Positions 1-44,799 of a stretch of 44,799 bases of DNA are shown one piece after another. The notes under the pieces are model-generated. The model was not told where the DNA came from. It saw only the letters and a list, made by a program, of their open reading frames with translations, and ran no database searches. The position numbers and the translations under genes were made by a program. The stretch lies in IMG/VR virus record IMGVR_UViG_3300037076_000138, positions 1 through 44,799 of that record; one strand, 5' to 3'. This DNA comes from a virus. How positions within the stretch are numbered: the first letter of the stretch is position 1; each line of letters starts with the position of its first letter.

Positions 1-255
1 TTCCTGGCGCTCGCCCGAACAGAATTTGACCAGTACGCACAAGCCGAGGCCAACGAGCTGATAGCCGCTATTCGCATGGGAGGCACGGGCGTTGTTGGCC
101 TATTCCTGGTGACGTGCGCTGATGCGGAAAACGGCAAACCTATCAGCGCTCACTCAATCACCATGCTCGGCAAGTACGCCACGTTCGCGATCAAGTCACT
201 GTGCCAACGAGAGGACGTGGAGGCTGCGATCTTCCCTGAAACCAAACCACAATAA
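1..255 (+). CDS. C-terminal part of small hypothetical protein (split by contig start)
   Basis: Frame 1 is open from the first base to a TAA at 253-255 and gives 84 residues. They correspond to residues 32-115 of the complete gene at 44427-44774, with a few substitutions. The gene is therefore cut only by the contig break. A hydrophobic stretch (GVVGLFLVTCA) could be a buried helix or weak membrane segment. No family recognised. On the circular map it lies directly before the terminase genes. Confidence 0.75.
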   Translation, partial: FLALARTEFDQYAQAEANELIAAIRMGGTGVVGLFLVTCADAENGKPISAHSITMLGKYATFAIKSLCQREDVEAAIFPETKPQ

Positions 256-280
256 AATAACAGATGGACGTAAATACATA
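1..280. repeat. Left copy of terminal direct repeat (contig overlap)
   Basis: These 280 bases match 44520-44799 with 8 substitutions and no gaps, and the match runs exactly to both contig ends. This is the signature of a circular or circularly permuted phage genome assembled with overlapping ends. Seven of the differences lie in coding sequence and several change amino acids, so the two copies probably come from different reads or strain variants. A true physical terminal repeat would be expected to be identical. Confidence 0.9.
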
Positions 281-374
281 TGAGCCATGCCCCCCCCCCC
301 ATAGGGTCCTCTTTCGTTTCCCAGGAATCCACGGTTCGGCGCGCCCCCGAATTCGCGCAAGGATGGTGTCCAAC
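256..374 (+). other. Leader before terminase, with 11-C tract; possible packaging region
   Basis: This non-coding stretch holds a run of 11 C at 290-300 and a GC-rich patch (about 335-358) before the small terminase. Packaging sites of lambda-type phages usually lie just upstream of the small terminase gene, so a cos or pac site here is possible, but no cos end can be read from sequence alone. The contig ends 10 bases before the C tract, which suggests the homopolymer stopped the assembly. Confidence 0.35.
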
Positions 375-1085
375 ATGACGAGTAACCCACTACCGGAAGA
401 AAACGACCCCGAAACCCCTCCTGAGCCACCGCCCGCGCCGGTCACCGCGAGCGAGGCGGACTTCCGCCGGATGGTGTCCGCCGGCCGCCGTAAAGTCAAG
501 AACGGTCAAACGTTGACGAATCAAGAATCGGCGGCGGTGAAGAAGGCCGACCGGGATCAAGAGGAAGGCCTGCGCTGGAAATACTACGCGACGATCCCGA
601 AAAAACACTGGGAGAAAATGAGCGGGCGCCACCGGGGGCAATTAACGGAACAGGCGGATCGGTACGACATCCCGTTTGGTGGAGCGGTTATCGACCTGAC
701 GAAGGTAGTTCCGGACCTGCATAAATTCTTAGCCGCGAACGCTCTGAAGCTGGCGAAGCCTGACGATCCGCTCATGGCCGGCGGCGACAGTCCGATGCTG
801 GAGAAGTACCGCGAAGAGCAGTACCTCATGGCCAAGCTGAAGCGGGGCGAGATGGAGCGGACACTGATCCCCCGTGACGAGACGCGAATGTGCATGGGGC
901 GAATGGCCGCGATCCTCCGCAACTGCGGGGAAGTGCTTCAGCGGCAGTTTGGTCCCGGCGCCTTGGACGTGCTCAACGAGGCGCTGGACGACGCGGAGGC
1001 CGAAGTGATGCGGTGTCTTGGAGAATTGGAAACAAAGGCCGAAAATTCGTCAAATGAAAAACCGACTCCAACAACTGAGGGATGA
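375..1085 (+). CDS. Terminase small subunit (Nu1-like)
   Basis: A protein of about 236 residues, acidic and proline-rich at the N-terminus. It has a basic middle (RKVKNGQ, KKADRDQEEG) and a charged helical C-terminal half (KYREEQYLMAKLKRGEMER) of the kind found in phage small terminases that link DNA binding to the large subunit. It lies immediately before and overlaps the large terminase, which is the main support for the role. ATGs at 363 and 375 are both possible; AAGGA at 359-363 favours 375. An ATG at 264 would translate through the poly-C tract and is unlikely. Confidence 0.7.
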   Translation: MTSNPLPEENDPETPPEPPPAPVTASEADFRRMVSAGRRKVKNGQTLTNQESAAVKKADRDQEEGLRWKYYATIPKKHWEKMSGRHRGQLTEQADRYDIPFGGAVIDLTKVVPDLHKFLAANALKLAKPDDPLMAGGDSPMLEKYREEQYLMAKLKRGEMERTLIPRDETRMCMGRMAAILRNCGEVLQRQFGPGALDVLNEALDDAEAEVMRCLGELETKAENSSNEKPTPTTEG

Positions 1086-3009
1086 TTTTCACTGGCAGTT
1101 CGGCCAGTCCCGCGCCCGGCGGTTGCGGACGATGCGCCAGTTCGCGGAGCAGGAGATCATCATTCCAGACGGCCCGTTTGGTGGGCGCCGGTTCAAGTGC
1201 GCCCGTCAGCCGTGTTCTGGTCTGTGGTTCGACCAGGTGGACTCGAACCAATGGCGGCGGTTCGTGGCGACAGGCCCCACGCAGTCGGGAAAAACTCTTT
1301 CCTGTTTCATCATTCCTACGCTGTACCACCTGTTCGAGATCGGGGAGACGGTGATTGTCGGTCTGCCCGACATGGACATGGCTGCCGACAAATGGCGCGA
1401 GGACTTGGCCCCTGTAATTGAGCGGAGCAAGTACCGGGACCTCATGCCCAAGTGGGGCGGCGGCAGTCGAGGCGGAAAGGTGCAGACGCTCCAATTCTTG
1501 AACGGCGCGACCTTGAAGTTTATGAGCGGCGGTGGGTCCGACAAGAGCCGTGCCGGGTTCACGTCGCGCGTGGTGATCATCACGGAGACAGACGGCATGG
1601 ACCTGGCCGGTGGGACCTCCCGCGAGGCGGACAAGATCAGCCAACTCCAGGCCCGTACCCAGGCATTCGGGGATCGGGCGCGAATCTACATGGAGTGTAC
1701 CGTCAGCACCCCGGAGGGCCGCACGTGGCGGGAGATCAAGAGCGGCACGGACAGCAAGATCGTCTTGCCGTGCCCGCACTGTGCGGCTTGGGTGACGCCG
1801 GAGCGCGAGCAGTTGACCGGCTGGCAGGACGCGCAGACCGTGGTGGAGGCCGGCCAGAAGGCGGCGCTGTGCTGCCCATCGTGCGGGGCGATTTGGACGG
1901 AGGCCGAGCGGATCACGATCAACACGAAGGCGAAGCTGGTTCACCGCGGGCAGACCATCGACGCCGCGGGCGAAGTCACTGGGGCACCCCCCGGCACTCA
2001 CACGCTGGGCTTCCGCTGGAACGCCGCGAACAATCTGTTGATGAGCATGTCCCGCGTAGCGGAGGAGGAATGGGAGGCGCCCCGCACCACTGATGCAGAC
2101 AGCGCCGAAAAGAAGTTGCGGCAGTTCTTTTGGACGCTGCCGAGTGAAGCGGAATCCGTGACGCTCTCCGAGATGGACGCGATGAGCATCACGCGGCGAA
2201 GCATCGACGCGCCGCGTGGCCGTGTCCCTGCCGATGCTGCCGAGATCACAATCGGAATCGACATCGGCAAATGGCTGAGCCATTGGGTTGCGGTCGCGTG
2301 GCGCCCTGGGGGAAGTCCGCACGTCGTCGAGTATGGCCGGCTCGAAGTGCCCTCGCGCGAGATGTCGGAAGAGGCCGCGATTCTTTCCTCGCTGCGGACC
2401 TTTCGCGACGGCGTGTGCATCCCCGGCTGGACACCTGTGGGCGGCGGCGCGAACATCAGCCCCCGCCTGGTGCTGGTGGACTCGGGCGCATGGGAGCCAA
2501 CGATCGTGGCGTTCTGTGTGGAGAGCGGGCAGGTGTTTTTGCCGTCCAAGGGCTTCGGCGTCCAGCAGCTTCAGCGCCGTAACATCTACCGCGAGCCGGC
2601 CTATGAGCCAGTCATGCAACCGGCGGGATACTACCTGATCGAAATCAACGCCGACTGGTGGAAGAGCTACGTTCACAATCGGCTTCAGACTCCGCCGGGG
2701 CAGCCTGGCGCCTTGAGCCTGTTCCACGCCACGCCCACCGATCATCTTACGTTTGCCAAGCATCTGACGGCAGAGCGGCGTGTGGAGGAGTTCGTCGCGG
2801 GCAAGGGCCTGGTGACGCGGTGGGAGGCGGTCAACCGGAACAATCACTACCTCGACGCCCTGGCCCTGGCGTGCGTAGCCGGGCATGGCATCGGTCAGCG
2901 GCTTGTAGCCGTTGGCGCACAGGCGGCCCCTGCGCCGCAACAGGAAGCCTCGGCCCCGCAACACAGCGGCGGATGGCTGGGCGACACTAGCGGATGGATG
3001 AAACGATGA
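1054..3009 (+). CDS. Terminase large subunit, lambda gpA family
   Basis: Packaging motor ATPase and nuclease, about 651 residues, close to lambda gpA length. It has a Walker A motif GPTQSGKT (about residues 74-81), an acidic stretch VIITETDGMD consistent with Walker B, and a zinc-binding pair CPHC / CCPSC in the linker. The C-terminal nuclease shows IGIDIGKW and NHYLDALALA. All of this is typical of the gpA family. The ATG at 1054 gives a 32-base overlap with the small subunit; an in-frame TTG at 1018 would add 12 residues. It acts at the portal in the capsid. Confidence 0.93.
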   Translation: MKNRLQQLRDDFHWQFGQSRARRLRTMRQFAEQEIIIPDGPFGGRRFKCARQPCSGLWFDQVDSNQWRRFVATGPTQSGKTLSCFIIPTLYHLFEIGETVIVGLPDMDMAADKWREDLAPVIERSKYRDLMPKWGGGSRGGKVQTLQFLNGATLKFMSGGGSDKSRAGFTSRVVIITETDGMDLAGGTSREADKISQLQARTQAFGDRARIYMECTVSTPEGRTWREIKSGTDSKIVLPCPHCAAWVTPEREQLTGWQDAQTVVEAGQKAALCCPSCGAIWTEAERITINTKAKLVHRGQTIDAAGEVTGAPPGTHTLGFRWNAANNLLMSMSRVAEEEWEAPRTTDADSAEKKLRQFFWTLPSEAESVTLSEMDAMSITRRSIDAPRGRVPADAAEITIGIDIGKWLSHWVAVAWRPGGSPHVVEYGRLEVPSREMSEEAAILSSLRTFRDGVCIPGWTPVGGGANISPRLVLVDSGAWEPTIVAFCVESGQVFLPSKGFGVQQLQRRNIYREPAYEPVMQPAGYYLIEINADWWKSYVHNRLQTPPGQPGALSLFHATPTDHLTFAKHLTAERRVEEFVAGKGLVTRWEAVNRNNHYLDALALACVAGHGIGQRLVAVGAQAAPAPQQEASAPQHSGGWLGDTSGWMKR

Positions 3010-3215
3010 AACAAAATCACCACAGGCCGGTCTTGGAAATCCACGGAAGAATATGCGTGTTTGTCCGGCGCAGGGGACGGAGTAATTTCCGAGGAATAAA
3101 AGACCTGCTCAAATCTTGCCACTTGAAGATATCTTCCGAAACACGCAATAAAATTGCGCGTATCGCAAGTCAAGAGCAAGTGCCAATCGCACGGAAACAC
3201 ACGAAAGGAAAGTGA
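3006..3215 (+). CDS. Small basic hypothetical protein
   Basis: A 69-residue protein starting at an ATGA overlap with the terminase stop, which suggests translational coupling. It is Lys/Arg-rich (FVRRRGRSNFRGIKDLLK), so nucleic-acid binding is conceivable. Base composition is more AT-rich than the neighbours. No family recognised. Confidence 0.5.
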   Translation: MKQNHHRPVLEIHGRICVFVRRRGRSNFRGIKDLLKSCHLKISSETRNKIARIASQEQVPIARKHTKGK

Positions 3216-3217
3216 AA

Positions 3218-3385
3218 ATGGCAAAGCTGAAAATTGAGTTCGAGTTTGACGAAGATAAACTTCCGATGGCTGTTTGCGGGTCAATCACGGATGTCTTTTC
3301 ATCGCTCACGCGGCTAATCGATACCCTCGAAGTTCGGAAGCGATTCTTGCAACTACAGCCAACGGACAAAACGAAGGGCCAATGA
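3218..3385 (+). CDS. Small hypothetical protein
   Basis: A 55-residue protein beginning MAKLKIEFEFDEDKLP. A good ribosome binding site (AAAGGAAAG) lies just before the ATG. Its TGA overlaps the ATG of the next gene. Features are an alternating beta-like N-terminus and a helical C-terminus (SLTRLIDTLEVRKRFLQLQ). Role unknown; it sits in the terminase-to-portal interval. Confidence 0.6.
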   Translation: MAKLKIEFEFDEDKLPMAVCGSITDVFSSLTRLIDTLEVRKRFLQLQPTDKTKGQ

Positions 3386-3693
3386 CCTCCCCACGCATCG
3401 ACATCGAGCGATTCCGCAAGTGCCTGGCCGCGCCGAAGCGCCACCACGCGGAAATCTGCCTCGCGCTGTTGGGCATTGCGATCTGCGCCGTGTCGAAGCG
3501 GCGATGGGAAAACGAAGACGACCGCGAGGAGGCGATTATGCACGTCCTGATTCACATGACAGAACGGATCGCCAAATACACGGACTTCAGTAAATCCCCG
3601 ATCAGCTATTTTCTAACGATGTCACTCCGGGAATTGGACGACTTTCGCGACAAGATCCGGCGGCATAAAATGAAAGAACTGCCGGAAGAATAA
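3382..3693 (+). CDS. Putative sigma-factor region-2-like protein
   Basis: A 103-residue protein coupled by an ATGA overlap. Residues 45-96 (EDDREEAIMHVLIHM, KYTDFSKSPISYFL, RDKIRRHKM) follow the pattern of sigma region 2 in short phage sigma factors such as T4 gp55: an acidic helix, then a Y-x-D-F-x-x-S-K-S-P-x-x-Y-F turn and a basic helix. The match is to a pattern from memory only, so the function is tentative. It sits directly upstream of the first copy of the late CCCTACATTGGG element, which makes a role in late promoter recognition an attractive but unproven idea. Confidence 0.4.
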   Translation: MTSPRIDIERFRKCLAAPKRHHAEICLALLGIAICAVSKRRWENEDDREEAIMHVLIHMTERIAKYTDFSKSPISYFLTMSLRELDDFRDKIRRHKMKELPEE

Positions 3694-3703
3694 CCTCGGC
3701 CTC

Positions 3704-3722
3704 TCCCTACATTGGGTTGAGG
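3704..3722 (+). promoter_or_regulatory. Late repeated element, copy A
   Basis: TCCCTACATTGGGTTGAGG, the first of five copies of a shared element. The GAGG end doubles as the ribosome binding site of the gpW-like gene a few bases on. Whether the conserved upstream half is a promoter, an operator or an RNA element cannot be told from sequence; no conserved -35 box sits upstream in the copies. Confidence 0.7.
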
Positions 3723-3725
3723 CCG

Positions 3726-3992
3726 ATGATGATAGATGTAACGAGCGTCCAAAAATTCACTCCGCAGAACATGGTGGACCTGTTCACAAACGGTCTCGCC
3801 CAACTCTCAATATCCCAGGCAATCGAAATCAATGGCCGCACCTACACACGCGCCGACATTCCCGGCCTTGAGCAACAGTTGCTATTTTGGGAACGTCGGG
3901 CGCAGATTGCGGCTGGCGGCTCAATGGTATCCGTGGCCCGCCTGAGCGACCCCGACATCGGAGTTGACCAGCGCAATCCGGGGAACGCATGA
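3726..3992 (+). CDS. Head-tail joining protein, gpW-like
   Basis: An 88-residue protein. The middle (SISQAIEINGRTYTRADIPGLEQQLLFWERR) has the beta-hairpin-then-helix layout of lambda gpW, which sits between portal and tail. Length and position, between terminase and portal, also fit. ATGs at 3726 and 3729 are both possible; GAGG at 3719-3722 is better spaced for 3729. The stop overlaps the portal start. Confidence 0.75.
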   Translation: MMIDVTSVQKFTPQNMVDLFTNGLAQLSISQAIEINGRTYTRADIPGLEQQLLFWERRAQIAAGGSMVSVARLSDPDIGVDQRNPGNA

Positions 3993-5554
3993 GCGAGGCA
4001 AAAGAAAAAACGTCGATGCTCGACAGGGCGATCCGGTACGTGTCCCCCCAGGCCGGCCTGAAGCGCGACCTTGCCCGCGTCATGCGCAACCAGCACATCA
4101 CCACGGACAGCAGCGGCAAGCTCACGATGTCCGTGCCCTACAGCGCCGCGTACCAGTCCCGTGTCGATTCGTATTGGGCGCTGTCGATGTCCATGACCGG
4201 CGTACGGGAGATCAACCGATTCAATCTGCGCCGGATGCGCGACCGCGCCCGCCAGTTGGAACGCGACAACGTGCTGGCCTGCGCGATCCTGGACCGCGTG
4301 ACGGACAACGTGATCGGACCCGGCCTGCGCCTGCTGCCGACAACCGATGATTCGGGATTCAACGCGGAAGCGACCGCCCTTTGGGACGATTGGAAAGACT
4401 CCGCCGACATTACCGGCCGCATGAGCTTCGAGCAGCTCCAGTGGATGATCTACCGGTCGCATATCCGCGATGGCGACGTGGGCGCGGTCTTGATCTCCCG
4501 CGGCGACGAGGCCTTCCTTCAGGCGATCAGCGGGGACTACATCGACTCGCTTTCGGGCGCGATCCTGGACAACACGACGAACGTACACGGAATGGAACTG
4601 GGCCCGGACGGCCGCCCGGTGCAATACCACATCAAGAGCGCCGACGATACGGGCTGGTGGAAAGAGACGATCATCCCCGCCCGGAATATGGTCTTCTTCG
4701 CGCGGATGAAGCAACTCACCGACTACCGCGGCGAGCCTCTCTTCGCGCCAATCTTCAGCCTGCTCGAACAGATGGACGGCTATCGGGATTCTGAAATCAT
4801 CAAGAAGAGAATCGAGGCTTGCCAGGCCCTGTTCATCAAGAGCGCCGCCGCCGTCCCAATGGCCGGGGCGCTCAGCACCACGACGAACTCTCACGGCAAC
4901 CGTGTTCCAGTGACTGACTTCGAGCCGGGCCAGGTGCGATACCTCCAGCCGGGCGAAGAGGCGATTGCATTCAACCCGTCGCAATCCTCACAGAGCTTCC
5001 AGCAAATGATGCGCACGCTCGAAGGCTACCTGGGCCTGAACTGCGGCCTGACGTGGAACATGCTGATGCTCGACTACACCGGCATGAGCTACACCGCCGG
5101 CAAGATGGGTACGCTCCAAAGTCACCACCACTTTCGGATTCAACAGACACGCTTCGCGCAGCGGGCGCTGGATAAGATTTACCACTGGCGGCTGTCGAAA
5201 TTCGTCAAGGCTGGAATCCTGCGGGTTCCCCGGTCAATCGCGGATTCGTATTGGAAGCACAAATGGATTGCTCCGGGCTTCCCGCTGTTGGATCCTCGGC
5301 AGGAAGTGCTGGCGAACATGGCGCTCATCGACGGCGCTATGGCGTCCTGGAGCGATATGGTTCTTTCCGCTGGGCACAACCCCGAAAGTCTGGCCGACCG
5401 CATTGCCCGCGACCGCGAAATGCTCAAGAGCCACGGCATCGAGCCTAGCAAATCTTCGATGACCCGAGATCCTTTGCCCCCCGCGGTTCCCGGAGCGCCC
5501 GGCGTCGGTACGGTCCTCCCGGCGTCGGCGCGCACCGAGGAAGAGGATTCTTGA
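3989..5554 (+). CDS. Portal protein, lambda gpB family
   Basis: A 521-residue protein forming the dodecameric ring at the capsid vertex through which DNA enters. Family hallmarks visible are the early R-x-R-ARQLERDNVLACAILDRVTDNVIGPGLRL segment, the wing/stem region RDGDVGAVLISRG, and the conserved CGLTWNMLMLDYTGMSYTAGK block before the C-terminal clip. Length fits gpB-type portals. It starts by ATGA overlap with the gpW-like gene, and the terminase, gpW, portal, protease order is that of lambda. Confidence 0.93.
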   Translation: MSEAKEKTSMLDRAIRYVSPQAGLKRDLARVMRNQHITTDSSGKLTMSVPYSAAYQSRVDSYWALSMSMTGVREINRFNLRRMRDRARQLERDNVLACAILDRVTDNVIGPGLRLLPTTDDSGFNAEATALWDDWKDSADITGRMSFEQLQWMIYRSHIRDGDVGAVLISRGDEAFLQAISGDYIDSLSGAILDNTTNVHGMELGPDGRPVQYHIKSADDTGWWKETIIPARNMVFFARMKQLTDYRGEPLFAPIFSLLEQMDGYRDSEIIKKRIEACQALFIKSAAAVPMAGALSTTTNSHGNRVPVTDFEPGQVRYLQPGEEAIAFNPSQSSQSFQQMMRTLEGYLGLNCGLTWNMLMLDYTGMSYTAGKMGTLQSHHHFRIQQTRFAQRALDKIYHWRLSKFVKAGILRVPRSIADSYWKHKWIAPGFPLLDPRQEVLANMALIDGAMASWSDMVLSAGHNPESLADRIARDREMLKSHGIEPSKSSMTRDPLPPAVPGAPGVGTVLPASARTEEEDS

Positions 5555-5560
5555 TGCAAC

Positions 5561-5580
5561 TCCCTACATTGGATTGAGGA
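5561..5580 (+). promoter_or_regulatory. Late repeated element, copy B
   Basis: TCCCTACATTGGATTGAGGA, one G shorter than the consensus. It lies between portal stop and protease start with 7 bases to the ATG, so its GAGGA end is the ribosome binding site. Confidence 0.75.
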
Positions 5581-5587
5581 AACGATC

Positions 5588-7498
5588 ATGGCGAAAAATC
5601 GACATTGGAACGGACAAGGGTTTTACAGGCCGGACAGCTACTTCGGCCCGTGGTCGATTATCCCCGATTCGTTGAATCACTTCCTGGCCATCGTCGGTAC
5701 GTTGGACCTTGCTGCAATGGCGACCGCCGCGGCGAAGTCCGATTCTCCCTCCACTCCGCTCCCGACCTTGAATCCCGATCTCAAGGAAAAGAAGCAGGCC
5801 GGCTTCATCGAGAAGAAAGCGGCGCACGAGAAATCGGCCGCAGATATCGCGGACCATGAGAAAGACCTTGCCGCGAAGAAGGACGCCAAGAGCAAGACGG
5901 ACCAAGACGAAATCGACAAGAGCGAGAAATCCCTTGCCGAGAAAAAGAAGAACCATGCGGCTCTGACGGAAGACCTCGAATCGTGCCGTGATGAAATGGA
6001 CGACACGGAAACACCGACGGAACAGCGAACGCGCATTATTCAGGGCGGGCCTGGCAGCGGTCCCCGTCCCGGAAATGGAACTGGAAACGCTCATGTCCAG
6101 GATAAGTGGGGAACCGCACATGAGAACGCCGAAACCAAAGAGGAGCATGAGAACGCAGCGGCGTACCATGACGCTCGATCGGATAGACTTAGACTTATGG
6201 GCGGCAAGGGAGCTAACGCGGCCGCACAACAACATAACTGGGCCGGCGATAAACATCGCGCAGCAGCTAACGGCAGCGGATCATCTGACAGTGCCAACGA
6301 GGCAACCAAACAGGCCCATAATGTTGAGCGCAGGGAAGGCCTTCGTAGCGAGCTTGTTTTGGATGGTGGCCTTCCTGGCCAGCTTCCCGCGCAGGTCCAG
6401 CCATCTTACGAGCTAACCGATAACGGCACCGCGATCCTCACCATGTCCGGGCCGATCACCAAATATCCCACGAGCTTCCAGGCGGTCATCGGCGGCGCGT
6501 CCACCGTGATGACGCAGAACGCGATCCGCAAGGCCAACGCGGACGACGCGGTGGCTCGAATCGCGCTCGTGATCGACTCCCCCGGCGGCACATGCGCCGG
6601 GATATACGAGTTCATGCAGGAAGTGTCCGGGAGCAAGAAGCCCCTATGGGTGTACGGGGAAGACACACTGGCGAGCGCGGCCTACTTCGCCGCGACGAAC
6701 GCGAGCTATATCGCCTGCACCCCCACCGCCATGATCGGCAGCGTCGGAACGCTCCTCATGCTCAAGGACACCTCGGGCGCGTACAAGCTCGACGGCATCA
6801 AGGTCATGGCCATCGGAACCGGCGTCCACAAGGGCGCGGGCATGGACGGGACCGAGATCACGGACGAGCAGAAATCGTATTTCCAGTCCATCGTCGATGA
6901 GACCAACACCACATTCGTCCAGGCCGTGAAAACCTCGCGCGAACTTTCCGATGAGCAATTCGCCGACGTGACGAAGGCGGGCGTGTACATCGGCGCCAAG
7001 GCCGTAACCGCAGGCCTCGTGGACGGCGTGATGAGCTTCGAGCAGTTCCTGACGAAGTTCGAGGCCGACACCGACAAGAACGTGATGGAAGCGGCCGCCC
7101 AGAACGCGAACCGGATCAAGATCGAAATGAAGAGCCGGGAGTTGCTGGCGCAGATGATTGCGGCCGGCATCCCCCAGGCCCTGGCCATTGCGGAGTACAC
7201 CGCCGGCCACACGCTGGAGCAGGCGCAGCAGGCGAACGCTCAGGCGATCCAAGACGCAGACAAGATTCGTGAGAAATTCGGCGTGTCGGCCAGTGACGGC
7301 CAGACGCCCGTGGAACTGAAGGAGAAAACCGTGGACAACGTTCAAGCTACGTTCATGCAGACCGTCGAAGAGCACCTGAAGTCGCACCCGAAAATGCCGA
7401 AGCGTGAGGCCATCAGCCAGATGATCTCCGCTCACCCAGACCTGTACGAATCGTGGAAGAAATCTTTCCCGGTCGCGCAGGGCATCAGCGGGAAATAA
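5588..7498 (+). CDS. Head maturation protease (S49/ClpP-like) with N-terminal extension and scaffold-like C-terminus
   Basis: A 636-residue protein. From about residue 270 it is an S49 (SppA/lambda gpC) peptidase: ALVIDSPGG, the nucleophile Ser363 in LASAAYFAA, the TAMIGSVGTL strand and the likely general base Lys415 in VHKGAG. The end, rich in Ala/Gln/Glu, resembles a fused scaffold as in lambda gpC/Nu3. The first 260 residues are unusual: a Lys/Glu/Asp coiled coil (about 60-145), a GGPGSGPRPG motif near residue 152, and a His/Ala-rich stretch (AYHDARSD, QQHNWAGDKHRAAA). This extension could be a separate head-morphogenesis domain, but it is in frame with no break. Confidence 0.88.
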   Translation: MAKNRHWNGQGFYRPDSYFGPWSIIPDSLNHFLAIVGTLDLAAMATAAAKSDSPSTPLPTLNPDLKEKKQAGFIEKKAAHEKSAADIADHEKDLAAKKDAKSKTDQDEIDKSEKSLAEKKKNHAALTEDLESCRDEMDDTETPTEQRTRIIQGGPGSGPRPGNGTGNAHVQDKWGTAHENAETKEEHENAAAYHDARSDRLRLMGGKGANAAAQQHNWAGDKHRAAANGSGSSDSANEATKQAHNVERREGLRSELVLDGGLPGQLPAQVQPSYELTDNGTAILTMSGPITKYPTSFQAVIGGASTVMTQNAIRKANADDAVARIALVIDSPGGTCAGIYEFMQEVSGSKKPLWVYGEDTLASAAYFAATNASYIACTPTAMIGSVGTLLMLKDTSGAYKLDGIKVMAIGTGVHKGAGMDGTEITDEQKSYFQSIVDETNTTFVQAVKTSRELSDEQFADVTKAGVYIGAKAVTAGLVDGVMSFEQFLTKFEADTDKNVMEAAAQNANRIKIEMKSRELLAQMIAAGIPQALAIAEYTAGHTLEQAQQANAQAIQDADKIREKFGVSASDGQTPVELKEKTVDNVQATFMQTVEEHLKSHPKMPKREAISQMISAHPDLYESWKKSFPVAQGISGK

Positions 7499-7506
7499 TC
7501 CCGCCG

Positions 7507-7518
7507 TCCCTACATTGG
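7507..7518 (+). promoter_or_regulatory. Late repeated element, partial copy C
   Basis: TCCCTACATTGG is present but the GAGGA half is replaced by AACAGAAGC. The next gene starts 140 bases later, beyond a terminator-like hairpin. This is the only copy not joined to a ribosome binding site, which argues that the conserved part has a role of its own. Confidence 0.6.
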
Positions 7519-7592
7519 AACAGAAGCAGTTTTGAAAAGTGAATATCCCGGCGACGTTGCGGCTTGATCCCCGCAGCGGGCCAAAAACCAAG

Positions 7593-7632
7593 AGCGAAAC
7601 GTACCGTTAACGGCGGCGCGTTTCGCTTTTTT
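7593..7632 (+). terminator. Rho-independent terminator before the decoration gene
   Basis: AGCGAAACG (7593-7601) pairs perfectly with CGTTTCGCT (7619-7627) and is followed by a T run to 7632. The loop contains a smaller palindrome CCGTTAACGG (7604-7613). It lies in the 159-base gap between protease and decoration protein, so it would end the upstream head transcript or attenuate one starting at the element at 7507. Confidence 0.8.
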
Positions 7633-7657
7633 GCTGGGACCAACCGGAGATGCGAAA

Positions 7658-8071
7658 ATGTCACAGTATGTTGAAAGCGGCCACAAGAGTTTCCCGATCA
7701 CAGTGAGCATCGGCAAGTTTCTGCGCGTGAAGCCGACGAGCACCCTCGGCGCGGACGGCACCCCCACCGTCATCGTTGCCGGCGTTACCGACGTGCATAT
7801 CGGCGTGACCACCCGCGACGCTTTCACGGCAACCGCCCCCCAGGGCAACACTGTGAATGGCATGGTGGACGTTCGCCTGGCCAGCGCGCAGGGTACCACG
7901 CGCATGGTGTGCGCGGACGCCGTGACCCTGAACGCATCGTCAGCTACCCCGGTGTACTCGGCGGCCAGCGGGAAGATTTCCGCGTCCCAGGCCAGCGGCG
8001 CCCTGCTGGTGGGCTATGCCCTGGAAGCGTCCACGGCCAACAACGACATCATCGAAGTCCTGCCGCTGTAA
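7658..8071 (+). CDS. Head decoration / capsid cement protein
   Basis: A 137-residue beta-rich protein with the layout of DUF2190-type capsid cement proteins: a G-x-V-x-V-G start, a middle of short strands, then VYSAASGKISASQASGALLVGYALEAS and a final hydrophobic strand IIEVLPL. These trimerise on the capsid surface. Its place directly before the major capsid protein matches lambda gpD-gpE order. GGAG precedes the ATG. Confidence 0.7.
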   Translation: MSQYVESGHKSFPITVSIGKFLRVKPTSTLGADGTPTVIVAGVTDVHIGVTTRDAFTATAPQGNTVNGMVDVRLASAQGTTRMVCADAVTLNASSATPVYSAASGKISASQASGALLVGYALEASTANNDIIEVLPL

Positions 8072-8115
8072 GCGACGGACGGAGAGCAACTGAAAACTGA
8101 ACAGGAGTTTCGATC

Positions 8116-9135
8116 ATGGCAGTGACACCATCAACCAGTCTTGCGACCCTGCGACCCGACCTTGCGGCCTCGTTTGAGGCGTTCGACCTCGCGGAGCAGG
8201 AGGCCGGCTTCGTCGCCTCCAAGATTCTTCCGTTCATCCCGGTGGGCGAGGCCCAGGGAAACTACGGCTTCTTCCCGCCCGAGGAAATGGTCAAGAACTC
8301 CCAGGACCAGCGCAGCCCCGGCGGCGCGTACGACCGCGGCAGCGGCACGTTCAAGCCGTTGACGTTCCATTGCCAGGAGCACGGCGGCGAGGAGCCCGTT
8401 GACGACCGCGAGGCGAAGATGTACCGGCACTACTACGACGCGGAGAGCTACGCGGCCCGCCGTCGTCGGAACATCATTCTCCGCAACCGTGAGGCCCGCG
8501 TCATCGCCATTGCGACCGACGCGACGAACAACTTCACCTCCGCGCTGGGCAACTACGGCGTCCAAGGCGCTGGCAGCTTCACCACGACCACCGGCGGGGC
8601 TTCCGGCCTGGCCTGGACGCTCCAGGGAACCTCGGACCCGGTGACGGACGTTGCCATCGCCAGCAATCTCATGTGGCTGGCTTCCGGCCTGAAGCCGAAT
8701 ATCGGCGTCATCAGCTACGCCCGCTTCTGGAACCTGCGCCGCAACGCGAGCATCCAGAGCCAGATCAAATACTCCGGCCTGGCCGACCCCGCAATGGCGG
8801 CCGACACGGCGCGAAGCATCATCTCGGAACTCTTCGGCCTGGAGCTTGTCGTCGCCGGCTCGGTGACGAACAGCGCGAAGGAAGGCCAGGTGTTTGCGGG
8901 CGCCTCGATGTGGACCGACACGAAGTTCCTGCTGGCGAAGGCCGCGACGAGCGGCGACTTCCGAGAGGCTTGCCTGGGCCGCACGTTCCACTGGAGCGAG
9001 GACGGGTCGAGCGAGAACGGCACGGTCGAAACCTACCGCGACGAAACGGTGCGGTCGAACATCGTCCGTGTTCGCATGGACGTGGACGAGCAGGTGATCC
9101 TGCCGACCGCCGGGTATCTGCTGACCGGAATCTAA
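8116..9135 (+). CDS. Major capsid protein (gpE-like, HK97 fold expected)
   Basis: A 339-residue protein, the length of lambda gpE. The N-terminal arm (LRPDLAASFEAFDLAEQEAGFVASKILPFIPVG), the charged E-loop-like region with RSPGGAYDRGSG, and the conserved end (ETVRSNIVRVRMDVDEQVILPTAGYL) fit major capsid proteins of this group. AGGAG lies upstream of the ATG, and the gene is flanked by the decoration protein and a strong terminator, as expected for the most highly expressed gene. Confidence 0.9.
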   Translation: MAVTPSTSLATLRPDLAASFEAFDLAEQEAGFVASKILPFIPVGEAQGNYGFFPPEEMVKNSQDQRSPGGAYDRGSGTFKPLTFHCQEHGGEEPVDDREAKMYRHYYDAESYAARRRRNIILRNREARVIAIATDATNNFTSALGNYGVQGAGSFTTTTGGASGLAWTLQGTSDPVTDVAIASNLMWLASGLKPNIGVISYARFWNLRRNASIQSQIKYSGLADPAMAADTARSIISELFGLELVVAGSVTNSAKEGQVFAGASMWTDTKFLLAKAATSGDFREACLGRTFHWSEDGSSENGTVETYRDETVRSNIVRVRMDVDEQVILPTAGYLLTGI

Positions 9136-9159
9136 CCCACCGGCGAACGAGACACTTTC

Positions 9160-9194
9160 AAGGCCGTCCGATTGCCGGGCGGCCTTGTTTCTTT
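9160..9194 (+). terminator. Rho-independent terminator after the major capsid gene
   Basis: An 11-bp stem AAGGCCGTCCG (9160-9170) / CGGGCGGCCTT (9176-9186), one G-T pair, with a 5-base loop ATTGC and the T-rich tail GTTTCTTT. It lies 25 bases after the capsid stop. Confidence 0.85.
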
Positions 9195-9205
9195 CGGAGT
9201 GCGAT

Positions 9206-9562
9206 ATGGGCCTGCTCGACGATCAAATGGCTGACGACGCGGTGAACATGATGGACACGGACGGCTTCGCGGAGAGGATCGGCTACACCCCCTTGGGCGG
9301 CCGGCTGGTTTACATCCCCGCCGTGGTACGGCGAATGACGCCGATCCCCAACCCATCGACGAATCAGGACGTTCAGCCGCGGGCGATTATCGTAGTGGCG
9401 AACGCCGCTCCCCCGGCCGGCATATCCTCCGCGACAATGAACACGGGCGGCGACACGGTGACGCTGGCCCTGCGGATCGGTGGCACAATCGAAACCCACC
9501 GGATTCATCTGTCCAAAGACGCGGAGCCGAACGACCCCGGCTGCCTGACGCTGGAAATCTAA
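9206..9562 (+). CDS. Putative head-tail stopper (gpFII-like)
   Basis: A 118-residue, mostly beta protein after the capsid gene, the slot occupied by lambda gpFII. It has a helical start (LLDDQMADDAVNMMDTDGFAERIGY) followed by strands such as RAIIVVANAA and DTVTLALRIGGTIETHRI, consistent with a stopper barrel. GGAG precedes the ATG at 9206. The assignment rests mainly on position and fold pattern. Confidence 0.5.
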   Translation: MGLLDDQMADDAVNMMDTDGFAERIGYTPLGGRLVYIPAVVRRMTPIPNPSTNQDVQPRAIIVVANAAPPAGISSATMNTGGDTVTLALRIGGTIETHRIHLSKDAEPNDPGCLTLEI

Positions 9563-10161
9563 TGCCCGAAATCAAGACCATCGCGGACAAGGAATCATTC
9601 GACGCGGCCCGGCGCGTGCTGGACGGTCTGCCCGGCGCGCTGGGGCGGGCGGGCGTCCGGGCGGCGAACAAGACGGCGGCAAGCGGAAAGGTGTCAGTCG
9701 CTCGTATCCTCCAGAAGCATATCAAGGAAGTGGGCGGTGGGATCAAGGCCGCTGACGTGAAGAAACAGATTTACGTCAACCGCGCGTCGGGCAAATGGTC
9801 GGCGGCTCAACTGAAGATCAAGAGCCGGGGAATCTCGCTGATGCACTTCGGCGCGAAACAGACGGCGGTGGGCGTGACGACCACGCTGGGAGAGGAGCCT
9901 CACGCTTTTATTGCAAACACGATCAACAAGGGCGCCCCCCAGGTCTTTCAGCGGATCGGAATCTTTCGGATTATGAAGAAGGGTCGCTACGTCGGAAAGC
10001 GGCGGGAAGTCATCCGGGCGGTGAAGGGTATGACGCAGCAGGAACTCATGCGAAGCATCCCCGGCGCCGTGCCGACCACGCGGGAAGAGATGGCCGATAA
10101 CATGAAGAAGAATATGGACCACGAGGTCCGGTACGAAGTGATGAAGGCGGCGAAAGCATGA
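9562..10161 (+). CDS. Minor tail / tail completion protein Z-like
   Basis: A 199-residue basic protein resembling the prophage minor tail protein Z family: AANKTAASGKVSVARIL near the start, SRGISLMHFGAKQTAVGVTTTLG in the middle, then HAFIANTINKGAPQVFQRIG and the closing IPGAVPTTREEMADNM. In lambda, gpZ connects the tail to the head. It begins by TAATG overlap with the previous gene. Confidence 0.75.
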   Translation: MPEIKTIADKESFDAARRVLDGLPGALGRAGVRAANKTAASGKVSVARILQKHIKEVGGGIKAADVKKQIYVNRASGKWSAAQLKIKSRGISLMHFGAKQTAVGVTTTLGEEPHAFIANTINKGAPQVFQRIGIFRIMKKGRYVGKRREVIRAVKGMTQQELMRSIPGAVPTTREEMADNMKKNMDHEVRYEVMKAAKA

Positions 10162-10709
10162 GCGCACCCACCAACAGCGTCTTGGAACGAATCCGGCAGG
10201 ACATCATCGCGACCTTGCAGGGCAACGGGCCATCCGGCGCGTTCACCACGGCGAACGGGTTCCAGAACACCGTGACCGATGTTGTCACGCCGAACCCCGG
10301 CCTGGGCAATGACACGGTGGACCTGCGGCTGGTGGTGCTCCAGGGCGACGCGACGAAGGAAGAGGACTGCCCGGAAACGTATTTGCAGTTCCTCCAGGAC
10401 TTCCACGTGATCTGCATGGTCGTGGAGCCCGAGGAATCGACGGTGGACATCGACGCCCGGCTGAACTCGCTGGCGTCCGACGTGGAAGTGATTCTGACGA
10501 AGGCCCGCGGCGATACGGTGAAGCATGGTGAGAACCCCGGCGGCCAGACACGCGGCGGCTGGGCCGAGGACACCCTGCTCGACGCCCGACGTGGCGTGGA
10601 CGCGGCCCTGACGGCGCATGAGGGCCAGGTCGCGGTGACGGTGCAGGTGCGGTACAGAATAGCCTACAATGACCCGCTCACATCCATCTACACCTACACG
10701 GGAGCCTGA
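10158..10709 (+). CDS. Putative tail terminator (gpU-like)
   Basis: A 183-residue protein located where lambda has gpU. A helical N-terminus (LERIRQDIIATLQG) is followed by strands (DLRLVVLQGD, DFHVICMVVEPEE) and a helix (DIDARLNSLASDVEVILTK), the alpha/beta pattern of tail terminators that cap the tail tube. It ends with a strand and RYRIAYNDPLTSIYTYTGA, a common ending in such proteins. ATGA overlap with the Z-like gene. Confidence 0.6.
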   Translation: MSAPTNSVLERIRQDIIATLQGNGPSGAFTTANGFQNTVTDVVTPNPGLGNDTVDLRLVVLQGDATKEEDCPETYLQFLQDFHVICMVVEPEESTVDIDARLNSLASDVEVILTKARGDTVKHGENPGGQTRGGWAEDTLLDARRGVDAALTAHEGQVAVTVQVRYRIAYNDPLTSIYTYTGA

Positions 10710-10710
10710 C

Positions 10711-11244
10711 ATGGCCGACCGATACGAAGATCAGCCCTGCTACCGTATGCTGTCGCACCTTGCCAAGTGGTTCCCTCCCGAGGTCTACCTGGAAATCGGG
10801 TGCCGGGAGGGTGACAGCCTGAAGGTTGTGCTGGCGGCTTGCAAGCCCCGCAAGCTCATCATCGCGGACAACTGGGGTACGGAGTGCGGGGGAAGTGGGC
10901 GCGGCAACCACGATCATCTACTGCCGCTGGTAGCGGGAATCCCGGAAGTGCTTTGGCTCGACGGCAACAGTCGGTTGACGATCCCATTCTTGAACGCGGA
11001 GTGCGTGGATCTCGCCTTCGTTGACGGCGATCACTCGGCGCTGGGCGGGTTGACGGACCTGGTGAACGTGTGGTGCAAGCTGCGCCCGGGCGGGCACCTG
11101 GTGTTTGACGACATCTCGCATCCGCAGCACCTGTACCTTCGCGCCGTGGCGACGGCGTTTGCGGCGGCTGTGCAGGCTGAAATCGTGGAAGTGGACACCG
11201 AGCACGGGTACGGCGCGATTTGCTTGCGGAAGAGAACGGCGTGA
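10711..11244 (+). CDS. Class I SAM-dependent methyltransferase
   Basis: A 177-residue protein with a Rossmann methyltransferase pattern: SAM-binding YLEIGCREGDSLK (about residues 26-38), acidic strand end LIIADNWG, a typical FVDGDHSALGGLTDL motif and LRPGGHLVFDDI. The arrangement resembles the Methyltransf_24 group acting on sugars or small molecules. It is not a structural gene and interrupts the order tail terminator to tail tube, so it is probably cargo, perhaps working with the glycosyltransferase at 13124. GGAG precedes the ATG. Confidence 0.8.
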   Translation: MADRYEDQPCYRMLSHLAKWFPPEVYLEIGCREGDSLKVVLAACKPRKLIIADNWGTECGGSGRGNHDHLLPLVAGIPEVLWLDGNSRLTIPFLNAECVDLAFVDGDHSALGGLTDLVNVWCKLRPGGHLVFDDISHPQHLYLRAVATAFAAAVQAEIVEVDTEHGYGAICLRKRTA

Positions 11245-11306
11245 AAGGTGAGCATCCAACCTGTGCGGGCGTCAGAGGCGGCGCTGGCGTCGGGTCCGCG
11301 CCGGGG

Positions 11307-11696
11307 TCAGGCGAGAAATAGCAGGTCCGCCTCCACGTCGAAAAAGCCCAGCCGCCCCTTGACCGGGAACGGCTGGGTTTTTCGCGCGCCGGACAGGATG
11401 AAACCCCAGTAGTCGTCTCGCGGGTCCAATGCGCAACACGCCGCCGCCGAGTCAGCCGCGAGGGTGTCCGGGGAATTGACGCCGATCTCCCGACAGTCCA
11501 CCAGGTCCACCAGGCAGACCGCAGCGCCGCAAATCAGGCCCATATCACGATAGGGGTACCCGGGCCGTTTGGACGCCGCACAAATCAGGAGCGGGCCGTG
11601 ATAGTTGGTCCGCCAGGTCCGCAACTCAATCGTTTTGATGCCGCGGGCGATCCTGTCCGCCCAGGGCTGTCTCACCGACAGTGCCGTGTATCTCAT
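11307..11696 (-). CDS. ASCH-domain protein
   Basis: A 129-residue leftward protein with ASCH hallmarks: LSVRQPWADRIARGIKTIELRTW at the start, the strand LLICAAS, and a closing PVKGRLGFFDVE. ASCH proteins bind RNA or modified nucleosides; phage copies are common but poorly characterised. It is the last gene of a leftward operon with the XRE regulator and an unknown gene, joined by ATGA-type overlaps. A bidirectional hairpin lies inside its 3' end. Confidence 0.8.
   Translation of the reverse strand: MRYTALSVRQPWADRIARGIKTIELRTWRTNYHGPLLICAASKRPGYPYRDMGLICGAAVCLVDLVDCREIGVNSPDTLAADSAAACCALDPRDDYWGFILSGARKTQPFPVKGRLGFFDVEADLLFLA
11341..11382. terminator. Bidirectional terminator-like hairpin within the ASCH gene
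   Basis: CCCAGCCG (11347-11354) pairs with CGGCTGGG (11370-11377). It is flanked by AAAAA on the left and TTTTT on the right, so both strands give a stem followed by a U run (one bulged G). It separates converging transcripts: the late + strand units and the leftward ASCH operon. It overlaps coding sequence for the conserved C-terminus of the ASCH protein. Confidence 0.65.
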
Positions 11697-11893
11697 TTCC
11701 GCGCCCTCTTCCGTTTTGCCTTCGCCGCCAGAGATGCGCGGACCGCTGCCAGGCAGAGGTCCATCGTGTACGGGATGTACGAGCCGGTCTCCCACTTGGC
11801 CAGGGTCACGCGGTGAACGTGCAGCATGGCCGCGAGTGCCGATTGGGTGAGTTTGTGCCGCTTGCGAAAGTTTTTGAGTTCGTCCGGCGTCAT
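11693..11893 (-). CDS. XRE-family helix-turn-helix regulator
   Basis: A 66-residue protein that is essentially a single Cro/C1-type HTH: FRKRHKLTQSALAAMLHVHRVTLAKWETGSYIP (about residues 8-40), with a basic tail AAKAKRKRARK. Such proteins bind DNA operators. Candidate palindromes lie in the divergent region at 12904-13123. The start overlaps the previous leftward gene by 4 bases. Confidence 0.8.
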   Translation of the reverse strand: MTPDELKNFRKRHKLTQSALAAMLHVHRVTLAKWETGSYIPYTMDLCLAAVRASLAAKAKRKRARK

Positions 11894-12162
11894 TCCTGCA
11901 CCGCCTCGGCGAGCGGCGGCTCGCTGTCGCCAGTTGGCGAGTCGGAGCAATCGCCGATCACGTTGTCGAGGTGGACGTGCAATTCAGACAGGCGGGCGAG
12001 CGGGATAGAAACGTACCCGCATCGGTTTTGCCCGATGCCTGGCGCCTCATTCGCCCAGCGGTTCAACGTGGCATTGGCGTCGCGTACCGCCGCGAGAAGT
12101 TCCGTTCGGTCGTGACTCATCACCAGTGTTCCGGTGTTGTCTGTGAGCGTAATCATTTTCAT
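11890..12162 (-). CDS. Hypothetical protein of the leftward operon
   Basis: A 90-residue protein starting MKMITLTDNTGTL, preceded on its strand by GGGAGAAAAGAG and by a short hairpin shared with the next gene upstream. It is acidic at the C-terminus. It overlaps the XRE gene, so it is co-translated with it. No family recognised. Confidence 0.55.
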   Translation of the reverse strand: MKMITLTDNTGTLVMSHDRTELLAAVRDANATLNRWANEAPGIGQNRCGYVSIPLARLSELHVHLDNVIGDCSDSPTGDSEPPLAEAVQE

Positions 12163-12170
12163 TCTCTTTT

Positions 12171-12189
12171 CTCCCGCACTTGGCGGGCG
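12171..12189 (-). promoter_or_regulatory. Duplicated leader hairpin, copy 1
   Basis: On the minus strand CCCGC-CAAGT-GCGGG forms a 5-bp hairpin just before the ribosome binding site of the gene starting at 12162. The same 19 bases recur at 12885-12903 before the gene starting at 12871. Two unrelated genes with the same leader suggest a shared translational or transcriptional signal, or a promoter-leader duplication. Confidence 0.5.
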
Positions 12190-12253
12190 TGGTTGCGAAA
12201 GCGCCAACGGAGCCTAACCTGCGCCCGAGTCACCGGGCGCGGGCAAGGCGCCG

Positions 12254-12871
12254 TTAGACCATATCGTAGATGTCCTGATACTCGACGAAACTTCCGCATC
12301 CGATTCCGAGTTTGGCCTCAAGCCGCTTGGCGATGATCTGCGTTTCCTCCGGCGTGGTTTCTCGCCAGAGGCAGACACCAGCCCATATTTTCATACAATG
12401 CAAAACTAGTTTGCAGGAAACAGCCCAACCGGCCTCGATGCCATCACCGGCCTCGATGCCATCACCGGCCTGGATGCCCTCACCGGCCTGGATGCCATCA
12501 CCGGCCTCGATGCCCAAACCGGCCTTGATGCCCGAACCGGCCTCGATGCCCCAACCGGCCTGGATGCCCCAACCGGCCTGGATGCCATCACCGGCCTGGA
12601 TGCCCCAACCGGCCTGGATGCCCGAACCGGCCTCGATGCCCGAACCGGCCTTGATGCCCCAACCGGCCTTGATGCCCCAACCGGCCTGGATGCCCTCACC
12701 GGCCTCGATGCCCGAACCGGCCTCGATGCCCTTTTCGACGACGATACGCTTTTGGAGTGTGATTTTAATGTTCCCCGTCGCCGTCAAACTGCCTGCCAAC
12801 TCGAAACGCCATCCCTTGTCTACGAGACCGGGATAGTTTTTGTCCACCAACAAATCTGCTTTCGGTTCCAT
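12254..12871 (-). CDS. Hexapeptide tandem-repeat protein
   Basis: A 205-residue leftward protein. The N-terminus (EPKADLLVDKNYPGLVDKGWRFELAGSLTATGNIKITLQKRIVVEKG) leads into about 16 copies of G-I-[EQK]-A-G-[DESLW], then a cysteine-containing C-terminal domain ending in a helical tail (TTPEETQIIAKRLEAKLGI). The regular six-residue period suggests a beta-solenoid. All repeat differences at DNA level change the protein. Start chosen at 12871 because the leader hairpin and a GGGAGA site precede it. Function unknown; similar repeat blocks are known in phage hypothetical proteins. Confidence 0.75.
   Translation of the reverse strand: MEPKADLLVDKNYPGLVDKGWRFELAGSLTATGNIKITLQKRIVVEKGIEAGSGIEAGEGIQAGWGIKAGWGIKAGSGIEAGSGIQAGWGIQAGDGIQAGWGIQAGWGIEAGSGIKAGLGIEAGDGIQAGEGIQAGDGIEAGDGIEAGWAVSCKLVLHCMKIWAGVCLWRETTPEETQIIAKRLEAKLGIGCGSFVEYQDIYDMV
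12431..12730 (-). repeat. Array A: 16 tandem 18-bp units, in frame
   Basis: Sixteen complete units plus a partial one. In the coding sense a unit is GGT-x-GGC-ATC-y-GCC, where x is GAT, GAG, TTG, TCG or TGG (D/E/L/S/W) and y is GAG, CAG or AAG (E/Q/K). The other four codons are invariant, so copies differ at amino-acid-changing positions only. Confidence 0.9.
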
Positions 12872-12884
12872 TGCGTCCTGCTTT

Positions 12885-12903
12885 CTCCCGCACTTGGCGG
12901 GCG
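12885..12903 (-). promoter_or_regulatory. Duplicated leader hairpin, copy 2
   Basis: Identical 19 bases to 12171-12189, placed 13 bases before the ATG of the repeat protein. It can form the same CCCGC/GCGGG stem with a 5-base loop. Confidence 0.5.
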
Positions 12904-13123
12904 TTGGTTTCGATCTGCACTTGTCATTACTATATACATCGTAACAATGTAGCCGCAGACTACAAGATAAATCCGCGTGTTTTCGGGATAAATCTTTCAT
13001 GCCGCCATAAGTCATTATGTAGCTTGCCACTACAATCGAAAAATCTTTCAATGATTTTCGGGGGAAAACCCGCTATGAAAGATTTTTATCGCAAAATCGC
13101 CAAACAAAAGGTAAAGTGCAGCC
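12904..13123. promoter_or_regulatory. AT-rich divergent control region with palindromes
   Basis: A non-coding gap between a leftward operon and the rightward glycosyltransferase. It holds several inverted repeats: TACAT-N7-ATGTA (12935-12951), CATAA-GTCA-TTATG (13006-13019), an imperfect CGAAAAATC/GATTTTCG (13037-13060), and an 11-bp pair AAATCTTTCAT (12990-13000) / ATGAAAGATTT (13075-13085). Divergent promoters and operators are expected, but I could not pick a convincing -35/-10 pair. CTACATTG on the minus strand (12945-12952) matches the core of the late element, perhaps by chance. Confidence 0.55.
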
Positions 13124-13849
13124 ATGAAAATCCACCTCTTCCTCTCGCTGTACCCGGAGAAGAACGAGGCCCGCTGTCAGGACTTCCGGGACTGCCTCGC
13201 GAAGAATCAAACGAACTCGCTGATTGATGAGATTTTCATTCTCTGCGAACCGGCTACCGACTGGTCGCGATTCGTCGGACTCGCCGCGGGCCAACGACTG
13301 ACGATCATCCCCGTTCTCCACCGCCCCACCTACGCGGAGTGCTTCGCCGTTGCTACGAAGGTCGCGGACCCCGACACCATCTCCGTCATCGCCAACGCGG
13401 ACATCTATTTCGACGAAACCCTTGCGCTCGCCCGACCCATGCGCGACATCGACTGCTACGCCCTCCTGCGATACGAGACGATCCGGTACGAGCGCCCGGA
13501 CCTCCACATCGTCGGCGAAGTCGGCGGCCAACAGCATTGGGGATTTCGGCCCGACAAGCAGAACCCCCGCGCCCGCGAAGAGCTTTGCAACGGCAGCCAG
13601 GACGCCTGGATTTTCAAAGGGCCGATCTTCGTCAAGGGCGCGGACTTCAGCCCCGGCCTGATGAACTGCGACACCCGTATCGCGTGGCAGGCGTCGGCCA
13701 CTTGCTACCGCGTCTGCAACCCCTCTCTGTCAATCAAATGCTGGCACGTTCACCGGGACTGGCACACGAAGCACAACGAAAAGAAGCTCCCCCCCGGCCC
13801 GGAACTGTTCTGCCAGCCCTGCTCACTTTCCGACATCAAATACCCGTGA
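13124..13849 (+). CDS. Putative glycosyltransferase
   Basis: A 241-residue protein with a GT-A-like pattern: MKIHLFLSLYPEKNEAR, a strand pair DEIFILCEP and RLTIIPVLHRPTYAECF, then SVIANADIYFDETL (about 88-100), where NADIYFD replaces the usual DxD metal site. A later GADFSPGLMNCDTRIAWQA region resembles acceptor-side motifs in small glycosyltransferases. It sits between the repeat operon and the tail tube, so it is cargo and may decorate virion or cell-surface glycans. The family is inferred, not certain. Confidence 0.55.
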   Translation: MKIHLFLSLYPEKNEARCQDFRDCLAKNQTNSLIDEIFILCEPATDWSRFVGLAAGQRLTIIPVLHRPTYAECFAVATKVADPDTISVIANADIYFDETLALARPMRDIDCYALLRYETIRYERPDLHIVGEVGGQQHWGFRPDKQNPRAREELCNGSQDAWIFKGPIFVKGADFSPGLMNCDTRIAWQASATCYRVCNPSLSIKCWHVHRDWHTKHNEKKLPPGPELFCQPCSLSDIKYP

Positions 13850-13875
13850 CCCGCTAGGCATAATCCATCCCCGAA

Positions 13876-13895
13876 TCCCTACATTGGGATAAGGA
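13876..13895 (+). promoter_or_regulatory. Late repeated element, copy D
   Basis: TCCCTACATTGGGATAAGGA, 9 bases before the tail tube ATG. The AAGGA end is the ribosome binding site. As in copies A, B and E it opens a late unit, here restarting tail genes after the cargo insert. Confidence 0.75.
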
Positions 13896-13904
13896 GCTAC
13901 GATT

Positions 13905-14858
13905 ATGCCACTGGCAACCGCACTACTGACCCGGATGCGCGTTTTGGAATTCAAGACCGAGGCCGCCGCCGGCACCGCCGAAAGCCTCACCACTGCCGCC
14001 GGCGTCGTCAACGCATACGACGTCAAAATCGAGCCCAACATCCCCGCGACCGAGCGAGAGGGGCAATCCAACCTATCTCCGCTGGCACCCGTTCCCGGCG
14101 CCCGACAAGGCAAGGCGACGTTCAAATCCGAGCTTGTCGGCAGCGGCGTGGCAGCGACGGATCCCTACTGGGCGACCCACCTGCTGACGTGCTGCGGTTT
14201 CCCGCTCACGAGCCACACCGCCAAGCCCCTCAGCGGCACCGCGGCAACGGCCACCATCGGCGGATTCCAGTCGGGCCGGTTCCTGTCCCTCGCGGGCGCG
14301 ATGGGCAAGTTCAACCTCACCGGCGAAACGGGCAAGCCCGCGATGTTCGATTGGGAGTTCGATGGCGTCTGGCAGCCGCCCCAGTCCGTGGCACTCCCGG
14401 CCCCGGCCTACCCCGCCGTCATTCCTCCCCGCGTGGCCGGCTGCACGTTCACGATCACCGGCGGCGCGGGCCAGACCGTGATGACGTTCCCGGTTCCCAA
14501 GATCGAAATCAGCGTGGAGAACACGCTGTACATGCGCGAGGACATCACCACGGCCAGCGGGTTCGCGGCCTGTTGCATCGTCAACCGCAAGATCACCGTC
14601 AAGGTGTCCCCCGAGGCCCTGTCTCTCGGCACCCAGGACTGGTTCGCCAACCACTTGACCAGCGCCATCTACGCCCTGAACCTGGTCATCGGCGGCGCAA
14701 CTGCGGGCAACTCGTTTACGATCACGGCCCCCAACCTGGTGCTGATGAACCCGCCGGGGTACGAGGATCGAAGCGGCCTGCTGGCCGACTCCCTGGAGTT
14801 CCTGGCCTGCCGCAGCACGTCGGCCGGCGATGACGAACTCTCAATCGCGATTGGATAG
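13905..14858 (+). CDS. Major tail tube protein
   Basis: A 317-residue, beta-rich protein, the expected size of siphovirus tail tube proteins. Features are EFKTEAAAGTAESLTTAAGVVNAYDVKIEPNI near the start, GATFKSEL-type strands (KATFKSELVG), MFDWEFDGVW, and a C-terminal domain NSFTITAPNLVLMNPPGYEDRSGLLADSLEFLACRS like the substrate-independent end of tail tube proteins. It precedes the tail assembly chaperones and tape measure, which supports the call. Confidence 0.82.
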   Translation: MPLATALLTRMRVLEFKTEAAAGTAESLTTAAGVVNAYDVKIEPNIPATEREGQSNLSPLAPVPGARQGKATFKSELVGSGVAATDPYWATHLLTCCGFPLTSHTAKPLSGTAATATIGGFQSGRFLSLAGAMGKFNLTGETGKPAMFDWEFDGVWQPPQSVALPAPAYPAVIPPRVAGCTFTITGGAGQTVMTFPVPKIEISVENTLYMREDITTASGFAACCIVNRKITVKVSPEALSLGTQDWFANHLTSAIYALNLVIGGATAGNSFTITAPNLVLMNPPGYEDRSGLLADSLEFLACRSTSAGDDELSIAIG

Positions 14859-14869
14859 GACATAGGACC

Positions 14870-15151
14870 ATGATGCAAATCAGAAATTCCGGCCAGATTT
14901 ACAACCTCACGTCGGCCCTGTTCGGCAACTCGGACGATGCCCGCGCGATTCTTGGCCGCGTCAACTCCGATACATGGTGCGGCTTCGCCCCCCGGACGGT
15001 CTACGCGAAGGCCCTGACGGTCGCTCAGGTGGGGCAGGACTGGCAGATCACGAGCATTGTCTGGCAGACGGCCAACAACAGCCCGTTCCCCGCCGTGGCG
15101 TTCACCCCGTCGCTGTCGTTCGCCCTGGTTCCCCCTGTGGAGAAAACGTAA
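14870..15151 (+). CDS. Small tail-region hypothetical protein
   Basis: A 93-residue protein between tail tube and tail chaperone, with a TAGGA site before the ATG and a stop overlapping the next start. It is rich in aromatic and polar residues (SDTWCGFAPRTVYAKAL, WQITSIVWQTANN), as in small tail-associated proteins. No family recognised. Confidence 0.6.
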   Translation: MMQIRNSGQIYNLTSALFGNSDDARAILGRVNSDTWCGFAPRTVYAKALTVAQVGQDWQITSIVWQTANNSPFPAVAFTPSLSFALVPPVEKT

Positions 15152-15540
15152 TGCTTGCCCTGGACCCGAATCAGACGGCGGAAATCAAGTTGACCCTGGA
15201 CCCGGCCCGCGTGTTTCGCGTCCGGTTCCTGACGTGCAGGGAGACGCTGGCCTACTCCGTCGCGCACGCGGCCGCGATCAAGGAAACCGACGAAGCCACG
15301 AGCCTGCAAATGTTCCTTGACCTGTTGGCGCCCGTGGTGGCCGACCCCAAAGACCTGGCCGACGTGCTGACCCCCGGCGAAGCGTGGGAACTGGCCGCGA
15401 AGATCCCCGTCGCCATCATGCTGGCCGAGTCGGATAAAAAAAAATCCTACTTGCAATCGCAATCCGATGGGGTGAAGGATGCGAACACGACCGGGCAACC
15501 GGCAAGTGCATCGACCCCCCCAGCCCCGCAAGCCCCGTAA
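15151..15540 (+). CDS. Tail assembly chaperone, gpG-like
   Basis: A 129-residue unshifted product. The N-terminal part (TAEIKLTLDPARVFRVRFLTCRETLAYSVAHAAAIKETDE) and the helical LLAPVVADPKDLADVLTPGEAWELAAKIP fit tail chaperones that coat the tape measure before tube assembly. It is directly before the tape measure and holds an A9 slippery run at codons 96-98, the arrangement of lambda G/GT. Confidence 0.8.
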   Translation: MLALDPNQTAEIKLTLDPARVFRVRFLTCRETLAYSVAHAAAIKETDEATSLQMFLDLLAPVVADPKDLADVLTPGEAWELAAKIPVAIMLAESDKKKSYLQSQSDGVKDANTTGQPASASTPPAPQAP

Positions 15541-15818
15541 TCCTCAAAAATCACGACTGCCCGGCTTGCGGTGGAAACGAGCCGGCCGCGCGGGACTGCA
15601 AATCCTGCATGGGCACGGGCAAGGTGCGAGTGACGCAATGCCTGTTCGAGTCAATCACGGCCGACGTGTGGGAGCTTCTGGAAGCCATGAACGACGCGGA
15701 CCACGGCAATCTTCCGGTGCATGGCGGGACTCTCGATCAAACCCGCGTGTTCACGGAATCCCTCCGATACGCCCGCGAGTTGAACGACCGATGCAAGGTG
15801 CAATATGAGCGAAGGTAG
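15151..15818 (+). CDS. Tail assembly chaperone gpGT-like fusion, made by -1 frameshift
   Basis: Slipping back one base in the A9 run continues translation to the TAG at 15816-15818, giving about 222 residues. The -1 frame is open without stops from the slippery site, and a TAA just upstream of the run closes it on the left, as expected of a true shift site. The added T-like part carries a zinc-binding pair CPACGG / CKSCMGTGKV and a helical end (DVWELLEAMNDADHG, LRYARELNDRC). It ends 14 bases into the tape measure gene. In lambda the ratio of G to GT matters for tail length. Confidence 0.8.
15436..15444 (+). promoter_or_regulatory. Programmed -1 frameshift slippery site
   Basis: Nine consecutive A, read in frame 0 as AAA-AAA-AAA after GAT. 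The run allows tandem slippage by one base and is followed by in-frame sequence in the -1 frame. Confidence 0.75.
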
Positions 15819-18069
15819 CGACCAAGCCGTAAAAATCCGTGTGCGGGCCGTCGATGAGACGGGCGATGCTTTCGCCAAAGCGCGGATGCAGATGGTCAAC
15901 CTGCAAAAGCGGGAGAAAGAACTTCGCCAAGAGGCCGCGAAGGAGATGCAGTCGGGGCCGTCTCGGGCGGCGATGCAGAAGATCAAAATAGCTGACAACC
16001 TCCAGGCCATCGAGCAAATCAGGTCGCAGGAATTGGCCGGTCGGCAAGCTCTCGCTCAACGTCTGGCCGCGTTCAAGGCGGAGCGGGCTGAAGAGCGGGC
16101 CATCGACGCAAAATCCGGCGGCCCAGGCGGCGGCGGGGAAGGGCTAAACAGCCGTCGCGAGATGCGACATATTTTGCGAAGCGGCGCGGGCATGGCTCTG
16201 GGGCAGGGCGGCGGTGAAATCGGGAACATCGCCAGCATGGGAGTGATGATCGGCGGCGCGGCAGGCGTGGCCGTCGCTGGCCTCATGCTGATCGGGGAGG
16301 CGTACAAATCCAGCGTAGAGGCGGCGAAGAAACTTGCCGAGACCCAAAAAGAGTACAACAAGGAACTGCGGGAATCTGCGGAATGGTGGGGCAAGGAAAC
16401 CGCGCACGACACCACGTCGATGGGCGGGAAGTACCGTGATCGCGCGAAAGAACTGCGCGAAAAGGCGGCGTCGATCAAAGACGCTGCGGCTGAGGCCGAA
16501 TCGACCAAGGGGCAAATCAGCAAGGCTACCGAGGGATGGGCAAGAATTTTCAGTGGCGAATCCGGCACAGAGGGCACTGCCGCCGACACCACGAACGCGG
16601 GAAAGAATCGGACCTTGATTCGCCAACGTCAAGAGGCCGCGAACCAAGAAGCCGAGATGACCACGAAGATGGAGGAGCGGGAGGAGATCGTCAACCGCCT
16701 CCGCAAGAGCGAGGAGCGGTCGGCCGGAATCAAGAAGGCCGAAATCGCGGGCATGGCCCCCGGCGTGGCAAAGGAGCGGGCGGCCCTGAAGGCGGAAGCC
16801 GACGATCAAACCCGACTGCTGGCGGATCGTCAACGGGACCGAAAGCAGAAAATCAAGGATGAGCACGATGTTGCTCTTGCAGCGGCGGCCCGCGCTCCCA
16901 AGAAACACGTCCAAAAGATTCTGGCTGACAAGGCCGATGAAAAATTCAACAACGATAATGTGGCCGCCGACCTGGAATCCATGAATGAGCGGCGTGACCT
17001 GAAACAATTGAACCGCCTCAAAGATGCCGCGCTCGACGCGACCTTGAAGCGTTCCGAGGCCGCCGCCGCCGCGAGCGCGGACCAGGCCATGATCGGAGCG
17101 ACTGAGCGGGGGTATCAGGCGAAGTTGGACGTGCTGAAGCGCGGCCAGCAGCAGGAGCTTTCCAGCTTCACCGGCACCGACGCCGAAAGAATATCGCTGG
17201 TGAAGAAGCAGACGGCGGAATTGCTGTCCCTCCAGCGCGAAGAGAACGACGCCCTGCTGGAAATGGATCAGGAGTTGGCCCGCAAGAAAATGGCCCTGCG
17301 CGATACCGGCGGGGTCATCGCCCTTCGCCAAGGTCACATGATGTTTGAGGCCGAAATTCAGGCCATGAAGAACCAGCGCGACGAACGAAACAAGGCGATC
17401 CAAGACGAACATAAAAAGGCGGACATCGAGGCCAAGGGCGATCCGAAGAAGATTCGGGAGAACGCAGCGAAAGCCGCCGCCGACCAAGCGGGCAACGAGC
17501 AGGAGGCCAACAACAGAATCCGAGAGGCGAAGGAAGCCCACGCCCGCGAGGTTGAGAATATCGAGTGGGAGACGGCACAGACGGTCATGGAGACGAAGGA
17601 CAAGGCGGCGGTCATTGCCTTGCGGGCCCAGCACAAATACTTCGCCGCCGACCAAACCGAAATCGCGAACCACCTGAAGGAAAAGCAGGCCGCGATCCAG
17701 GCGGAAGCGGATCGGAAAATCGCCGCCGATAAGACCAACGCCAAGAAAATCCAGGCCGGCGCCGATGCGAAGAAGGAAGCGGCAAAGCAGGACGCGGCGA
17801 TCTCCCTGAAGGAACTCCGGGACAGGCGCCTGCGCGAAAGCCTTTCGCTGTCGCTGGCGCAGGGCGGCGTGAGCGGGCACCTGACGGGCGCGCAGGCGAT
17901 CTCCCGCGAGATGAACAATCCGGGCCGGGCATTGCTGGGGGCGCACGCATCCGAAAAGCCAATGACGCAGCAGCAGGGCGGCGACCTGATTACCGCAGTC
18001 AAGGGCCTGGTGGACGTTTTCCGCAACCACCCGGCGTCGGCAGTTGAAGCCTTGCTTGGGAGTAATTGA
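15805..18069 (+). CDS. Tape measure protein
   Basis: A 754-residue, almost wholly alpha-helical protein full of Ala/Lys/Glu/Gln, with long coiled-coil stretches. One hydrophobic segment, about residues 147-170 (NIASMGVMIGGAAGVAVAGLMLIGEAY), could insert into the membrane during DNA delivery. Place after the gpG/gpGT pair is diagnostic. At roughly 0.15 nm per residue it would set a tail of about 110 nm, which is an inference from known tape measures. Start at 15805 overlaps the GT reading frame. Confidence 0.9.
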   Translation: MSEGSDQAVKIRVRAVDETGDAFAKARMQMVNLQKREKELRQEAAKEMQSGPSRAAMQKIKIADNLQAIEQIRSQELAGRQALAQRLAAFKAERAEERAIDAKSGGPGGGGEGLNSRREMRHILRSGAGMALGQGGGEIGNIASMGVMIGGAAGVAVAGLMLIGEAYKSSVEAAKKLAETQKEYNKELRESAEWWGKETAHDTTSMGGKYRDRAKELREKAASIKDAAAEAESTKGQISKATEGWARIFSGESGTEGTAADTTNAGKNRTLIRQRQEAANQEAEMTTKMEEREEIVNRLRKSEERSAGIKKAEIAGMAPGVAKERAALKAEADDQTRLLADRQRDRKQKIKDEHDVALAAAARAPKKHVQKILADKADEKFNNDNVAADLESMNERRDLKQLNRLKDAALDATLKRSEAAAAASADQAMIGATERGYQAKLDVLKRGQQQELSSFTGTDAERISLVKKQTAELLSLQREENDALLEMDQELARKKMALRDTGGVIALRQGHMMFEAEIQAMKNQRDERNKAIQDEHKKADIEAKGDPKKIRENAAKAAADQAGNEQEANNRIREAKEAHAREVENIEWETAQTVMETKDKAAVIALRAQHKYFAADQTEIANHLKEKQAAIQAEADRKIAADKTNAKKIQAGADAKKEAAKQDAAISLKELRDRRLRESLSLSLAQGGVSGHLTGAQAISREMNNPGRALLGAHASEKPMTQQQGGDLITAVKGLVDVFRNHPASAVEALLGSN

Positions 18070-18070
18070 A

Positions 18071-19123
18071 ATGGCGATAGTCGTAACGAGACCATGGAGC
18101 GGACTGAAGGCAACCCGCGGCGACCCCCGCACGACGGAAATGGCATGGGATGTCTGGTTCAACGGGGCGGACTCCCCCGGCGATCCAACCACGGCGATCA
18201 ACTCTTCCGGCGTGGCGCAGAACCAGACTGCCTCACTGAACGAGTCCGGTTCGACGATGCTGTTCTACTGCCAGAGCATTTCAGCGGCCCCGGCCGGCTT
18301 TGGCGTCTACCGAGTGACGGCGTACTTCGCCACCACTCCAAAGGGCTGGTTTCCGAATCCGGCGTTTCCAACTTCCGAGCCGAAAGAGTACCTCTTCGAG
18401 CCGGCCAGCACGTCCGAGCCGGTGGACCGGGACATTTTCGGCAACGTCATTGCGAACACGAACAATGATGTTTATCAGTCTCTCCCGTCGAAATTCTTCC
18501 CGCTGCTCAATCTGACGATCCGGTACAACGTGGCCCTGGGCGACTTCGATATGGGCGGCCTGGAAACGTACCAATGCACCGTCAACGGCAGCGCCTGGAC
18601 TTTTGGGCCGTCCGGCGCGTGGAGTGTTGACGCTGGCGAGGCGTTCTGCAAGGGTATCCGCCCGATCACGGAGGTTACAAACCAGTCACCCTACATTCGC
18701 CTGGAGGGGCAGTGGGAGTTGCGGCCGGGCATTGCCATCGGCGGAACACCGGCGATTGCGGCTGACAGCGACGGCCTGATGGACGGGTTCAAATACCGCG
18801 TTTTGAACGCGGGCCGCCGATGCTATTTCAACTCTGGTTCTGGGCCTCAAATGGGCGACGTGATTTACAAGGCGTCGGGGTTGAACCAGGGCTTGCGCGT
18901 GCAGGACGATATTCGGTTCAACGTGGACGGGACGCCGGTGGACGGCGCGAGCTACGCCGTGATGGACGCATGGGGAAACATGCAGGTGCCCATTGCCACT
19001 CCGGGCTTCCCGACGCAGCCGATCACCACGGAAGTTATCGGAACCGGCGTTATGAAGGCAGTCTTCATTCACTACCAGCTTTATGCGACGGCGGATTACA
19101 ACGACCTGGACCTGGACACATGA
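18071..19123 (+). CDS. Tail-tip region protein, unknown
   Basis: A 350-residue beta-rich protein starting after GGGAG. It is rich in Gly/Asn/aromatics (AGFGVYRVTAYFATTPKGW, YIRLEGQWELRPGIAIGG). Position right after the tape measure is where distal tail or baseplate hub proteins lie. I do not recognise a family. It overlaps the next gene by ATGA. Confidence 0.65.
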   Translation: MAIVVTRPWSGLKATRGDPRTTEMAWDVWFNGADSPGDPTTAINSSGVAQNQTASLNESGSTMLFYCQSISAAPAGFGVYRVTAYFATTPKGWFPNPAFPTSEPKEYLFEPASTSEPVDRDIFGNVIANTNNDVYQSLPSKFFPLLNLTIRYNVALGDFDMGGLETYQCTVNGSAWTFGPSGAWSVDAGEAFCKGIRPITEVTNQSPYIRLEGQWELRPGIAIGGTPAIAADSDGLMDGFKYRVLNAGRRCYFNSGSGPQMGDVIYKASGLNQGLRVQDDIRFNVDGTPVDGASYAVMDAWGNMQVPIATPGFPTQPITTEVIGTGVMKAVFIHYQLYATADYNDLDLDT

Positions 19124-19539
19124 TTCTTCCAACTCGAAAAGACGCCGAAATCCTCCGATCGAACATCGGCAAGGTGAACCAGTCGCGTGGCGCTGGCGTC
19201 CACAATTCCCCCGGCGGCATCGTGACGGCAGGGAGCTTCAAGCGGGAGCGGAGGAACGACCAGTTTACCGGCAAATCCCCGCTTGTGAAGCTGACGCAAA
19301 CTGGCGGGACTGGCGGCGATGCAACCCATATATGCTCCTTCACCTACAGCGTGTTCCAACTGGACGGGGCGACCGCGTTAAAGGATTCCAGCGGAACGGC
19401 GTACACCGTGCAAGCCCCGATTGCGTTCAGGTCGGCTTATGGTCTCCGCACCGCCGCGACGTATGGCTTGTGGGATTTCACGAACAAGGTTCTTGCCGTC
19501 GCGTTTGAGGAGGATTCGACGGGAGGGACTTGTCCATGA
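19120..19539 (+). CDS. Tail-region hypothetical protein
   Basis: A 139-residue protein (MILPTRKDAEILRSNIGKVNQ). A short helical start is followed by a glycine- and threonine-rich beta part (TQTGGTGGDATHICSF, YGLRTAATYGLW). ATGA overlaps on both sides place it in the same translationally coupled tail-tip unit. No family recognised. Confidence 0.6.
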   Translation: MILPTRKDAEILRSNIGKVNQSRGAGVHNSPGGIVTAGSFKRERRNDQFTGKSPLVKLTQTGGTGGDATHICSFTYSVFQLDGATALKDSSGTAYTVQAPIAFRSAYGLRTAATYGLWDFTNKVLAVAFEEDSTGGTCP

Positions 19540-19910
19540 TTACCTACTCTGGGCACTTCCTGGTCGATTCGACCGGCAAGCGGATCACCAAGAGCGACGG
19601 TTCGCAGCTGGTTTTGGGGCCGCAGAAGATTGTGGCCACTGGTGGGGTAACTGGCACTTATTTACTAGATTCTTTAATAACCAATAACCCATCGACAGGA
19701 GATTGCTTTTATTCCTATGGAAATCAGTATCCCAGTGCCATCGGTATTGGTGTGGTGCATCACGCGGATGGAACCTGGGCCACAATTTTCGGCCATGTGT
19801 TTTATTATTGGCCGACAACAGGACTTTCCATTGGCGATACCTGTGTACCTTCTGGTTCTGGCATAGTGGCCACTACCCCGGAAACCGACTTGACCTTCTC
19901 TTGCCCATGA
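19536..19910 (+). CDS. Tail-region hypothetical protein, mosaic composition
   Basis: A 124-residue beta-rich protein (MITYSGHFLVDSTGKRITKSDGSQLVLGP). From about 19640 to the end the DNA is clearly more AT-rich than the surrounding genes (TTATTTACTAGATTC and similar), while the first third has the usual GC-rich codons. This suggests a swapped C-terminal domain, as in receptor-binding or tip proteins. Function unknown. Confidence 0.6.
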   Translation: MITYSGHFLVDSTGKRITKSDGSQLVLGPQKIVATGGVTGTYLLDSLITNNPSTGDCFYSYGNQYPSAIGIGVVHHADGTWATIFGHVFYYWPTTGLSIGDTCVPSGSGIVATTPETDLTFSCP

Positions 19911-20164
19911 CCTGCAAAAACGACAAGCCGATGCGCGAGCAAATCCTGGCGGCCGCCAAGACGCCGAGGGAATTGTTCATCCATCGGTTTTCAAGATGTT
20001 GCCACGCGACCGAGTGCGGGCGGCTCTGTGAACGGCTGATAAAAGGTCCGGGTAAAACAGAGGTCAAGTGCTGGATGAACTACCCCAACACGCCCGCCTC
20101 GATGCTGGACCTGTACGTGAAACTTGAAGAGCGGGATTTCTTTTGTCCCGCAGGACTGTTCTAA
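19907..20164 (+). CDS. Small cysteine-rich hypothetical protein
   Basis: An 85-residue protein starting at an ATGA overlap. Cysteines cluster (RCCHATECGRLCERL, about residues 29-40) with further Cys at positions 3, about 54 and about 80, so a metal site is plausible. The layout 'TPRELFIHRFSRCC' hints at a small zinc-binding fold, but I do not recognise a family. Confidence 0.55.
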   Translation: MTCKNDKPMREQILAAAKTPRELFIHRFSRCCHATECGRLCERLIKGPGKTEVKCWMNYPNTPASMLDLYVKLEERDFFCPAGLF

Positions 20165-20955
20165 TGAAAACGCTCCGCTTCTACAATTGCAGCCACATCG
20201 GAGACGCCCTAGCGGATTCGATCCTGTTCAACGCCCTGGCCCCTCTCCCGATCCAGTACATGACTCATCCGAGGAATCTTCCCCACGTCCGCGAATGGTT
20301 CGGCCCGCACGTCGAACTCACTCCCTACATGCCCCCGGGCGCGGAGGAAATATGGATCACCCACACGCTGCACGGCGGCGTCAAGGGCGCGGATAAGTTT
20401 CACCCCGGCATGAGAGCGCACAAAACCCCCCACATTTACAACCAGGTCTATTTCGACCACTTCCGGGCGATCTGCGAGCGGCACCAGCTTGATTTCCCAT
20501 TCAGGACGAAAGACGACATTTGCCACACCCAGCCGGAATTGAACCGGCCCGGCGACGGCGAATACCTCTGGGACTGGCTCATCGTCAATTCGGAGTGTCT
20601 CAGCGGCCAACTGGAGCGGTGGGACGAGGCGCGGCTGGCCGAGATATGCCTCTCGCTCCCCGGTCGCGTAATCACCACGCACCCCGTCCCCGGGCTGCCC
20701 TGCACGCGCCAGGAGGCCCCCAGGCTGTTCGACGTGGCAAAGGTGGCTGGTAGGTCAAGAATCGTCGCCGGGATCAATACCGGGCCTCTGTGGGCCTGCC
20801 TGACCCGTCAGATGGTGGAGCGGGCCGAGCGGATCGTGACGGTGGACCGCGAACATGGATTTTTCTACGAGGGGAAGAGCATCTGGTGTCGAGACCTGGA
20901 CGAGTTCAGCATTTGCCTCGGTAACATCCGGCGGCAATTTTCAGCTTCCAGGTGA
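20164..20955 (+). CDS. Putative GT9-like glycosyltransferase
   Basis: A 263-residue protein with a GT-B style pattern: an N-terminal HIGDALADSILFNALAPLPIQYMTHP comparable to the GDxL-ATP start of heptosyltransferase-like (GT9) enzymes. The C-terminal SRIVAGINTGPLWACLTRQMVERAERIVTVDREHGFFY resembles their donor-binding end. It lies within the tail region and overlaps the preceding gene by TAATG. A role in altering host or virion glycans is inference; a non-enzymatic fold is possible. Confidence 0.42.
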   Translation: MKTLRFYNCSHIGDALADSILFNALAPLPIQYMTHPRNLPHVREWFGPHVELTPYMPPGAEEIWITHTLHGGVKGADKFHPGMRAHKTPHIYNQVYFDHFRAICERHQLDFPFRTKDDICHTQPELNRPGDGEYLWDWLIVNSECLSGQLERWDEARLAEICLSLPGRVITTHPVPGLPCTRQEAPRLFDVAKVAGRSRIVAGINTGPLWACLTRQMVERAERIVTVDREHGFFYEGKSIWCRDLDEFSICLGNIRRQFSASR

Positions 20956-21166
20956 GTTGACGCAGGGCGTTCTCCGTCCGCAAACCCGACCAATGGAAGT
21001 GCCGGGCGATCTTTGCCTTGTTGAGCCGGCCGCTGGGGAGCGTGAAATCGTAGTGTTCTGCGGCGGCCAAGAGGTGATTGGCGTCCCCCCGCGAGTGTGT
21101 TCTGGTTCTGCCGATGAGATCCCGCCGTTCAATTTCGTCCCTGAAATCAACCGGTTCTGCTCTCAT
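20906..21166 (-). CDS. Small leftward protein with HTH-like segment, probably leaderless
   Basis: An 86-residue minus-strand protein with good GC3 codon use. The middle, LPSGRLNKAKIARHFHWSGLRTENALRQLTWKL, reads like a helix-turn-helix. A near-consensus sigma70 promoter on the minus strand (TTGACG-N17-TATAAT, 21175-21203) ends 8 bases before the ATG, so the mRNA would be nearly leaderless. The gene runs against the late genes and overlaps the end of the GT9-like gene. A regulator of the switch to late expression is possible. Confidence 0.6.
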   Translation of the reverse strand: MRAEPVDFRDEIERRDLIGRTRTHSRGDANHLLAAAEHYDFTLPSGRLNKAKIARHFHWSGLRTENALRQLTWKLKIAAGCYRGKC

Positions 21167-21174
21167 GGCCGCGT

Positions 21175-21203
21175 ATTATAGGTCTGGATAACCCCAGCGT
21201 CAA
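21175..21203 (-). promoter_or_regulatory. Sigma70-type promoter, leftward
   Basis: On the minus strand TTGACG (21198-21203), 17 bases, then a perfect TATAAT (21175-21180). The start site would be near 21168, almost at the ATG of the leftward gene. The -35 box touches the late element on the opposite strand. Confidence 0.8.
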
Positions 21204-21223
21204 CCCTACATTGGGATTGAGGA
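21203..21223 (+). promoter_or_regulatory. Late repeated element, copy E
   Basis: The best full copy, CCCTACATTGGGATTGAGGA at 21204-21223 preceded by A. It lies 8 bases before an ATG (21232) and opens the lysis/tail-spike unit, back to back with a leftward sigma70 promoter. Confidence 0.75.
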
Positions 21224-21231
21224 GCAATTTT

Positions 21232-21273
21232 ATGGCAGACAAACGAGACGGATGGCCCAACCGGGCACAGTGA
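21232..21273 (+). CDS. Possible 13-residue leader peptide
   Basis: The ATG 8 bases after the late element gives only MADKRDGWPNRAQ before a TGA. The real downstream gene begins at 21283. This may be a leader that couples translation to the holin-like gene, or the remnant of a longer gene. Confidence 0.35.
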   Translation: MADKRDGWPNRAQ

Positions 21274-21282
21274 AGTGAGAGA

Positions 21283-21609
21283 ATGGAAATGACGGAACGA
21301 GAAACGAATGACCTGAAGGAATGGGCTCGGCAGATGGTGACGATAGCCATTGGCGAGTCCACCCGCCAAATGACGGAGTGCATTTACGGTAAGGCGATCC
21401 CCGGCCATGAACGGGACTGCCGGCATTGGTTCGCGATCAAGATTTCCGCGATTGTGTTGAGCCTCGTTATCTCATTCCTGGGCATCGGCAACATATGGGG
21501 CTTTACCGCCCTGCTCAACGCCATCAACAGCGCCAAGGCGTCGGCGGCTGGTTCGGCGGCGGGAGCGCACACGGACTCGGAGACGGCGCACCAGGACACG
21601 AAGAAGTGA
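21283..21609 (+). CDS. Holin-like membrane protein
   Basis: A 108-residue protein with a charged N-terminus, one clear membrane segment (ISAIVLSLVISFLGIGNIWGF, about residues 54-74) and a hydrophilic Ala/Ser-rich tail. Size and single-span topology suit a class III holin or a DUF-type phage membrane protein. Position at the start of the post-tail block supports lysis, but no endolysin is adjacent. ATGs at 21283 and 21289 are both possible. Confidence 0.5.
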   Translation: MEMTERETNDLKEWARQMVTIAIGESTRQMTECIYGKAIPGHERDCRHWFAIKISAIVLSLVISFLGIGNIWGFTALLNAINSAKASAAGSAAGAHTDSETAHQDTKK

Positions 21610-21627
21610 CGAAGGAAAACAGGTAGC

Positions 21628-21930
21628 ATGAGCCAATACACCGAAACGGGAATTGCCAACGCGACGGCCGAGGCGCTTTCGGCCGCCGAGGTGCGGGCCA
21701 TGCCCTACGCCGGCATCGCGGCCCTGTGCGGCGTGGTGCTCGGGCAGCCGGGCAACACGTCGCCGGCGGATTTCTTCTATGTCGCCGAGGCGGCCCAGAT
21801 CGCGGCCGCCCTGGACGTGATCTCGGCCCAGGCGCAGTGGGACAAGATGGAACTGGCCCTCCAGGCGGCGGGGCTGTCCGTGGCGCAGATCCTGTTGGAC
21901 ATTGGCCAGCGCCCCGGAGGTGAGGCATGA
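21628..21930 (+). CDS. Hypothetical protein upstream of tail spike
   Basis: A 100-residue Ala-rich helical protein (AEALSAAEVRAMPYAGIAALCGVVLG) with stop overlapping the spike gene start by ATGA. Translational coupling suggests it helps spike assembly, but no family is recognised. Confidence 0.6.
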   Translation: MSQYTETGIANATAEALSAAEVRAMPYAGIAALCGVVLGQPGNTSPADFFYVAEAAQIAAALDVISAQAQWDKMELALQAAGLSVAQILLDIGQRPGGEA

Positions 21931-23588
21931 ACTATACCGAATTTTTCGTTGTCCCCACCAGCGTGGACGCCACCGCCCTCAACACCAACGGCGGCGATGG
22001 ACTGCCGAGTATTGGCCCCTTTCCCCCATCCGTAATGTCAGGGACTTCTACAATTACTTGGCCTGGGGTTGATTTAAGTGTCCTAGTGGTTAATGGTCGT
22101 TTTGCAACCTGGGACATCAGCGGAGCAAAACTGAGATTCAAATTCACGAGTGCAATTACCTACGGCGGCGTGAATAGTACGGCAACTGTAGCAATGACGG
22201 ATGGTAGTTCGTTGCCCACAGGAACAGTCATGATTCATGTTGGAGGTTCTTGGGCCGACCCTTCGATGGTCGCAGGACTGACCACCGCGTCGGTCAACGC
22301 GGCAGGCAACCCACCCCGCCTGAACATCTACGAACCGGCGACCTACGGCGTGGGTATGACCATCACGGCCAACTTCACTCCGGCGATCCCCTTGACCATC
22401 TCCGGCTACCACACCACGCCGGGTGATCTGGCAGGCACCATGACCGCGCCCCTGATCCAACAGAACTCTGGCATTGTTACAAATGGTCTTGTCGAAGTGG
22501 ATTCGTCGTATGTCACCATCAGGAACATTTACTCCTCCACAACGCAGAGCGGGGTTCGTGCTTTCTTCTCGTCGAGCCACAACTATGTCGCCCTCATCAA
22601 CTGTACGGCCAATTCTACGGCGGGGGCCGCTATTCAGTTGGCTTCGATCTATGGAGCACTAATAGACGGATGCCTTATTATCACGGGAGGAGACGCGGGC
22701 CATTCGGCCATTGGCGGCTCGTCTTCAATGACTCTTGTGCGGACTCGGGTAGCCGGAGTCAACGCGGCAGCGGCATCCTTGGGTGCGGTGAGTGTTTCCT
22801 ACGGCACCGGGATAGTGATTGAGGACTGCGTCTTTTACAACTTCACCGCTGATGCCATCGTTCTGGGGGTAGGAAACCAGGGTGTCATCATTCGCAACAA
22901 CACCTTCCACAACGTTACTGGAAACGCGATCAATGCCGGAGCGCTTACGGACCTAGGTGGATTGCTGATCGAGGGAAACATCTTTTCGACAGTGACCGGA
23001 AATATCATCCACAGCACATCAGCTTCAAAGGTGAATGCTGTACGATTTTCAGATAACGTGATCTACAACTGTGGCACGACATTCTCCACGCCAGTCTTAG
23101 ACAACTCCGAGGACATTCTGACGAGCAACCCGTTCACCACGGGCGAGACGCTATCGGCGGCGGCCGTGCAGCACCCGATCCTGATGGCCGATGGGACGAC
23201 CTACAACTACCCGACGCTGGGGGCCGTGCAGGCGCAGATTACCTACCCCGCTGGCGCAAACACCCAATCGGGCGCGGCGGCCTATGGCATCAACGCCAAC
23301 AGCGTAACACCGAGTTACCCCACGTCGGCGGCCAGCTACGCCGTCCAACTTGCGCTCGACAAGGCCGTGGTCGCGGCAGAGGCGGCGGGGGTCATCCTGG
23401 GCACTCAATTCACTTGGCGCGATGCGGCAGTCACCACACCGGGAACCTACAATCTTCCCCCGCAGGATCACGTCCTGCAAACCGGGACACCCTACTACGG
23501 TGTCACTGGCAGCCTGATCGACGGGCTGTATTCGTCCACCATCGTCATCGACCTTGAGGTCAGCGACGTGGCATTGGAGGTCGCATGA
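21927..23588 (+). CDS. Tail spike with right-handed beta-helix
   Basis: A 553-residue protein. Residues about 170-390 form a run of short turns with N, T, V and I repeats (SSYVTIRNIYSS, HNYVALINCTANS, GVIIRNNTFHNVTGNAI, LLIEGNIFSTVTG), typical of pectate-lyase-like beta-helices that bind or cut surface polysaccharide. DNA composition changes inside the gene: parts of 22030-22260 and 22465-23110 are more AT-rich, flanked by GC-rich ends. This suggests module exchange in the receptor-binding region. Confidence 0.8.
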   Translation: MNYTEFFVVPTSVDATALNTNGGDGLPSIGPFPPSVMSGTSTITWPGVDLSVLVVNGRFATWDISGAKLRFKFTSAITYGGVNSTATVAMTDGSSLPTGTVMIHVGGSWADPSMVAGLTTASVNAAGNPPRLNIYEPATYGVGMTITANFTPAIPLTISGYHTTPGDLAGTMTAPLIQQNSGIVTNGLVEVDSSYVTIRNIYSSTTQSGVRAFFSSSHNYVALINCTANSTAGAAIQLASIYGALIDGCLIITGGDAGHSAIGGSSSMTLVRTRVAGVNAAAASLGAVSVSYGTGIVIEDCVFYNFTADAIVLGVGNQGVIIRNNTFHNVTGNAINAGALTDLGGLLIEGNIFSTVTGNIIHSTSASKVNAVRFSDNVIYNCGTTFSTPVLDNSEDILTSNPFTTGETLSAAAVQHPILMADGTTYNYPTLGAVQAQITYPAGANTQSGAAAYGINANSVTPSYPTSAASYAVQLALDKAVVAAEAAGVILGTQFTWRDAAVTTPGTYNLPPQDHVLQTGTPYYGVTGSLIDGLYSSTIVIDLEVSDVALEVA

Positions 23589-24151
23589 TTCGCACGGCAA
23601 TCATCAAGGGATTCCAAAACGGCACCCAGGGCCCGGCAGACGCGGCGCCGACGATCACCGTCACCCGCAACGACACCCAGGCCGTCGTCCAGAGCGGCAC
23701 AGCGACCCTCCACGGCAGCGGCGCGGCCACCGTGTACACGTTCGACTGGACCGAGCCGACGGCGCCCGTCACCGGGTACACCTACGCCGTGGCCGGGACC
23801 ATCGACGGAGCGCCCGTCACTCGAACCGTCACCAACATCGCGGGCACCCCGACGCCGACGAACCCTCCGGGGACCGTGCAGATGTCGGGCACGGTCACGG
23901 ACGGCAATGGCAACCCGATTGCTGAGACGATCATCTTCCAGGCGACGGACGTTTCCGCCGCGGGGCAACTGACGATGGGCGCCATCGTGCAGGCAACATC
24001 CAACTCTTCCGGCGCCCTGTCGATCCAACTCCTCCAGAACACGAGCTACCGGGCGCGTGGCCTCAATGCGGCGGCGAATCCCGCGTGGCAACTGTTCACG
24101 ACGGGCGCCACGGACGGCCCGCTCCCCGGTTTCGTCGTACAGGAATCTTAA
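23585..24151 (+). CDS. Spike-associated protein, Ig-like
   Basis: A 188-residue beta-rich protein coupled to the spike by ATGA. The first half (APTITVTRNDTQAVVQSGTATLHGSG, TGYTYAVAGTIDG) and second half (VQMSGTVTDGNGNPIAETIIFQATD) each look like small beta-sandwich domains; the second resembles carboxypeptidase-regulatory-like folds. Probably a spike attachment or fibre accessory. Confidence 0.55.
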   Translation: MIRTAIIKGFQNGTQGPADAAPTITVTRNDTQAVVQSGTATLHGSGAATVYTFDWTEPTAPVTGYTYAVAGTIDGAPVTRTVTNIAGTPTPTNPPGTVQMSGTVTDGNGNPIAETIIFQATDVSAAGQLTMGAIVQATSNSSGALSIQLLQNTSYRARGLNAAANPAWQLFTTGATDGPLPGFVVQES

Positions 24152-24183
24152 AGTCGCCGCCCGATCCTGCCGATGTATTGGGC

Positions 24184-24381
24184 ATGAACACACTACCCCC
24201 GCCGCGAAGCGCCACCGAGTTGGTAATCGACCTGGACGCGAGCGAACTCCGATTGCTCTACGGTCGCCGACTCTGGCGCCTGCAATCCCTCCGCGAGCTG
24301 GGCGCGCCCGCCAACATCATCGACCGCGAGGCCGCGATGGTTGACGAGGCCCGCGCCGCCTGGCTCCTGACGAGAGGGTGA
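24184..24381 (+). CDS. Small helical hypothetical protein
   Basis: A 65-residue protein starting at 24184 (MNTLPPPRSATELVIDLDASELRLLYGRRLWRL). Such short helical proteins often end tail operons. No family recognised. A promoter begins 30 bases after its stop. Confidence 0.55.
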   Translation: MNTLPPPRSATELVIDLDASELRLLYGRRLWRLQSLRELGAPANIIDREAAMVDEARAAWLLTRG

Positions 24382-24411
24382 AAGATTATTTTATTTGTGG
24401 CCGGAATTTTG

Positions 24412-24440
24412 TTGACGAATGTTAAACGGTTGTTTACACT
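24412..24440 (+). promoter_or_regulatory. Sigma70-type promoter
   Basis: TTGACG (24412-24417), a 17-base spacer and TACACT (24435-24440), in an AT-rich stretch. The start site would fall at about 24447, next to the ATG at 24448. Confidence 0.72.
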
Positions 24441-24447
24441 GTGAAAC

Positions 24448-24615
24448 ATGATCGAAAAACGAGACAGCATGATCGGTGTCCGTGTGACGAAATCGGAACG
24501 ATTGATTCTTGTTTCCAAGGCGGCTGCTGCAAACAAGCGACTGTCTGATTACCTTCGGGTGTCCGCTTTGAACGCCGCCCCCGCGAAGAAGGGATCGAAG
24601 CATGTCGGAAAATGA
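24448..24615 (+). CDS. Ribbon-helix-helix regulator, probably leaderless
   Basis: A 55-residue protein. IGVRVTKSERLILVSKAAAANKRLSDYLRVSALNAA has the strand-helix-helix pattern of RHH repressors (MobC/DUF1778-like). The ATG follows the -10 box by 7 bases, so the mRNA would have almost no leader. No SD-like sequence is present. It probably represses its own promoter. Confidence 0.7.
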   Translation: MIEKRDSMIGVRVTKSERLILVSKAAAANKRLSDYLRVSALNAAPAKKGSKHVGK

Positions 24616-24925
24616 GAAATGCCCGCGGTGCGGTGAAGACGCCCATGACGATGATATTTGCATCGAATGTGGTATAGCCTACGAATTGGATGGCAGAGAG
24701 CCTGTAGACTGTCGGTGTTGGCCGTGTGCAATTGAGGACTTGAAACGTCAGCTTGCTGTCGCGAACGGGCGTGCAGAATCGGTAGGACACGAACTCGCGG
24801 CCTTCGTCGAACTCCACAGCCAGTTGCAGGACCGCGTGACAGAGGCCGCGAAGCGGGTCGGCGTTGATATGGACGCTCCCGGCGTAGGCATCATGGGCCT
24901 GCCGCAGTTGAAAGGCTGTGAGTGA
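24602..24925 (+). CDS. Zinc-ribbon protein
   Basis: A 107-residue protein. The N-terminus carries CPRCGEDAHDDDICIECG and CRCWPCAIEDL, two CxxC pairs that should bind zinc. A helical coiled region follows (IEDLKRQLAVANGRAESVGHELAAFVEL). It overlaps the RHH gene by 14 bases. Role unknown; likely nucleic-acid or protein binding. Confidence 0.7.
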   Translation: MSENEKCPRCGEDAHDDDICIECGIAYELDGREPVDCRCWPCAIEDLKRQLAVANGRAESVGHELAAFVELHSQLQDRVTEAAKRVGVDMDAPGVGIMGLPQLKGCE

Positions 24926-24934
24926 TACGTGAAG

Positions 24935-25111
24935 ATGACATTGCCGAAAGATTGTCCGCGAAAGCCTGACGGTTGCCAATTAGCCGGCACTCGATTCTGT
25001 CTGGTGCTGACAAGCCTTCGGAAAAGTGGTATTCAGGAAACTTGCACCCCGATGGAAGAACTACCACGTAGCCCTCTGGTGGCGGACACGTTGCCAGTGG
25101 GCATTGAATAG
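24935..25111 (+). CDS. Small cysteine-containing hypothetical protein
   Basis: A 58-residue protein (MTLPKDCPRKPDGCQLAGTR) with four cysteines. A GTG at 24929 would add two residues. It fills an otherwise empty gap between zinc-ribbon and lipoprotein genes. Coding status moderately supported only by codon use and packing. Confidence 0.45.
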   Translation: MTLPKDCPRKPDGCQLAGTRFCLVLTSLRKSGIQETCTPMEELPRSPLVADTLPVGIE

Positions 25112-25209
25112 GAGACGAGATGAAAGCGAAACTGACGAAGGAACGGCGCCGCCGCCCTCGCCGCGAAGGAAACCCAAACCGCCGGGAACCCGGCAGAAAC
25201 GAGCAAGAA

Positions 25210-25734
25210 ATGAAAGCGATTGTGACCCTACTGGCCGTGGCCCTGATTGGAATTGCGAGCGCGGGCTGTAGCCCATCTATCGGGCAATGGGTTGCCCGTG
25301 GCACCACCGGCGTCCAACTGGCACAGCAGAATCAAACCGCGTGGTATCAGGCGGAAAAGGCCAGCTTGAACAAGGCCCGCAACGCCTCGGTCAACGCCTG
25401 CTACACAGACACGATCAACGCCTTTGCCAACGGCGTAGCTACCTCACAGCCCGCCGGCACCAAGGCCGTGACCGCCCAATGGGTGAACGACCAGCGAACC
25501 GTTCTGTTGGCCACCCTGAAAGCCTACGACGCGGAGAATGCGGACCTGGACGCCAAGTATGCCACGGCCATGCAGAACCTTGGAAGCGTCACGGAGTGCT
25601 TCACCGAGATCAATCGCCTAAACGTCGTTTGGGCAACGCAGGCCGACCAGTTGGCCTCCGACCTGTCCTCGCTCAATTCCATCGTCTCCCAGTTGCAGGC
25701 GCAACAGGCGGCGAAGACGACGACCGGCAAGTAA
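25210..25734 (+). CDS. Phage lipoprotein
   Basis: A 174-residue protein with a textbook lipoprotein signal: MKAIVTLLAVALIGIASAGC, lipobox ASAGC at about residues 16-20. The mature part is helical and Ala/Gln-rich (ARNASVNACYTDTINAFANG, LASDLSSLNSIVSQLQAQQ). An in-frame ATG at 25120 would add a basic 30-residue stretch; signal-peptide position favours 25210. Possible roles are spanin-like lysis factor or superinfection exclusion; neither is proven. Confidence 0.7.
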   Translation: MKAIVTLLAVALIGIASAGCSPSIGQWVARGTTGVQLAQQNQTAWYQAEKASLNKARNASVNACYTDTINAFANGVATSQPAGTKAVTAQWVNDQRTVLLATLKAYDAENADLDAKYATAMQNLGSVTECFTEINRLNVVWATQADQLASDLSSLNSIVSQLQAQQAAKTTTGK

Positions 25735-25773
25735 ACCTGACCGAAACCTTTAACCCCTTTTGGAGACCTAACA

Positions 25774-26052
25774 ATGTCAGTAGCCCAAGATCAAATTCTC
25801 AATGCCCTGACCATCGACGCGAAGATTTTTGAGTTGGAACACCCCGCCCAGTACGCGGACATCGTGAACCATTTCGGCGACGATCAGGTTATCGTCGGCG
25901 TCCAGGCGGCGCTCGCCAACGACGCGGCCTACCTGAAATTGGTTGCCGAGACGGACGCCGAGGTGTCGCTGGCGAATCTCGCCACGATGCTGTTGCCGTT
26001 CTTCACGAAGATCATCGGCACGATCATCGGCGGCGCGGCCATCGGGCTGTAG
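25774..26052 (+). CDS. Hypothetical protein with C-terminal hydrophobic helix
   Basis: A 92-residue protein after a GGAG site. The last 25 residues (ATMLLPFFTKIIGTIIGGAAIGL) are hydrophobic and could span a membrane. The front half is soluble and acidic. Could take part in lysis with the neighbouring lipoproteins; no family recognised. Confidence 0.6.
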   Translation: MSVAQDQILNALTIDAKIFELEHPAQYADIVNHFGDDQVIVGVQAALANDAAYLKLVAETDAEVSLANLATMLLPFFTKIIGTIIGGAAIGL

Positions 26053-26059
26053 TCCGTTC

Positions 26060-26125
26060 GCGGCGGTGGCCCTGCCTTGCGTGGCAGTAGCACCCCAGGG
26101 AGTTGCGAGACTCCCCGCCGCTTTT
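26060..26125 (+). terminator. Branched RNA structure ending in T run
   Basis: An outer stem GCGGCGG (26060-26066) / CCGCCGC (26115-26121) encloses two hairpins, CTGCC/GGCAG (26072-26087) and GGGAGT/ACTCCC (26098-26115, sharing one base with the outer stem), and is followed by TTTT. It reads as a three-way-junction terminator or structured leader for the phosphatase unit. Confidence 0.5.
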
Positions 26126-26142
26126 GAAGGAAAGGAAACGAT

Positions 26143-26214
26143 ATGCTGATGACCCTCGAAACATTCCTCTGGCGTGTGGCCGTGGCGCTGGCCATTGCGG
26201 GGTGCCTGCTATGA
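26143..26214 (+). CDS. Very small membrane or lipoprotein-like peptide
   Basis: A 23-residue peptide (MLMTLETFLWRVAVALAIAGCLL) with an AAAGGAAA site and stop overlapping the phosphatase ATG. It is a hydrophobic helix with AIAGC near its end, like a signal sequence or a tiny membrane protein. It may serve mainly as a coupling leader. Confidence 0.45.
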   Translation: MLMTLETFLWRVAVALAIAGCLL

Positions 26215-26675
26215 ACCAGTTCAACCCGCCCCAGCACCTTCCCGGCCTGACCAACTTCGCCCGCGTGAGCGACGACCTGTACAGGGGAGCTGAGCCGACG
26301 CAGGAGGGGCTTGCCTATCTCGCCACGATCGGCGTCAAGACCGTGTTGAGCCTGTGCGAGTTCTACGACCTGGACTGGTTTGATCCAGGGCACGTCAGGT
26401 CTTTGGGCATGGGCTACGTTTCCCGCCCCTGCAATCCTTGGCATCCTGAATTGGAAGATGTATCGTGGTTCTTGAGAATCTTGACCACGACCCTCCTGCC
26501 AGTTTACATCCACTGCCGCCAAGGGTGCGACCGCACCGGACTCCTGATAGCCTGCTACCGAATCTCCGTGCAGGGCTGGCCGAAAAAGGATGCGATAGCG
26601 GAGTTGCGGGCCTTCGGCTACCACGAATCGACGTACCCGCAAATCCTGAAATTCATCGAGGAATACCAACCATGA
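26211..26675 (+). CDS. Cysteine-based protein tyrosine / dual-specificity phosphatase
   Basis: A 154-residue protein with the PTP signature HCRQGCDRTG (His101-Cys102-x5-Arg108), preceded by YRGAEPTQEGLAYLATIGVKTVLSLCEF as in atypical dual-specificity phosphatases. A likely general-acid loop lies in RPCNPWHPELED. The enzyme removes phosphate from Tyr/Ser/Thr or from phospholipids or polyphosphates. Such genes are unusual in phages of this size; the target is unknown. Confidence 0.85.
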   Translation: MNQFNPPQHLPGLTNFARVSDDLYRGAEPTQEGLAYLATIGVKTVLSLCEFYDLDWFDPGHVRSLGMGYVSRPCNPWHPELEDVSWFLRILTTTLLPVYIHCRQGCDRTGLLIACYRISVQGWPKKDAIAELRAFGYHESTYPQILKFIEEYQP

Positions 26676-26941
26676 CCCGCGCCCAAACCATTTTCGTGCT
26701 GTCCTACATCGTCCTGTGCGTGATCGGCTGCTGCCTCGCGCCGGGGTGTACAAACACAGGTCCGACGAACATTCCGGCCACGGTGACGCTGCACGTGGAC
26801 AACCTGAATATCACACTGACCATGCCGCCGGGTTCCATCGTGATTCCACCCGGCGCGGTCAGCGTCCCGATCAATGTGACGATCAACGGCAAGCTGCTGA
26901 CCCCCTCCCCGGCGAGCCAGCCGGCGAAGGAGAAGCCGTGA
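26672..26941 (+). CDS. Small lipoprotein
   Basis: An 89-residue protein with a signal sequence (IFVLSYIVLCVIGCCLAPGC) and possible lipobox at IGCC or LAPGC, then a Pro/Val-rich beta stretch (PPGSIVIPPGAVSVPINVTINGK). ATGA overlap with the phosphatase. A cell-envelope role is likely; exact function unknown. Confidence 0.6.
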   Translation: MTRAQTIFVLSYIVLCVIGCCLAPGCTNTGPTNIPATVTLHVDNLNITLTMPPGSIVIPPGAVSVPINVTINGKLLTPSPASQPAKEKP

Positions 26942-27177
26942 ACCACAAAGGAAAATACTACAGCGGATGGGGCATCCGTCATCGAGACGATACTTTTCTT
27001 CCAGTGCTTTTTTCAAGTAGAACCGGCGCACTCGAATATGCAGCAATGCTTTCACCAGAAAACAGAAAGCGTCTTTACTGCACCGGCGTTTGTGTTGATT
27101 CGATCATTGGCAAATTATCCATCGAGAGGACCGTGCTGTGCCCATTGTCCTCCCCGGCGAAGGAGACGGAGAAGTGA
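26938..27177 (+). CDS. Hypothetical protein (GTG start)
   Basis: A 79-residue protein starting at GTG in a GTGA overlap (NHKGKYYSGWGIRHRDDTFLPV). Composition is less GC-rich than the genome average. No family recognised. Confidence 0.5.
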   Translation: MNHKGKYYSGWGIRHRDDTFLPVLFSSRTGALEYAAMLSPENRKRLYCTGVCVDSIIGKLSIERTVLCPLSSPAKETEK

Positions 27178-27479
27178 AATACTGCCCGTCCTGCACAATG
27201 CCGTTGAATCGAAACAACACCACTGGCTTCTGCTATAAGTGTTACGGCAAGGCTTTTAAGATCGGCCCCATGCGTCGAAGGTTGGCGATAATGGAGGTTG
27301 AACGCAAAAAAGCGATAGCCTTGATTCTTGAAGTCCGGGATGATTCGCCGACAGACAGCGACCGATTCAAGAAGTTGGACTTGGCGTACTACCACTTGTA
27401 TAGCCCGGAAGATGATGGTGACGCACATCCTGATGCCGCCCCATCGTCCTCTGGGCAAGGCGCGGGAGGCGGGAAGTGA
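27174..27479 (+). CDS. Zinc-finger hypothetical protein (GTG start)
   Basis: A 101-residue protein beginning at GTG overlapping the preceding TGA. CPSC (about residues 4-7) and CYKC (about 20-23) form a zinc ribbon, followed by a basic helix (RRRLAIMEVERKKAIALILEV). An upstream GTG at 27138 is also in frame. Role unknown. Confidence 0.6.
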   Translation: MKYCPSCTMPLNRNNTTGFCYKCYGKAFKIGPMRRRLAIMEVERKKAIALILEVRDDSPTDSDRFKKLDLAYYHLYSPEDDGDAHPDAAPSSSGQGAGGGK

Positions 27480-27624
27480 CAGTTAAAGAACTCATTGTCG
27501 AATTGCAAAAACATCGTGTGCCTGTTCGCGTGTTATGACCCGCCGCCCGTGGTGGGACGACGGCTTTCACCTCGTCGTCAACGAAGAGATACGAAGTTTC
27601 TGGGAACACTTTAAGGAGCATCGA
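27476..27624 (+). pseudogene. Probable broken small gene (two frameshifts)
   Basis: Three frames carry successive pieces: TVKELIVELQKHRVPVRV then a stop (27476-27538), CYDPPPVV from about 27531, and DDGFHLVVNEEIRSFWEHF from about 27556. The first piece resembles the start of small phage proteins beginning TVKELI. Two indels would explain the layout. Alternatively 27535-27624 is an N-terminal extension of the next gene. Confidence 0.4.
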
Positions 27625-28476
27625 ATGAGCATATCGGAACATCTTGAGGCTTGGTGGAACGAGATCGAAGGCGTGACGGGTTTTTACCATGCTCATGCCC
27701 CCGCGATTCACTCGATGGTCACCACGGCCTACTCCATGCTGGCGTCGATGCAGGCGCTGCACCTGGTGAACATGGCCGCGTACCCGACGCTGGCGGCTTG
27801 GCTGGCCTTCGCTGCAACCGTTTTCGGCGTGACGGGCATCGCCCTGATCCCGCACTCGCGGACTGTCCAGGCAACTCAACGGCTGGCCCGAGAGATGCAC
27901 ACGATGCTGTCGGACGTGGAGATCACCGGCGACAGGAACACCGGCAACAGGAACACCGGCAACAGGAACACCGGCAACTGGAACACCGGCGACTTGAACA
28001 CCGGCGACTTGAACACCGGCGACTGTAACACCGGCAACTGTAACACCGGCAACTGTAACACCGGCGACTGTAACACCGGCGACAGGAACACCGGGTTTTT
28101 CTGCACCGAAACCCCATCACCGACGTTTTTTGACACGCCCTGGACTGGCGGCACCCACGAACAGGCCAGAGAGTTAGTCCCCTATGTCGAATTATCCGTG
28201 GGCGCCGCCTGGACGCCGACCGAGAAAATGACGGACGCCGAAAAGAAGGCAAACCCGAATCACACGACCATCGGCGGGTTCCTCCAAGCCCAAACGCTGA
28301 CGATTCAACAGGCGTTCCCGCTGGCGTGGGCGAAGATGGACGAAGCCACGAAACAAAGATTCCTCGATCTACCGAATTTTGACGCCGAGAAGTTCCTGGC
28401 CTGTACCGGCGTTGACGTGCGGAAGCCCACTGTTGAGATCGTAGTAGATGGCGTCAAGTATCGACGAGTCGAATAA
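27625..28476 (+). CDS. Pentapeptide-repeat membrane protein
   Basis: A 283-residue protein. AAGGAG sits just before the ATG at 27625; an ATG at 27535 is in frame. The order is a helical start, a membrane segment (about residues 56-76, LAAWLAFAATVFGVTGIALIP), eleven pentapeptide repeats N-T-G-[DN]-x (residues about 103-157), FFCTETPSPTFFDTPW, and a soluble C-terminal domain. The NTG-repeat plus FF-x-TP block is known in phage hypothetical proteins. Pentapeptide repeats fold as right-handed quadrilateral helices and can mimic DNA. Function here unknown. Confidence 0.75.
   Translation: MSISEHLEAWWNEIEGVTGFYHAHAPAIHSMVTTAYSMLASMQALHLVNMAAYPTLAAWLAFAATVFGVTGIALIPHSRTVQATQRLAREMHTMLSDVEITGDRNTGNRNTGNRNTGNWNTGDLNTGDLNTGDCNTGNCNTGNCNTGDCNTGDRNTGFFCTETPSPTFFDTPWTGGTHEQARELVPYVELSVGAAWTPTEKMTDAEKKANPNHTTIGGFLQAQTLTIQQAFPLAWAKMDEATKQRFLDLPNFDAEKFLACTGVDVRKPTVEIVVDGVKYRRVE
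27931..28095 (+). repeat. Array B: 11 tandem 15-bp units, in frame
   Basis: Units RAC-x-AAC-ACC-GGC, where RAC is GAC or AAC (D/N) and x is AGG, TGG, TTG or TGT (R/W/L/C). The AAC-ACC-GGC part is identical in all units except GGG in the last. Nearly all variation is protein-changing. Confidence 0.92.
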
Positions 28477-28506
28477 CCCCGGCTTGACCGGAGAAGGAGC
28501 AAAGAC

Positions 28507-29259
28507 ATGAGTCGAATGTTAGGAAAACTTGCACCGCGTATCGACCGCCGAACACTCAAGATCGAATCGTACATGCCAGAACTGCCGCCGTTTCCCGACG
28601 CCGTTGACTGGTCCTCTGCCGTCACCGTGCCGTGGGGCGTCTACTTCAACGACGCCGAGGGCGATTGTACGATTGCCGGAACCGCCCACATGGCCATCAC
28701 CTGGACGGCCAACGCGGGCGCCGTCGTCGTCCCCGACCCCGCTGGGATCCAAATGGGCTACATCACCATCACCGGCCAGGAGGGCGCCGCCTTCGATCCT
28801 GTCACGGGCGCGAACGACAACGGATGCGTCGAACTGGACGTGCTGAACGAGTGGAGGAAAAACGGAATCGCCGGACATACCATCGTCGCGTACGCGTCGG
28901 TCCATACGCACAACGTCAACCACGTCAAGGCGGCGGTCAACATCTTCGGCGGGCTGTACATCGGCGTGGCGTTGCCCGCGTCGGCGCAGAATCAGGACGT
29001 TTGGGACGTGACGACCGGCCCCGACTCGGAAGCGGGTTCGTGGGGCGGCCACTGCGTCAACGTGGTCGGCTACGATGCTGACGGCCTAACCGTGGTGACC
29101 TGGGGCGCGACCAAGCGCATGACCTGGGCGTTCTGGCTGGCCTACGTCGATGAAGCCTACGCGGTTCTGTCGAATGACTTCCTGACCACGGCGGGGACTA
29201 CGCCGGGCGGATTCGACCTGGCGGCGCTGACGCGGGACCTGAAAGCTGTTACGAACTGA
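28507..29259 (+). CDS. Papain-like cysteine peptidase
   Basis: A 250-residue protein with a cysteine peptidase pattern: GVYFNDAEGDCTIAGTAHM with Cys54 as likely nucleophile, SWGGHCVNVVGYDADG with His182, and VVTWGATKRMTW as the closing strand with Asn replaced by Gly. It has no signal peptide. It may be an injected or virion protease, or a wall peptidase filling the missing endolysin role. A terminator follows. Confidence 0.6.
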   Translation: MSRMLGKLAPRIDRRTLKIESYMPELPPFPDAVDWSSAVTVPWGVYFNDAEGDCTIAGTAHMAITWTANAGAVVVPDPAGIQMGYITITGQEGAAFDPVTGANDNGCVELDVLNEWRKNGIAGHTIVAYASVHTHNVNHVKAAVNIFGGLYIGVALPASAQNQDVWDVTTGPDSEAGSWGGHCVNVVGYDADGLTVVTWGATKRMTWAFWLAYVDEAYAVLSNDFLTTAGTTPGGFDLAALTRDLKAVTN

Positions 29260-29312
29260 CCCCTCCCCGGCCGGCGTCTCTCTCACCTTGACGATCCCGG
29301 CCTTCGCAGCCG

Positions 29313-29349
29313 GCCCGGTGGCGCAGAAATGGGTCACCGGGCTATTTTT
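29313..29349 (+). terminator. Rho-independent terminator closing the middle block
   Basis: GCCCGGTG (29313-29320) pairs with CACCGGGC (29335-29342), then TATTTTT. It separates the late/middle genes from the DNA-modification genes; GGAG of the next gene follows at once. Confidence 0.8.
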
Positions 29350-29358
29350 GGAGCGACG

Positions 29359-30255
29359 ATGAGCGTTGAGATTATCCAGGGCGAAGAATTAGCCATGCCG
29401 ATCAAAACCTTGGTGCCCTGGTTTGGCAACAAGCGGACACTCGCCCCGCTGATCGTGGCTGAACTCGGCAAACACCGGAGCTATTTCGAGCCGTTCTGCG
29501 GCGGCTTGGCCGTGCTGCTGGCGAAACCGGAATCGTCGCATGAGAACGTCAACGACTTGCACGGCGACCTGATTAACCTGGCCCGCGTGGTGCAAGATCC
29601 AACGATGGGCAGTAAATTCTATCGTCGGATGCGCCGCGTGTGGTTATCGGAGGAGCAATTCCTGGAGGCCCGCGAAACGATCATCGCTGGCGAGTGCCCG
29701 GCCAACGTAAATTTTGAGCGGGCCTGCGCATTCTTCTTTGTCGGCTGGTTCGGCCGCAATGGAGTGCTGGGCACGAAGTCCTGCAACTTCGGATTCTGTG
29801 CCCGATGGACGCCAAACGGCGGGCATAGCGGCAAACGGTTTCAATCAGCCGTGCAGTCAATCCCGGCCTGGCGGCAACGGATGCGACGGCTGACAATCTT
29901 GAAGCGAGACGCTTTTGAAATGCTGGCCGACATTCAGGATTGCGCAGGAACGGTCATCTATTGCGACCCGCCATATCTGGTCAAGGGTGCGAGCTACCTG
30001 CACGATTTCAAGTTGGCCGATCATCAACGGCTGGCCGATGCCGTGGCGAAGTTTAAGACGGCCCGTGTGGTCGTCAGCTACTACGATCACCCGCTATTGT
30101 CCGACCTATATCCCGGCTGGGCGCAGGTGAAGATCAACGTGACGAAGGCCCTGGCACATTGTCAGAACCGAGAAAAGAATGACACAAAGGCCGTGGAAGT
30201 CCTACTCATCAACGGCCCGTCATTCACCACTCAAGGCGATAAGCTGTTCGCATGA
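29359..30255 (+). CDS. DNA adenine methylase, D12 class (Dam-like) 1
   Basis: A 298-residue protein. Motif order is that of D12 adenine methylases: SAM-binding WFGNKRTLAPLI with FEPFCGGLAVLL (residues about 21-54), target region in the middle, catalytic DPPY (203-206, YCDPPYL), and late VVVSYYDHP. Transfers methyl to N6 of adenine in a short DNA site, likely protecting phage DNA or marking replicated DNA. Start at 29359 follows GGAG. Confidence 0.88.
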   Translation: MSVEIIQGEELAMPIKTLVPWFGNKRTLAPLIVAELGKHRSYFEPFCGGLAVLLAKPESSHENVNDLHGDLINLARVVQDPTMGSKFYRRMRRVWLSEEQFLEARETIIAGECPANVNFERACAFFFVGWFGRNGVLGTKSCNFGFCARWTPNGGHSGKRFQSAVQSIPAWRQRMRRLTILKRDAFEMLADIQDCAGTVIYCDPPYLVKGASYLHDFKLADHQRLADAVAKFKTARVVVSYYDHPLLSDLYPGWAQVKINVTKALAHCQNREKNDTKAVEVLLINGPSFTTQGDKLFA

Positions 30256-31325
30256 CCATGGAGAGCAAGATGGAACCTGTGATTTTGGACGACTTAACGG
30301 CTCCTTTTCCGTGGTTTGGCGGCAAGCGGCGTGTGGCCGATCTTGTTTGGAACGCCTTGGGGCCGGTCGACAACTACGTCGAGCCGTTCGCGGGTTCACT
30401 GGCCTGCCTCTGGGCGCGGCCCGATGACCGCTGGCAGACCGTGACCGAAACAGTCAACGACGCCGACTCGTACCTGTCGAATTTCTGGCGGGCATTGTCG
30501 GCGGACCCGGAGGAGGTAGCCCGTTGGTGCGACTGGCCGGTCAATGAGACGGACCTGCTCGCCCGCCACCTGTGGCTCGTCAATACCGGGCGCGAGCGAA
30601 TCGCCAAGATGGAAGCTGACCCGGAATTTTACGACGCGAAGGTCGCGGGCTGGTGGGTGTGGGGCATCAGTGCATGGATAGGATCGGGTTGGTGCAGCGG
30701 GAACGGACCTTGGAAGATTATCGACGGAGAGGTGCGCAAACTGCCCCACCTGGGCAACGCCGGCCTGGGCGTCAACCGCAAACTGCCCCACCTGGGCGAC
30801 GCCGGCCAGGGCGTCAACCGCCAACTGCCCCACCTGGGCAACGCCGGCCTGGGCGTCAACCGCCAACTGCCCCACCTGGGGGACTACTTCCAAGCCCTCG
30901 CCTGCCGCCTGCGCCGCGTCCGCGTCTGCTGCGGAGATTGGGCGCGGGTTGTCACCAACGGCGCGATGGCCTACGGTGACTCCGTGGGCGTGTTCCTTGA
31001 CCCCCCCTACCTCGGCGACGTGCGGACGAAAGACCTGTACCGCGTGGACGATCATTCGATCAGCGCGGCCGTCCGCGATTGGGCGATTGCTCACAGCGAC
31101 GACAAGCGGTTGCGGATCGTGCTGGCTGGTTACGCTGAGGAACATCAGGACTTCATGCCCGCAAGCTGGCGCGTCCATGAATACTCCGCGAACGCAGCCT
31201 ATCAGACAGCCAACGGTGGCGGCGTCAACGCGGCGAACCGCCACAACGAGCGGCTCTGGTTCTCGCCCCACTGCATAACTGGCGACAATGAACCCCTCCT
31301 CTCCCAGCGGGCACGGCCACTGTAA
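30252..31325 (+). CDS. DNA adenine methylase, D12-like 2, with internal repeats
   Basis: A 357-residue protein overlapping the first methylase by 4 bases. It has PWFGGKRRVADLVW and VEPFAGSLACLW (SAM site), and catalytic FLDPPYL with DPPY at 250-253. Between them, residues about 163-204 hold three copies of a 14-residue unit LPHLG[ND]AG[LQ]GVNR[KQ], in the place of the target-recognition region. The late part (RHNERLWFSPHC) resembles phage DNA methylases. ATGs at 30252, 30261 and 30270 are all possible. Confidence 0.82.
   Translation: MTMESKMEPVILDDLTAPFPWFGGKRRVADLVWNALGPVDNYVEPFAGSLACLWARPDDRWQTVTETVNDADSYLSNFWRALSADPEEVARWCDWPVNETDLLARHLWLVNTGRERIAKMEADPEFYDAKVAGWWVWGISAWIGSGWCSGNGPWKIIDGEVRKLPHLGNAGLGVNRKLPHLGDAGQGVNRQLPHLGNAGLGVNRQLPHLGDYFQALACRLRRVRVCCGDWARVVTNGAMAYGDSVGVFLDPPYLGDVRTKDLYRVDDHSISAAVRDWAIAHSDDKRLRIVLAGYAEEHQDFMPASWRVHEYSANAAYQTANGGGVNAANRHNERLWFSPHCITGDNEPLLSQRARPL
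30738..30878 (+). repeat. Array C: three 42-bp units plus partial, in a methylase
   Basis: Three units differ only at AAC/GAC (N/D), CTG/CAG (L/Q) and AAA/CAA (K/Q); every other base is identical. A fourth partial unit ends in GGG-GAC. Located between SAM-binding and catalytic motifs. Confidence 0.9.
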
Positions 31326-31356
31326 AAGATTTTCATAGATATTTCTAAGATTTTCT

Positions 31357-31384
31357 TTGACTATCACGCCGATGATGATACTAT
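31357..31384 (+). promoter_or_regulatory. Sigma70-type promoter for the recombination block
   Basis: TTGACT (31357-31362), 16 bases, TACTAT (31379-31384), in a strongly AT-rich gap (31326-31408). The start site near 31391 leaves a short leader with AAAGG before the ATG at 31409. Probably the main early promoter for the genes up to the helicase. Confidence 0.75.
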
Positions 31385-31408
31385 GCCTCTTGAAAGGCAC
31401 ACAAACAC

Positions 31409-31579
31409 ATGGCCAAACCGAAAGAATCAGAACTCACATCAATCCAGGTTCGCGCGGACAAGAAGCTACTGGAGGGCATTGATCGGACTGCCGCCCGCAA
31501 GAGTTGGTCGCGGACAAATGCAGCCGTCGAGTTAATCCGCTGGGCGCTCTCAGCCTCCAAGGGCGGGAGGAATATCTGA
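31409..31579 (+). CDS. Ribbon-helix-helix-like regulator
   Basis: A 56-residue protein: LTSIQVRADKKLLEGIDRTAARKSWSRTNAAVELIRWALS fits the strand-helix-helix RHH pattern. First gene after the promoter, so autoregulation is likely. Stop overlaps the next start (TGATG). Confidence 0.65.
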   Translation: MAKPKESELTSIQVRADKKLLEGIDRTAARKSWSRTNAAVELIRWALSASKGGRNI

Positions 31580-32004
31580 TGATCTACCTTGCCAGTCCAT
31601 ACTCCCACCCGGACAAGACCATCGTCACCCGCCGATTCGCCGCTGTCTGCAAAGCGACGGCAGAAATGATGCGGCGCGGCCACCACGTGTTTTCGCCCAT
31701 CGCGCACAGCCACGTCATAGCGAAGATCGGAAAGCTGGACCTCGGCTGGGAGTTTTGGCGGGACATCGACTTCGCCTGGATTCGCGCGTGCGGCCATTTG
31801 TGCGTGTTCACCCTGGACGGCTGGCGGGATTCGGTTGGCGTCCAGGCTGAATTGAGTTTTGCCGTGAGCCTGCAAATTCCGATCTATATGCGTTCGCCAG
31901 CCGAACTCAGAATCGCCGACGTGCATGTCGGCGGGGCAGGCACCCCGCTTGTTAAGATCGGCCAGGGCACGAGTGAGACGACCATTGAAGGGACGGACCT
32001 GTGA
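31579..32004 (+). CDS. DUF1937-type protein (nucleoside deoxyribosyltransferase fold)
   Basis: A 141-residue protein with the motif MIYLASPYSHPDKTIVTRRFAAVCKATAEMMRRGHHVFSPI and later FTLDGWRDSVGVQAELSFAVSLQIPIY, close to DUF1937 proteins related to nucleoside 2-deoxyribosyltransferases. It may act on nucleotides during phage DNA synthesis; activity is unproven. Confidence 0.75.
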   Translation: MIYLASPYSHPDKTIVTRRFAAVCKATAEMMRRGHHVFSPIAHSHVIAKIGKLDLGWEFWRDIDFAWIRACGHLCVFTLDGWRDSVGVQAELSFAVSLQIPIYMRSPAELRIADVHVGGAGTPLVKIGQGTSETTIEGTDL

Positions 32005-32146
32005 GCGCGAGGATTGCGGCGACGATAGGGCAGGAAGCGAGAAAACGTAACACTGTGTGCATTATTTCAGATGATTAGCCCGGCGGCAACCAAACCCCCG
32101 GCTATGGACCTGGAAATTCCAATAACCAGCAAGAAAGGACCGTTTT
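32005..32146 (+). other. Short gap before the ATPase
   Basis: A 142-base gap. A GTG at 32001 opens a reading frame of 25 residues that I do not consider a supported gene. A weak AAGGA lies before the ATPase start. No terminator or clear promoter seen. Confidence 0.4.
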
Positions 32147-33733
32147 ATGCCGCAACATGTGATTTCCCTTAGTGTCACCAATTTCAAAAAGATCAAGGCC
32201 GCTGTCATTGACGCCGCCGGCCGTCCGGTGGTCGAGGTCGCGGGCAAGAACGCCGCTGGCAAATCATCCGCCCTGGACGCCATCGAGGCGGCGCTGGCGG
32301 GGGCGCGGGCAATCCCTGAGCGTCCTATCCGCACCGGGCAGGAAACCGCCCGGATCGTCTGCAAGCTGGACTCCTACACCGTCACCCGCACCTTCGAGGC
32401 TGACGGCACCAGCAAACTGATCGTCGTGGACAAGGACGGCAAATCCCCCGGCGGTCAGACGTTCCTCGACACCCTGACCGGCAAGGGCATCGCCTTCGAC
32501 CCGCTGGCCTTTCAGCGCATGGAGGCACCCAAGCAGCTTGAAACGCTTCGCCGCCTCGTGGGGTTGGACCTGACCGACCTTACGAACCAGATCAAGGCCC
32601 TGGATAAGGACCGCGCCGACGCCGGCCGCGACGTGACCGGCCGCAAGAAGCAGATCGACGAACTGCCGGAATACCCGGACGCGCCCACCGAGGAAGTCAA
32701 CGTCTCGGCCCTGTCCGACGAACTGAACGCAGCGAATCAGCACAACGCCGGGCTGGCGACCCTGAAGAACGTGCAGGCGCTGGCCTACACGGATTGCGAG
32801 AGGACCGCGAATCGCATTGCGGCCACCAAGACAAACCTAGACTCCGCCAATGTGAACCTGACCAACGCCCTTCGCGCCGTCGAGTTGCAACAGGACGCCG
32901 TTCATAGCATCGATGGGCAGCTTTCGGCCCCGGAGAACCAACCTGTTGACACGGCGGCTATCGAAGCCGAAATCGCCAAGCTCCAGGAGCAGCTACGAAA
33001 CGCCAACCGGCATAACGCGGACATTCTGACCCTGAATGCCGACCGGCGCGCCGCCGCCGACCTATTGGCGAACAAGGAACACGACCGAGATCGATTTACT
33101 GCCAGCATTGAAACCATCCGGCACGAACTGGACGGGCTAACCGACGTCACCAAGGAAGCGGTAATGAAATCCTTTGCCGACGCCAAGGCCGCCGTGGAAG
33201 CGTTCAAGGCCATCGACACCGCCCCGATCACCGCGAAGATCAACGGCGCCCAGGACACCAACCGCAAGGTCCAGGCCAACAAGATGAGGTCGCAGCTGGC
33301 GATGTCCTACCGCGACATGAAGGCGGCCTACGAGGAACTGGACGGCCAGATTCGCGGGCTGGTCACCCGCAAGGGAGAACTGGTCGCCGCGGCGAAGTTC
33401 CCGGTCGAGGGGCTTGGCTTCGGAGAGAACGGCGTGACGTTCCAGGGGCTGCCCTTCGAGCAAGCATCGAGCGCGGAGCAGCTTCGCGTGTCTGTGGCCA
33501 TGGCGCTGGGGCTGGCGCCCGCACGGCCCGACGCGATCAAGGTGCTGCTGGTGCGGGACGCGAGCCTGCTGGACGACAACAGCCTCAAGCTGATAACTGA
33601 CATGACGGAAGCGGCAGGGGGTCAATGCTGGTTGGAGCGGGTTTCCAACACGGACGAAGAGGAGCAACTCATCATCTCCGATGGCGGCGTGGTCATGGTT
33701 GACGGAACGGTGAAAGGAACCCAAAATGTGTAA
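32147..33733 (+). CDS. SbcC/RecF-like AAA ATPase with coiled coil
   Basis: A 528-residue protein. Walker A is GKNAAGKS (33-40) after ISLSVTNFKKIKAA. A long central coiled coil follows (about 150-400), then an ABC-like signature region EQASSAEQLRVSVAMALG and Walker B KVLLVRDASLLDDNSL. This is the design of SMC-type ATPases used in phage recombination and end processing. It lies upstream of the nuclease and annealing protein. Its last codons (ISDGGVVMVDGTVK) recur at 36054-36097. Confidence 0.85.
   Translation: MPQHVISLSVTNFKKIKAAVIDAAGRPVVEVAGKNAAGKSSALDAIEAALAGARAIPERPIRTGQETARIVCKLDSYTVTRTFEADGTSKLIVVDKDGKSPGGQTFLDTLTGKGIAFDPLAFQRMEAPKQLETLRRLVGLDLTDLTNQIKALDKDRADAGRDVTGRKKQIDELPEYPDAPTEEVNVSALSDELNAANQHNAGLATLKNVQALAYTDCERTANRIAATKTNLDSANVNLTNALRAVELQQDAVHSIDGQLSAPENQPVDTAAIEAEIAKLQEQLRNANRHNADILTLNADRRAAADLLANKEHDRDRFTASIETIRHELDGLTDVTKEAVMKSFADAKAAVEAFKAIDTAPITAKINGAQDTNRKVQANKMRSQLAMSYRDMKAAYEELDGQIRGLVTRKGELVAAAKFPVEGLGFGENGVTFQGLPFEQASSAEQLRVSVAMALGLAPARPDAIKVLLVRDASLLDDNSLKLITDMTEAAGGQCWLERVSNTDEEEQLIISDGGVVMVDGTVKGTQNV
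33672..33715 (+). repeat. Left copy of ATPase-end duplication
   Basis: These 44 bases encode the C-terminal LIISDGGVVMVDGTVK and recur at 36054-36097 with 3 mismatches. The second copy sits immediately before the nuclease gene, suggesting that ATPase and nuclease were once adjacent. Confidence 0.85.
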
Positions 33734-34661
33734 CGAACTGTCCGCGATTTTCGCTTACATCCCCGGCACGGAAGAATTGAAAATGATTCCAGGGGATGTG
33801 ACTCGCCACCACGCCGCCATGATTGCGGCGCACAGGCTGCGCGAGGGCATCGCCGGTCAAAACTACTGCCGAACCGAGTACGTCCCGAAAGATGGTGACT
33901 GGTTGGACTGCCAGTTTAAGATTGACGAAACCAATATTCCGTCGTGGGTCACGCCCGAAATCCGCGACCGCATGGAACAGATGTCGGCGCAGTTCCGCGA
34001 CCGTCTTGTTGTTAAGGGCGATTGTCCAACCATGCTCGGCGGGAAGTACATTGTCACCGACATCCGAACGGTTGAATGGGCAGACAACTGCGTTATCCTG
34101 GTTGGCCCCAAAGCCAAACTGACGATCAACAACGTAGGCAACGTGGTTTTTGGCAACGTGTACGGGTCCGTCCAGACCGGCGACGTGTACGGGTCCGTCC
34201 AGACCGGCGACGTGTACGGGTCCGGGTCCGTCCAGACCGGCGACGTGTACGGGTCCGTCAAGATCGGCGACGTGTGCGGGTACGGGTCCGTCCAGACCGG
34301 CAACGTGTCCGGGTCCGTCCAGACCGGCGACGTGTCCGGGTCCGGGTCCGTCCAGACCGGCAACGTGTACGGGTCCGTCCAGACCGGCGACGTGTCCGGG
34401 TACGTCCAGACCGGCGACGTGTACGGGTCCGGGTCCGTCAAGATCGGCGACGTGTACGGGTCCGTCCAGACCGGCGACGTGTACGGGTCCGGGTCCGTCC
34501 AGACCGGCAACGTGTCCGGGTCCGTCCAGACCGGCGACGTGTACGGGTCCGGGTCCGTCAAGATCGGCGACGTGTACGGGTCCGTCCAGACCGGCAAACG
34601 CGACAAAGCGGCCTTCGTTTGCCTCGGGGGTGTTATGCAGTCAAACGAGGATAAAAAATGA
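33726..34661 (+). CDS. Nonapeptide tandem-repeat protein
   Basis: A 311-residue protein. The first 140 residues form a soluble domain (MCNELSAIFAYIPGTEELK, WVTPEIRDRMEQMSAQFRDRLVVKGDCPTMLGGKY), then about 150 residues of repeats built from G-S-V-Q-T-G-D-V-Y with extra G-S insertions, and a short tail. The regular glycine and valine spacing suggests a beta-solenoid. The start overlaps the ATPase stop by 8 bases; the stop overlaps the truncated nuclease start. I know no function. Confidence 0.75.
   Translation: MCNELSAIFAYIPGTEELKMIPGDVTRHHAAMIAAHRLREGIAGQNYCRTEYVPKDGDWLDCQFKIDETNIPSWVTPEIRDRMEQMSAQFRDRLVVKGDCPTMLGGKYIVTDIRTVEWADNCVILVGPKAKLTINNVGNVVFGNVYGSVQTGDVYGSVQTGDVYGSGSVQTGDVYGSVKIGDVCGYGSVQTGNVSGSVQTGDVSGSGSVQTGNVYGSVQTGDVSGYVQTGDVYGSGSVKIGDVYGSVQTGDVYGSGSVQTGNVSGSVQTGDVYGSGSVKIGDVYGSVQTGKRDKAAFVCLGGVMQSNEDKK
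34152..34596 (+). repeat. Array D: 27-bp tandem units with GS insertions, in frame
   Basis: Unit GGG-TCC-GTC-CAG-ACC-GGC-RAC-GTG-TAC. Variable codons are GAC/AAC (D/N), TAC/TCC/TGC (Y/S/C), CAG-ACC/AAG-ATC (QT/KI) and the presence of an extra TCC-GGG. I find no synonymous difference between units. Confidence 0.92.
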
Positions 34662-34768
34662 AAACCATCCGCTGCTCAAGCCTCCCGATCATCGCCAAGT
34701 GCCAGGCACCCTTTCACGCGACCGGCGCCCTCCGCGTCAACCACGACGGAGGGATTGCGGCCGGCGGC
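34653..34768 (+). repeat. Left copy of 116-bp nuclease-start duplication
   Basis: Identical base for base to 36095-36210, which holds the first 37 codons of the nuclease gene. The match starts in the A run before the ATG and stops abruptly inside the codon after GGIAAGG. Confidence 0.95.
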
Positions 34769-34816
34769 GGCTTCCTGTTTTGGAGAGATGCGCAGAGCGA
34801 GGCCGCCAATGGATAA
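34658..34816 (+). pseudogene. Truncated nuclease N-terminus (52-residue reading frame)
   Basis: The first 37 residues equal those of the nuclease at 36100 (MKTIRCSSLPIIAKCQAPFH and on); the last 15 are unrelated (GFLFWRDAQSEAANG). It lacks all catalytic residues, so it is a remnant, though it is still translatable: it starts by ATGA overlap with the repeat gene and ends 8 bases into the next gene, possibly keeping translational coupling. Confidence 0.75.
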
Positions 34817-36023
34817 GACGCTCTACGAAGGGCAACGGATCTCCATGCACGATTCGATATCGCTAACCATTGCGTCGATGCAGACCTACGGCCCGCGGTT
34901 CCTGCATTGGGCCATTGCCTGGTCAGGCGGCAAGGATTCGTCGGCGACGCTGACGCTGATCGTGTACCTGATCATCGTCAAGAAAATCCCATGCCCCAAA
35001 TCGCTTACGGTTCTGTACGCGGACACGCGGTTGGAACTTCCGCCCCTGGTGCAGGCCGCCGCTGACATGCGGGCAGAGTTGCTGGAATGCAAAGGGCAAC
35101 TGGCCGCGATGGGTTGCGAACTGACCGTGTTGACCGTCCTGCCCGATCTGGATCATCGGTTCTTCACCTACATGTTCGGACGGGGCGTGCCCACGCCCGG
35201 GGCACACTTCCGCTGGTGCACCGGGATGCTCAAAATCACGCCAATGGAACAGGCCTTGCGCGATCTTCATGCAGCGAAGTTCGCCGGCGGGGCTGGAAAG
35301 TTTCTGACGATCACCGGCGTTCGACAGGGCGAGTCGGCCATGCGGGACGGTCGCATCGCGATGTCTTGCGGACGCGATGGTGCGGAGTGCGGGCAGGGCT
35401 GGTATCAGGAGACGCTGCAAAACGAGATCAGCGACACGCTGGCCCCGCTGCTGCACTGGCGGGTCTGCCACATCTGGGAGTGGCTCAAGCACTGGGCCCC
35501 GGCATCGGAGTTCGGCGACTGGTCCACGGCGACGATTGCCGACGCTTACGGCGGCGACGAAGCGGAGGAAATCAACGCCCGCACGGGCTGCATCTGTTGT
35601 CCCGTGGCCAGTCAGGACAAGGCCCTGAACGCCATCCTGAAAAATCCATCATGGTCATACCTTGCCCCGCTGCTGGAACTACGCGACCTGTTCGAGGAAA
35701 TGCGACTGGCAAAGCATCGTCTGCGAAAGCCGCCGGGAGAAAAGAACAGCGACGGTCGAAAGGTCCGCAATCAGGCCCGAAAGGGGCCGCTCGTGTTCGA
35801 GGCCCGGCGGATGGGCCTGGAACGAGTGCTGGAAATCCAGGGCCGCGTCAATGCGGCGGCAGAGGAACAGCATCGACCGACGGTGAGCCTCATCAACGCG
35901 GACGAGTGGCGGCACATCGAAGAACTGATTGACGCCGGCACATGGCCGTCGAAATGGACCGGCAACGAACCATCGGGCGAATGCCCGGAACATCTGGAGT
36001 TGTTTGAGGAGTGCCAGGCGTGA
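34809..36023 (+). CDS. DndC / PAPS-reductase-like PP-loop enzyme
   Basis: A 404-residue protein. PP-loop WSGGKDSSATL (SGGKDS 39-44), then HFRWCTGMLKITP, TGVRQGESAMRDG, and a cysteine cluster ARTGCICCPVAS. These motifs fit the DndC/PAPS-reductase superfamily. DndC activates sulfur for DNA phosphorothioation together with other Dnd proteins, none of which I see here. Possible jobs are DNA or tRNA sulfur chemistry, or an unrelated nucleotidyl reaction. The gene lies inside the duplication-flanked cassette. Confidence 0.78.
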   Translation: MDKTLYEGQRISMHDSISLTIASMQTYGPRFLHWAIAWSGGKDSSATLTLIVYLIIVKKIPCPKSLTVLYADTRLELPPLVQAAADMRAELLECKGQLAAMGCELTVLTVLPDLDHRFFTYMFGRGVPTPGAHFRWCTGMLKITPMEQALRDLHAAKFAGGAGKFLTITGVRQGESAMRDGRIAMSCGRDGAECGQGWYQETLQNEISDTLAPLLHWRVCHIWEWLKHWAPASEFGDWSTATIADAYGGDEAEEINARTGCICCPVASQDKALNAILKNPSWSYLAPLLELRDLFEEMRLAKHRLRKPPGEKNSDGRKVRNQARKGPLVFEARRMGLERVLEIQGRVNAAAEEQHRPTVSLINADEWRHIEELIDAGTWPSKWTGNEPSGECPEHLELFEECQA

Positions 36024-36103
36024 ATAAGACGAAAATCCAAGAGGACGCGCTGGTCATCTCCGAAGGCGGCGTGGTCATGGTCGATGGAACGGTGAAAAAA
36101 TGA
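36020..36103 (+). pseudogene. Remnant of the ATPase C-terminus
   Basis: A GTG overlapping the previous stop opens 27 codons ending in ALVISEGGVVMVDGTVKK and a TGA that overlaps the nuclease ATG. The last 15 residues match the end of the ATPase at 33733. It has no domain of its own; it may persist as a coupling leader for the nuclease. Confidence 0.65.
36054..36097 (+). repeat. Right copy of ATPase-end duplication
   Basis: Matches 33672-33715 with 41 of 44 bases. Two of the three differences are synonymous. Together with the adjoining perfect nuclease-start repeat it marks the right edge of the inserted cassette. Confidence 0.85.
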
Positions 36104-36210
36104 AAACCATCCGCTGCTCAAGCCTCCCGATCATCGCCAAGTGCCAGGCACCCTTTCACGCGACCGGCGCCCTCCGCGTCAACCACGACGGAGGGATTGC
36201 GGCCGGCGGC
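36095..36210 (+). repeat. Right copy of 116-bp nuclease-start duplication
   Basis: The intact version in its gene; identical to 34653-34768. Identity over 116 bases, including third positions, implies a recent event. Confidence 0.95.
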
Positions 36211-37203
36211 ACGGCGGTACATCGCGTTTGCGAAACAATCGCCCTGACCGGGGAGCGCCCAGCCGACATGAAGCTGGTCGCTCACGGCCTGGGGGTTGAC
36301 GCCGACTTCCTCGGGCGCGCGACATGGTACGCTTTGTCTTTCTGGCGCGATCACGGCGGCCTCTTCCCCCATGCGAAGACCGAATCGGAAATGGCGGCCG
36401 AACTCCCCGGCCCCCACCGGATCACCGGCCACGTCGATGTGATGTCACTCATCAGCGCCGACGAAGGGCGGATCGTGGACTGGAAGTCGGGCTACCGAAC
36501 CGACGCGGATGTAGAGCCCCAGATGCGCGGCTACGCCTACCTGCTCGGCAAGACGTACAACCTCAAAACCGTCACGGCGACCGTGGTGTGGCTCCAGGAC
36601 GAAACCTACCAGCAGTGGGAATGGAGCGTCGAGGAAATGGCGCAGTGGGCCGTCGAGATCGGAGCCAAGCTGGACAAGTGGAACGGGACGTACACCATCG
36701 GCGACCACTGCCGATACTGCCCGATATTCCTGACCTGCCCGGCACAGCACCAGATCGTCGCTGCCACCGTTGACAGGCTGCGGCTGGCGACGGAACCCAC
36801 GCCGGCCGAGATCGGCATGATGTACGAATCCGTGCAGAGCGTCGAGCGGCTTTGCGACTCATTCCGTGAGTACGCGCGCAAGGCCGTGCAGGTGGGCGGG
36901 CCGATTTCAGTGAGCGACACGCACCACCTGGCGCTCGTGCCGTCTAACCGAGACAAAATCGACCCATTGAAAGCATGGCCGGCTATGGCGGCGGAACTCA
37001 CCCAGGAGGAGATTGCCCCGGCTGTGAAGCTATCCAAGACGGCCCTGCTTGCCGCAGTAAGCGACAAGGCCCCGCGCGGTCAAAAGGGCATCGCCAAAAC
37101 CGACTTCATGGGCAAACTCCGCGAGGCCGGGGCGGTCGAAACAACCAAAACGGAAACCCTCCGCATTGTGCGGAAGGACGCGGACCCGAAAGAACTCGAA
37201 TAA
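36100..37203 (+). CDS. PD-(D/E)XK nuclease, Cas4/RecB-like (DUF2800 type)
   Basis: A 367-residue protein. The nuclease core is GHVDVMSL (Asp113) and GRIVDWKSGY (Asp127, Lys129), with QMRGYAYLLG as the following helix. CRYCPIFLTC (Cys204, 207, 213) plus an N-terminal cysteine could hold an Fe-S cluster as in Cas4/AddB enzymes. It would resect DNA ends for the RecT-like protein encoded next. Start by ATGA overlap with the remnant reading frame. Confidence 0.85.
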   Translation: MKTIRCSSLPIIAKCQAPFHATGALRVNHDGGIAAGGTAVHRVCETIALTGERPADMKLVAHGLGVDADFLGRATWYALSFWRDHGGLFPHAKTESEMAAELPGPHRITGHVDVMSLISADEGRIVDWKSGYRTDADVEPQMRGYAYLLGKTYNLKTVTATVVWLQDETYQQWEWSVEEMAQWAVEIGAKLDKWNGTYTIGDHCRYCPIFLTCPAQHQIVAATVDRLRLATEPTPAEIGMMYESVQSVERLCDSFREYARKAVQVGGPISVSDTHHLALVPSNRDKIDPLKAWPAMAAELTQEEIAPAVKLSKTALLAAVSDKAPRGQKGIAKTDFMGKLREAGAVETTKTETLRIVRKDADPKELE

Positions 37204-37218
37204 GAAAGGCAGTGTTTT

Positions 37219-38118
37219 ATGGCAGAGGAAAAACCGACAGCGTTAGCGAAGTGGGCAGCGGCAGGACAGGGCCTGGAGAAGATCGCCAGCGAGTGCATCG
37301 CCCTTGTCCGGGCGGACAACAGCGGGCGTTTCGGCAAGGCGTTCGCCCTGGCGCAGGGTATCACTTCCCTCCGCAACGCGATTACCCACGAGCACATGGC
37401 CGGCGTCATGCCCCTCCAGGGCGTCCCCCTGGGCTTTATGACCGACAAGGACAAGGAGAACGGCTACCCGGAGAACATCGTCAAGGACGTAGTGATTGAG
37501 GCTGTGCTGAACGACGTACCCCTCGTCGGCAACTGCTTCAATATCATCGCCGGGCGGTTCTACGTCACAAAGAACGGCTGCTTTCATAAGGTTCTGAACT
37601 TTCCAGGGTTGACCGACCTGATGCTCGACTTCGGCGTACCGGAGATCAAGGGCGACAAGGGCGCCCTGGTCAACTGCAAAGCGCGATGGGCCTTGAACGG
37701 CAAGGCCGGGGAACTATCGGCCCTGATCCCGATCCGCGTCAACAGCGGCATGGGCGCCGACGCGATTGTCGGCAAGGCGACCCGGAAGCTGCTGGCCCGC
37801 GTCCACGACCGGCTGACGGGCACCCAGAACAGCTTGCCAGAGGGCGAGGTTGACGACCTGGACGCCAGGCACGTCAACGCTACGGTCCTGCAAAACACCA
37901 ACGGCGGCAAGATGGGATTCGGCGGTAACAAGCCCATCGGTGAAGTGCTTCCCATTCCAGGCCAGTCCTCCGAGACCATCGGACCCGGCGGCGAGGTCAT
38001 CGAGCGGACCCCGGAGACCGACGCCCCCACGCCCGTCCAGCATGACGCCACCGGCGCGGAACTGCCCCAGGATGCGCCGGCGGATGACGTGAACAAACTC
38101 TTCCCGCCCGGAACGTAG
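37219..38118 (+). CDS. RecT-like single-strand annealing protein
   Basis: A 299-residue protein. Core segments are ECIALVRADNSGRFGKAFALAQGI, the central CFNIIAGRFYVTKNGCFHKVLN, ALIPIRVNSGMGADAIVGKATRKLLARVHDRLTG near the end of the fold, and an acidic disordered tail ending VNKLFPPGT. These fit RecT/Redbeta-type annealing proteins, which pair with an exonuclease, here the gene just upstream. AAGGCAG precedes the ATG. Confidence 0.75.
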   Translation: MAEEKPTALAKWAAAGQGLEKIASECIALVRADNSGRFGKAFALAQGITSLRNAITHEHMAGVMPLQGVPLGFMTDKDKENGYPENIVKDVVIEAVLNDVPLVGNCFNIIAGRFYVTKNGCFHKVLNFPGLTDLMLDFGVPEIKGDKGALVNCKARWALNGKAGELSALIPIRVNSGMGADAIVGKATRKLLARVHDRLTGTQNSLPEGEVDDLDARHVNATVLQNTNGGKMGFGGNKPIGEVLPIPGQSSETIGPGGEVIERTPETDAPTPVQHDATGAELPQDAPADDVNKLFPPGT

Positions 38119-38124
38119 AAATTG

Positions 38125-38230
38125 CCCGCGTCGGCGACTGTCTTTTAATCCGGATATGCCGACGGCGCGGGCGGTAACAGGGCGGCTTGTAGTCGTCCTG
38201 GCCCTGGTGGAACTCCTACACCCACCGGGG
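38125..38230 (+). ncRNA. Structured leader with two hairpins upstream of tRNA
   Basis: CCCGCGTCGGC (38125-38135) pairs with GCCGACGGCGCGGG (38158-38171) with a small bulge, and CCCTGGTGG (38202-38210) pairs with CCACCGGGG (38222-38230), 9 bp. No coding frame is convincing and no T run follows, so this looks like a structured RNA or processing leader for the tRNA, not a simple terminator. Confidence 0.4.
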
Positions 38231-38235
38231 CGAAT

Positions 38236-38325
38236 GCGGCGGTAGCTCAGTGGTAGAGCGTGCGACGTGGGTTTCTAATCCTTTCTTCCGTCGCGAGGTC
38301 GCAGGTCCGAATCCTGCCCGCCGCA
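38236..38325 (+). tRNA. tRNA with enlarged anticodon arm, possibly Arg(UCU)
   Basis: Acceptor GCGGCGG/CCGCCGC, D-arm GCTC-AGTGGTA-GAGC, T-arm GCAGG-TCCGAAT-CCTGC, variable loop AGGTC and discriminator A are all canonical. The anticodon stem TGCGA/TCGCG (TGCGAC/GTCGCG if extended) encloses 25 bases instead of 7. Inside lies GGG-TTTCTAA-TCC, like the loop of tRNA-Arg(TCT). The extra 18 bases could be an intron-like insertion or an extended stem. CCA is not encoded. It may be functional, processed, or degenerate. Confidence 0.7.
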
Positions 38326-38378
38326 ATGATTCACCCGGCTCGTCGCCGGAAACAGGCCAACAACACAGGAGAAAAAAC

Positions 38379-38726
38379 ATGGCCAAGAGCAACAAAGAAG
38401 AAGTGCCCGGTCAACTGGAGTTGATCGACGTCGACGACCCGAAATACAAGGAAGTGAAGCGCGAGCTTCTGGCGTACGACACGTTGAAGATCGCCAACCA
38501 GGAAGAAGGCGCCGCGCGCCGCAAGGGCTTGAAGGACAAGAAGAAAAAGGTTATCGCGGCCATCGTCGCCACCGGCGAGCAACCCGATTCCGCCGGCACC
38601 TATCATTTCCTTCTGGCGGGCAAGCAGTGGGACATCTCCCAACCGTCCGAACTGAAGATCAAGAAGCACAACGCCAAGGATGCGGACCCCAGCGAAGACG
38701 GCGTGGACAAAGGCGCGACGGAGTAA
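38379..38726 (+). CDS. Small charged hypothetical protein
   Basis: A 115-residue Lys/Glu/Asp-rich protein (EVKRELLAYDTLKIANQEEG, RRKGLKDKKKKVIAAIVATGEQPD) with CAGGAG before the ATG. Between the annealing protein and the resolvase, it may be a small DNA-metabolism accessory. The middle strand pattern (AGTYHFLLAGKQWDISQP) resembles DUFs linked to recombination genes. No firm family. Confidence 0.6.
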   Translation: MAKSNKEEVPGQLELIDVDDPKYKEVKRELLAYDTLKIANQEEGAARRKGLKDKKKKVIAAIVATGEQPDSAGTYHFLLAGKQWDISQPSELKIKKHNAKDADPSEDGVDKGATE

Positions 38727-38728
38727 CC

Positions 38729-39259
38729 ATGCGACTGCTCAGCCTCGATCCATCCAGTAGTTGCATCGGGTACGCGATTTTCGATGATCGGCGTCTGGCC
38801 GAAATGGGCCGGCTCACCCCGGATAAATCCGCCGGCGGAGTCCTGTCGCACACGCTGTCCCTGCGGCGTCAACTGCTGGAAATCCTGACTGAGCAGGAAC
38901 CCGACATCATCCTGGCGGAAGCGATGATCGAAAAACAGTACACCCGCGACCCACGCCGCACGACGTCATTGGCGCCGTGCGGCTGGTCGATGGGTGTAAT
39001 TTTTGGAACATGCCTCACGCTCGCTGGTTTTCGCCCCATCGAGAAACCCCGCTGCACCGTGGCCGCTGTCGGCAATCAGCAATGGACCCGCGGCCTGTCG
39101 TCAAAAGACCATAAGGCCGAACGCAAGACGATGACGAAGGCGCAGTACCCGCAGTATGACCCGGACATGGACCCTGACGGCGACATGGCCGATGCGATCA
39201 TGCTGGCCAACTGGTGGCTGGCGGGCAGAGAGCGGCAGGAAAGGTTGGCGGGATTATGA
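38729..39259 (+). CDS. RuvC-like Holliday junction resolvase
   Basis: A 176-residue protein with an RNase-H-like active-site layout: LLSLDPSSSCIGYAIF (Asp7), IILAEAMIEK (Glu64) and DGDMADAIMLANWW (Asp152/Asp155). Size matches RuvC. It cleaves branched DNA made during recombination or before packaging. Overlaps the next small gene by ATGA. Confidence 0.8.
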   Translation: MRLLSLDPSSSCIGYAIFDDRRLAEMGRLTPDKSAGGVLSHTLSLRRQLLEILTEQEPDIILAEAMIEKQYTRDPRRTTSLAPCGWSMGVIFGTCLTLAGFRPIEKPRCTVAAVGNQQWTRGLSSKDHKAERKTMTKAQYPQYDPDMDPDGDMADAIMLANWWLAGRERQERLAGL

Positions 39260-39384
39260 CCGACATCAACGAACACACCAAAGTCCCCTTCGGCCGACGC
39301 GAGAATAAAAACAAGCCGCTGGGCAAAGTGACCGACAAGTTCATCGGCCTGCTGGCGGTGGCGCTGGCGGTAAAACAATCTTAA
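39256..39384 (+). CDS. Very small hypothetical protein
   Basis: A 42-residue protein coupled by ATGA to the resolvase (MTDINEHTKVPFGRRENKNKPLGKV). It is basic, with a short hydrophobic end (FIGLLAVALAVKQS). Role unknown. Confidence 0.45.
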   Translation: MTDINEHTKVPFGRRENKNKPLGKVTDKFIGLLAVALAVKQS

Positions 39385-39415
39385 CGACGGCGCGTGCCGT
39401 CTGGAAATTAACAAC

Positions 39416-40225
39416 ATGATTGCCCGTGTATTTCCGAGACTTACCAACATGACGCCAACCGACAAATTAGCCTTCGTCGGATACCCGCCTCTTGGACTTG
39501 ATGAAAACAGTTTTGACGGCGTTTTGGTATCTTGCACGTTCACATGGGACAAGGGTATCTGTGAGGACATAGCCCGTCAGTGGCGTTTCCACTACCCTGA
39601 TAAATCCGTGAGCGTCGGCGGCCCCGCCTATGGCGATGCTGGCGAAAACTTCACACCATGCCTATTCCTGCGGCGAGGCGTTACAATCACGAGCCGGGGT
39701 TGCCCGAACCGATGTTGCATGGCCGGCCAGCGTGAGGGCAACATCCGGCTGTTGCCGATCATGGACGGCTACGAGGTCCAGGACAACAACCTACTGGCCT
39801 GCCCACCGGAGCATATCGCCCGCGTGTTCGCCATGCTGCGGAATCAACCGTTCCGGCCCCGGCTTACCGGCGGCCTGGAGGCGTCCAGGATCACCCGCGA
39901 GATCGCCCGCGAGATCATCAGCCTGGACCCGGAGTGTCTCTACACAGCCTACGACCGGCCGGGACAGCGAGAATCCGTGGAGCGCGCGGCGGCAATTTTC
40001 AAGGAAGTTTCGGGCTGGTCTAAGAGCAAGATCAAGACCCGGATTTCCTGTTACACTGTGGGCGGTTATCCGGGCGACACCCGCGAAGCCGCCGACCGGC
40101 GGGCGCATGAGATTGTCACGTTTGGATTCCGTGTCTGGGCACAGGCTTGGCGCGGTGAAGATGGCAAAGTCGATCCCGAATGGCGGGATTGGTCCGGTAA
40201 AATCTGCACAATGGGCGGCAAGTAA
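39416..40225 (+). CDS. Radical-SAM-like phage protein lacking the third cluster cysteine
   Basis: A 269-residue protein. The layout (VGGPAYGDAGENFTP, GVTITSRGCPNRC, QREGNIRLLPIMDGYEVQDNNLLACPPEHIARVFAML, RLTGGLEASRIT, RISCYTVGGYPGDTREAADRR) is that of phage radical SAM proteins. The cluster motif should read Cx3CxxC; here it is C96-PNR-C100-C101-M-A103, so the third position is Ala. It may bind a changed cluster, or be inactive. No frameshift explains it. Confidence 0.7.
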   Translation: MIARVFPRLTNMTPTDKLAFVGYPPLGLDENSFDGVLVSCTFTWDKGICEDIARQWRFHYPDKSVSVGGPAYGDAGENFTPCLFLRRGVTITSRGCPNRCCMAGQREGNIRLLPIMDGYEVQDNNLLACPPEHIARVFAMLRNQPFRPRLTGGLEASRITREIAREIISLDPECLYTAYDRPGQRESVERAAAIFKEVSGWSKSKIKTRISCYTVGGYPGDTREAADRRAHEIVTFGFRVWAQAWRGEDGKVDPEWRDWSGKICTMGGK

Positions 40226-40244
40226 ACGCCCGGAAGAAGGAACC

Positions 40245-41150
40245 ATGTTTACGCTCGAAAAGCAGTCGAAAGTGAACGTCAAAGAGTCCGAGGCAAAGCA
40301 ACTCCTGGCTATGAACACCTATGAGAACCAGCGAAAGATTCGCCGGGCCACCGTGGGCATTCTTCAGGACGAGTTGACTGCCGGGCGGCTGCGACCGCTG
40401 GAAATCTCTCTCGCCCGCGTCCAGGGCGGCTCCTATTGCCTTGTGAACGGACAGCATCAGCTTACCGTCGCCCTGGAGCACAAGGCCGGCCTGCCCGCCA
40501 CGGTAAGCTACTACCGCTGTGACACGCCCGCCGACATGGTGCATCTGTTTGCCACGTTCGACACGACCCCCAGACGCTCCGGTGCCGACTGCATCCGTGG
40601 CTATCGCGGCCTGCTGGCCGCCGAGCTTGTCGACCTGCCGATTCGCATGTTGACCGCCTGCTCCAGCGCTCTGGCGATCCTGGAGGACGGCGGCCCGAAA
40701 TTCTACAGCCGTCCCATTTCCACGGCGCACAAGGCGGGGCTGCTCACGATATACCTCGATGATCTCACCTTCATCTACAGCTTGTGGAATGAGCGGAGTG
40801 AGGCATTGATTCGCCGTGTGCCTGTAATGCTGTCCATCCTGGCGATCTCGCGAAAGAACGGCGACAACTGCTACCCATTCCTGGAGCAAGTCGTCAACGG
40901 CATCGGCCTTCAATTGGACACCCCGCAATACAAGCTCCACGAGTTTCTGACATTGAAGTATCCTTCGGGCACCGGCTGGCCATGTTTCCAGTCGGTCTAC
41001 ATGAACATCATCTCGTGGTGGAACACGTTCTGCACCGGCATTTTCCGCCAGTCCGTCAAGGCGGCGTCCATGAAGACGCTGCCAACGATCCTGATCTATG
41101 GTGAGAAGGCAGGCAAAGGCCCCCCCAAGCTGAAGCTGACCGCCAAGTAA
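40245..41150 (+). CDS. ParB/DGQHR-like protein
   Basis: A 301-residue protein. The N-terminal part (LLAMNTYENQRKIRRATVGILQDELTAGRLRPLEISLARVQGGSYCLVNGQHQLTVALEHKAGLPATVSYYRCDT) matches the ParB-like/DGQHR fold, with VNGQHQ in place of DGQHR. The rest is helical with aromatic-rich YPSGTGWPCFQSVYMNIISWW. Related proteins act in DNA partition or modification systems. Start after AGAAGGAA. Confidence 0.65.
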   Translation: MFTLEKQSKVNVKESEAKQLLAMNTYENQRKIRRATVGILQDELTAGRLRPLEISLARVQGGSYCLVNGQHQLTVALEHKAGLPATVSYYRCDTPADMVHLFATFDTTPRRSGADCIRGYRGLLAAELVDLPIRMLTACSSALAILEDGGPKFYSRPISTAHKAGLLTIYLDDLTFIYSLWNERSEALIRRVPVMLSILAISRKNGDNCYPFLEQVVNGIGLQLDTPQYKLHEFLTLKYPSGTGWPCFQSVYMNIISWWNTFCTGIFRQSVKAASMKTLPTILIYGEKAGKGPPKLKLTAK

Positions 41151-41212
41151 TTCCAACCGCCCCTCCCCTCGCCGGGCAGGGCAACTATTTTCACCCGCCA
41201 AGCGGAATTGTA

Positions 41213-41240
41213 TTGCAAGCGGAAATGGACGTGGTATAAA
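41213..41240 (+). promoter_or_regulatory. Sigma70-type promoter for the replication genes
   Basis: TTGCAA (41213-41218), 16 bases, TATAAA (41235-41240). The start site near 41247 is within a few bases of an ATG at 41250 and upstream of the initiator gene. Confidence 0.65.
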
Positions 41241-41249
41241 GGCGAGCGC

Positions 41250-41417
41250 ATGACCAGATTCTACGACAACTTCTCTCCTGGCGGCTTTGGGAATTTATCA
41301 GCACGTCGCCCGCAAAGGCCGTCTGGTCATGCGCCCCGAGGCCGTCAGAAAAGAAGCTGTCAGAAAGAAGGAGCGCATGACGACATACAGGATCAAGGAT
41401 TGGCACGTCAATTTTGA
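41250..41417 (+). CDS. Possible small leaderless gene
   Basis: A 55-residue frame (MTRFYDNFSPGGFGNLSARR) starting 9 bases after the -10 box; its second half overlaps the initiator in another frame. It is basic and Gln/Arg-rich. The promoter-to-ATG distance favours real translation, but composition is weak evidence, so it may be only a leader. Confidence 0.35.
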   Translation: MTRFYDNFSPGGFGNLSARRPQRPSGHAPRGRQKRSCQKEGAHDDIQDQGLARQF

Positions 41418-42255
41418 GAACAACCGCACGCGCGAACTTAAGGTGCTGACCTGGGTTCCCATGCCCAATAAACACGACGGCGACGGCTACACCGAACTCC
41501 TTGACCATGCTGACGGCGCCGCCCATTACGGTGTCTGGGCCATTCTGGTACAAATCGCAAGCAAGTGCGACCCTCGCGGCACCCTCCTGCGGGATGTCCG
41601 TCGCGATCCCGCACCCGCCTGCGGCGATCCCGCACCCTCCTGCGGCGATCCCGCACCCGCCTGCGAGGGGGGTAAAACAGTGTTGACCGAACAGGCGAAC
41701 GGTCAAATACCACACGATTTCGCCTCTCTGTCCAGAATGAGCCGAATACCCCAAAAGGTAATCTCGGCTGCAATACCTCGGCTATTGCAAATTGGTTGGT
41801 TAGAGCAAGTTATAGAAATCCCGCAGGAAGATGCGACCGCGCCGCACTTTAGTGCGCCACCGTCGCAGGGAAGTGCCTCTGAATGGAATGGAATGGAAGG
41901 GAAGGGAATAGAAGAGAAACCCCCTACCCCCAAAGGGGGTGTCGCGGCGGCTTCCGTTGAAGACCCGGAGAAGATTCCAGAATCCATCGACACTCCGGAG
42001 TTCCGGATTGCATGGTACGACTGGATCGCGGACAAGAAAGACCGCAAGGAAAGACTCACCCCCCGCGCCCGTAAGACGCAACTGGAACGCCTGGGGAAAT
42101 TCGACGCGCCGACGGCAATCGCCATGATCCAGCAGAGCATCACGAACGCTTGGAAGGGGATTTTTGAACTCAAGACCGACCGGCCTGGCGGCAACGGGCA
42201 GGGCGTGGCGAACTGGGACGGCCTCAAACCGGGCGAAAGGCCCTTCATGTCATGA
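41377..42255 (+). CDS. Replication initiation protein
   Basis: A 292-residue protein. The N-terminal part (YRIKDWHVNFENNRTRELKVLTWVPMPNKHDG, AAHYGVWAILVQIASKC, LSRMSRIPQKVISAAIPRLLQIGWLE) is a winged-helix pattern common to phage O-like/DnaT-like initiators. The linker is low-complexity with three repeats of DPAP-x-CG, and the C-terminal helical part (RKTQLERLGKFDAPTAIAMIQQSI) may bind helicase. AAGGAGCGC precedes ATG 41377. The stop overlaps the dnaB-like gene, as in initiator-helicase pairs. Confidence 0.75.
   Translation: MTTYRIKDWHVNFENNRTRELKVLTWVPMPNKHDGDGYTELLDHADGAAHYGVWAILVQIASKCDPRGTLLRDVRRDPAPACGDPAPSCGDPAPACEGGKTVLTEQANGQIPHDFASLSRMSRIPQKVISAAIPRLLQIGWLEQVIEIPQEDATAPHFSAPPSQGSASEWNGMEGKGIEEKPPTPKGGVAAASVEDPEKIPESIDTPEFRIAWYDWIADKKDRKERLTPRARKTQLERLGKFDAPTAIAMIQQSITNAWKGIFELKTDRPGGNGQGVANWDGLKPGERPFMS
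41605..41667 (+). repeat. Array E: three 21-bp units in the initiator linker
   Basis: Units GAT-CCC-GCA-CCC-GCC-TGC-GGC; the middle unit has TCC for GCC (Ala to Ser) and the last ends in GAG (Gly to Glu). Again, differences change amino acids only. Confidence 0.85.
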
Positions 42256-43592
42256 CCGATCTTCCCCAACGAATCCCGCCGCAGAGCATCGAGGCCGAAA
42301 TGTGCCTCCTTGGTTCGATGCTATTGGACCCAACCGGCACGGCCGCAATCGCCTCCACGGTGAACGTCGGCCAATTCTACCGGCCTGCTCACGGCCTGGT
42401 CTTTACCGCCATCCTCGCCCTCCAGCGGGCCAGCAGCCCGGTTGACATCGTTTTTGTCCGCAACGAACTGGAGCGAACCGGTAATCTCGCCAAGGTGGGC
42501 GACGTCGAGTACATCGTTCGGCTTGCTGAGGGGGTGCCCAATGCCGCCAACGCCGAATACTACGCGAAGATCGTCACCGAGAAGGCTACCCTGCGCGAGA
42601 TAATCGTGATGGGAAATTCGCTGTCATCGGAAGCCTTCGAGCCTGGCGCCGATGTGGAGGAACTCATCCGTCGCGCACGCGACAAGGTGTACAGCCTGAC
42701 TACGGGCGAAACGAGCAAGGCCAGCGCAGTCGATATGTGGCGGGCGGCGGAAGAGGCGGCAAAGCGGGCCGATGACATCAAGGCCGGATTGATCGCGCCC
42801 GGTCTGCTCACGGGTATCCCCCGCGTCGACCAGGTGACTGGCGGCATGCAGCCGGGCGACCTGTGGGTTTTGGGTGGCAGCACGAGTTCGGGCAAGACTG
42901 CCCTGGCCGTCGAATTCGCTTGCAACACGGCGGAGGCCGGCGAGGGCGCCCTGTGCATTTCAGCGGAGATGACCCGCCACCAATACGCGAACCGAGTAAT
43001 GCAGAGCCGGGGACAGATTGACGGCTGGGCGCTTCGCACCGGCGAACTGAATGACTGGCAGCGGCAGACCCGCGTTGAAATAATCGAGCAACTAAAAACC
43101 CGGCACTTCGCGATTGTGGACCGAAGCCAAAACATGGCGGAGGTCCAGGCGCACGCGCAGGTGCTTGGTATGCGATGGGGCAGGTGCCCGCGGTTGATCG
43201 TGGTCGATTACCTCCAGTTGATGCGTTCGATGGGCGGCGATAACCGGGCGCAGGAAGTCAGCGGCATCGCCTGGGCCTGCAAGGAAATGGCCATGAAGCT
43301 GGAATGTTCCGTGCTGCTGCTGTCGCAACTGGACAGGACGGCGACGAAGGGGCACTCCGGACATCCCACGATTCACAACCTGAAAGAATCGGGCGACATC
43401 GAAAATCACGCGAACGTGATCCTGCTGATGCACCGCCTCAAAGACGATCTGGATTTGGACGGCACGACGCCCGTGCATCTCCGCGTAGCCAAAAGCCGAG
43501 ATGGAGAGCGTACCCCGTGGCCGCCTGAGAATGGCGGAATCTCCCTGCGCTTCAGGCCGCGATTCACTTTGTTCGAGAAGGAGTTAACATGA
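42252..43592 (+). CDS. dnaB: Replicative DNA helicase (DnaB family)
   Basis: A 446-residue protein, typical DnaB length. N-terminal PPQSIEAEMCLLGSMLLDPTGTAAIAS, RecA-like core with Walker A GGSTSSGKT (about 207-215), SAEMTRHQYANRVM, Walker B LIVVDYLQLM, and the arginine-finger region LKESGDIENHANVILLMHR. It unwinds the fork as a hexamer. Coupled by ATGA to the initiator. Confidence 0.95.
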   Translation: MTDLPQRIPPQSIEAEMCLLGSMLLDPTGTAAIASTVNVGQFYRPAHGLVFTAILALQRASSPVDIVFVRNELERTGNLAKVGDVEYIVRLAEGVPNAANAEYYAKIVTEKATLREIIVMGNSLSSEAFEPGADVEELIRRARDKVYSLTTGETSKASAVDMWRAAEEAAKRADDIKAGLIAPGLLTGIPRVDQVTGGMQPGDLWVLGGSTSSGKTALAVEFACNTAEAGEGALCISAEMTRHQYANRVMQSRGQIDGWALRTGELNDWQRQTRVEIIEQLKTRHFAIVDRSQNMAEVQAHAQVLGMRWGRCPRLIVVDYLQLMRSMGGDNRAQEVSGIAWACKEMAMKLECSVLLLSQLDRTATKGHSGHPTIHNLKESGDIENHANVILLMHRLKDDLDLDGTTPVHLRVAKSRDGERTPWPPENGGISLRFRPRFTLFEKELT

Positions 43593-44341
43593 ACCGAACC
43601 GGAATACCCTACCTCGATTTTTGTTGGAACCCCTGCGGCTACGGCTGCTCAAACATCTGCAACTGCCCGACGTGCTGGGCGCGCAGACAGGCAACACAGC
43701 CTGGTCCGACGCAGCCGACCTGCCCAGACTGCCGCGCGTTCAAGGTCCACTTCCACCCGGAGCGGCTGGAGGGCAAACAGGCGCCGGCCTCGCGCAAGAA
43801 ACCGGCTGTGATCGGCGTGGCGTTCCTTGGCGACCTGTTCGACAAGGTGCGGCCGCCGGAACAAATAGAATCCACGCTTCACGCAGTAGCGGATTCGCCA
43901 TGGCACACGTTCGTTTTCCTGACCCAGCAATACGAGCGGGCGTCCAAATGGGCGTCGGCATGGTGGGCATACAACGCCAGGGGCAATGGCTGGCGATGGG
44001 GAACCACTTGTAAAAATCAGGATCAATTCGCCGCCGCAAGCGAGCATTTTGGCCGAGTCCCCCGCTGGTGGGTTTCCGCCGAGCCGCTGCAAGGCCCGAT
44101 CCATCCCGGTGCGCGCGTGCCCGAGGGGATCATCATCGGCTGCGATAACCAAGTGGCCGCGCCGTACAACATCGAGTGGGTCCGCGAGACGGCGCTGGCA
44201 TTTGCGGTTGCCGGGTCAAAGGCCTACATCAAGCAGCTTTGGTTGCCACGCGGGGGTTGCACGTTCCTATCGACGAACCCAGCAGAGTTCCCCGCCGACC
44301 TTCGCTTACGCGACCTGCCCTGGACGCTGACGATGGAATAA
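43589..44341 (+). CDS. DUF5131 (phage Gp37/Gp68) family protein
   Basis: A 250-residue protein. WNPCGYGCSNICNCPTCWARR, FKVHFHPERLEG, GVAFLGDLFDKVRPPEQIES, TFVFLTQQYERA, WRWGTTCKNQDQF, RWWVSAEPLQGPI and IIIGCDNQ follow the Gp37/Gp68 family in order. The Cys cluster resembles radical-SAM sites; activity of the family is not established as far as I know. Linked to the helicase by ATGA overlap. Confidence 0.82.
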   Translation: MNRTGIPYLDFCWNPCGYGCSNICNCPTCWARRQATQPGPTQPTCPDCRAFKVHFHPERLEGKQAPASRKKPAVIGVAFLGDLFDKVRPPEQIESTLHAVADSPWHTFVFLTQQYERASKWASAWWAYNARGNGWRWGTTCKNQDQFAAASEHFGRVPRWWVSAEPLQGPIHPGARVPEGIIIGCDNQVAAPYNIEWVRETALAFAVAGSKAYIKQLWLPRGGCTFLSTNPAEFPADLRLRDLPWTLTME

Positions 44342-44350
44342 AGAATTCTC

Positions 44351-44379
44351 TTGACAACATACGTCCAACTTTTAAATAT
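44351..44379 (+). promoter_or_regulatory. Sigma70-type promoter upstream of the terminase unit
   Basis: A perfect TTGACA (44351-44356), then 16-17 bases and TAAATA/AAATAT (44373-44379). It lies in the gap after the DUF5131 gene and would drive 44427-44774 and, across the contig junction, the terminase genes. Confidence 0.6.
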
Positions 44380-44426
44380 GGTAGACACGAACGAGCAGAC
44401 CACGCCAAGAACCAAAAGAGAACAAC

Positions 44427-44774
44427 ATGCCAAATGCCGATCATTCCAAGGAACTTCCACCGCAGATTATCGAGGCCCTTAAGGTCGCAAGTAGACGAAT
44501 GAATATGCCCCGCGATAAATTCCTGGCGCTCGCCCAAACAGAATTTGACCAGGACGCACAAGCCGAGGCCAATGAGCTGATAGCGGCTATTCGCATGGGA
44601 GGCACGGTCCTTGTTGGCCTATTCCTGGTGACGTGCGCTGATGCGGAAAACGGCAAACCTATCAGCGCTCACTCAATCACCATGCTCGGCAAGTACGCCA
44701 CGTTCGCGATCAAGTCACTGTGCCAACGAGAGGACGTGCAGGCTGTGATCTTCCCTGAAACCAAACCACAATAA
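44427..44774 (+). CDS. Small hypothetical protein, complete copy
   Basis: A 115-residue protein (MPNADHSKELPPQIIEALKV) with AAGAGA before the ATG. The N-terminal half is helical and charged; the second half holds a hydrophobic stretch (GGTVLVGLFLVTCA). The same gene reappears truncated at 1-255. No family recognised; position between the DUF5131 gene and the terminase suggests an accessory. Confidence 0.65.
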   Translation: MPNADHSKELPPQIIEALKVASRRMNMPRDKFLALAQTEFDQDAQAEANELIAAIRMGGTVLVGLFLVTCADAENGKPISAHSITMLGKYATFAIKSLCQREDVQAVIFPETKPQ

Positions 44775-44799
44775 AATAACAGATGGACGTAAATACATA
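44520..44799. repeat. Right copy of terminal direct repeat (contig overlap)
   Basis: Matches 1-280 with 8 mismatches. It ends 10 bases short of the 11-C tract seen at 290-300 in the left copy. Confidence 0.9.

What the first reader, a model, noticed from the sequence alone, without database searches (positions are those of the whole stretch)
12431..41667. Five unrelated genes carry tandem repeats that vary only at protein-changing positions
Arrays at 12431-12730 (18 bp, minus), 27931-28095 (15 bp), 30738-30878 (42 bp), 34152-34596 (27 bp) and 41605-41667 (21 bp) are all in frame. Within the complete units, invariant codons show no synonymous drift, while set codons switch among amino acids. 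In three arrays the switching site is the same word, GGC-RAC (Asn/Asp). Ordinary decay after duplication would leave synonymous changes. Either the arrays are renewed constantly and selected for diversity, or a shared mechanism introduces changes at set positions. A phage-wide diversification or phase-variation system is an exciting possibility.
Basis: partly seen in the sequence, partly recalled or inferred. Interest (0 to 1): 0.85.

Follow-up and report, generated by a model that had tools for sequence, protein, structure and literature searches.

The report
Phage repeat arrays with switching codons
This phage carries in-frame repeat arrays in which only certain amino-acid positions vary and silent changes are missing; the same pattern in scores of related arrays points to fast gain and loss of repeat units plus strong selection for varied units, not to a new mutation machine.

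Summary
All five arrays are real and in frame; complete units carry 21 amino-acid-changing variants and no synonymous one. It also generalises: 87 hexapeptide, 66 pentapeptide and 34 methyltransferase-insert arrays from viral contigs and bacterial genomes show it. Framework codons are nearly fixed within an array (hexapeptide pS 0.025) but close to free between arrays (pS 0.52). Set codons vary strongly (pN 0.31). Set-codon pN/pS is 16.6, 3.6 and 5.9; a neutral simulation of unit turnover gives about 1. So constant renewal alone cannot explain it: protein-level selection at set positions is needed. First and third bases of the same codon, two nucleotides apart, vary in 84 versus 4 of 87 hexapeptide arrays, and relatives do not keep the word GGC-RAC, so a base-targeting mechanism is unlikely. 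No reverse transcriptase was found in 24 contigs. Near-identical phages (99.5-99.9%) differ by 4-23 whole units. In hexapeptide arrays Glu/Lys anticorrelate at lag 3 (0 of 1000 permutations), as expected for a three-hexapeptide-per-turn beta-solenoid; AlphaFold2 gives a solenoid. The closest known pattern is TAL-effector repeats. A phage-wide diversification or phase-variation system is not supported. Function is unknown. The fifth array (three units) is uninformative.

The parts
12257..12871 (-). Hexapeptide-array gene (205 aa from the ATG at 12871; the open frame reaches up to 13051)
   Evidence: AlphaFold2 beta-solenoid, mean pLDDT 86 (best of five, others 59-62); relatives L008-L079
12431..12730 (-). 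18-bp array, 17 complete units GGC ATC NAG GCC GGT NNN (G-I-[E/Q/K]-A-G-[W/S/D/E/L])
27535..28476 (+). Pentapeptide-repeat protein (Pentapeptide_2 PF01469, E 2.6e-14; phrog_14105, E 9e-41)
27931..28095 (+). 15-bp array, 11 units [D/N]-[C/R/L/W]-N-T-G, 10 of them complete in codon choice
30252..31325 (+). D12-class adenine methyltransferase relative (PF02086, E 4e-7; phrog_56) with the 14-aa repeat inserted between motif I (PFAGS) and DPPY
30738..30878 (+). 42-bp array, 3 full units R-[K/Q]-LPHLG-[N/D]-AG-[L/Q]-GVN plus a part
   Evidence: the same insert at the same place in relatives L002-L006 and the same repeat in L279-L358
33726..34661 (+). Protein of unknown family with the 27/33-bp array G-[D/N]-V-[Y/S/C]-G-S-(G-S/Y)-V-[QT/KI]
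   Evidence: no relative found by three searches
34152..34596 (+). 27-bp array, 15 complete units, some with an extra 6-bp Gly-Ser/Tyr pair
41605..41667 (+). 21-bp array of 3 units GDPAP[A/S]C in a replication-initiator-like protein (41287-42255, phrog_678)
   Evidence: too short to be informative

Best explanation
These are in-frame tandem-repeat protein segments that keep gaining and losing whole units by slippage or unequal recombination, so framework codons of an array share a recent common ancestor. At a few set positions, amino-acid variants that arise by ordinary point mutation are strongly favoured and spread among units, while synonymous variants are not. Shown: whole-unit gain and loss between near-identical phages; fixation of synonymous framework codons within but not between arrays; great excess of amino-acid change at set codons; Glu/Lys complementarity at lag 3 in hexapeptide arrays. 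Inferred: the hexapeptide, and probably the pentapeptide, arrays fold as beta-solenoids whose set positions point outward. Hexapeptide codon 3 would pair charges between successive turns and codon 6 would face the outside, where variety is selected for solubility, for avoiding identical stacked neighbours, or for binding. Not known: the ligand or function.
For: Set-codon pN / pS = 16.6 (bootstrap 10.8-30.6) hexapeptide, 3.6 (2.6-5.4) pentapeptide, 5.9 (3.6-11.9) methyltransferase insert. Within-array framework pS 0.025/0.104/0.059 versus between-array pS 0.52/0.70/0.53. A neutral turnover simulation gives 0.89-1.14. Matched control: first base varies in 84 of 87 hexapeptide arrays and third base of the same codon in 4; pentapeptide 57 versus 9; methyltransferase codon 8 18 versus 1, codon 2 19 versus 1. 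Descent by mutation: where Glu is GAA at codon 3, Glu at codon 6 is always GAG (23 of 23 arrays), as if derived from TGG by changes at bases 1 and 2. Unit gain and loss with 99.5-99.9% identical flanks: L019/L044 10 units, L017/L038 5, L021/L041 4, L014/L068 23, L225/L234 10. Lag-3 Glu/Lys anticorrelation, 0 of 1000 permutations, seen in viral and genome subsets. AlphaFold2 solenoid; the best PDB hits are left-handed beta-helix enzymes but not significant. Isolate genomes show the same, e.g. Paenibacillus senegalimassiliensis, 26 units, no synonymous allele.
Against: The order of variants is close to random, with less segmental duplication than simple slippage would leave, so many small exchanges or recurrent mutations must be assumed. 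The strength of selection needed is high and its target is unknown. Pentapeptide arrays hold more synonymous variation (only 22 of 66 have none), so the pattern is not universal. Glu:Lys balance per array is over-dispersed, not tightly held. The 27-bp array of this window has no known relatives.
Confidence: 0.72

Rival explanations
1. A dedicated targeted-mutation mechanism (like a diversity-generating retroelement, or base-specific editing) writes changes at set codons after the array has expanded.
For: Excess of change at set positions in unrelated genes; nearly random order of variants; small alphabets that often share the third base.
Against: No reverse transcriptase in 24 contigs, with working controls. 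Changes are not confined to one base: they include A/G, C, T and second-base changes. The same A/G transition two nucleotides downstream, where it is silent, is almost absent. The DNA word around the site differs between arrays. Different protein families use different positions.
Confidence: 0.06
2. Neutral renewal: arrays are simply young, so no synonymous change has had time to arise, and the variable codons are those that tolerate change.
For: Arrays do turn over fast; framework codons are homogenised.
Against: Silent sites and set codons sit in the same units and share one genealogy, so neutral renewal gives a ratio near 1; observed 3.6 to 16.6.
Confidence: 0.07
3. Unit differences are selected at the DNA level because they slow recombination and keep the array from collapsing.
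For: Heterogeneous repeats recombine less (general knowledge, not tested here).
Against: Synonymous differences would serve equally well and cost less, yet they are the ones missing.
Confidence: 0.04
4. The array order is a recognition code: each unit contacts a part of a target, as in TAL effectors, and arrays are selected for new targets.
For: Fixed framework with a small alphabet at two set positions per unit and near-random order in up to 37 units; closely similar codon behaviour is reported for TAL-effector repeats.
Against: No target, no nucleic-acid-binding domain and no relation to TAL repeats found; lag-3 pairing at codon 3 is explained by solenoid stability; arrays of near-identical phages differ by blocks of units, which would destroy a strict code.
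Confidence: 0.11

Closest known systems
TAL-effector repeats of Xanthomonas and Ralstonia (repeat-variable diresidue, AnnoTALE, PMC4753510)
   Same: Near-identical DNA repeats with variation confined to set codons; 25 of 26 single-base changes in those codons were amino-acid changing and only a small subset of codon pairs is used.
   Different: 33-35 aa DNA-binding repeats; here 5-14 aa units, the hexapeptide one predicted as beta-solenoid, with no DNA-binding evidence. No homology claimed.
Borg tandem repeats (Schoelmerich 2023, PMC9879509)
   Same: In-frame, unit length a multiple of 3, lineage-specific, unit number varies between close relatives.
   Different: Borg repeats are perfect, virtually without SNPs, and mostly disordered; here units differ at set codons, and at least the hexapeptide array is predicted to be folded.
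Pentapeptide-repeat proteins (PF01469)
   Same: The 27535-28476 protein matches the family.
   Different: Ordinary member; only the codon pattern was studied here.
D12-class DNA adenine methyltransferases (PF02086)
   Same: PFAGS and DPPY motifs and family score.
   Different: Carries a 14-17 aa repeated insert before DPPY, modelled with low confidence.
Diversity-generating retroelements
   Same: Variation confined to set codons.
   Different: No reverse transcriptase found, no adenine specificity; a template repeat was not searched for.

Membership tests
Pentapeptide_2 (PF01469), gene 27535-28476 | Score above the Pfam gathering cut-off | tested here: met
   53.3 bits against 26.4
D12-class adenine methyltransferase (PF02086), gene 30252-31325 | Score above the gathering cut-off | tested here: met
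   30.4 bits against 22, on residues 21-89 only
D12-class adenine methyltransferase (PF02086), gene 30252-31325 | Motif I (FxG) and DPPY | tested here: met
   Invariant P45 F46 G48 and D250 P251 P252 Y253 across six relatives
D12-class adenine methyltransferase (PF02086), gene 30252-31325 | Methyltransferase activity | not testable with these tools
   Needs an assay
Diversity-generating retroelement | Reverse transcriptase (RVT_1) on the element | tested here: not met
   0 of 24 contigs, the window among them; controls ring
Diversity-generating retroelement | Changes only at adenines of a template repeat | tested here: inconclusive
   Glu/Lys is limited to first-base G/A while the adenine beside it stays fixed, which does not fit adenine randomisation; no template repeat was searched for
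Left-handed beta-helix (hexapeptide), gene 12257-12871 | Three hexapeptides per turn | tested here: inconclusive
   Lag-3 anticorrelation and beta-solenoid model agree; Foldseek hits to LpxD/GlmU not significant; handedness not read
TAL-effector-like repeats | 33-35 aa repeat with DNA-binding diresidue | tested here: not met
   Units are 5, 6, 7, 9-11 and 14 aa; the hexapeptide model is all beta in the array
Phase-variable contingency locus | Unit change shifts frame or switches a promoter | tested here: not met
   All five units are multiples of 3 and lie inside genes; observed indels in relatives keep frame

The most novel reading that the evidence does not exclude
Several unrelated phage protein families (hexa-, penta-, octa-peptide and methyltransferase-insert arrays) have converged on one design: a recombining array of units with a fixed frame and a small alphabet at set codons, whose order carries information for recognising a partner, so that phages evolve new binding surfaces by shuffling units.
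Probability: 0.17. Interest if true: 0.85.

Novelty: new variant of a known kind. Interest (0 to 1): 0.6.

Why it matters
If right, short-unit repeat proteins of phages are among the strongest cases of diversifying selection at defined sites, with a built-in silent control two nucleotides away. They would give natural libraries of working repeat units (fixed frame, permitted alphabet, stacking rule at lag 3) for protein design, and would mark phage proteins that are in an arms race.

Tried and rejected
No near relative of the window in the phage collection. BLAST with this window's hexapeptide protein in phages gave nothing; the low-complexity filter may hide repeats. No relative of the 27-bp-array protein. 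Reverse-transcriptase search negative. Tight charge balance per array rejected: over-dispersed. Pentapeptide lag-4 signal, expected for a four-sided helix: absent. AlphaFold2 of the methyltransferase: insert not modelled with confidence. Fold search in PDB not significant; in the viral library one significant hit, an uncharacterised phage protein. Enrichment of further arrays in phages with a hexapeptide array: none beyond background (0.6 against 0.8 per 40 kb, computed). Motif strings in the literature: no paper; only an open-licence library was searched. Plasmids: no match of a hexapeptide relative.

Full report
What was checked. The window is a whole IMG/VR virus record of 44,799 bases, classed as linear, without near relatives in the phage collection; it carries terminase, portal, head, tail and replication genes. 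All five arrays exist, are in frame and lie in five different genes. Complete units hold 21 amino-acid-changing and no synonymous alleles. The 41605-41667 array has too few units to matter.

Relatives. Hexapeptide arrays were found in 72 viral loci and 44 stretches of bacterial and archaeal genomes. The array sits in at least two protein contexts with different N- and C-termini. The pentapeptide pattern gave at least 120 viral stretches and the methyltransferase repeat at least 120; the insert is at the same place of the same methyltransferase family in L002-L006. Tryptophan at codon 6 of the hexapeptide is partly an effect of the search peptides; in the set, whose pattern left that codon open, it is present in 31 of 37 arrays.

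The key measurement. In each family, framework codons are almost constant within an array, but each array has its own synonymous choice. Within/between pS: hexapeptide 0.025/0.52, pentapeptide 0.104/0.70, methyltransferase 0.059/0.53. Set codons: pN 0.31, 0.29, 0.22. The ratio of set-codon pN to pS, with changes between different amino acids counted as amino-acid changes, is 16.6, 3.6 and 5.9 with bootstrap limits above 2.6; with path-averaged counting it is 8.3, 2.2 and 3.6. Because silent sites and set codons sit in the same 15-42 bp units, they share one history of duplication and loss; a neutral simulation gives 0.89-1.14. Young age alone therefore cannot explain the finding.

Selection, not base targeting. 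At codon 3 of the hexapeptide, G/A at base 1 switches Glu and Lys and varies in 84 of 87 arrays; G/A at base 3 is silent and varies in 4. Between arrays base 3 is free (47 G, 33 A). The same contrast holds in the pentapeptide (57 versus 9) and methyltransferase (18 versus 1; 19 versus 1) arrays. No reverse transcriptase was found.

Where variants come from. Codon 6 variants mostly share the third base G of TGG: Glu is GAG in all 23 arrays whose codon-3 Glu is GAA; Leu is TTG in 15 of 15. This suggests that variants are made anew by point mutation at bases 1 and 2 within each array lineage, then multiplied (inference).

Turnover. Near-identical phages differ by blocks of whole units: L019/L044 10 units, L017/L038 5, L021/L041 4, L014/L068 23, L225/L234 10, with 99.5-99.9% identity of the aligned rest (unit counts from alignment offsets). 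At 75-90% flank identity the order is no longer recognisable. These are assembled contigs, so single alleles could be wrong, but isolate genomes show the same codon pattern.

Order and structure. Order is near random except that Glu/Lys at codon 3 anticorrelate at lag 3 (0 of 1000 permutations; viral 12, genome 0, odd half 0, even half 60 of 1000). Three hexapeptides per turn is the left-handed beta-helix period (established knowledge), and it was the lag of interest before the test was run. AlphaFold2 gives a beta-solenoid (mean pLDDT 86 in the best model, four others near 60); the best PDB matches are left-handed beta-helix enzymes, not significant. Handedness and the outward position of set residues were not measured.

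More families, same design. Octapeptide arrays SV[V/E]A[W/R/K][E/G]NS (L401, L437) and a 61-unit tetrapeptide array (L400), in phages that also hold hexa- or pentapeptide arrays, show fixed frames and switching codons. Phages with hexapeptide arrays do not carry more further arrays than unselected ones, so a genome-wide mechanism is not indicated.

Known parallels. TAL-effector repeats behave alike at codon level (PMC4753510); Borg repeats share in-frame turnover but are perfect (PMC9879509). The held literature has no paper with these motifs and none was found on this pattern in phages. Verdict: real and general; mechanism most likely unit turnover plus protein-level diversifying selection; function open.

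Noticed in passing
L401:2117-2493 and L437:8426-8843: Octapeptide arrays SV[V/E]A[W/R/K][E/G]NS, 15 and 17 units, with fixed framework codons, in phages that also carry a hexa- or pentapeptide array.
   Followed up: partly
L400:13921-14651: A 61-unit tetrapeptide array [G/D/E/Y]AV[G/D/R/S/Y] of 12 bp in a phage with a hexapeptide array.
   Followed up: partly
L170, L140, L161: Decayed arrays with much synonymous scatter, perhaps old arrays that no longer turn over.
   Followed up: no
window 29329-31325: Two D12-class adenine methyltransferase genes in tandem; only the second carries the repeated insert.
   Followed up: no
window 26103-26675: A protein-tyrosine/dual-specificity phosphatase-like gene in a phage (PF03162, E 6e-15).
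   Followed up: no
window 38235-38326: A tRNA-Arg (TCT) gene of 92 bases.
   Followed up: no
hexapeptide loci, e.g. L037 and L009: The same hexapeptide array occurs between two unlike sets of N- and C-terminal segments, so the array seems to move between proteins or to have arisen twice.
   Followed up: no

Follow-up and report, generated by a model that had tools for sequence, protein, structure and literature searches.

A DndC-like gene between duplicated edges of an ATPase gene and a nuclease gene in an uncultured tailed phage: a mosaic junction probably left by two or more recombination events

How does an extra gene enter a tightly packed phage operon, and in how many steps? Gene entries of this kind are usually invisible, because the joints have worn away. 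The locus described here lies in an IMG/VR virus record of 44,799 bases from an uncultured bacterial virus, which we refer to as the window. In the replication/recombination region of a tailed phage, a repeat gene (R) and a DndC-like gene lie between an ATPase gene and a nuclease gene, and the edges of both of these neighbours are present twice (Table 1). Since both edges are still readable, and one of them is perfect, the number and order of the events can be reasoned about and the products of a loss can be stated to the base.

Table 1. Features of the ATPase-nuclease region, in window coordinates
Feature	Position	Strand	Evidence or remark
SbcC/RecF-type AAA ATPase gene, 528 aa	32147..33733	+	phrog_1499 1e-79, AAA_23 2.6e-8
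Copy alpha' of the ATPase 3' end; 41 of 44 bases shared with alpha'' (36054-36097)	33672..33715	+	
R, repeat gene, 311 aa	33726..34661	+	Position exactly between alpha' and beta-1
Nuclease 5' end copy beta-1, 116/116 identical to 36095-36210	34653..34768	+	
52-aa ORF: 37 nuclease codons and a 15-residue foreign tail (GFLFWRDAQSEAANG)	34658..34816	+	
DndC-like PP-loop ATPase / "PAPS reductase" gene, 404 aa, apparently intact	34809..36023	+	phrog_12882, PF01507
27-aa micro-ORF, corresponding to the C-terminal end of another ATPase allele (alpha'')	36020..36103	+	Reads VNKTKIQEDALVISEGGVVMVDGTVKK, then stop
Nuclease 5' end copy beta-2, within the intact nuclease gene	36095..36210	+	
PD-(D/E)XK exonuclease gene, intact, 367 aa	36100..37203	+	DUF2800 3e-18, PDDEXK_1 2.8e-10, phrog_69 exonuclease 1.2e-24
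ORF adjoining the nuclease, guessed at first reading to encode a RecT-type annealing protein	37219..38118	+	No library match

The two repeats differ in divergence. The start of the nuclease gene occurs twice with all 116 bases identical, the match ending abruptly on both sides, and the end of the ATPase gene occurs twice with 41 of 44 bases identical (93%). We refer to the left and right ATPase ends as alpha' and alpha'' and to the nuclease-start copies as beta. A first-pass annotation made from the letters alone had already described both repeats, and hence copied flanks, and our comparison reproduces them base for base. Extending the ATPase-end match leftward to 33657/36039 lowers it to 50 of 59 bases. 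A chance origin of the repeats is excluded: self-BLAST gives E values of 9e-55 for the beta repeat and 2e-11 for the alpha repeat, and a 30-base nuclease-start probe, searched with up to three mismatches, hit the two beta sites only and nothing in 100 shuffles. The unequal divergence of the two duplications that the annotation reported is also seen in the counts, with 0/116 differences in beta versus 3/44 in alpha (Fisher p = 0.02), a modest contrast, or versus 9/59 over the extended match (p = 4e-5). The differences between alpha' and alpha'' are synonymous or mostly conservative (D/E, I/V, E/D, E/Q), plus one Q/A; this suggests that they built up while both ends belonged to working ATPases and not in a dead copy, in a sample that at 20 codons is small.

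The gene order is alpha'-R-beta-DndC-alpha''-beta-nuclease, and no reading frame in the region is broken. Five successive stop/start overlaps, of 8, 4, 8, 4 and 4 nt, lead from the ATPase to the nuclease: the stop of the ATPase, whose C-terminal end reads DGGVVMVDGTVKGTQNV, extends 8 nt into R; the stop of the 52-aa ORF overlaps the DndC start by 8 nt (ATGGATAA); and the 27-aa micro-ORF shares GTGA with the DndC stop and ATGA with the nuclease start. The 15-residue tail that precedes DndC had no match among the fetched DndC loci. In the right-hand copy alpha'' and beta are contiguous, fused via the ATGA overlap, and within the window the ATPase-nuclease pair is fused in this copy only. A pair of ATPase and nuclease genes lying side by side in the ancestor would have the same appearance.

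The most economical history, and in our judgement the probable one, is that two or more recombination events left a mosaic junction: the DndC-like gene entered with a duplication, and a diverged ATPase together with R afterwards took the place of the left flank. In the first step, the DndC-like gene, taking along roughly 40 bp from what used to be its upstream neighbour, would have entered a junction at which ATPase and nuclease were directly adjacent. This would have left about 190 bp on both sides (the last ~27 ATPase codons and the first 37 nuclease codons, that is, alpha'' plus beta), either by an out-of-register crossover between two related genomes or by a single crossover with a circular molecule. 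In the second step, the left flank would have been swapped for R and a diverged allele of the ATPase by an exchange at the left beta or within it, and alpha'' (ending in NKTKIQEDALVISEGGVVMVDGTVKK) would remain as a fossil of the replaced ATPase. On this history the beta copies are identical because both derive from the first event; gene conversion between the two copies would equally explain their identity. The gene-edge junctions would have survived because the stop/start overlaps were kept and neither the ATPase nor the nuclease was disrupted.

The first-pass annotation had likewise started from an ancestral ATPase-nuclease junction split by an insertion, and the insertion, the copied edges and the alpha''-beta ATGA fusion are all in keeping with that part of its account. 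What does not stand is a single event for both genes, in which one cassette of R plus DndC was inserted with both flanks copied at once. Such a cassette would account for both genes lying between a complete ATPase and a complete nuclease, but it predicts the order alpha-beta-(R-DndC)-alpha-beta and not the observed alpha-R-beta-DndC-alpha-beta. A nuclease-start copy separates R from DndC, and R lies exactly between an ATPase end and a nuclease start, which does not fit a one-cassette insertion and calls for at least two events; rejected on gene order, this reading keeps a very slight probability. The observed order would also result if the ATPase-nuclease junction had first been duplicated in tandem within the genome, R and DndC had then been inserted independently into the two joints, and beta had been kept identical by gene conversion. 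The shared sequence of the two copies fits this. Two insertions plus conversion are needed, however, to obtain beta at 100% next to alpha at 93% decaying to 85%, and the alpha'/alpha'' changes, being mostly synonymous or conservative, are not the decay of a pseudogene; we consider this sequence of events unlikely.

A different kind of doubt concerns the assembly. Reads of two phage strains, one with ATPase-R-nuclease and one carrying DndC, or of a small circle sharing the 116 bp, might have been merged at the repeat. An exact repeat of 116 bp can mislead an assembly built on short k-mers, and the ends of the contig (1-280 and 44520-44799) overlap without gaps at only 97.1% identity, which points to mixed variants or end errors; the eight substitutions are mostly nonsynonymous, and six fall within the first 91 bp. 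The record is probably a genome close to complete, either circularly permuted or terminally redundant, that failed to close because strains were mixed in the assembly or because its ends contain errors. A repeat-driven error, however, only swaps partners at the repeat. Alone it could not have produced the junctions 34768/34769 (from nuclease codon 37 into the DndC leader) and 36019/36020 (DndC end into ATPase end), because both lead into unique sequence and must therefore exist in some molecule, and the frames across the region are intact with their stop/start overlaps. An artefact thus strikes us as improbable. It is also doubtful that the edges were kept for a function, with the 52-aa and 27-aa ORFs serving as translational adaptors by which ribosomes are handed on from R to DndC and from there to the nuclease. 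The five overlaps in a row would suit such a role, as would the purine-rich, Shine-Dalgarno-like stretches that can be read directly ahead of the starts, but this phage has 4-nt overlaps at five more gene pairs; as a common feature they were perhaps inherited or tolerated rather than selected.

Because no relative with both ATPase and nuclease was found, the polarity of the insertion rests on the internal evidence of the window. Megablast against phages and IMG/VR scans with the nuclease, ATPase and R proteins returned no close relative, and a degenerate pattern for the ATPase end had zero matches. Profile scans detected only distant ATPases (up to 46% identity in the best segment) and nucleases (up to 35%), never both in one fetched locus, so the search that the annotation had proposed, for relatives with adjacent ATPase and nuclease genes, yielded no such locus, and the searches brought up no genome in which the site is empty or half filled. 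Contigs with related terminases (72-76% identity), most of them partial, have none of the genes of this junction. A single one extends well past the terminase genes on the upstream side, by 12.8 kb; its early region differs, having nothing detectable in common with that of the window. A survey of 268 phage loci (3.37 Mb) found no second case in which a gene end and the start of the next gene were both copied.

What is the inserted gene? The labels "DndC-like" and "nuclease", assigned at first reading, are backed by profile matches. The DndC-like protein matches phrog_12882 over the full length of the profile (E 2.6e-151, residues 23-411 of the extended ORF) and PF01507 at 2.7e-8. Its score against TIGR03183 is 122.8 bits (E 1.7e-35), far under the 290.4-bit DndC cut-off, and among the neighbouring proteins tested there were no Dnd or Ssp partners (DndB/DndD/DndE, SspABC) apart from a generic 1e-4 DndD match of the ATPase. 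We therefore rejected its assignment as the DndC of a Dnd phosphorothioation system; it is a member of a common phage PP-loop family. The CysH equivalog, the assimilatory PAPS reductase, is absent among NCBIfam matches up to E 0.01. The SGGKDS P-loop is invariant across 35 homologs, and an AlphaFold model built with these homologs has a mean pLDDT of 76.5. Its best PDB matches include ATP sulfurylase CysD, the NcsA thiolase, LarE and PAPS reductase, with TM-scores by query length that are low (0.2-0.34), and the modelled fold suggests an enzyme that uses ATP for adenylation of, or sulfur transfer to, a nucleic acid or a small molecule. For such a protein in Verrucomicrobia phage P8625, the authors of the genome suggested a role in DNA metabolism and did not exclude sulfate metabolism (PMC4642752).

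Relatives of this protein are widespread. A scan of viral contigs yielded 325 related loci, among which the top 80 show about 54-60% identity in the best segment. These relatives occur in many unrelated contexts, and at least 18 of 84 loci have a DNA methyltransferase no farther than 1.5 kb away. The phrog_12882 relatives in Pseudomonas phages phiC725A and Dobby and in Rhizobium phage RR1-A are 50-62% identical over most of the protein and share with it the motifs SGGKDS, RWCT, ECGQGW and CxxC, but none has the neighbours found in the window or the edge duplication. Flanking repeats occur at 6 of 80 DndC-like loci versus 9 of 156 random controls. With no such enrichment and with contexts so varied, the repeats do not come with the DndC gene itself. 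The gene has the same base composition and codon usage as the rest of the phage, and thus offers no independent sign of foreignness. A PAPS-reductase gene is known to be variably present among close Basilisk-like phages (PMC6145125). At two other loci, L067 and L074, a repeat of 81-102 bp (CCTTGATCCGGCCCCATGCCGGGCC...) stands on both sides of a DndC-containing block (L074: 7849-7929 and 11662-11742); it is intergenic and of a different kind from the repeats of the window.

Which agent could have made these exchanges? The insert consists of the DndC-like gene and edge fragments only, with no transposase, homing endonuclease or integrase, and R has no domain of these types either. Among the proteins tested, the earlier remark that no transposase is visible holds, and we rejected transposition. 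Recombination between related phages is a plausible agent. The exonuclease gene belongs to the phrog_69 family, which makes a phage recombination module plausible; the ORF next door to it had no match in Pfam, PHROGs, NCBIfam, PADLOC, the PDB or the phage collection. Just past these genes lies a tRNA-Arg gene (anticodon TCT, 38235-38326), and farther along, at 43589-44341, a DUF5131/phrog_2045 protein is encoded that also matches the PADLOC candidate defence models PDC-M41B and PDC-M30B (E ~1e-14 and 2e-13).

Several known systems resemble this locus in part. In the illegitimate-recombination or "moron" model of tailed phages, an extra gene lies between two genes with its junctions at gene edges, and the window shows the same wedged-in gene and the same placement of the junctions. 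Morons usually have no flanking duplication; unlike them, the insert described here has the edges of both neighbours copied. Integrative elements may insert into a gene and bring a replacement gene end, as phage 21 does in icd and SXT in prfC. The likeness is a displaced fragment of the target gene on one side and an intact gene on the other, but no integrase or att core was found in the window, the displaced edges belong to two different genes, and just 1.3 kb of insert separates the 116-bp repeats. A further parallel is the mosaicism produced by relaxed homologous recombination, in which phage modules are exchanged via short or diverged homology, since Rad52-like phage recombinases efficiently recombine both (PMC3945230). 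Those exchanges are homologous replacements at matched positions, whereas the duplicated edges in the window imply that at least one exchange was out of register; and those systems use Rad52-like recombinases, whereas the Rad52/RecT-type gene of the window is putative. Overall, we regard the locus as real and mostly ordinary mosaicism with an unusually legible scar.

The insert is notable mainly because it could in principle be lost again without damage. In silico removal between the beta copies (1442 bp) leaves the nuclease intact, with a clean ATGA overlap and R before it; removal between the alpha copies (2382 bp) also leaves an intact nuclease and a clean ATGA overlap, preceded by an ATPase that ends in DGTVKK and a stop. 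Clean loss across either repeat is a prediction from the repeat structure and no evidence of switching. One could go further and suppose that duplicated edges act as integrase-free, reversible docking sites, where cargo enters an overlapping gene pair out of register, stop/start coupling is kept and either removal is clean, with populations switching among ATPase-nuclease, ATPase-R-nuclease and ATPase-R-DndC-nuclease. We give this idea little credence at present; should population data reveal all three of the predicted forms, the result would be a simple integrase-free route for the gain and loss of phage accessory genes.

The other gene between the ATPase and the nuclease, R, encodes an N-terminal region followed by alternating 27/33-nt tandem repeats. 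AlphaFold predicts the repeats to form a beta-solenoid (pLDDT mostly >90, at about residues 170-280), confidently even from the single sequence. No relative of the N-terminal domain was found, a structure search gave weak matches only, and the two matches of the protein in IMG/VR are due to chance and lie inside an intein-rich portal protein. As a separate observation, two loci (L270:1-7044 and L271:1-7044, IMG/VR 3300035701_000417 and 3300031707_000100) carry a T4-like portal ORF of about 2,350 codons that is interrupted by five intein splicing domains along with three HNH endonuclease domains; so many inteins in a single phage protein are unusual.

Tandem-repeat arrays occur at five places in this 45-kb phage: 12423-12732, 27924-28094, 30735-30880, 34152-34595 and 41603-41665, with periods of 18, 15 (pentapeptide NTGDx), 42, 27/33 and 21 nt, respectively. 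The third is an in-frame repeat in the middle of a D12-type adenine methyltransferase gene (30252-31325), with 3.5 copies of a 14-residue unit, RKLPHLGNAGLGVN; this gene lies directly downstream of a second D12 methyltransferase gene (29329-30255). The 18-nt array is bracketed by a near-identical 32-nt pair (TTTCTCCCGCACTTGGCGGGCGT...) at 12168-12198 and 12882-12913, possibly repeated intergenic or regulatory elements.
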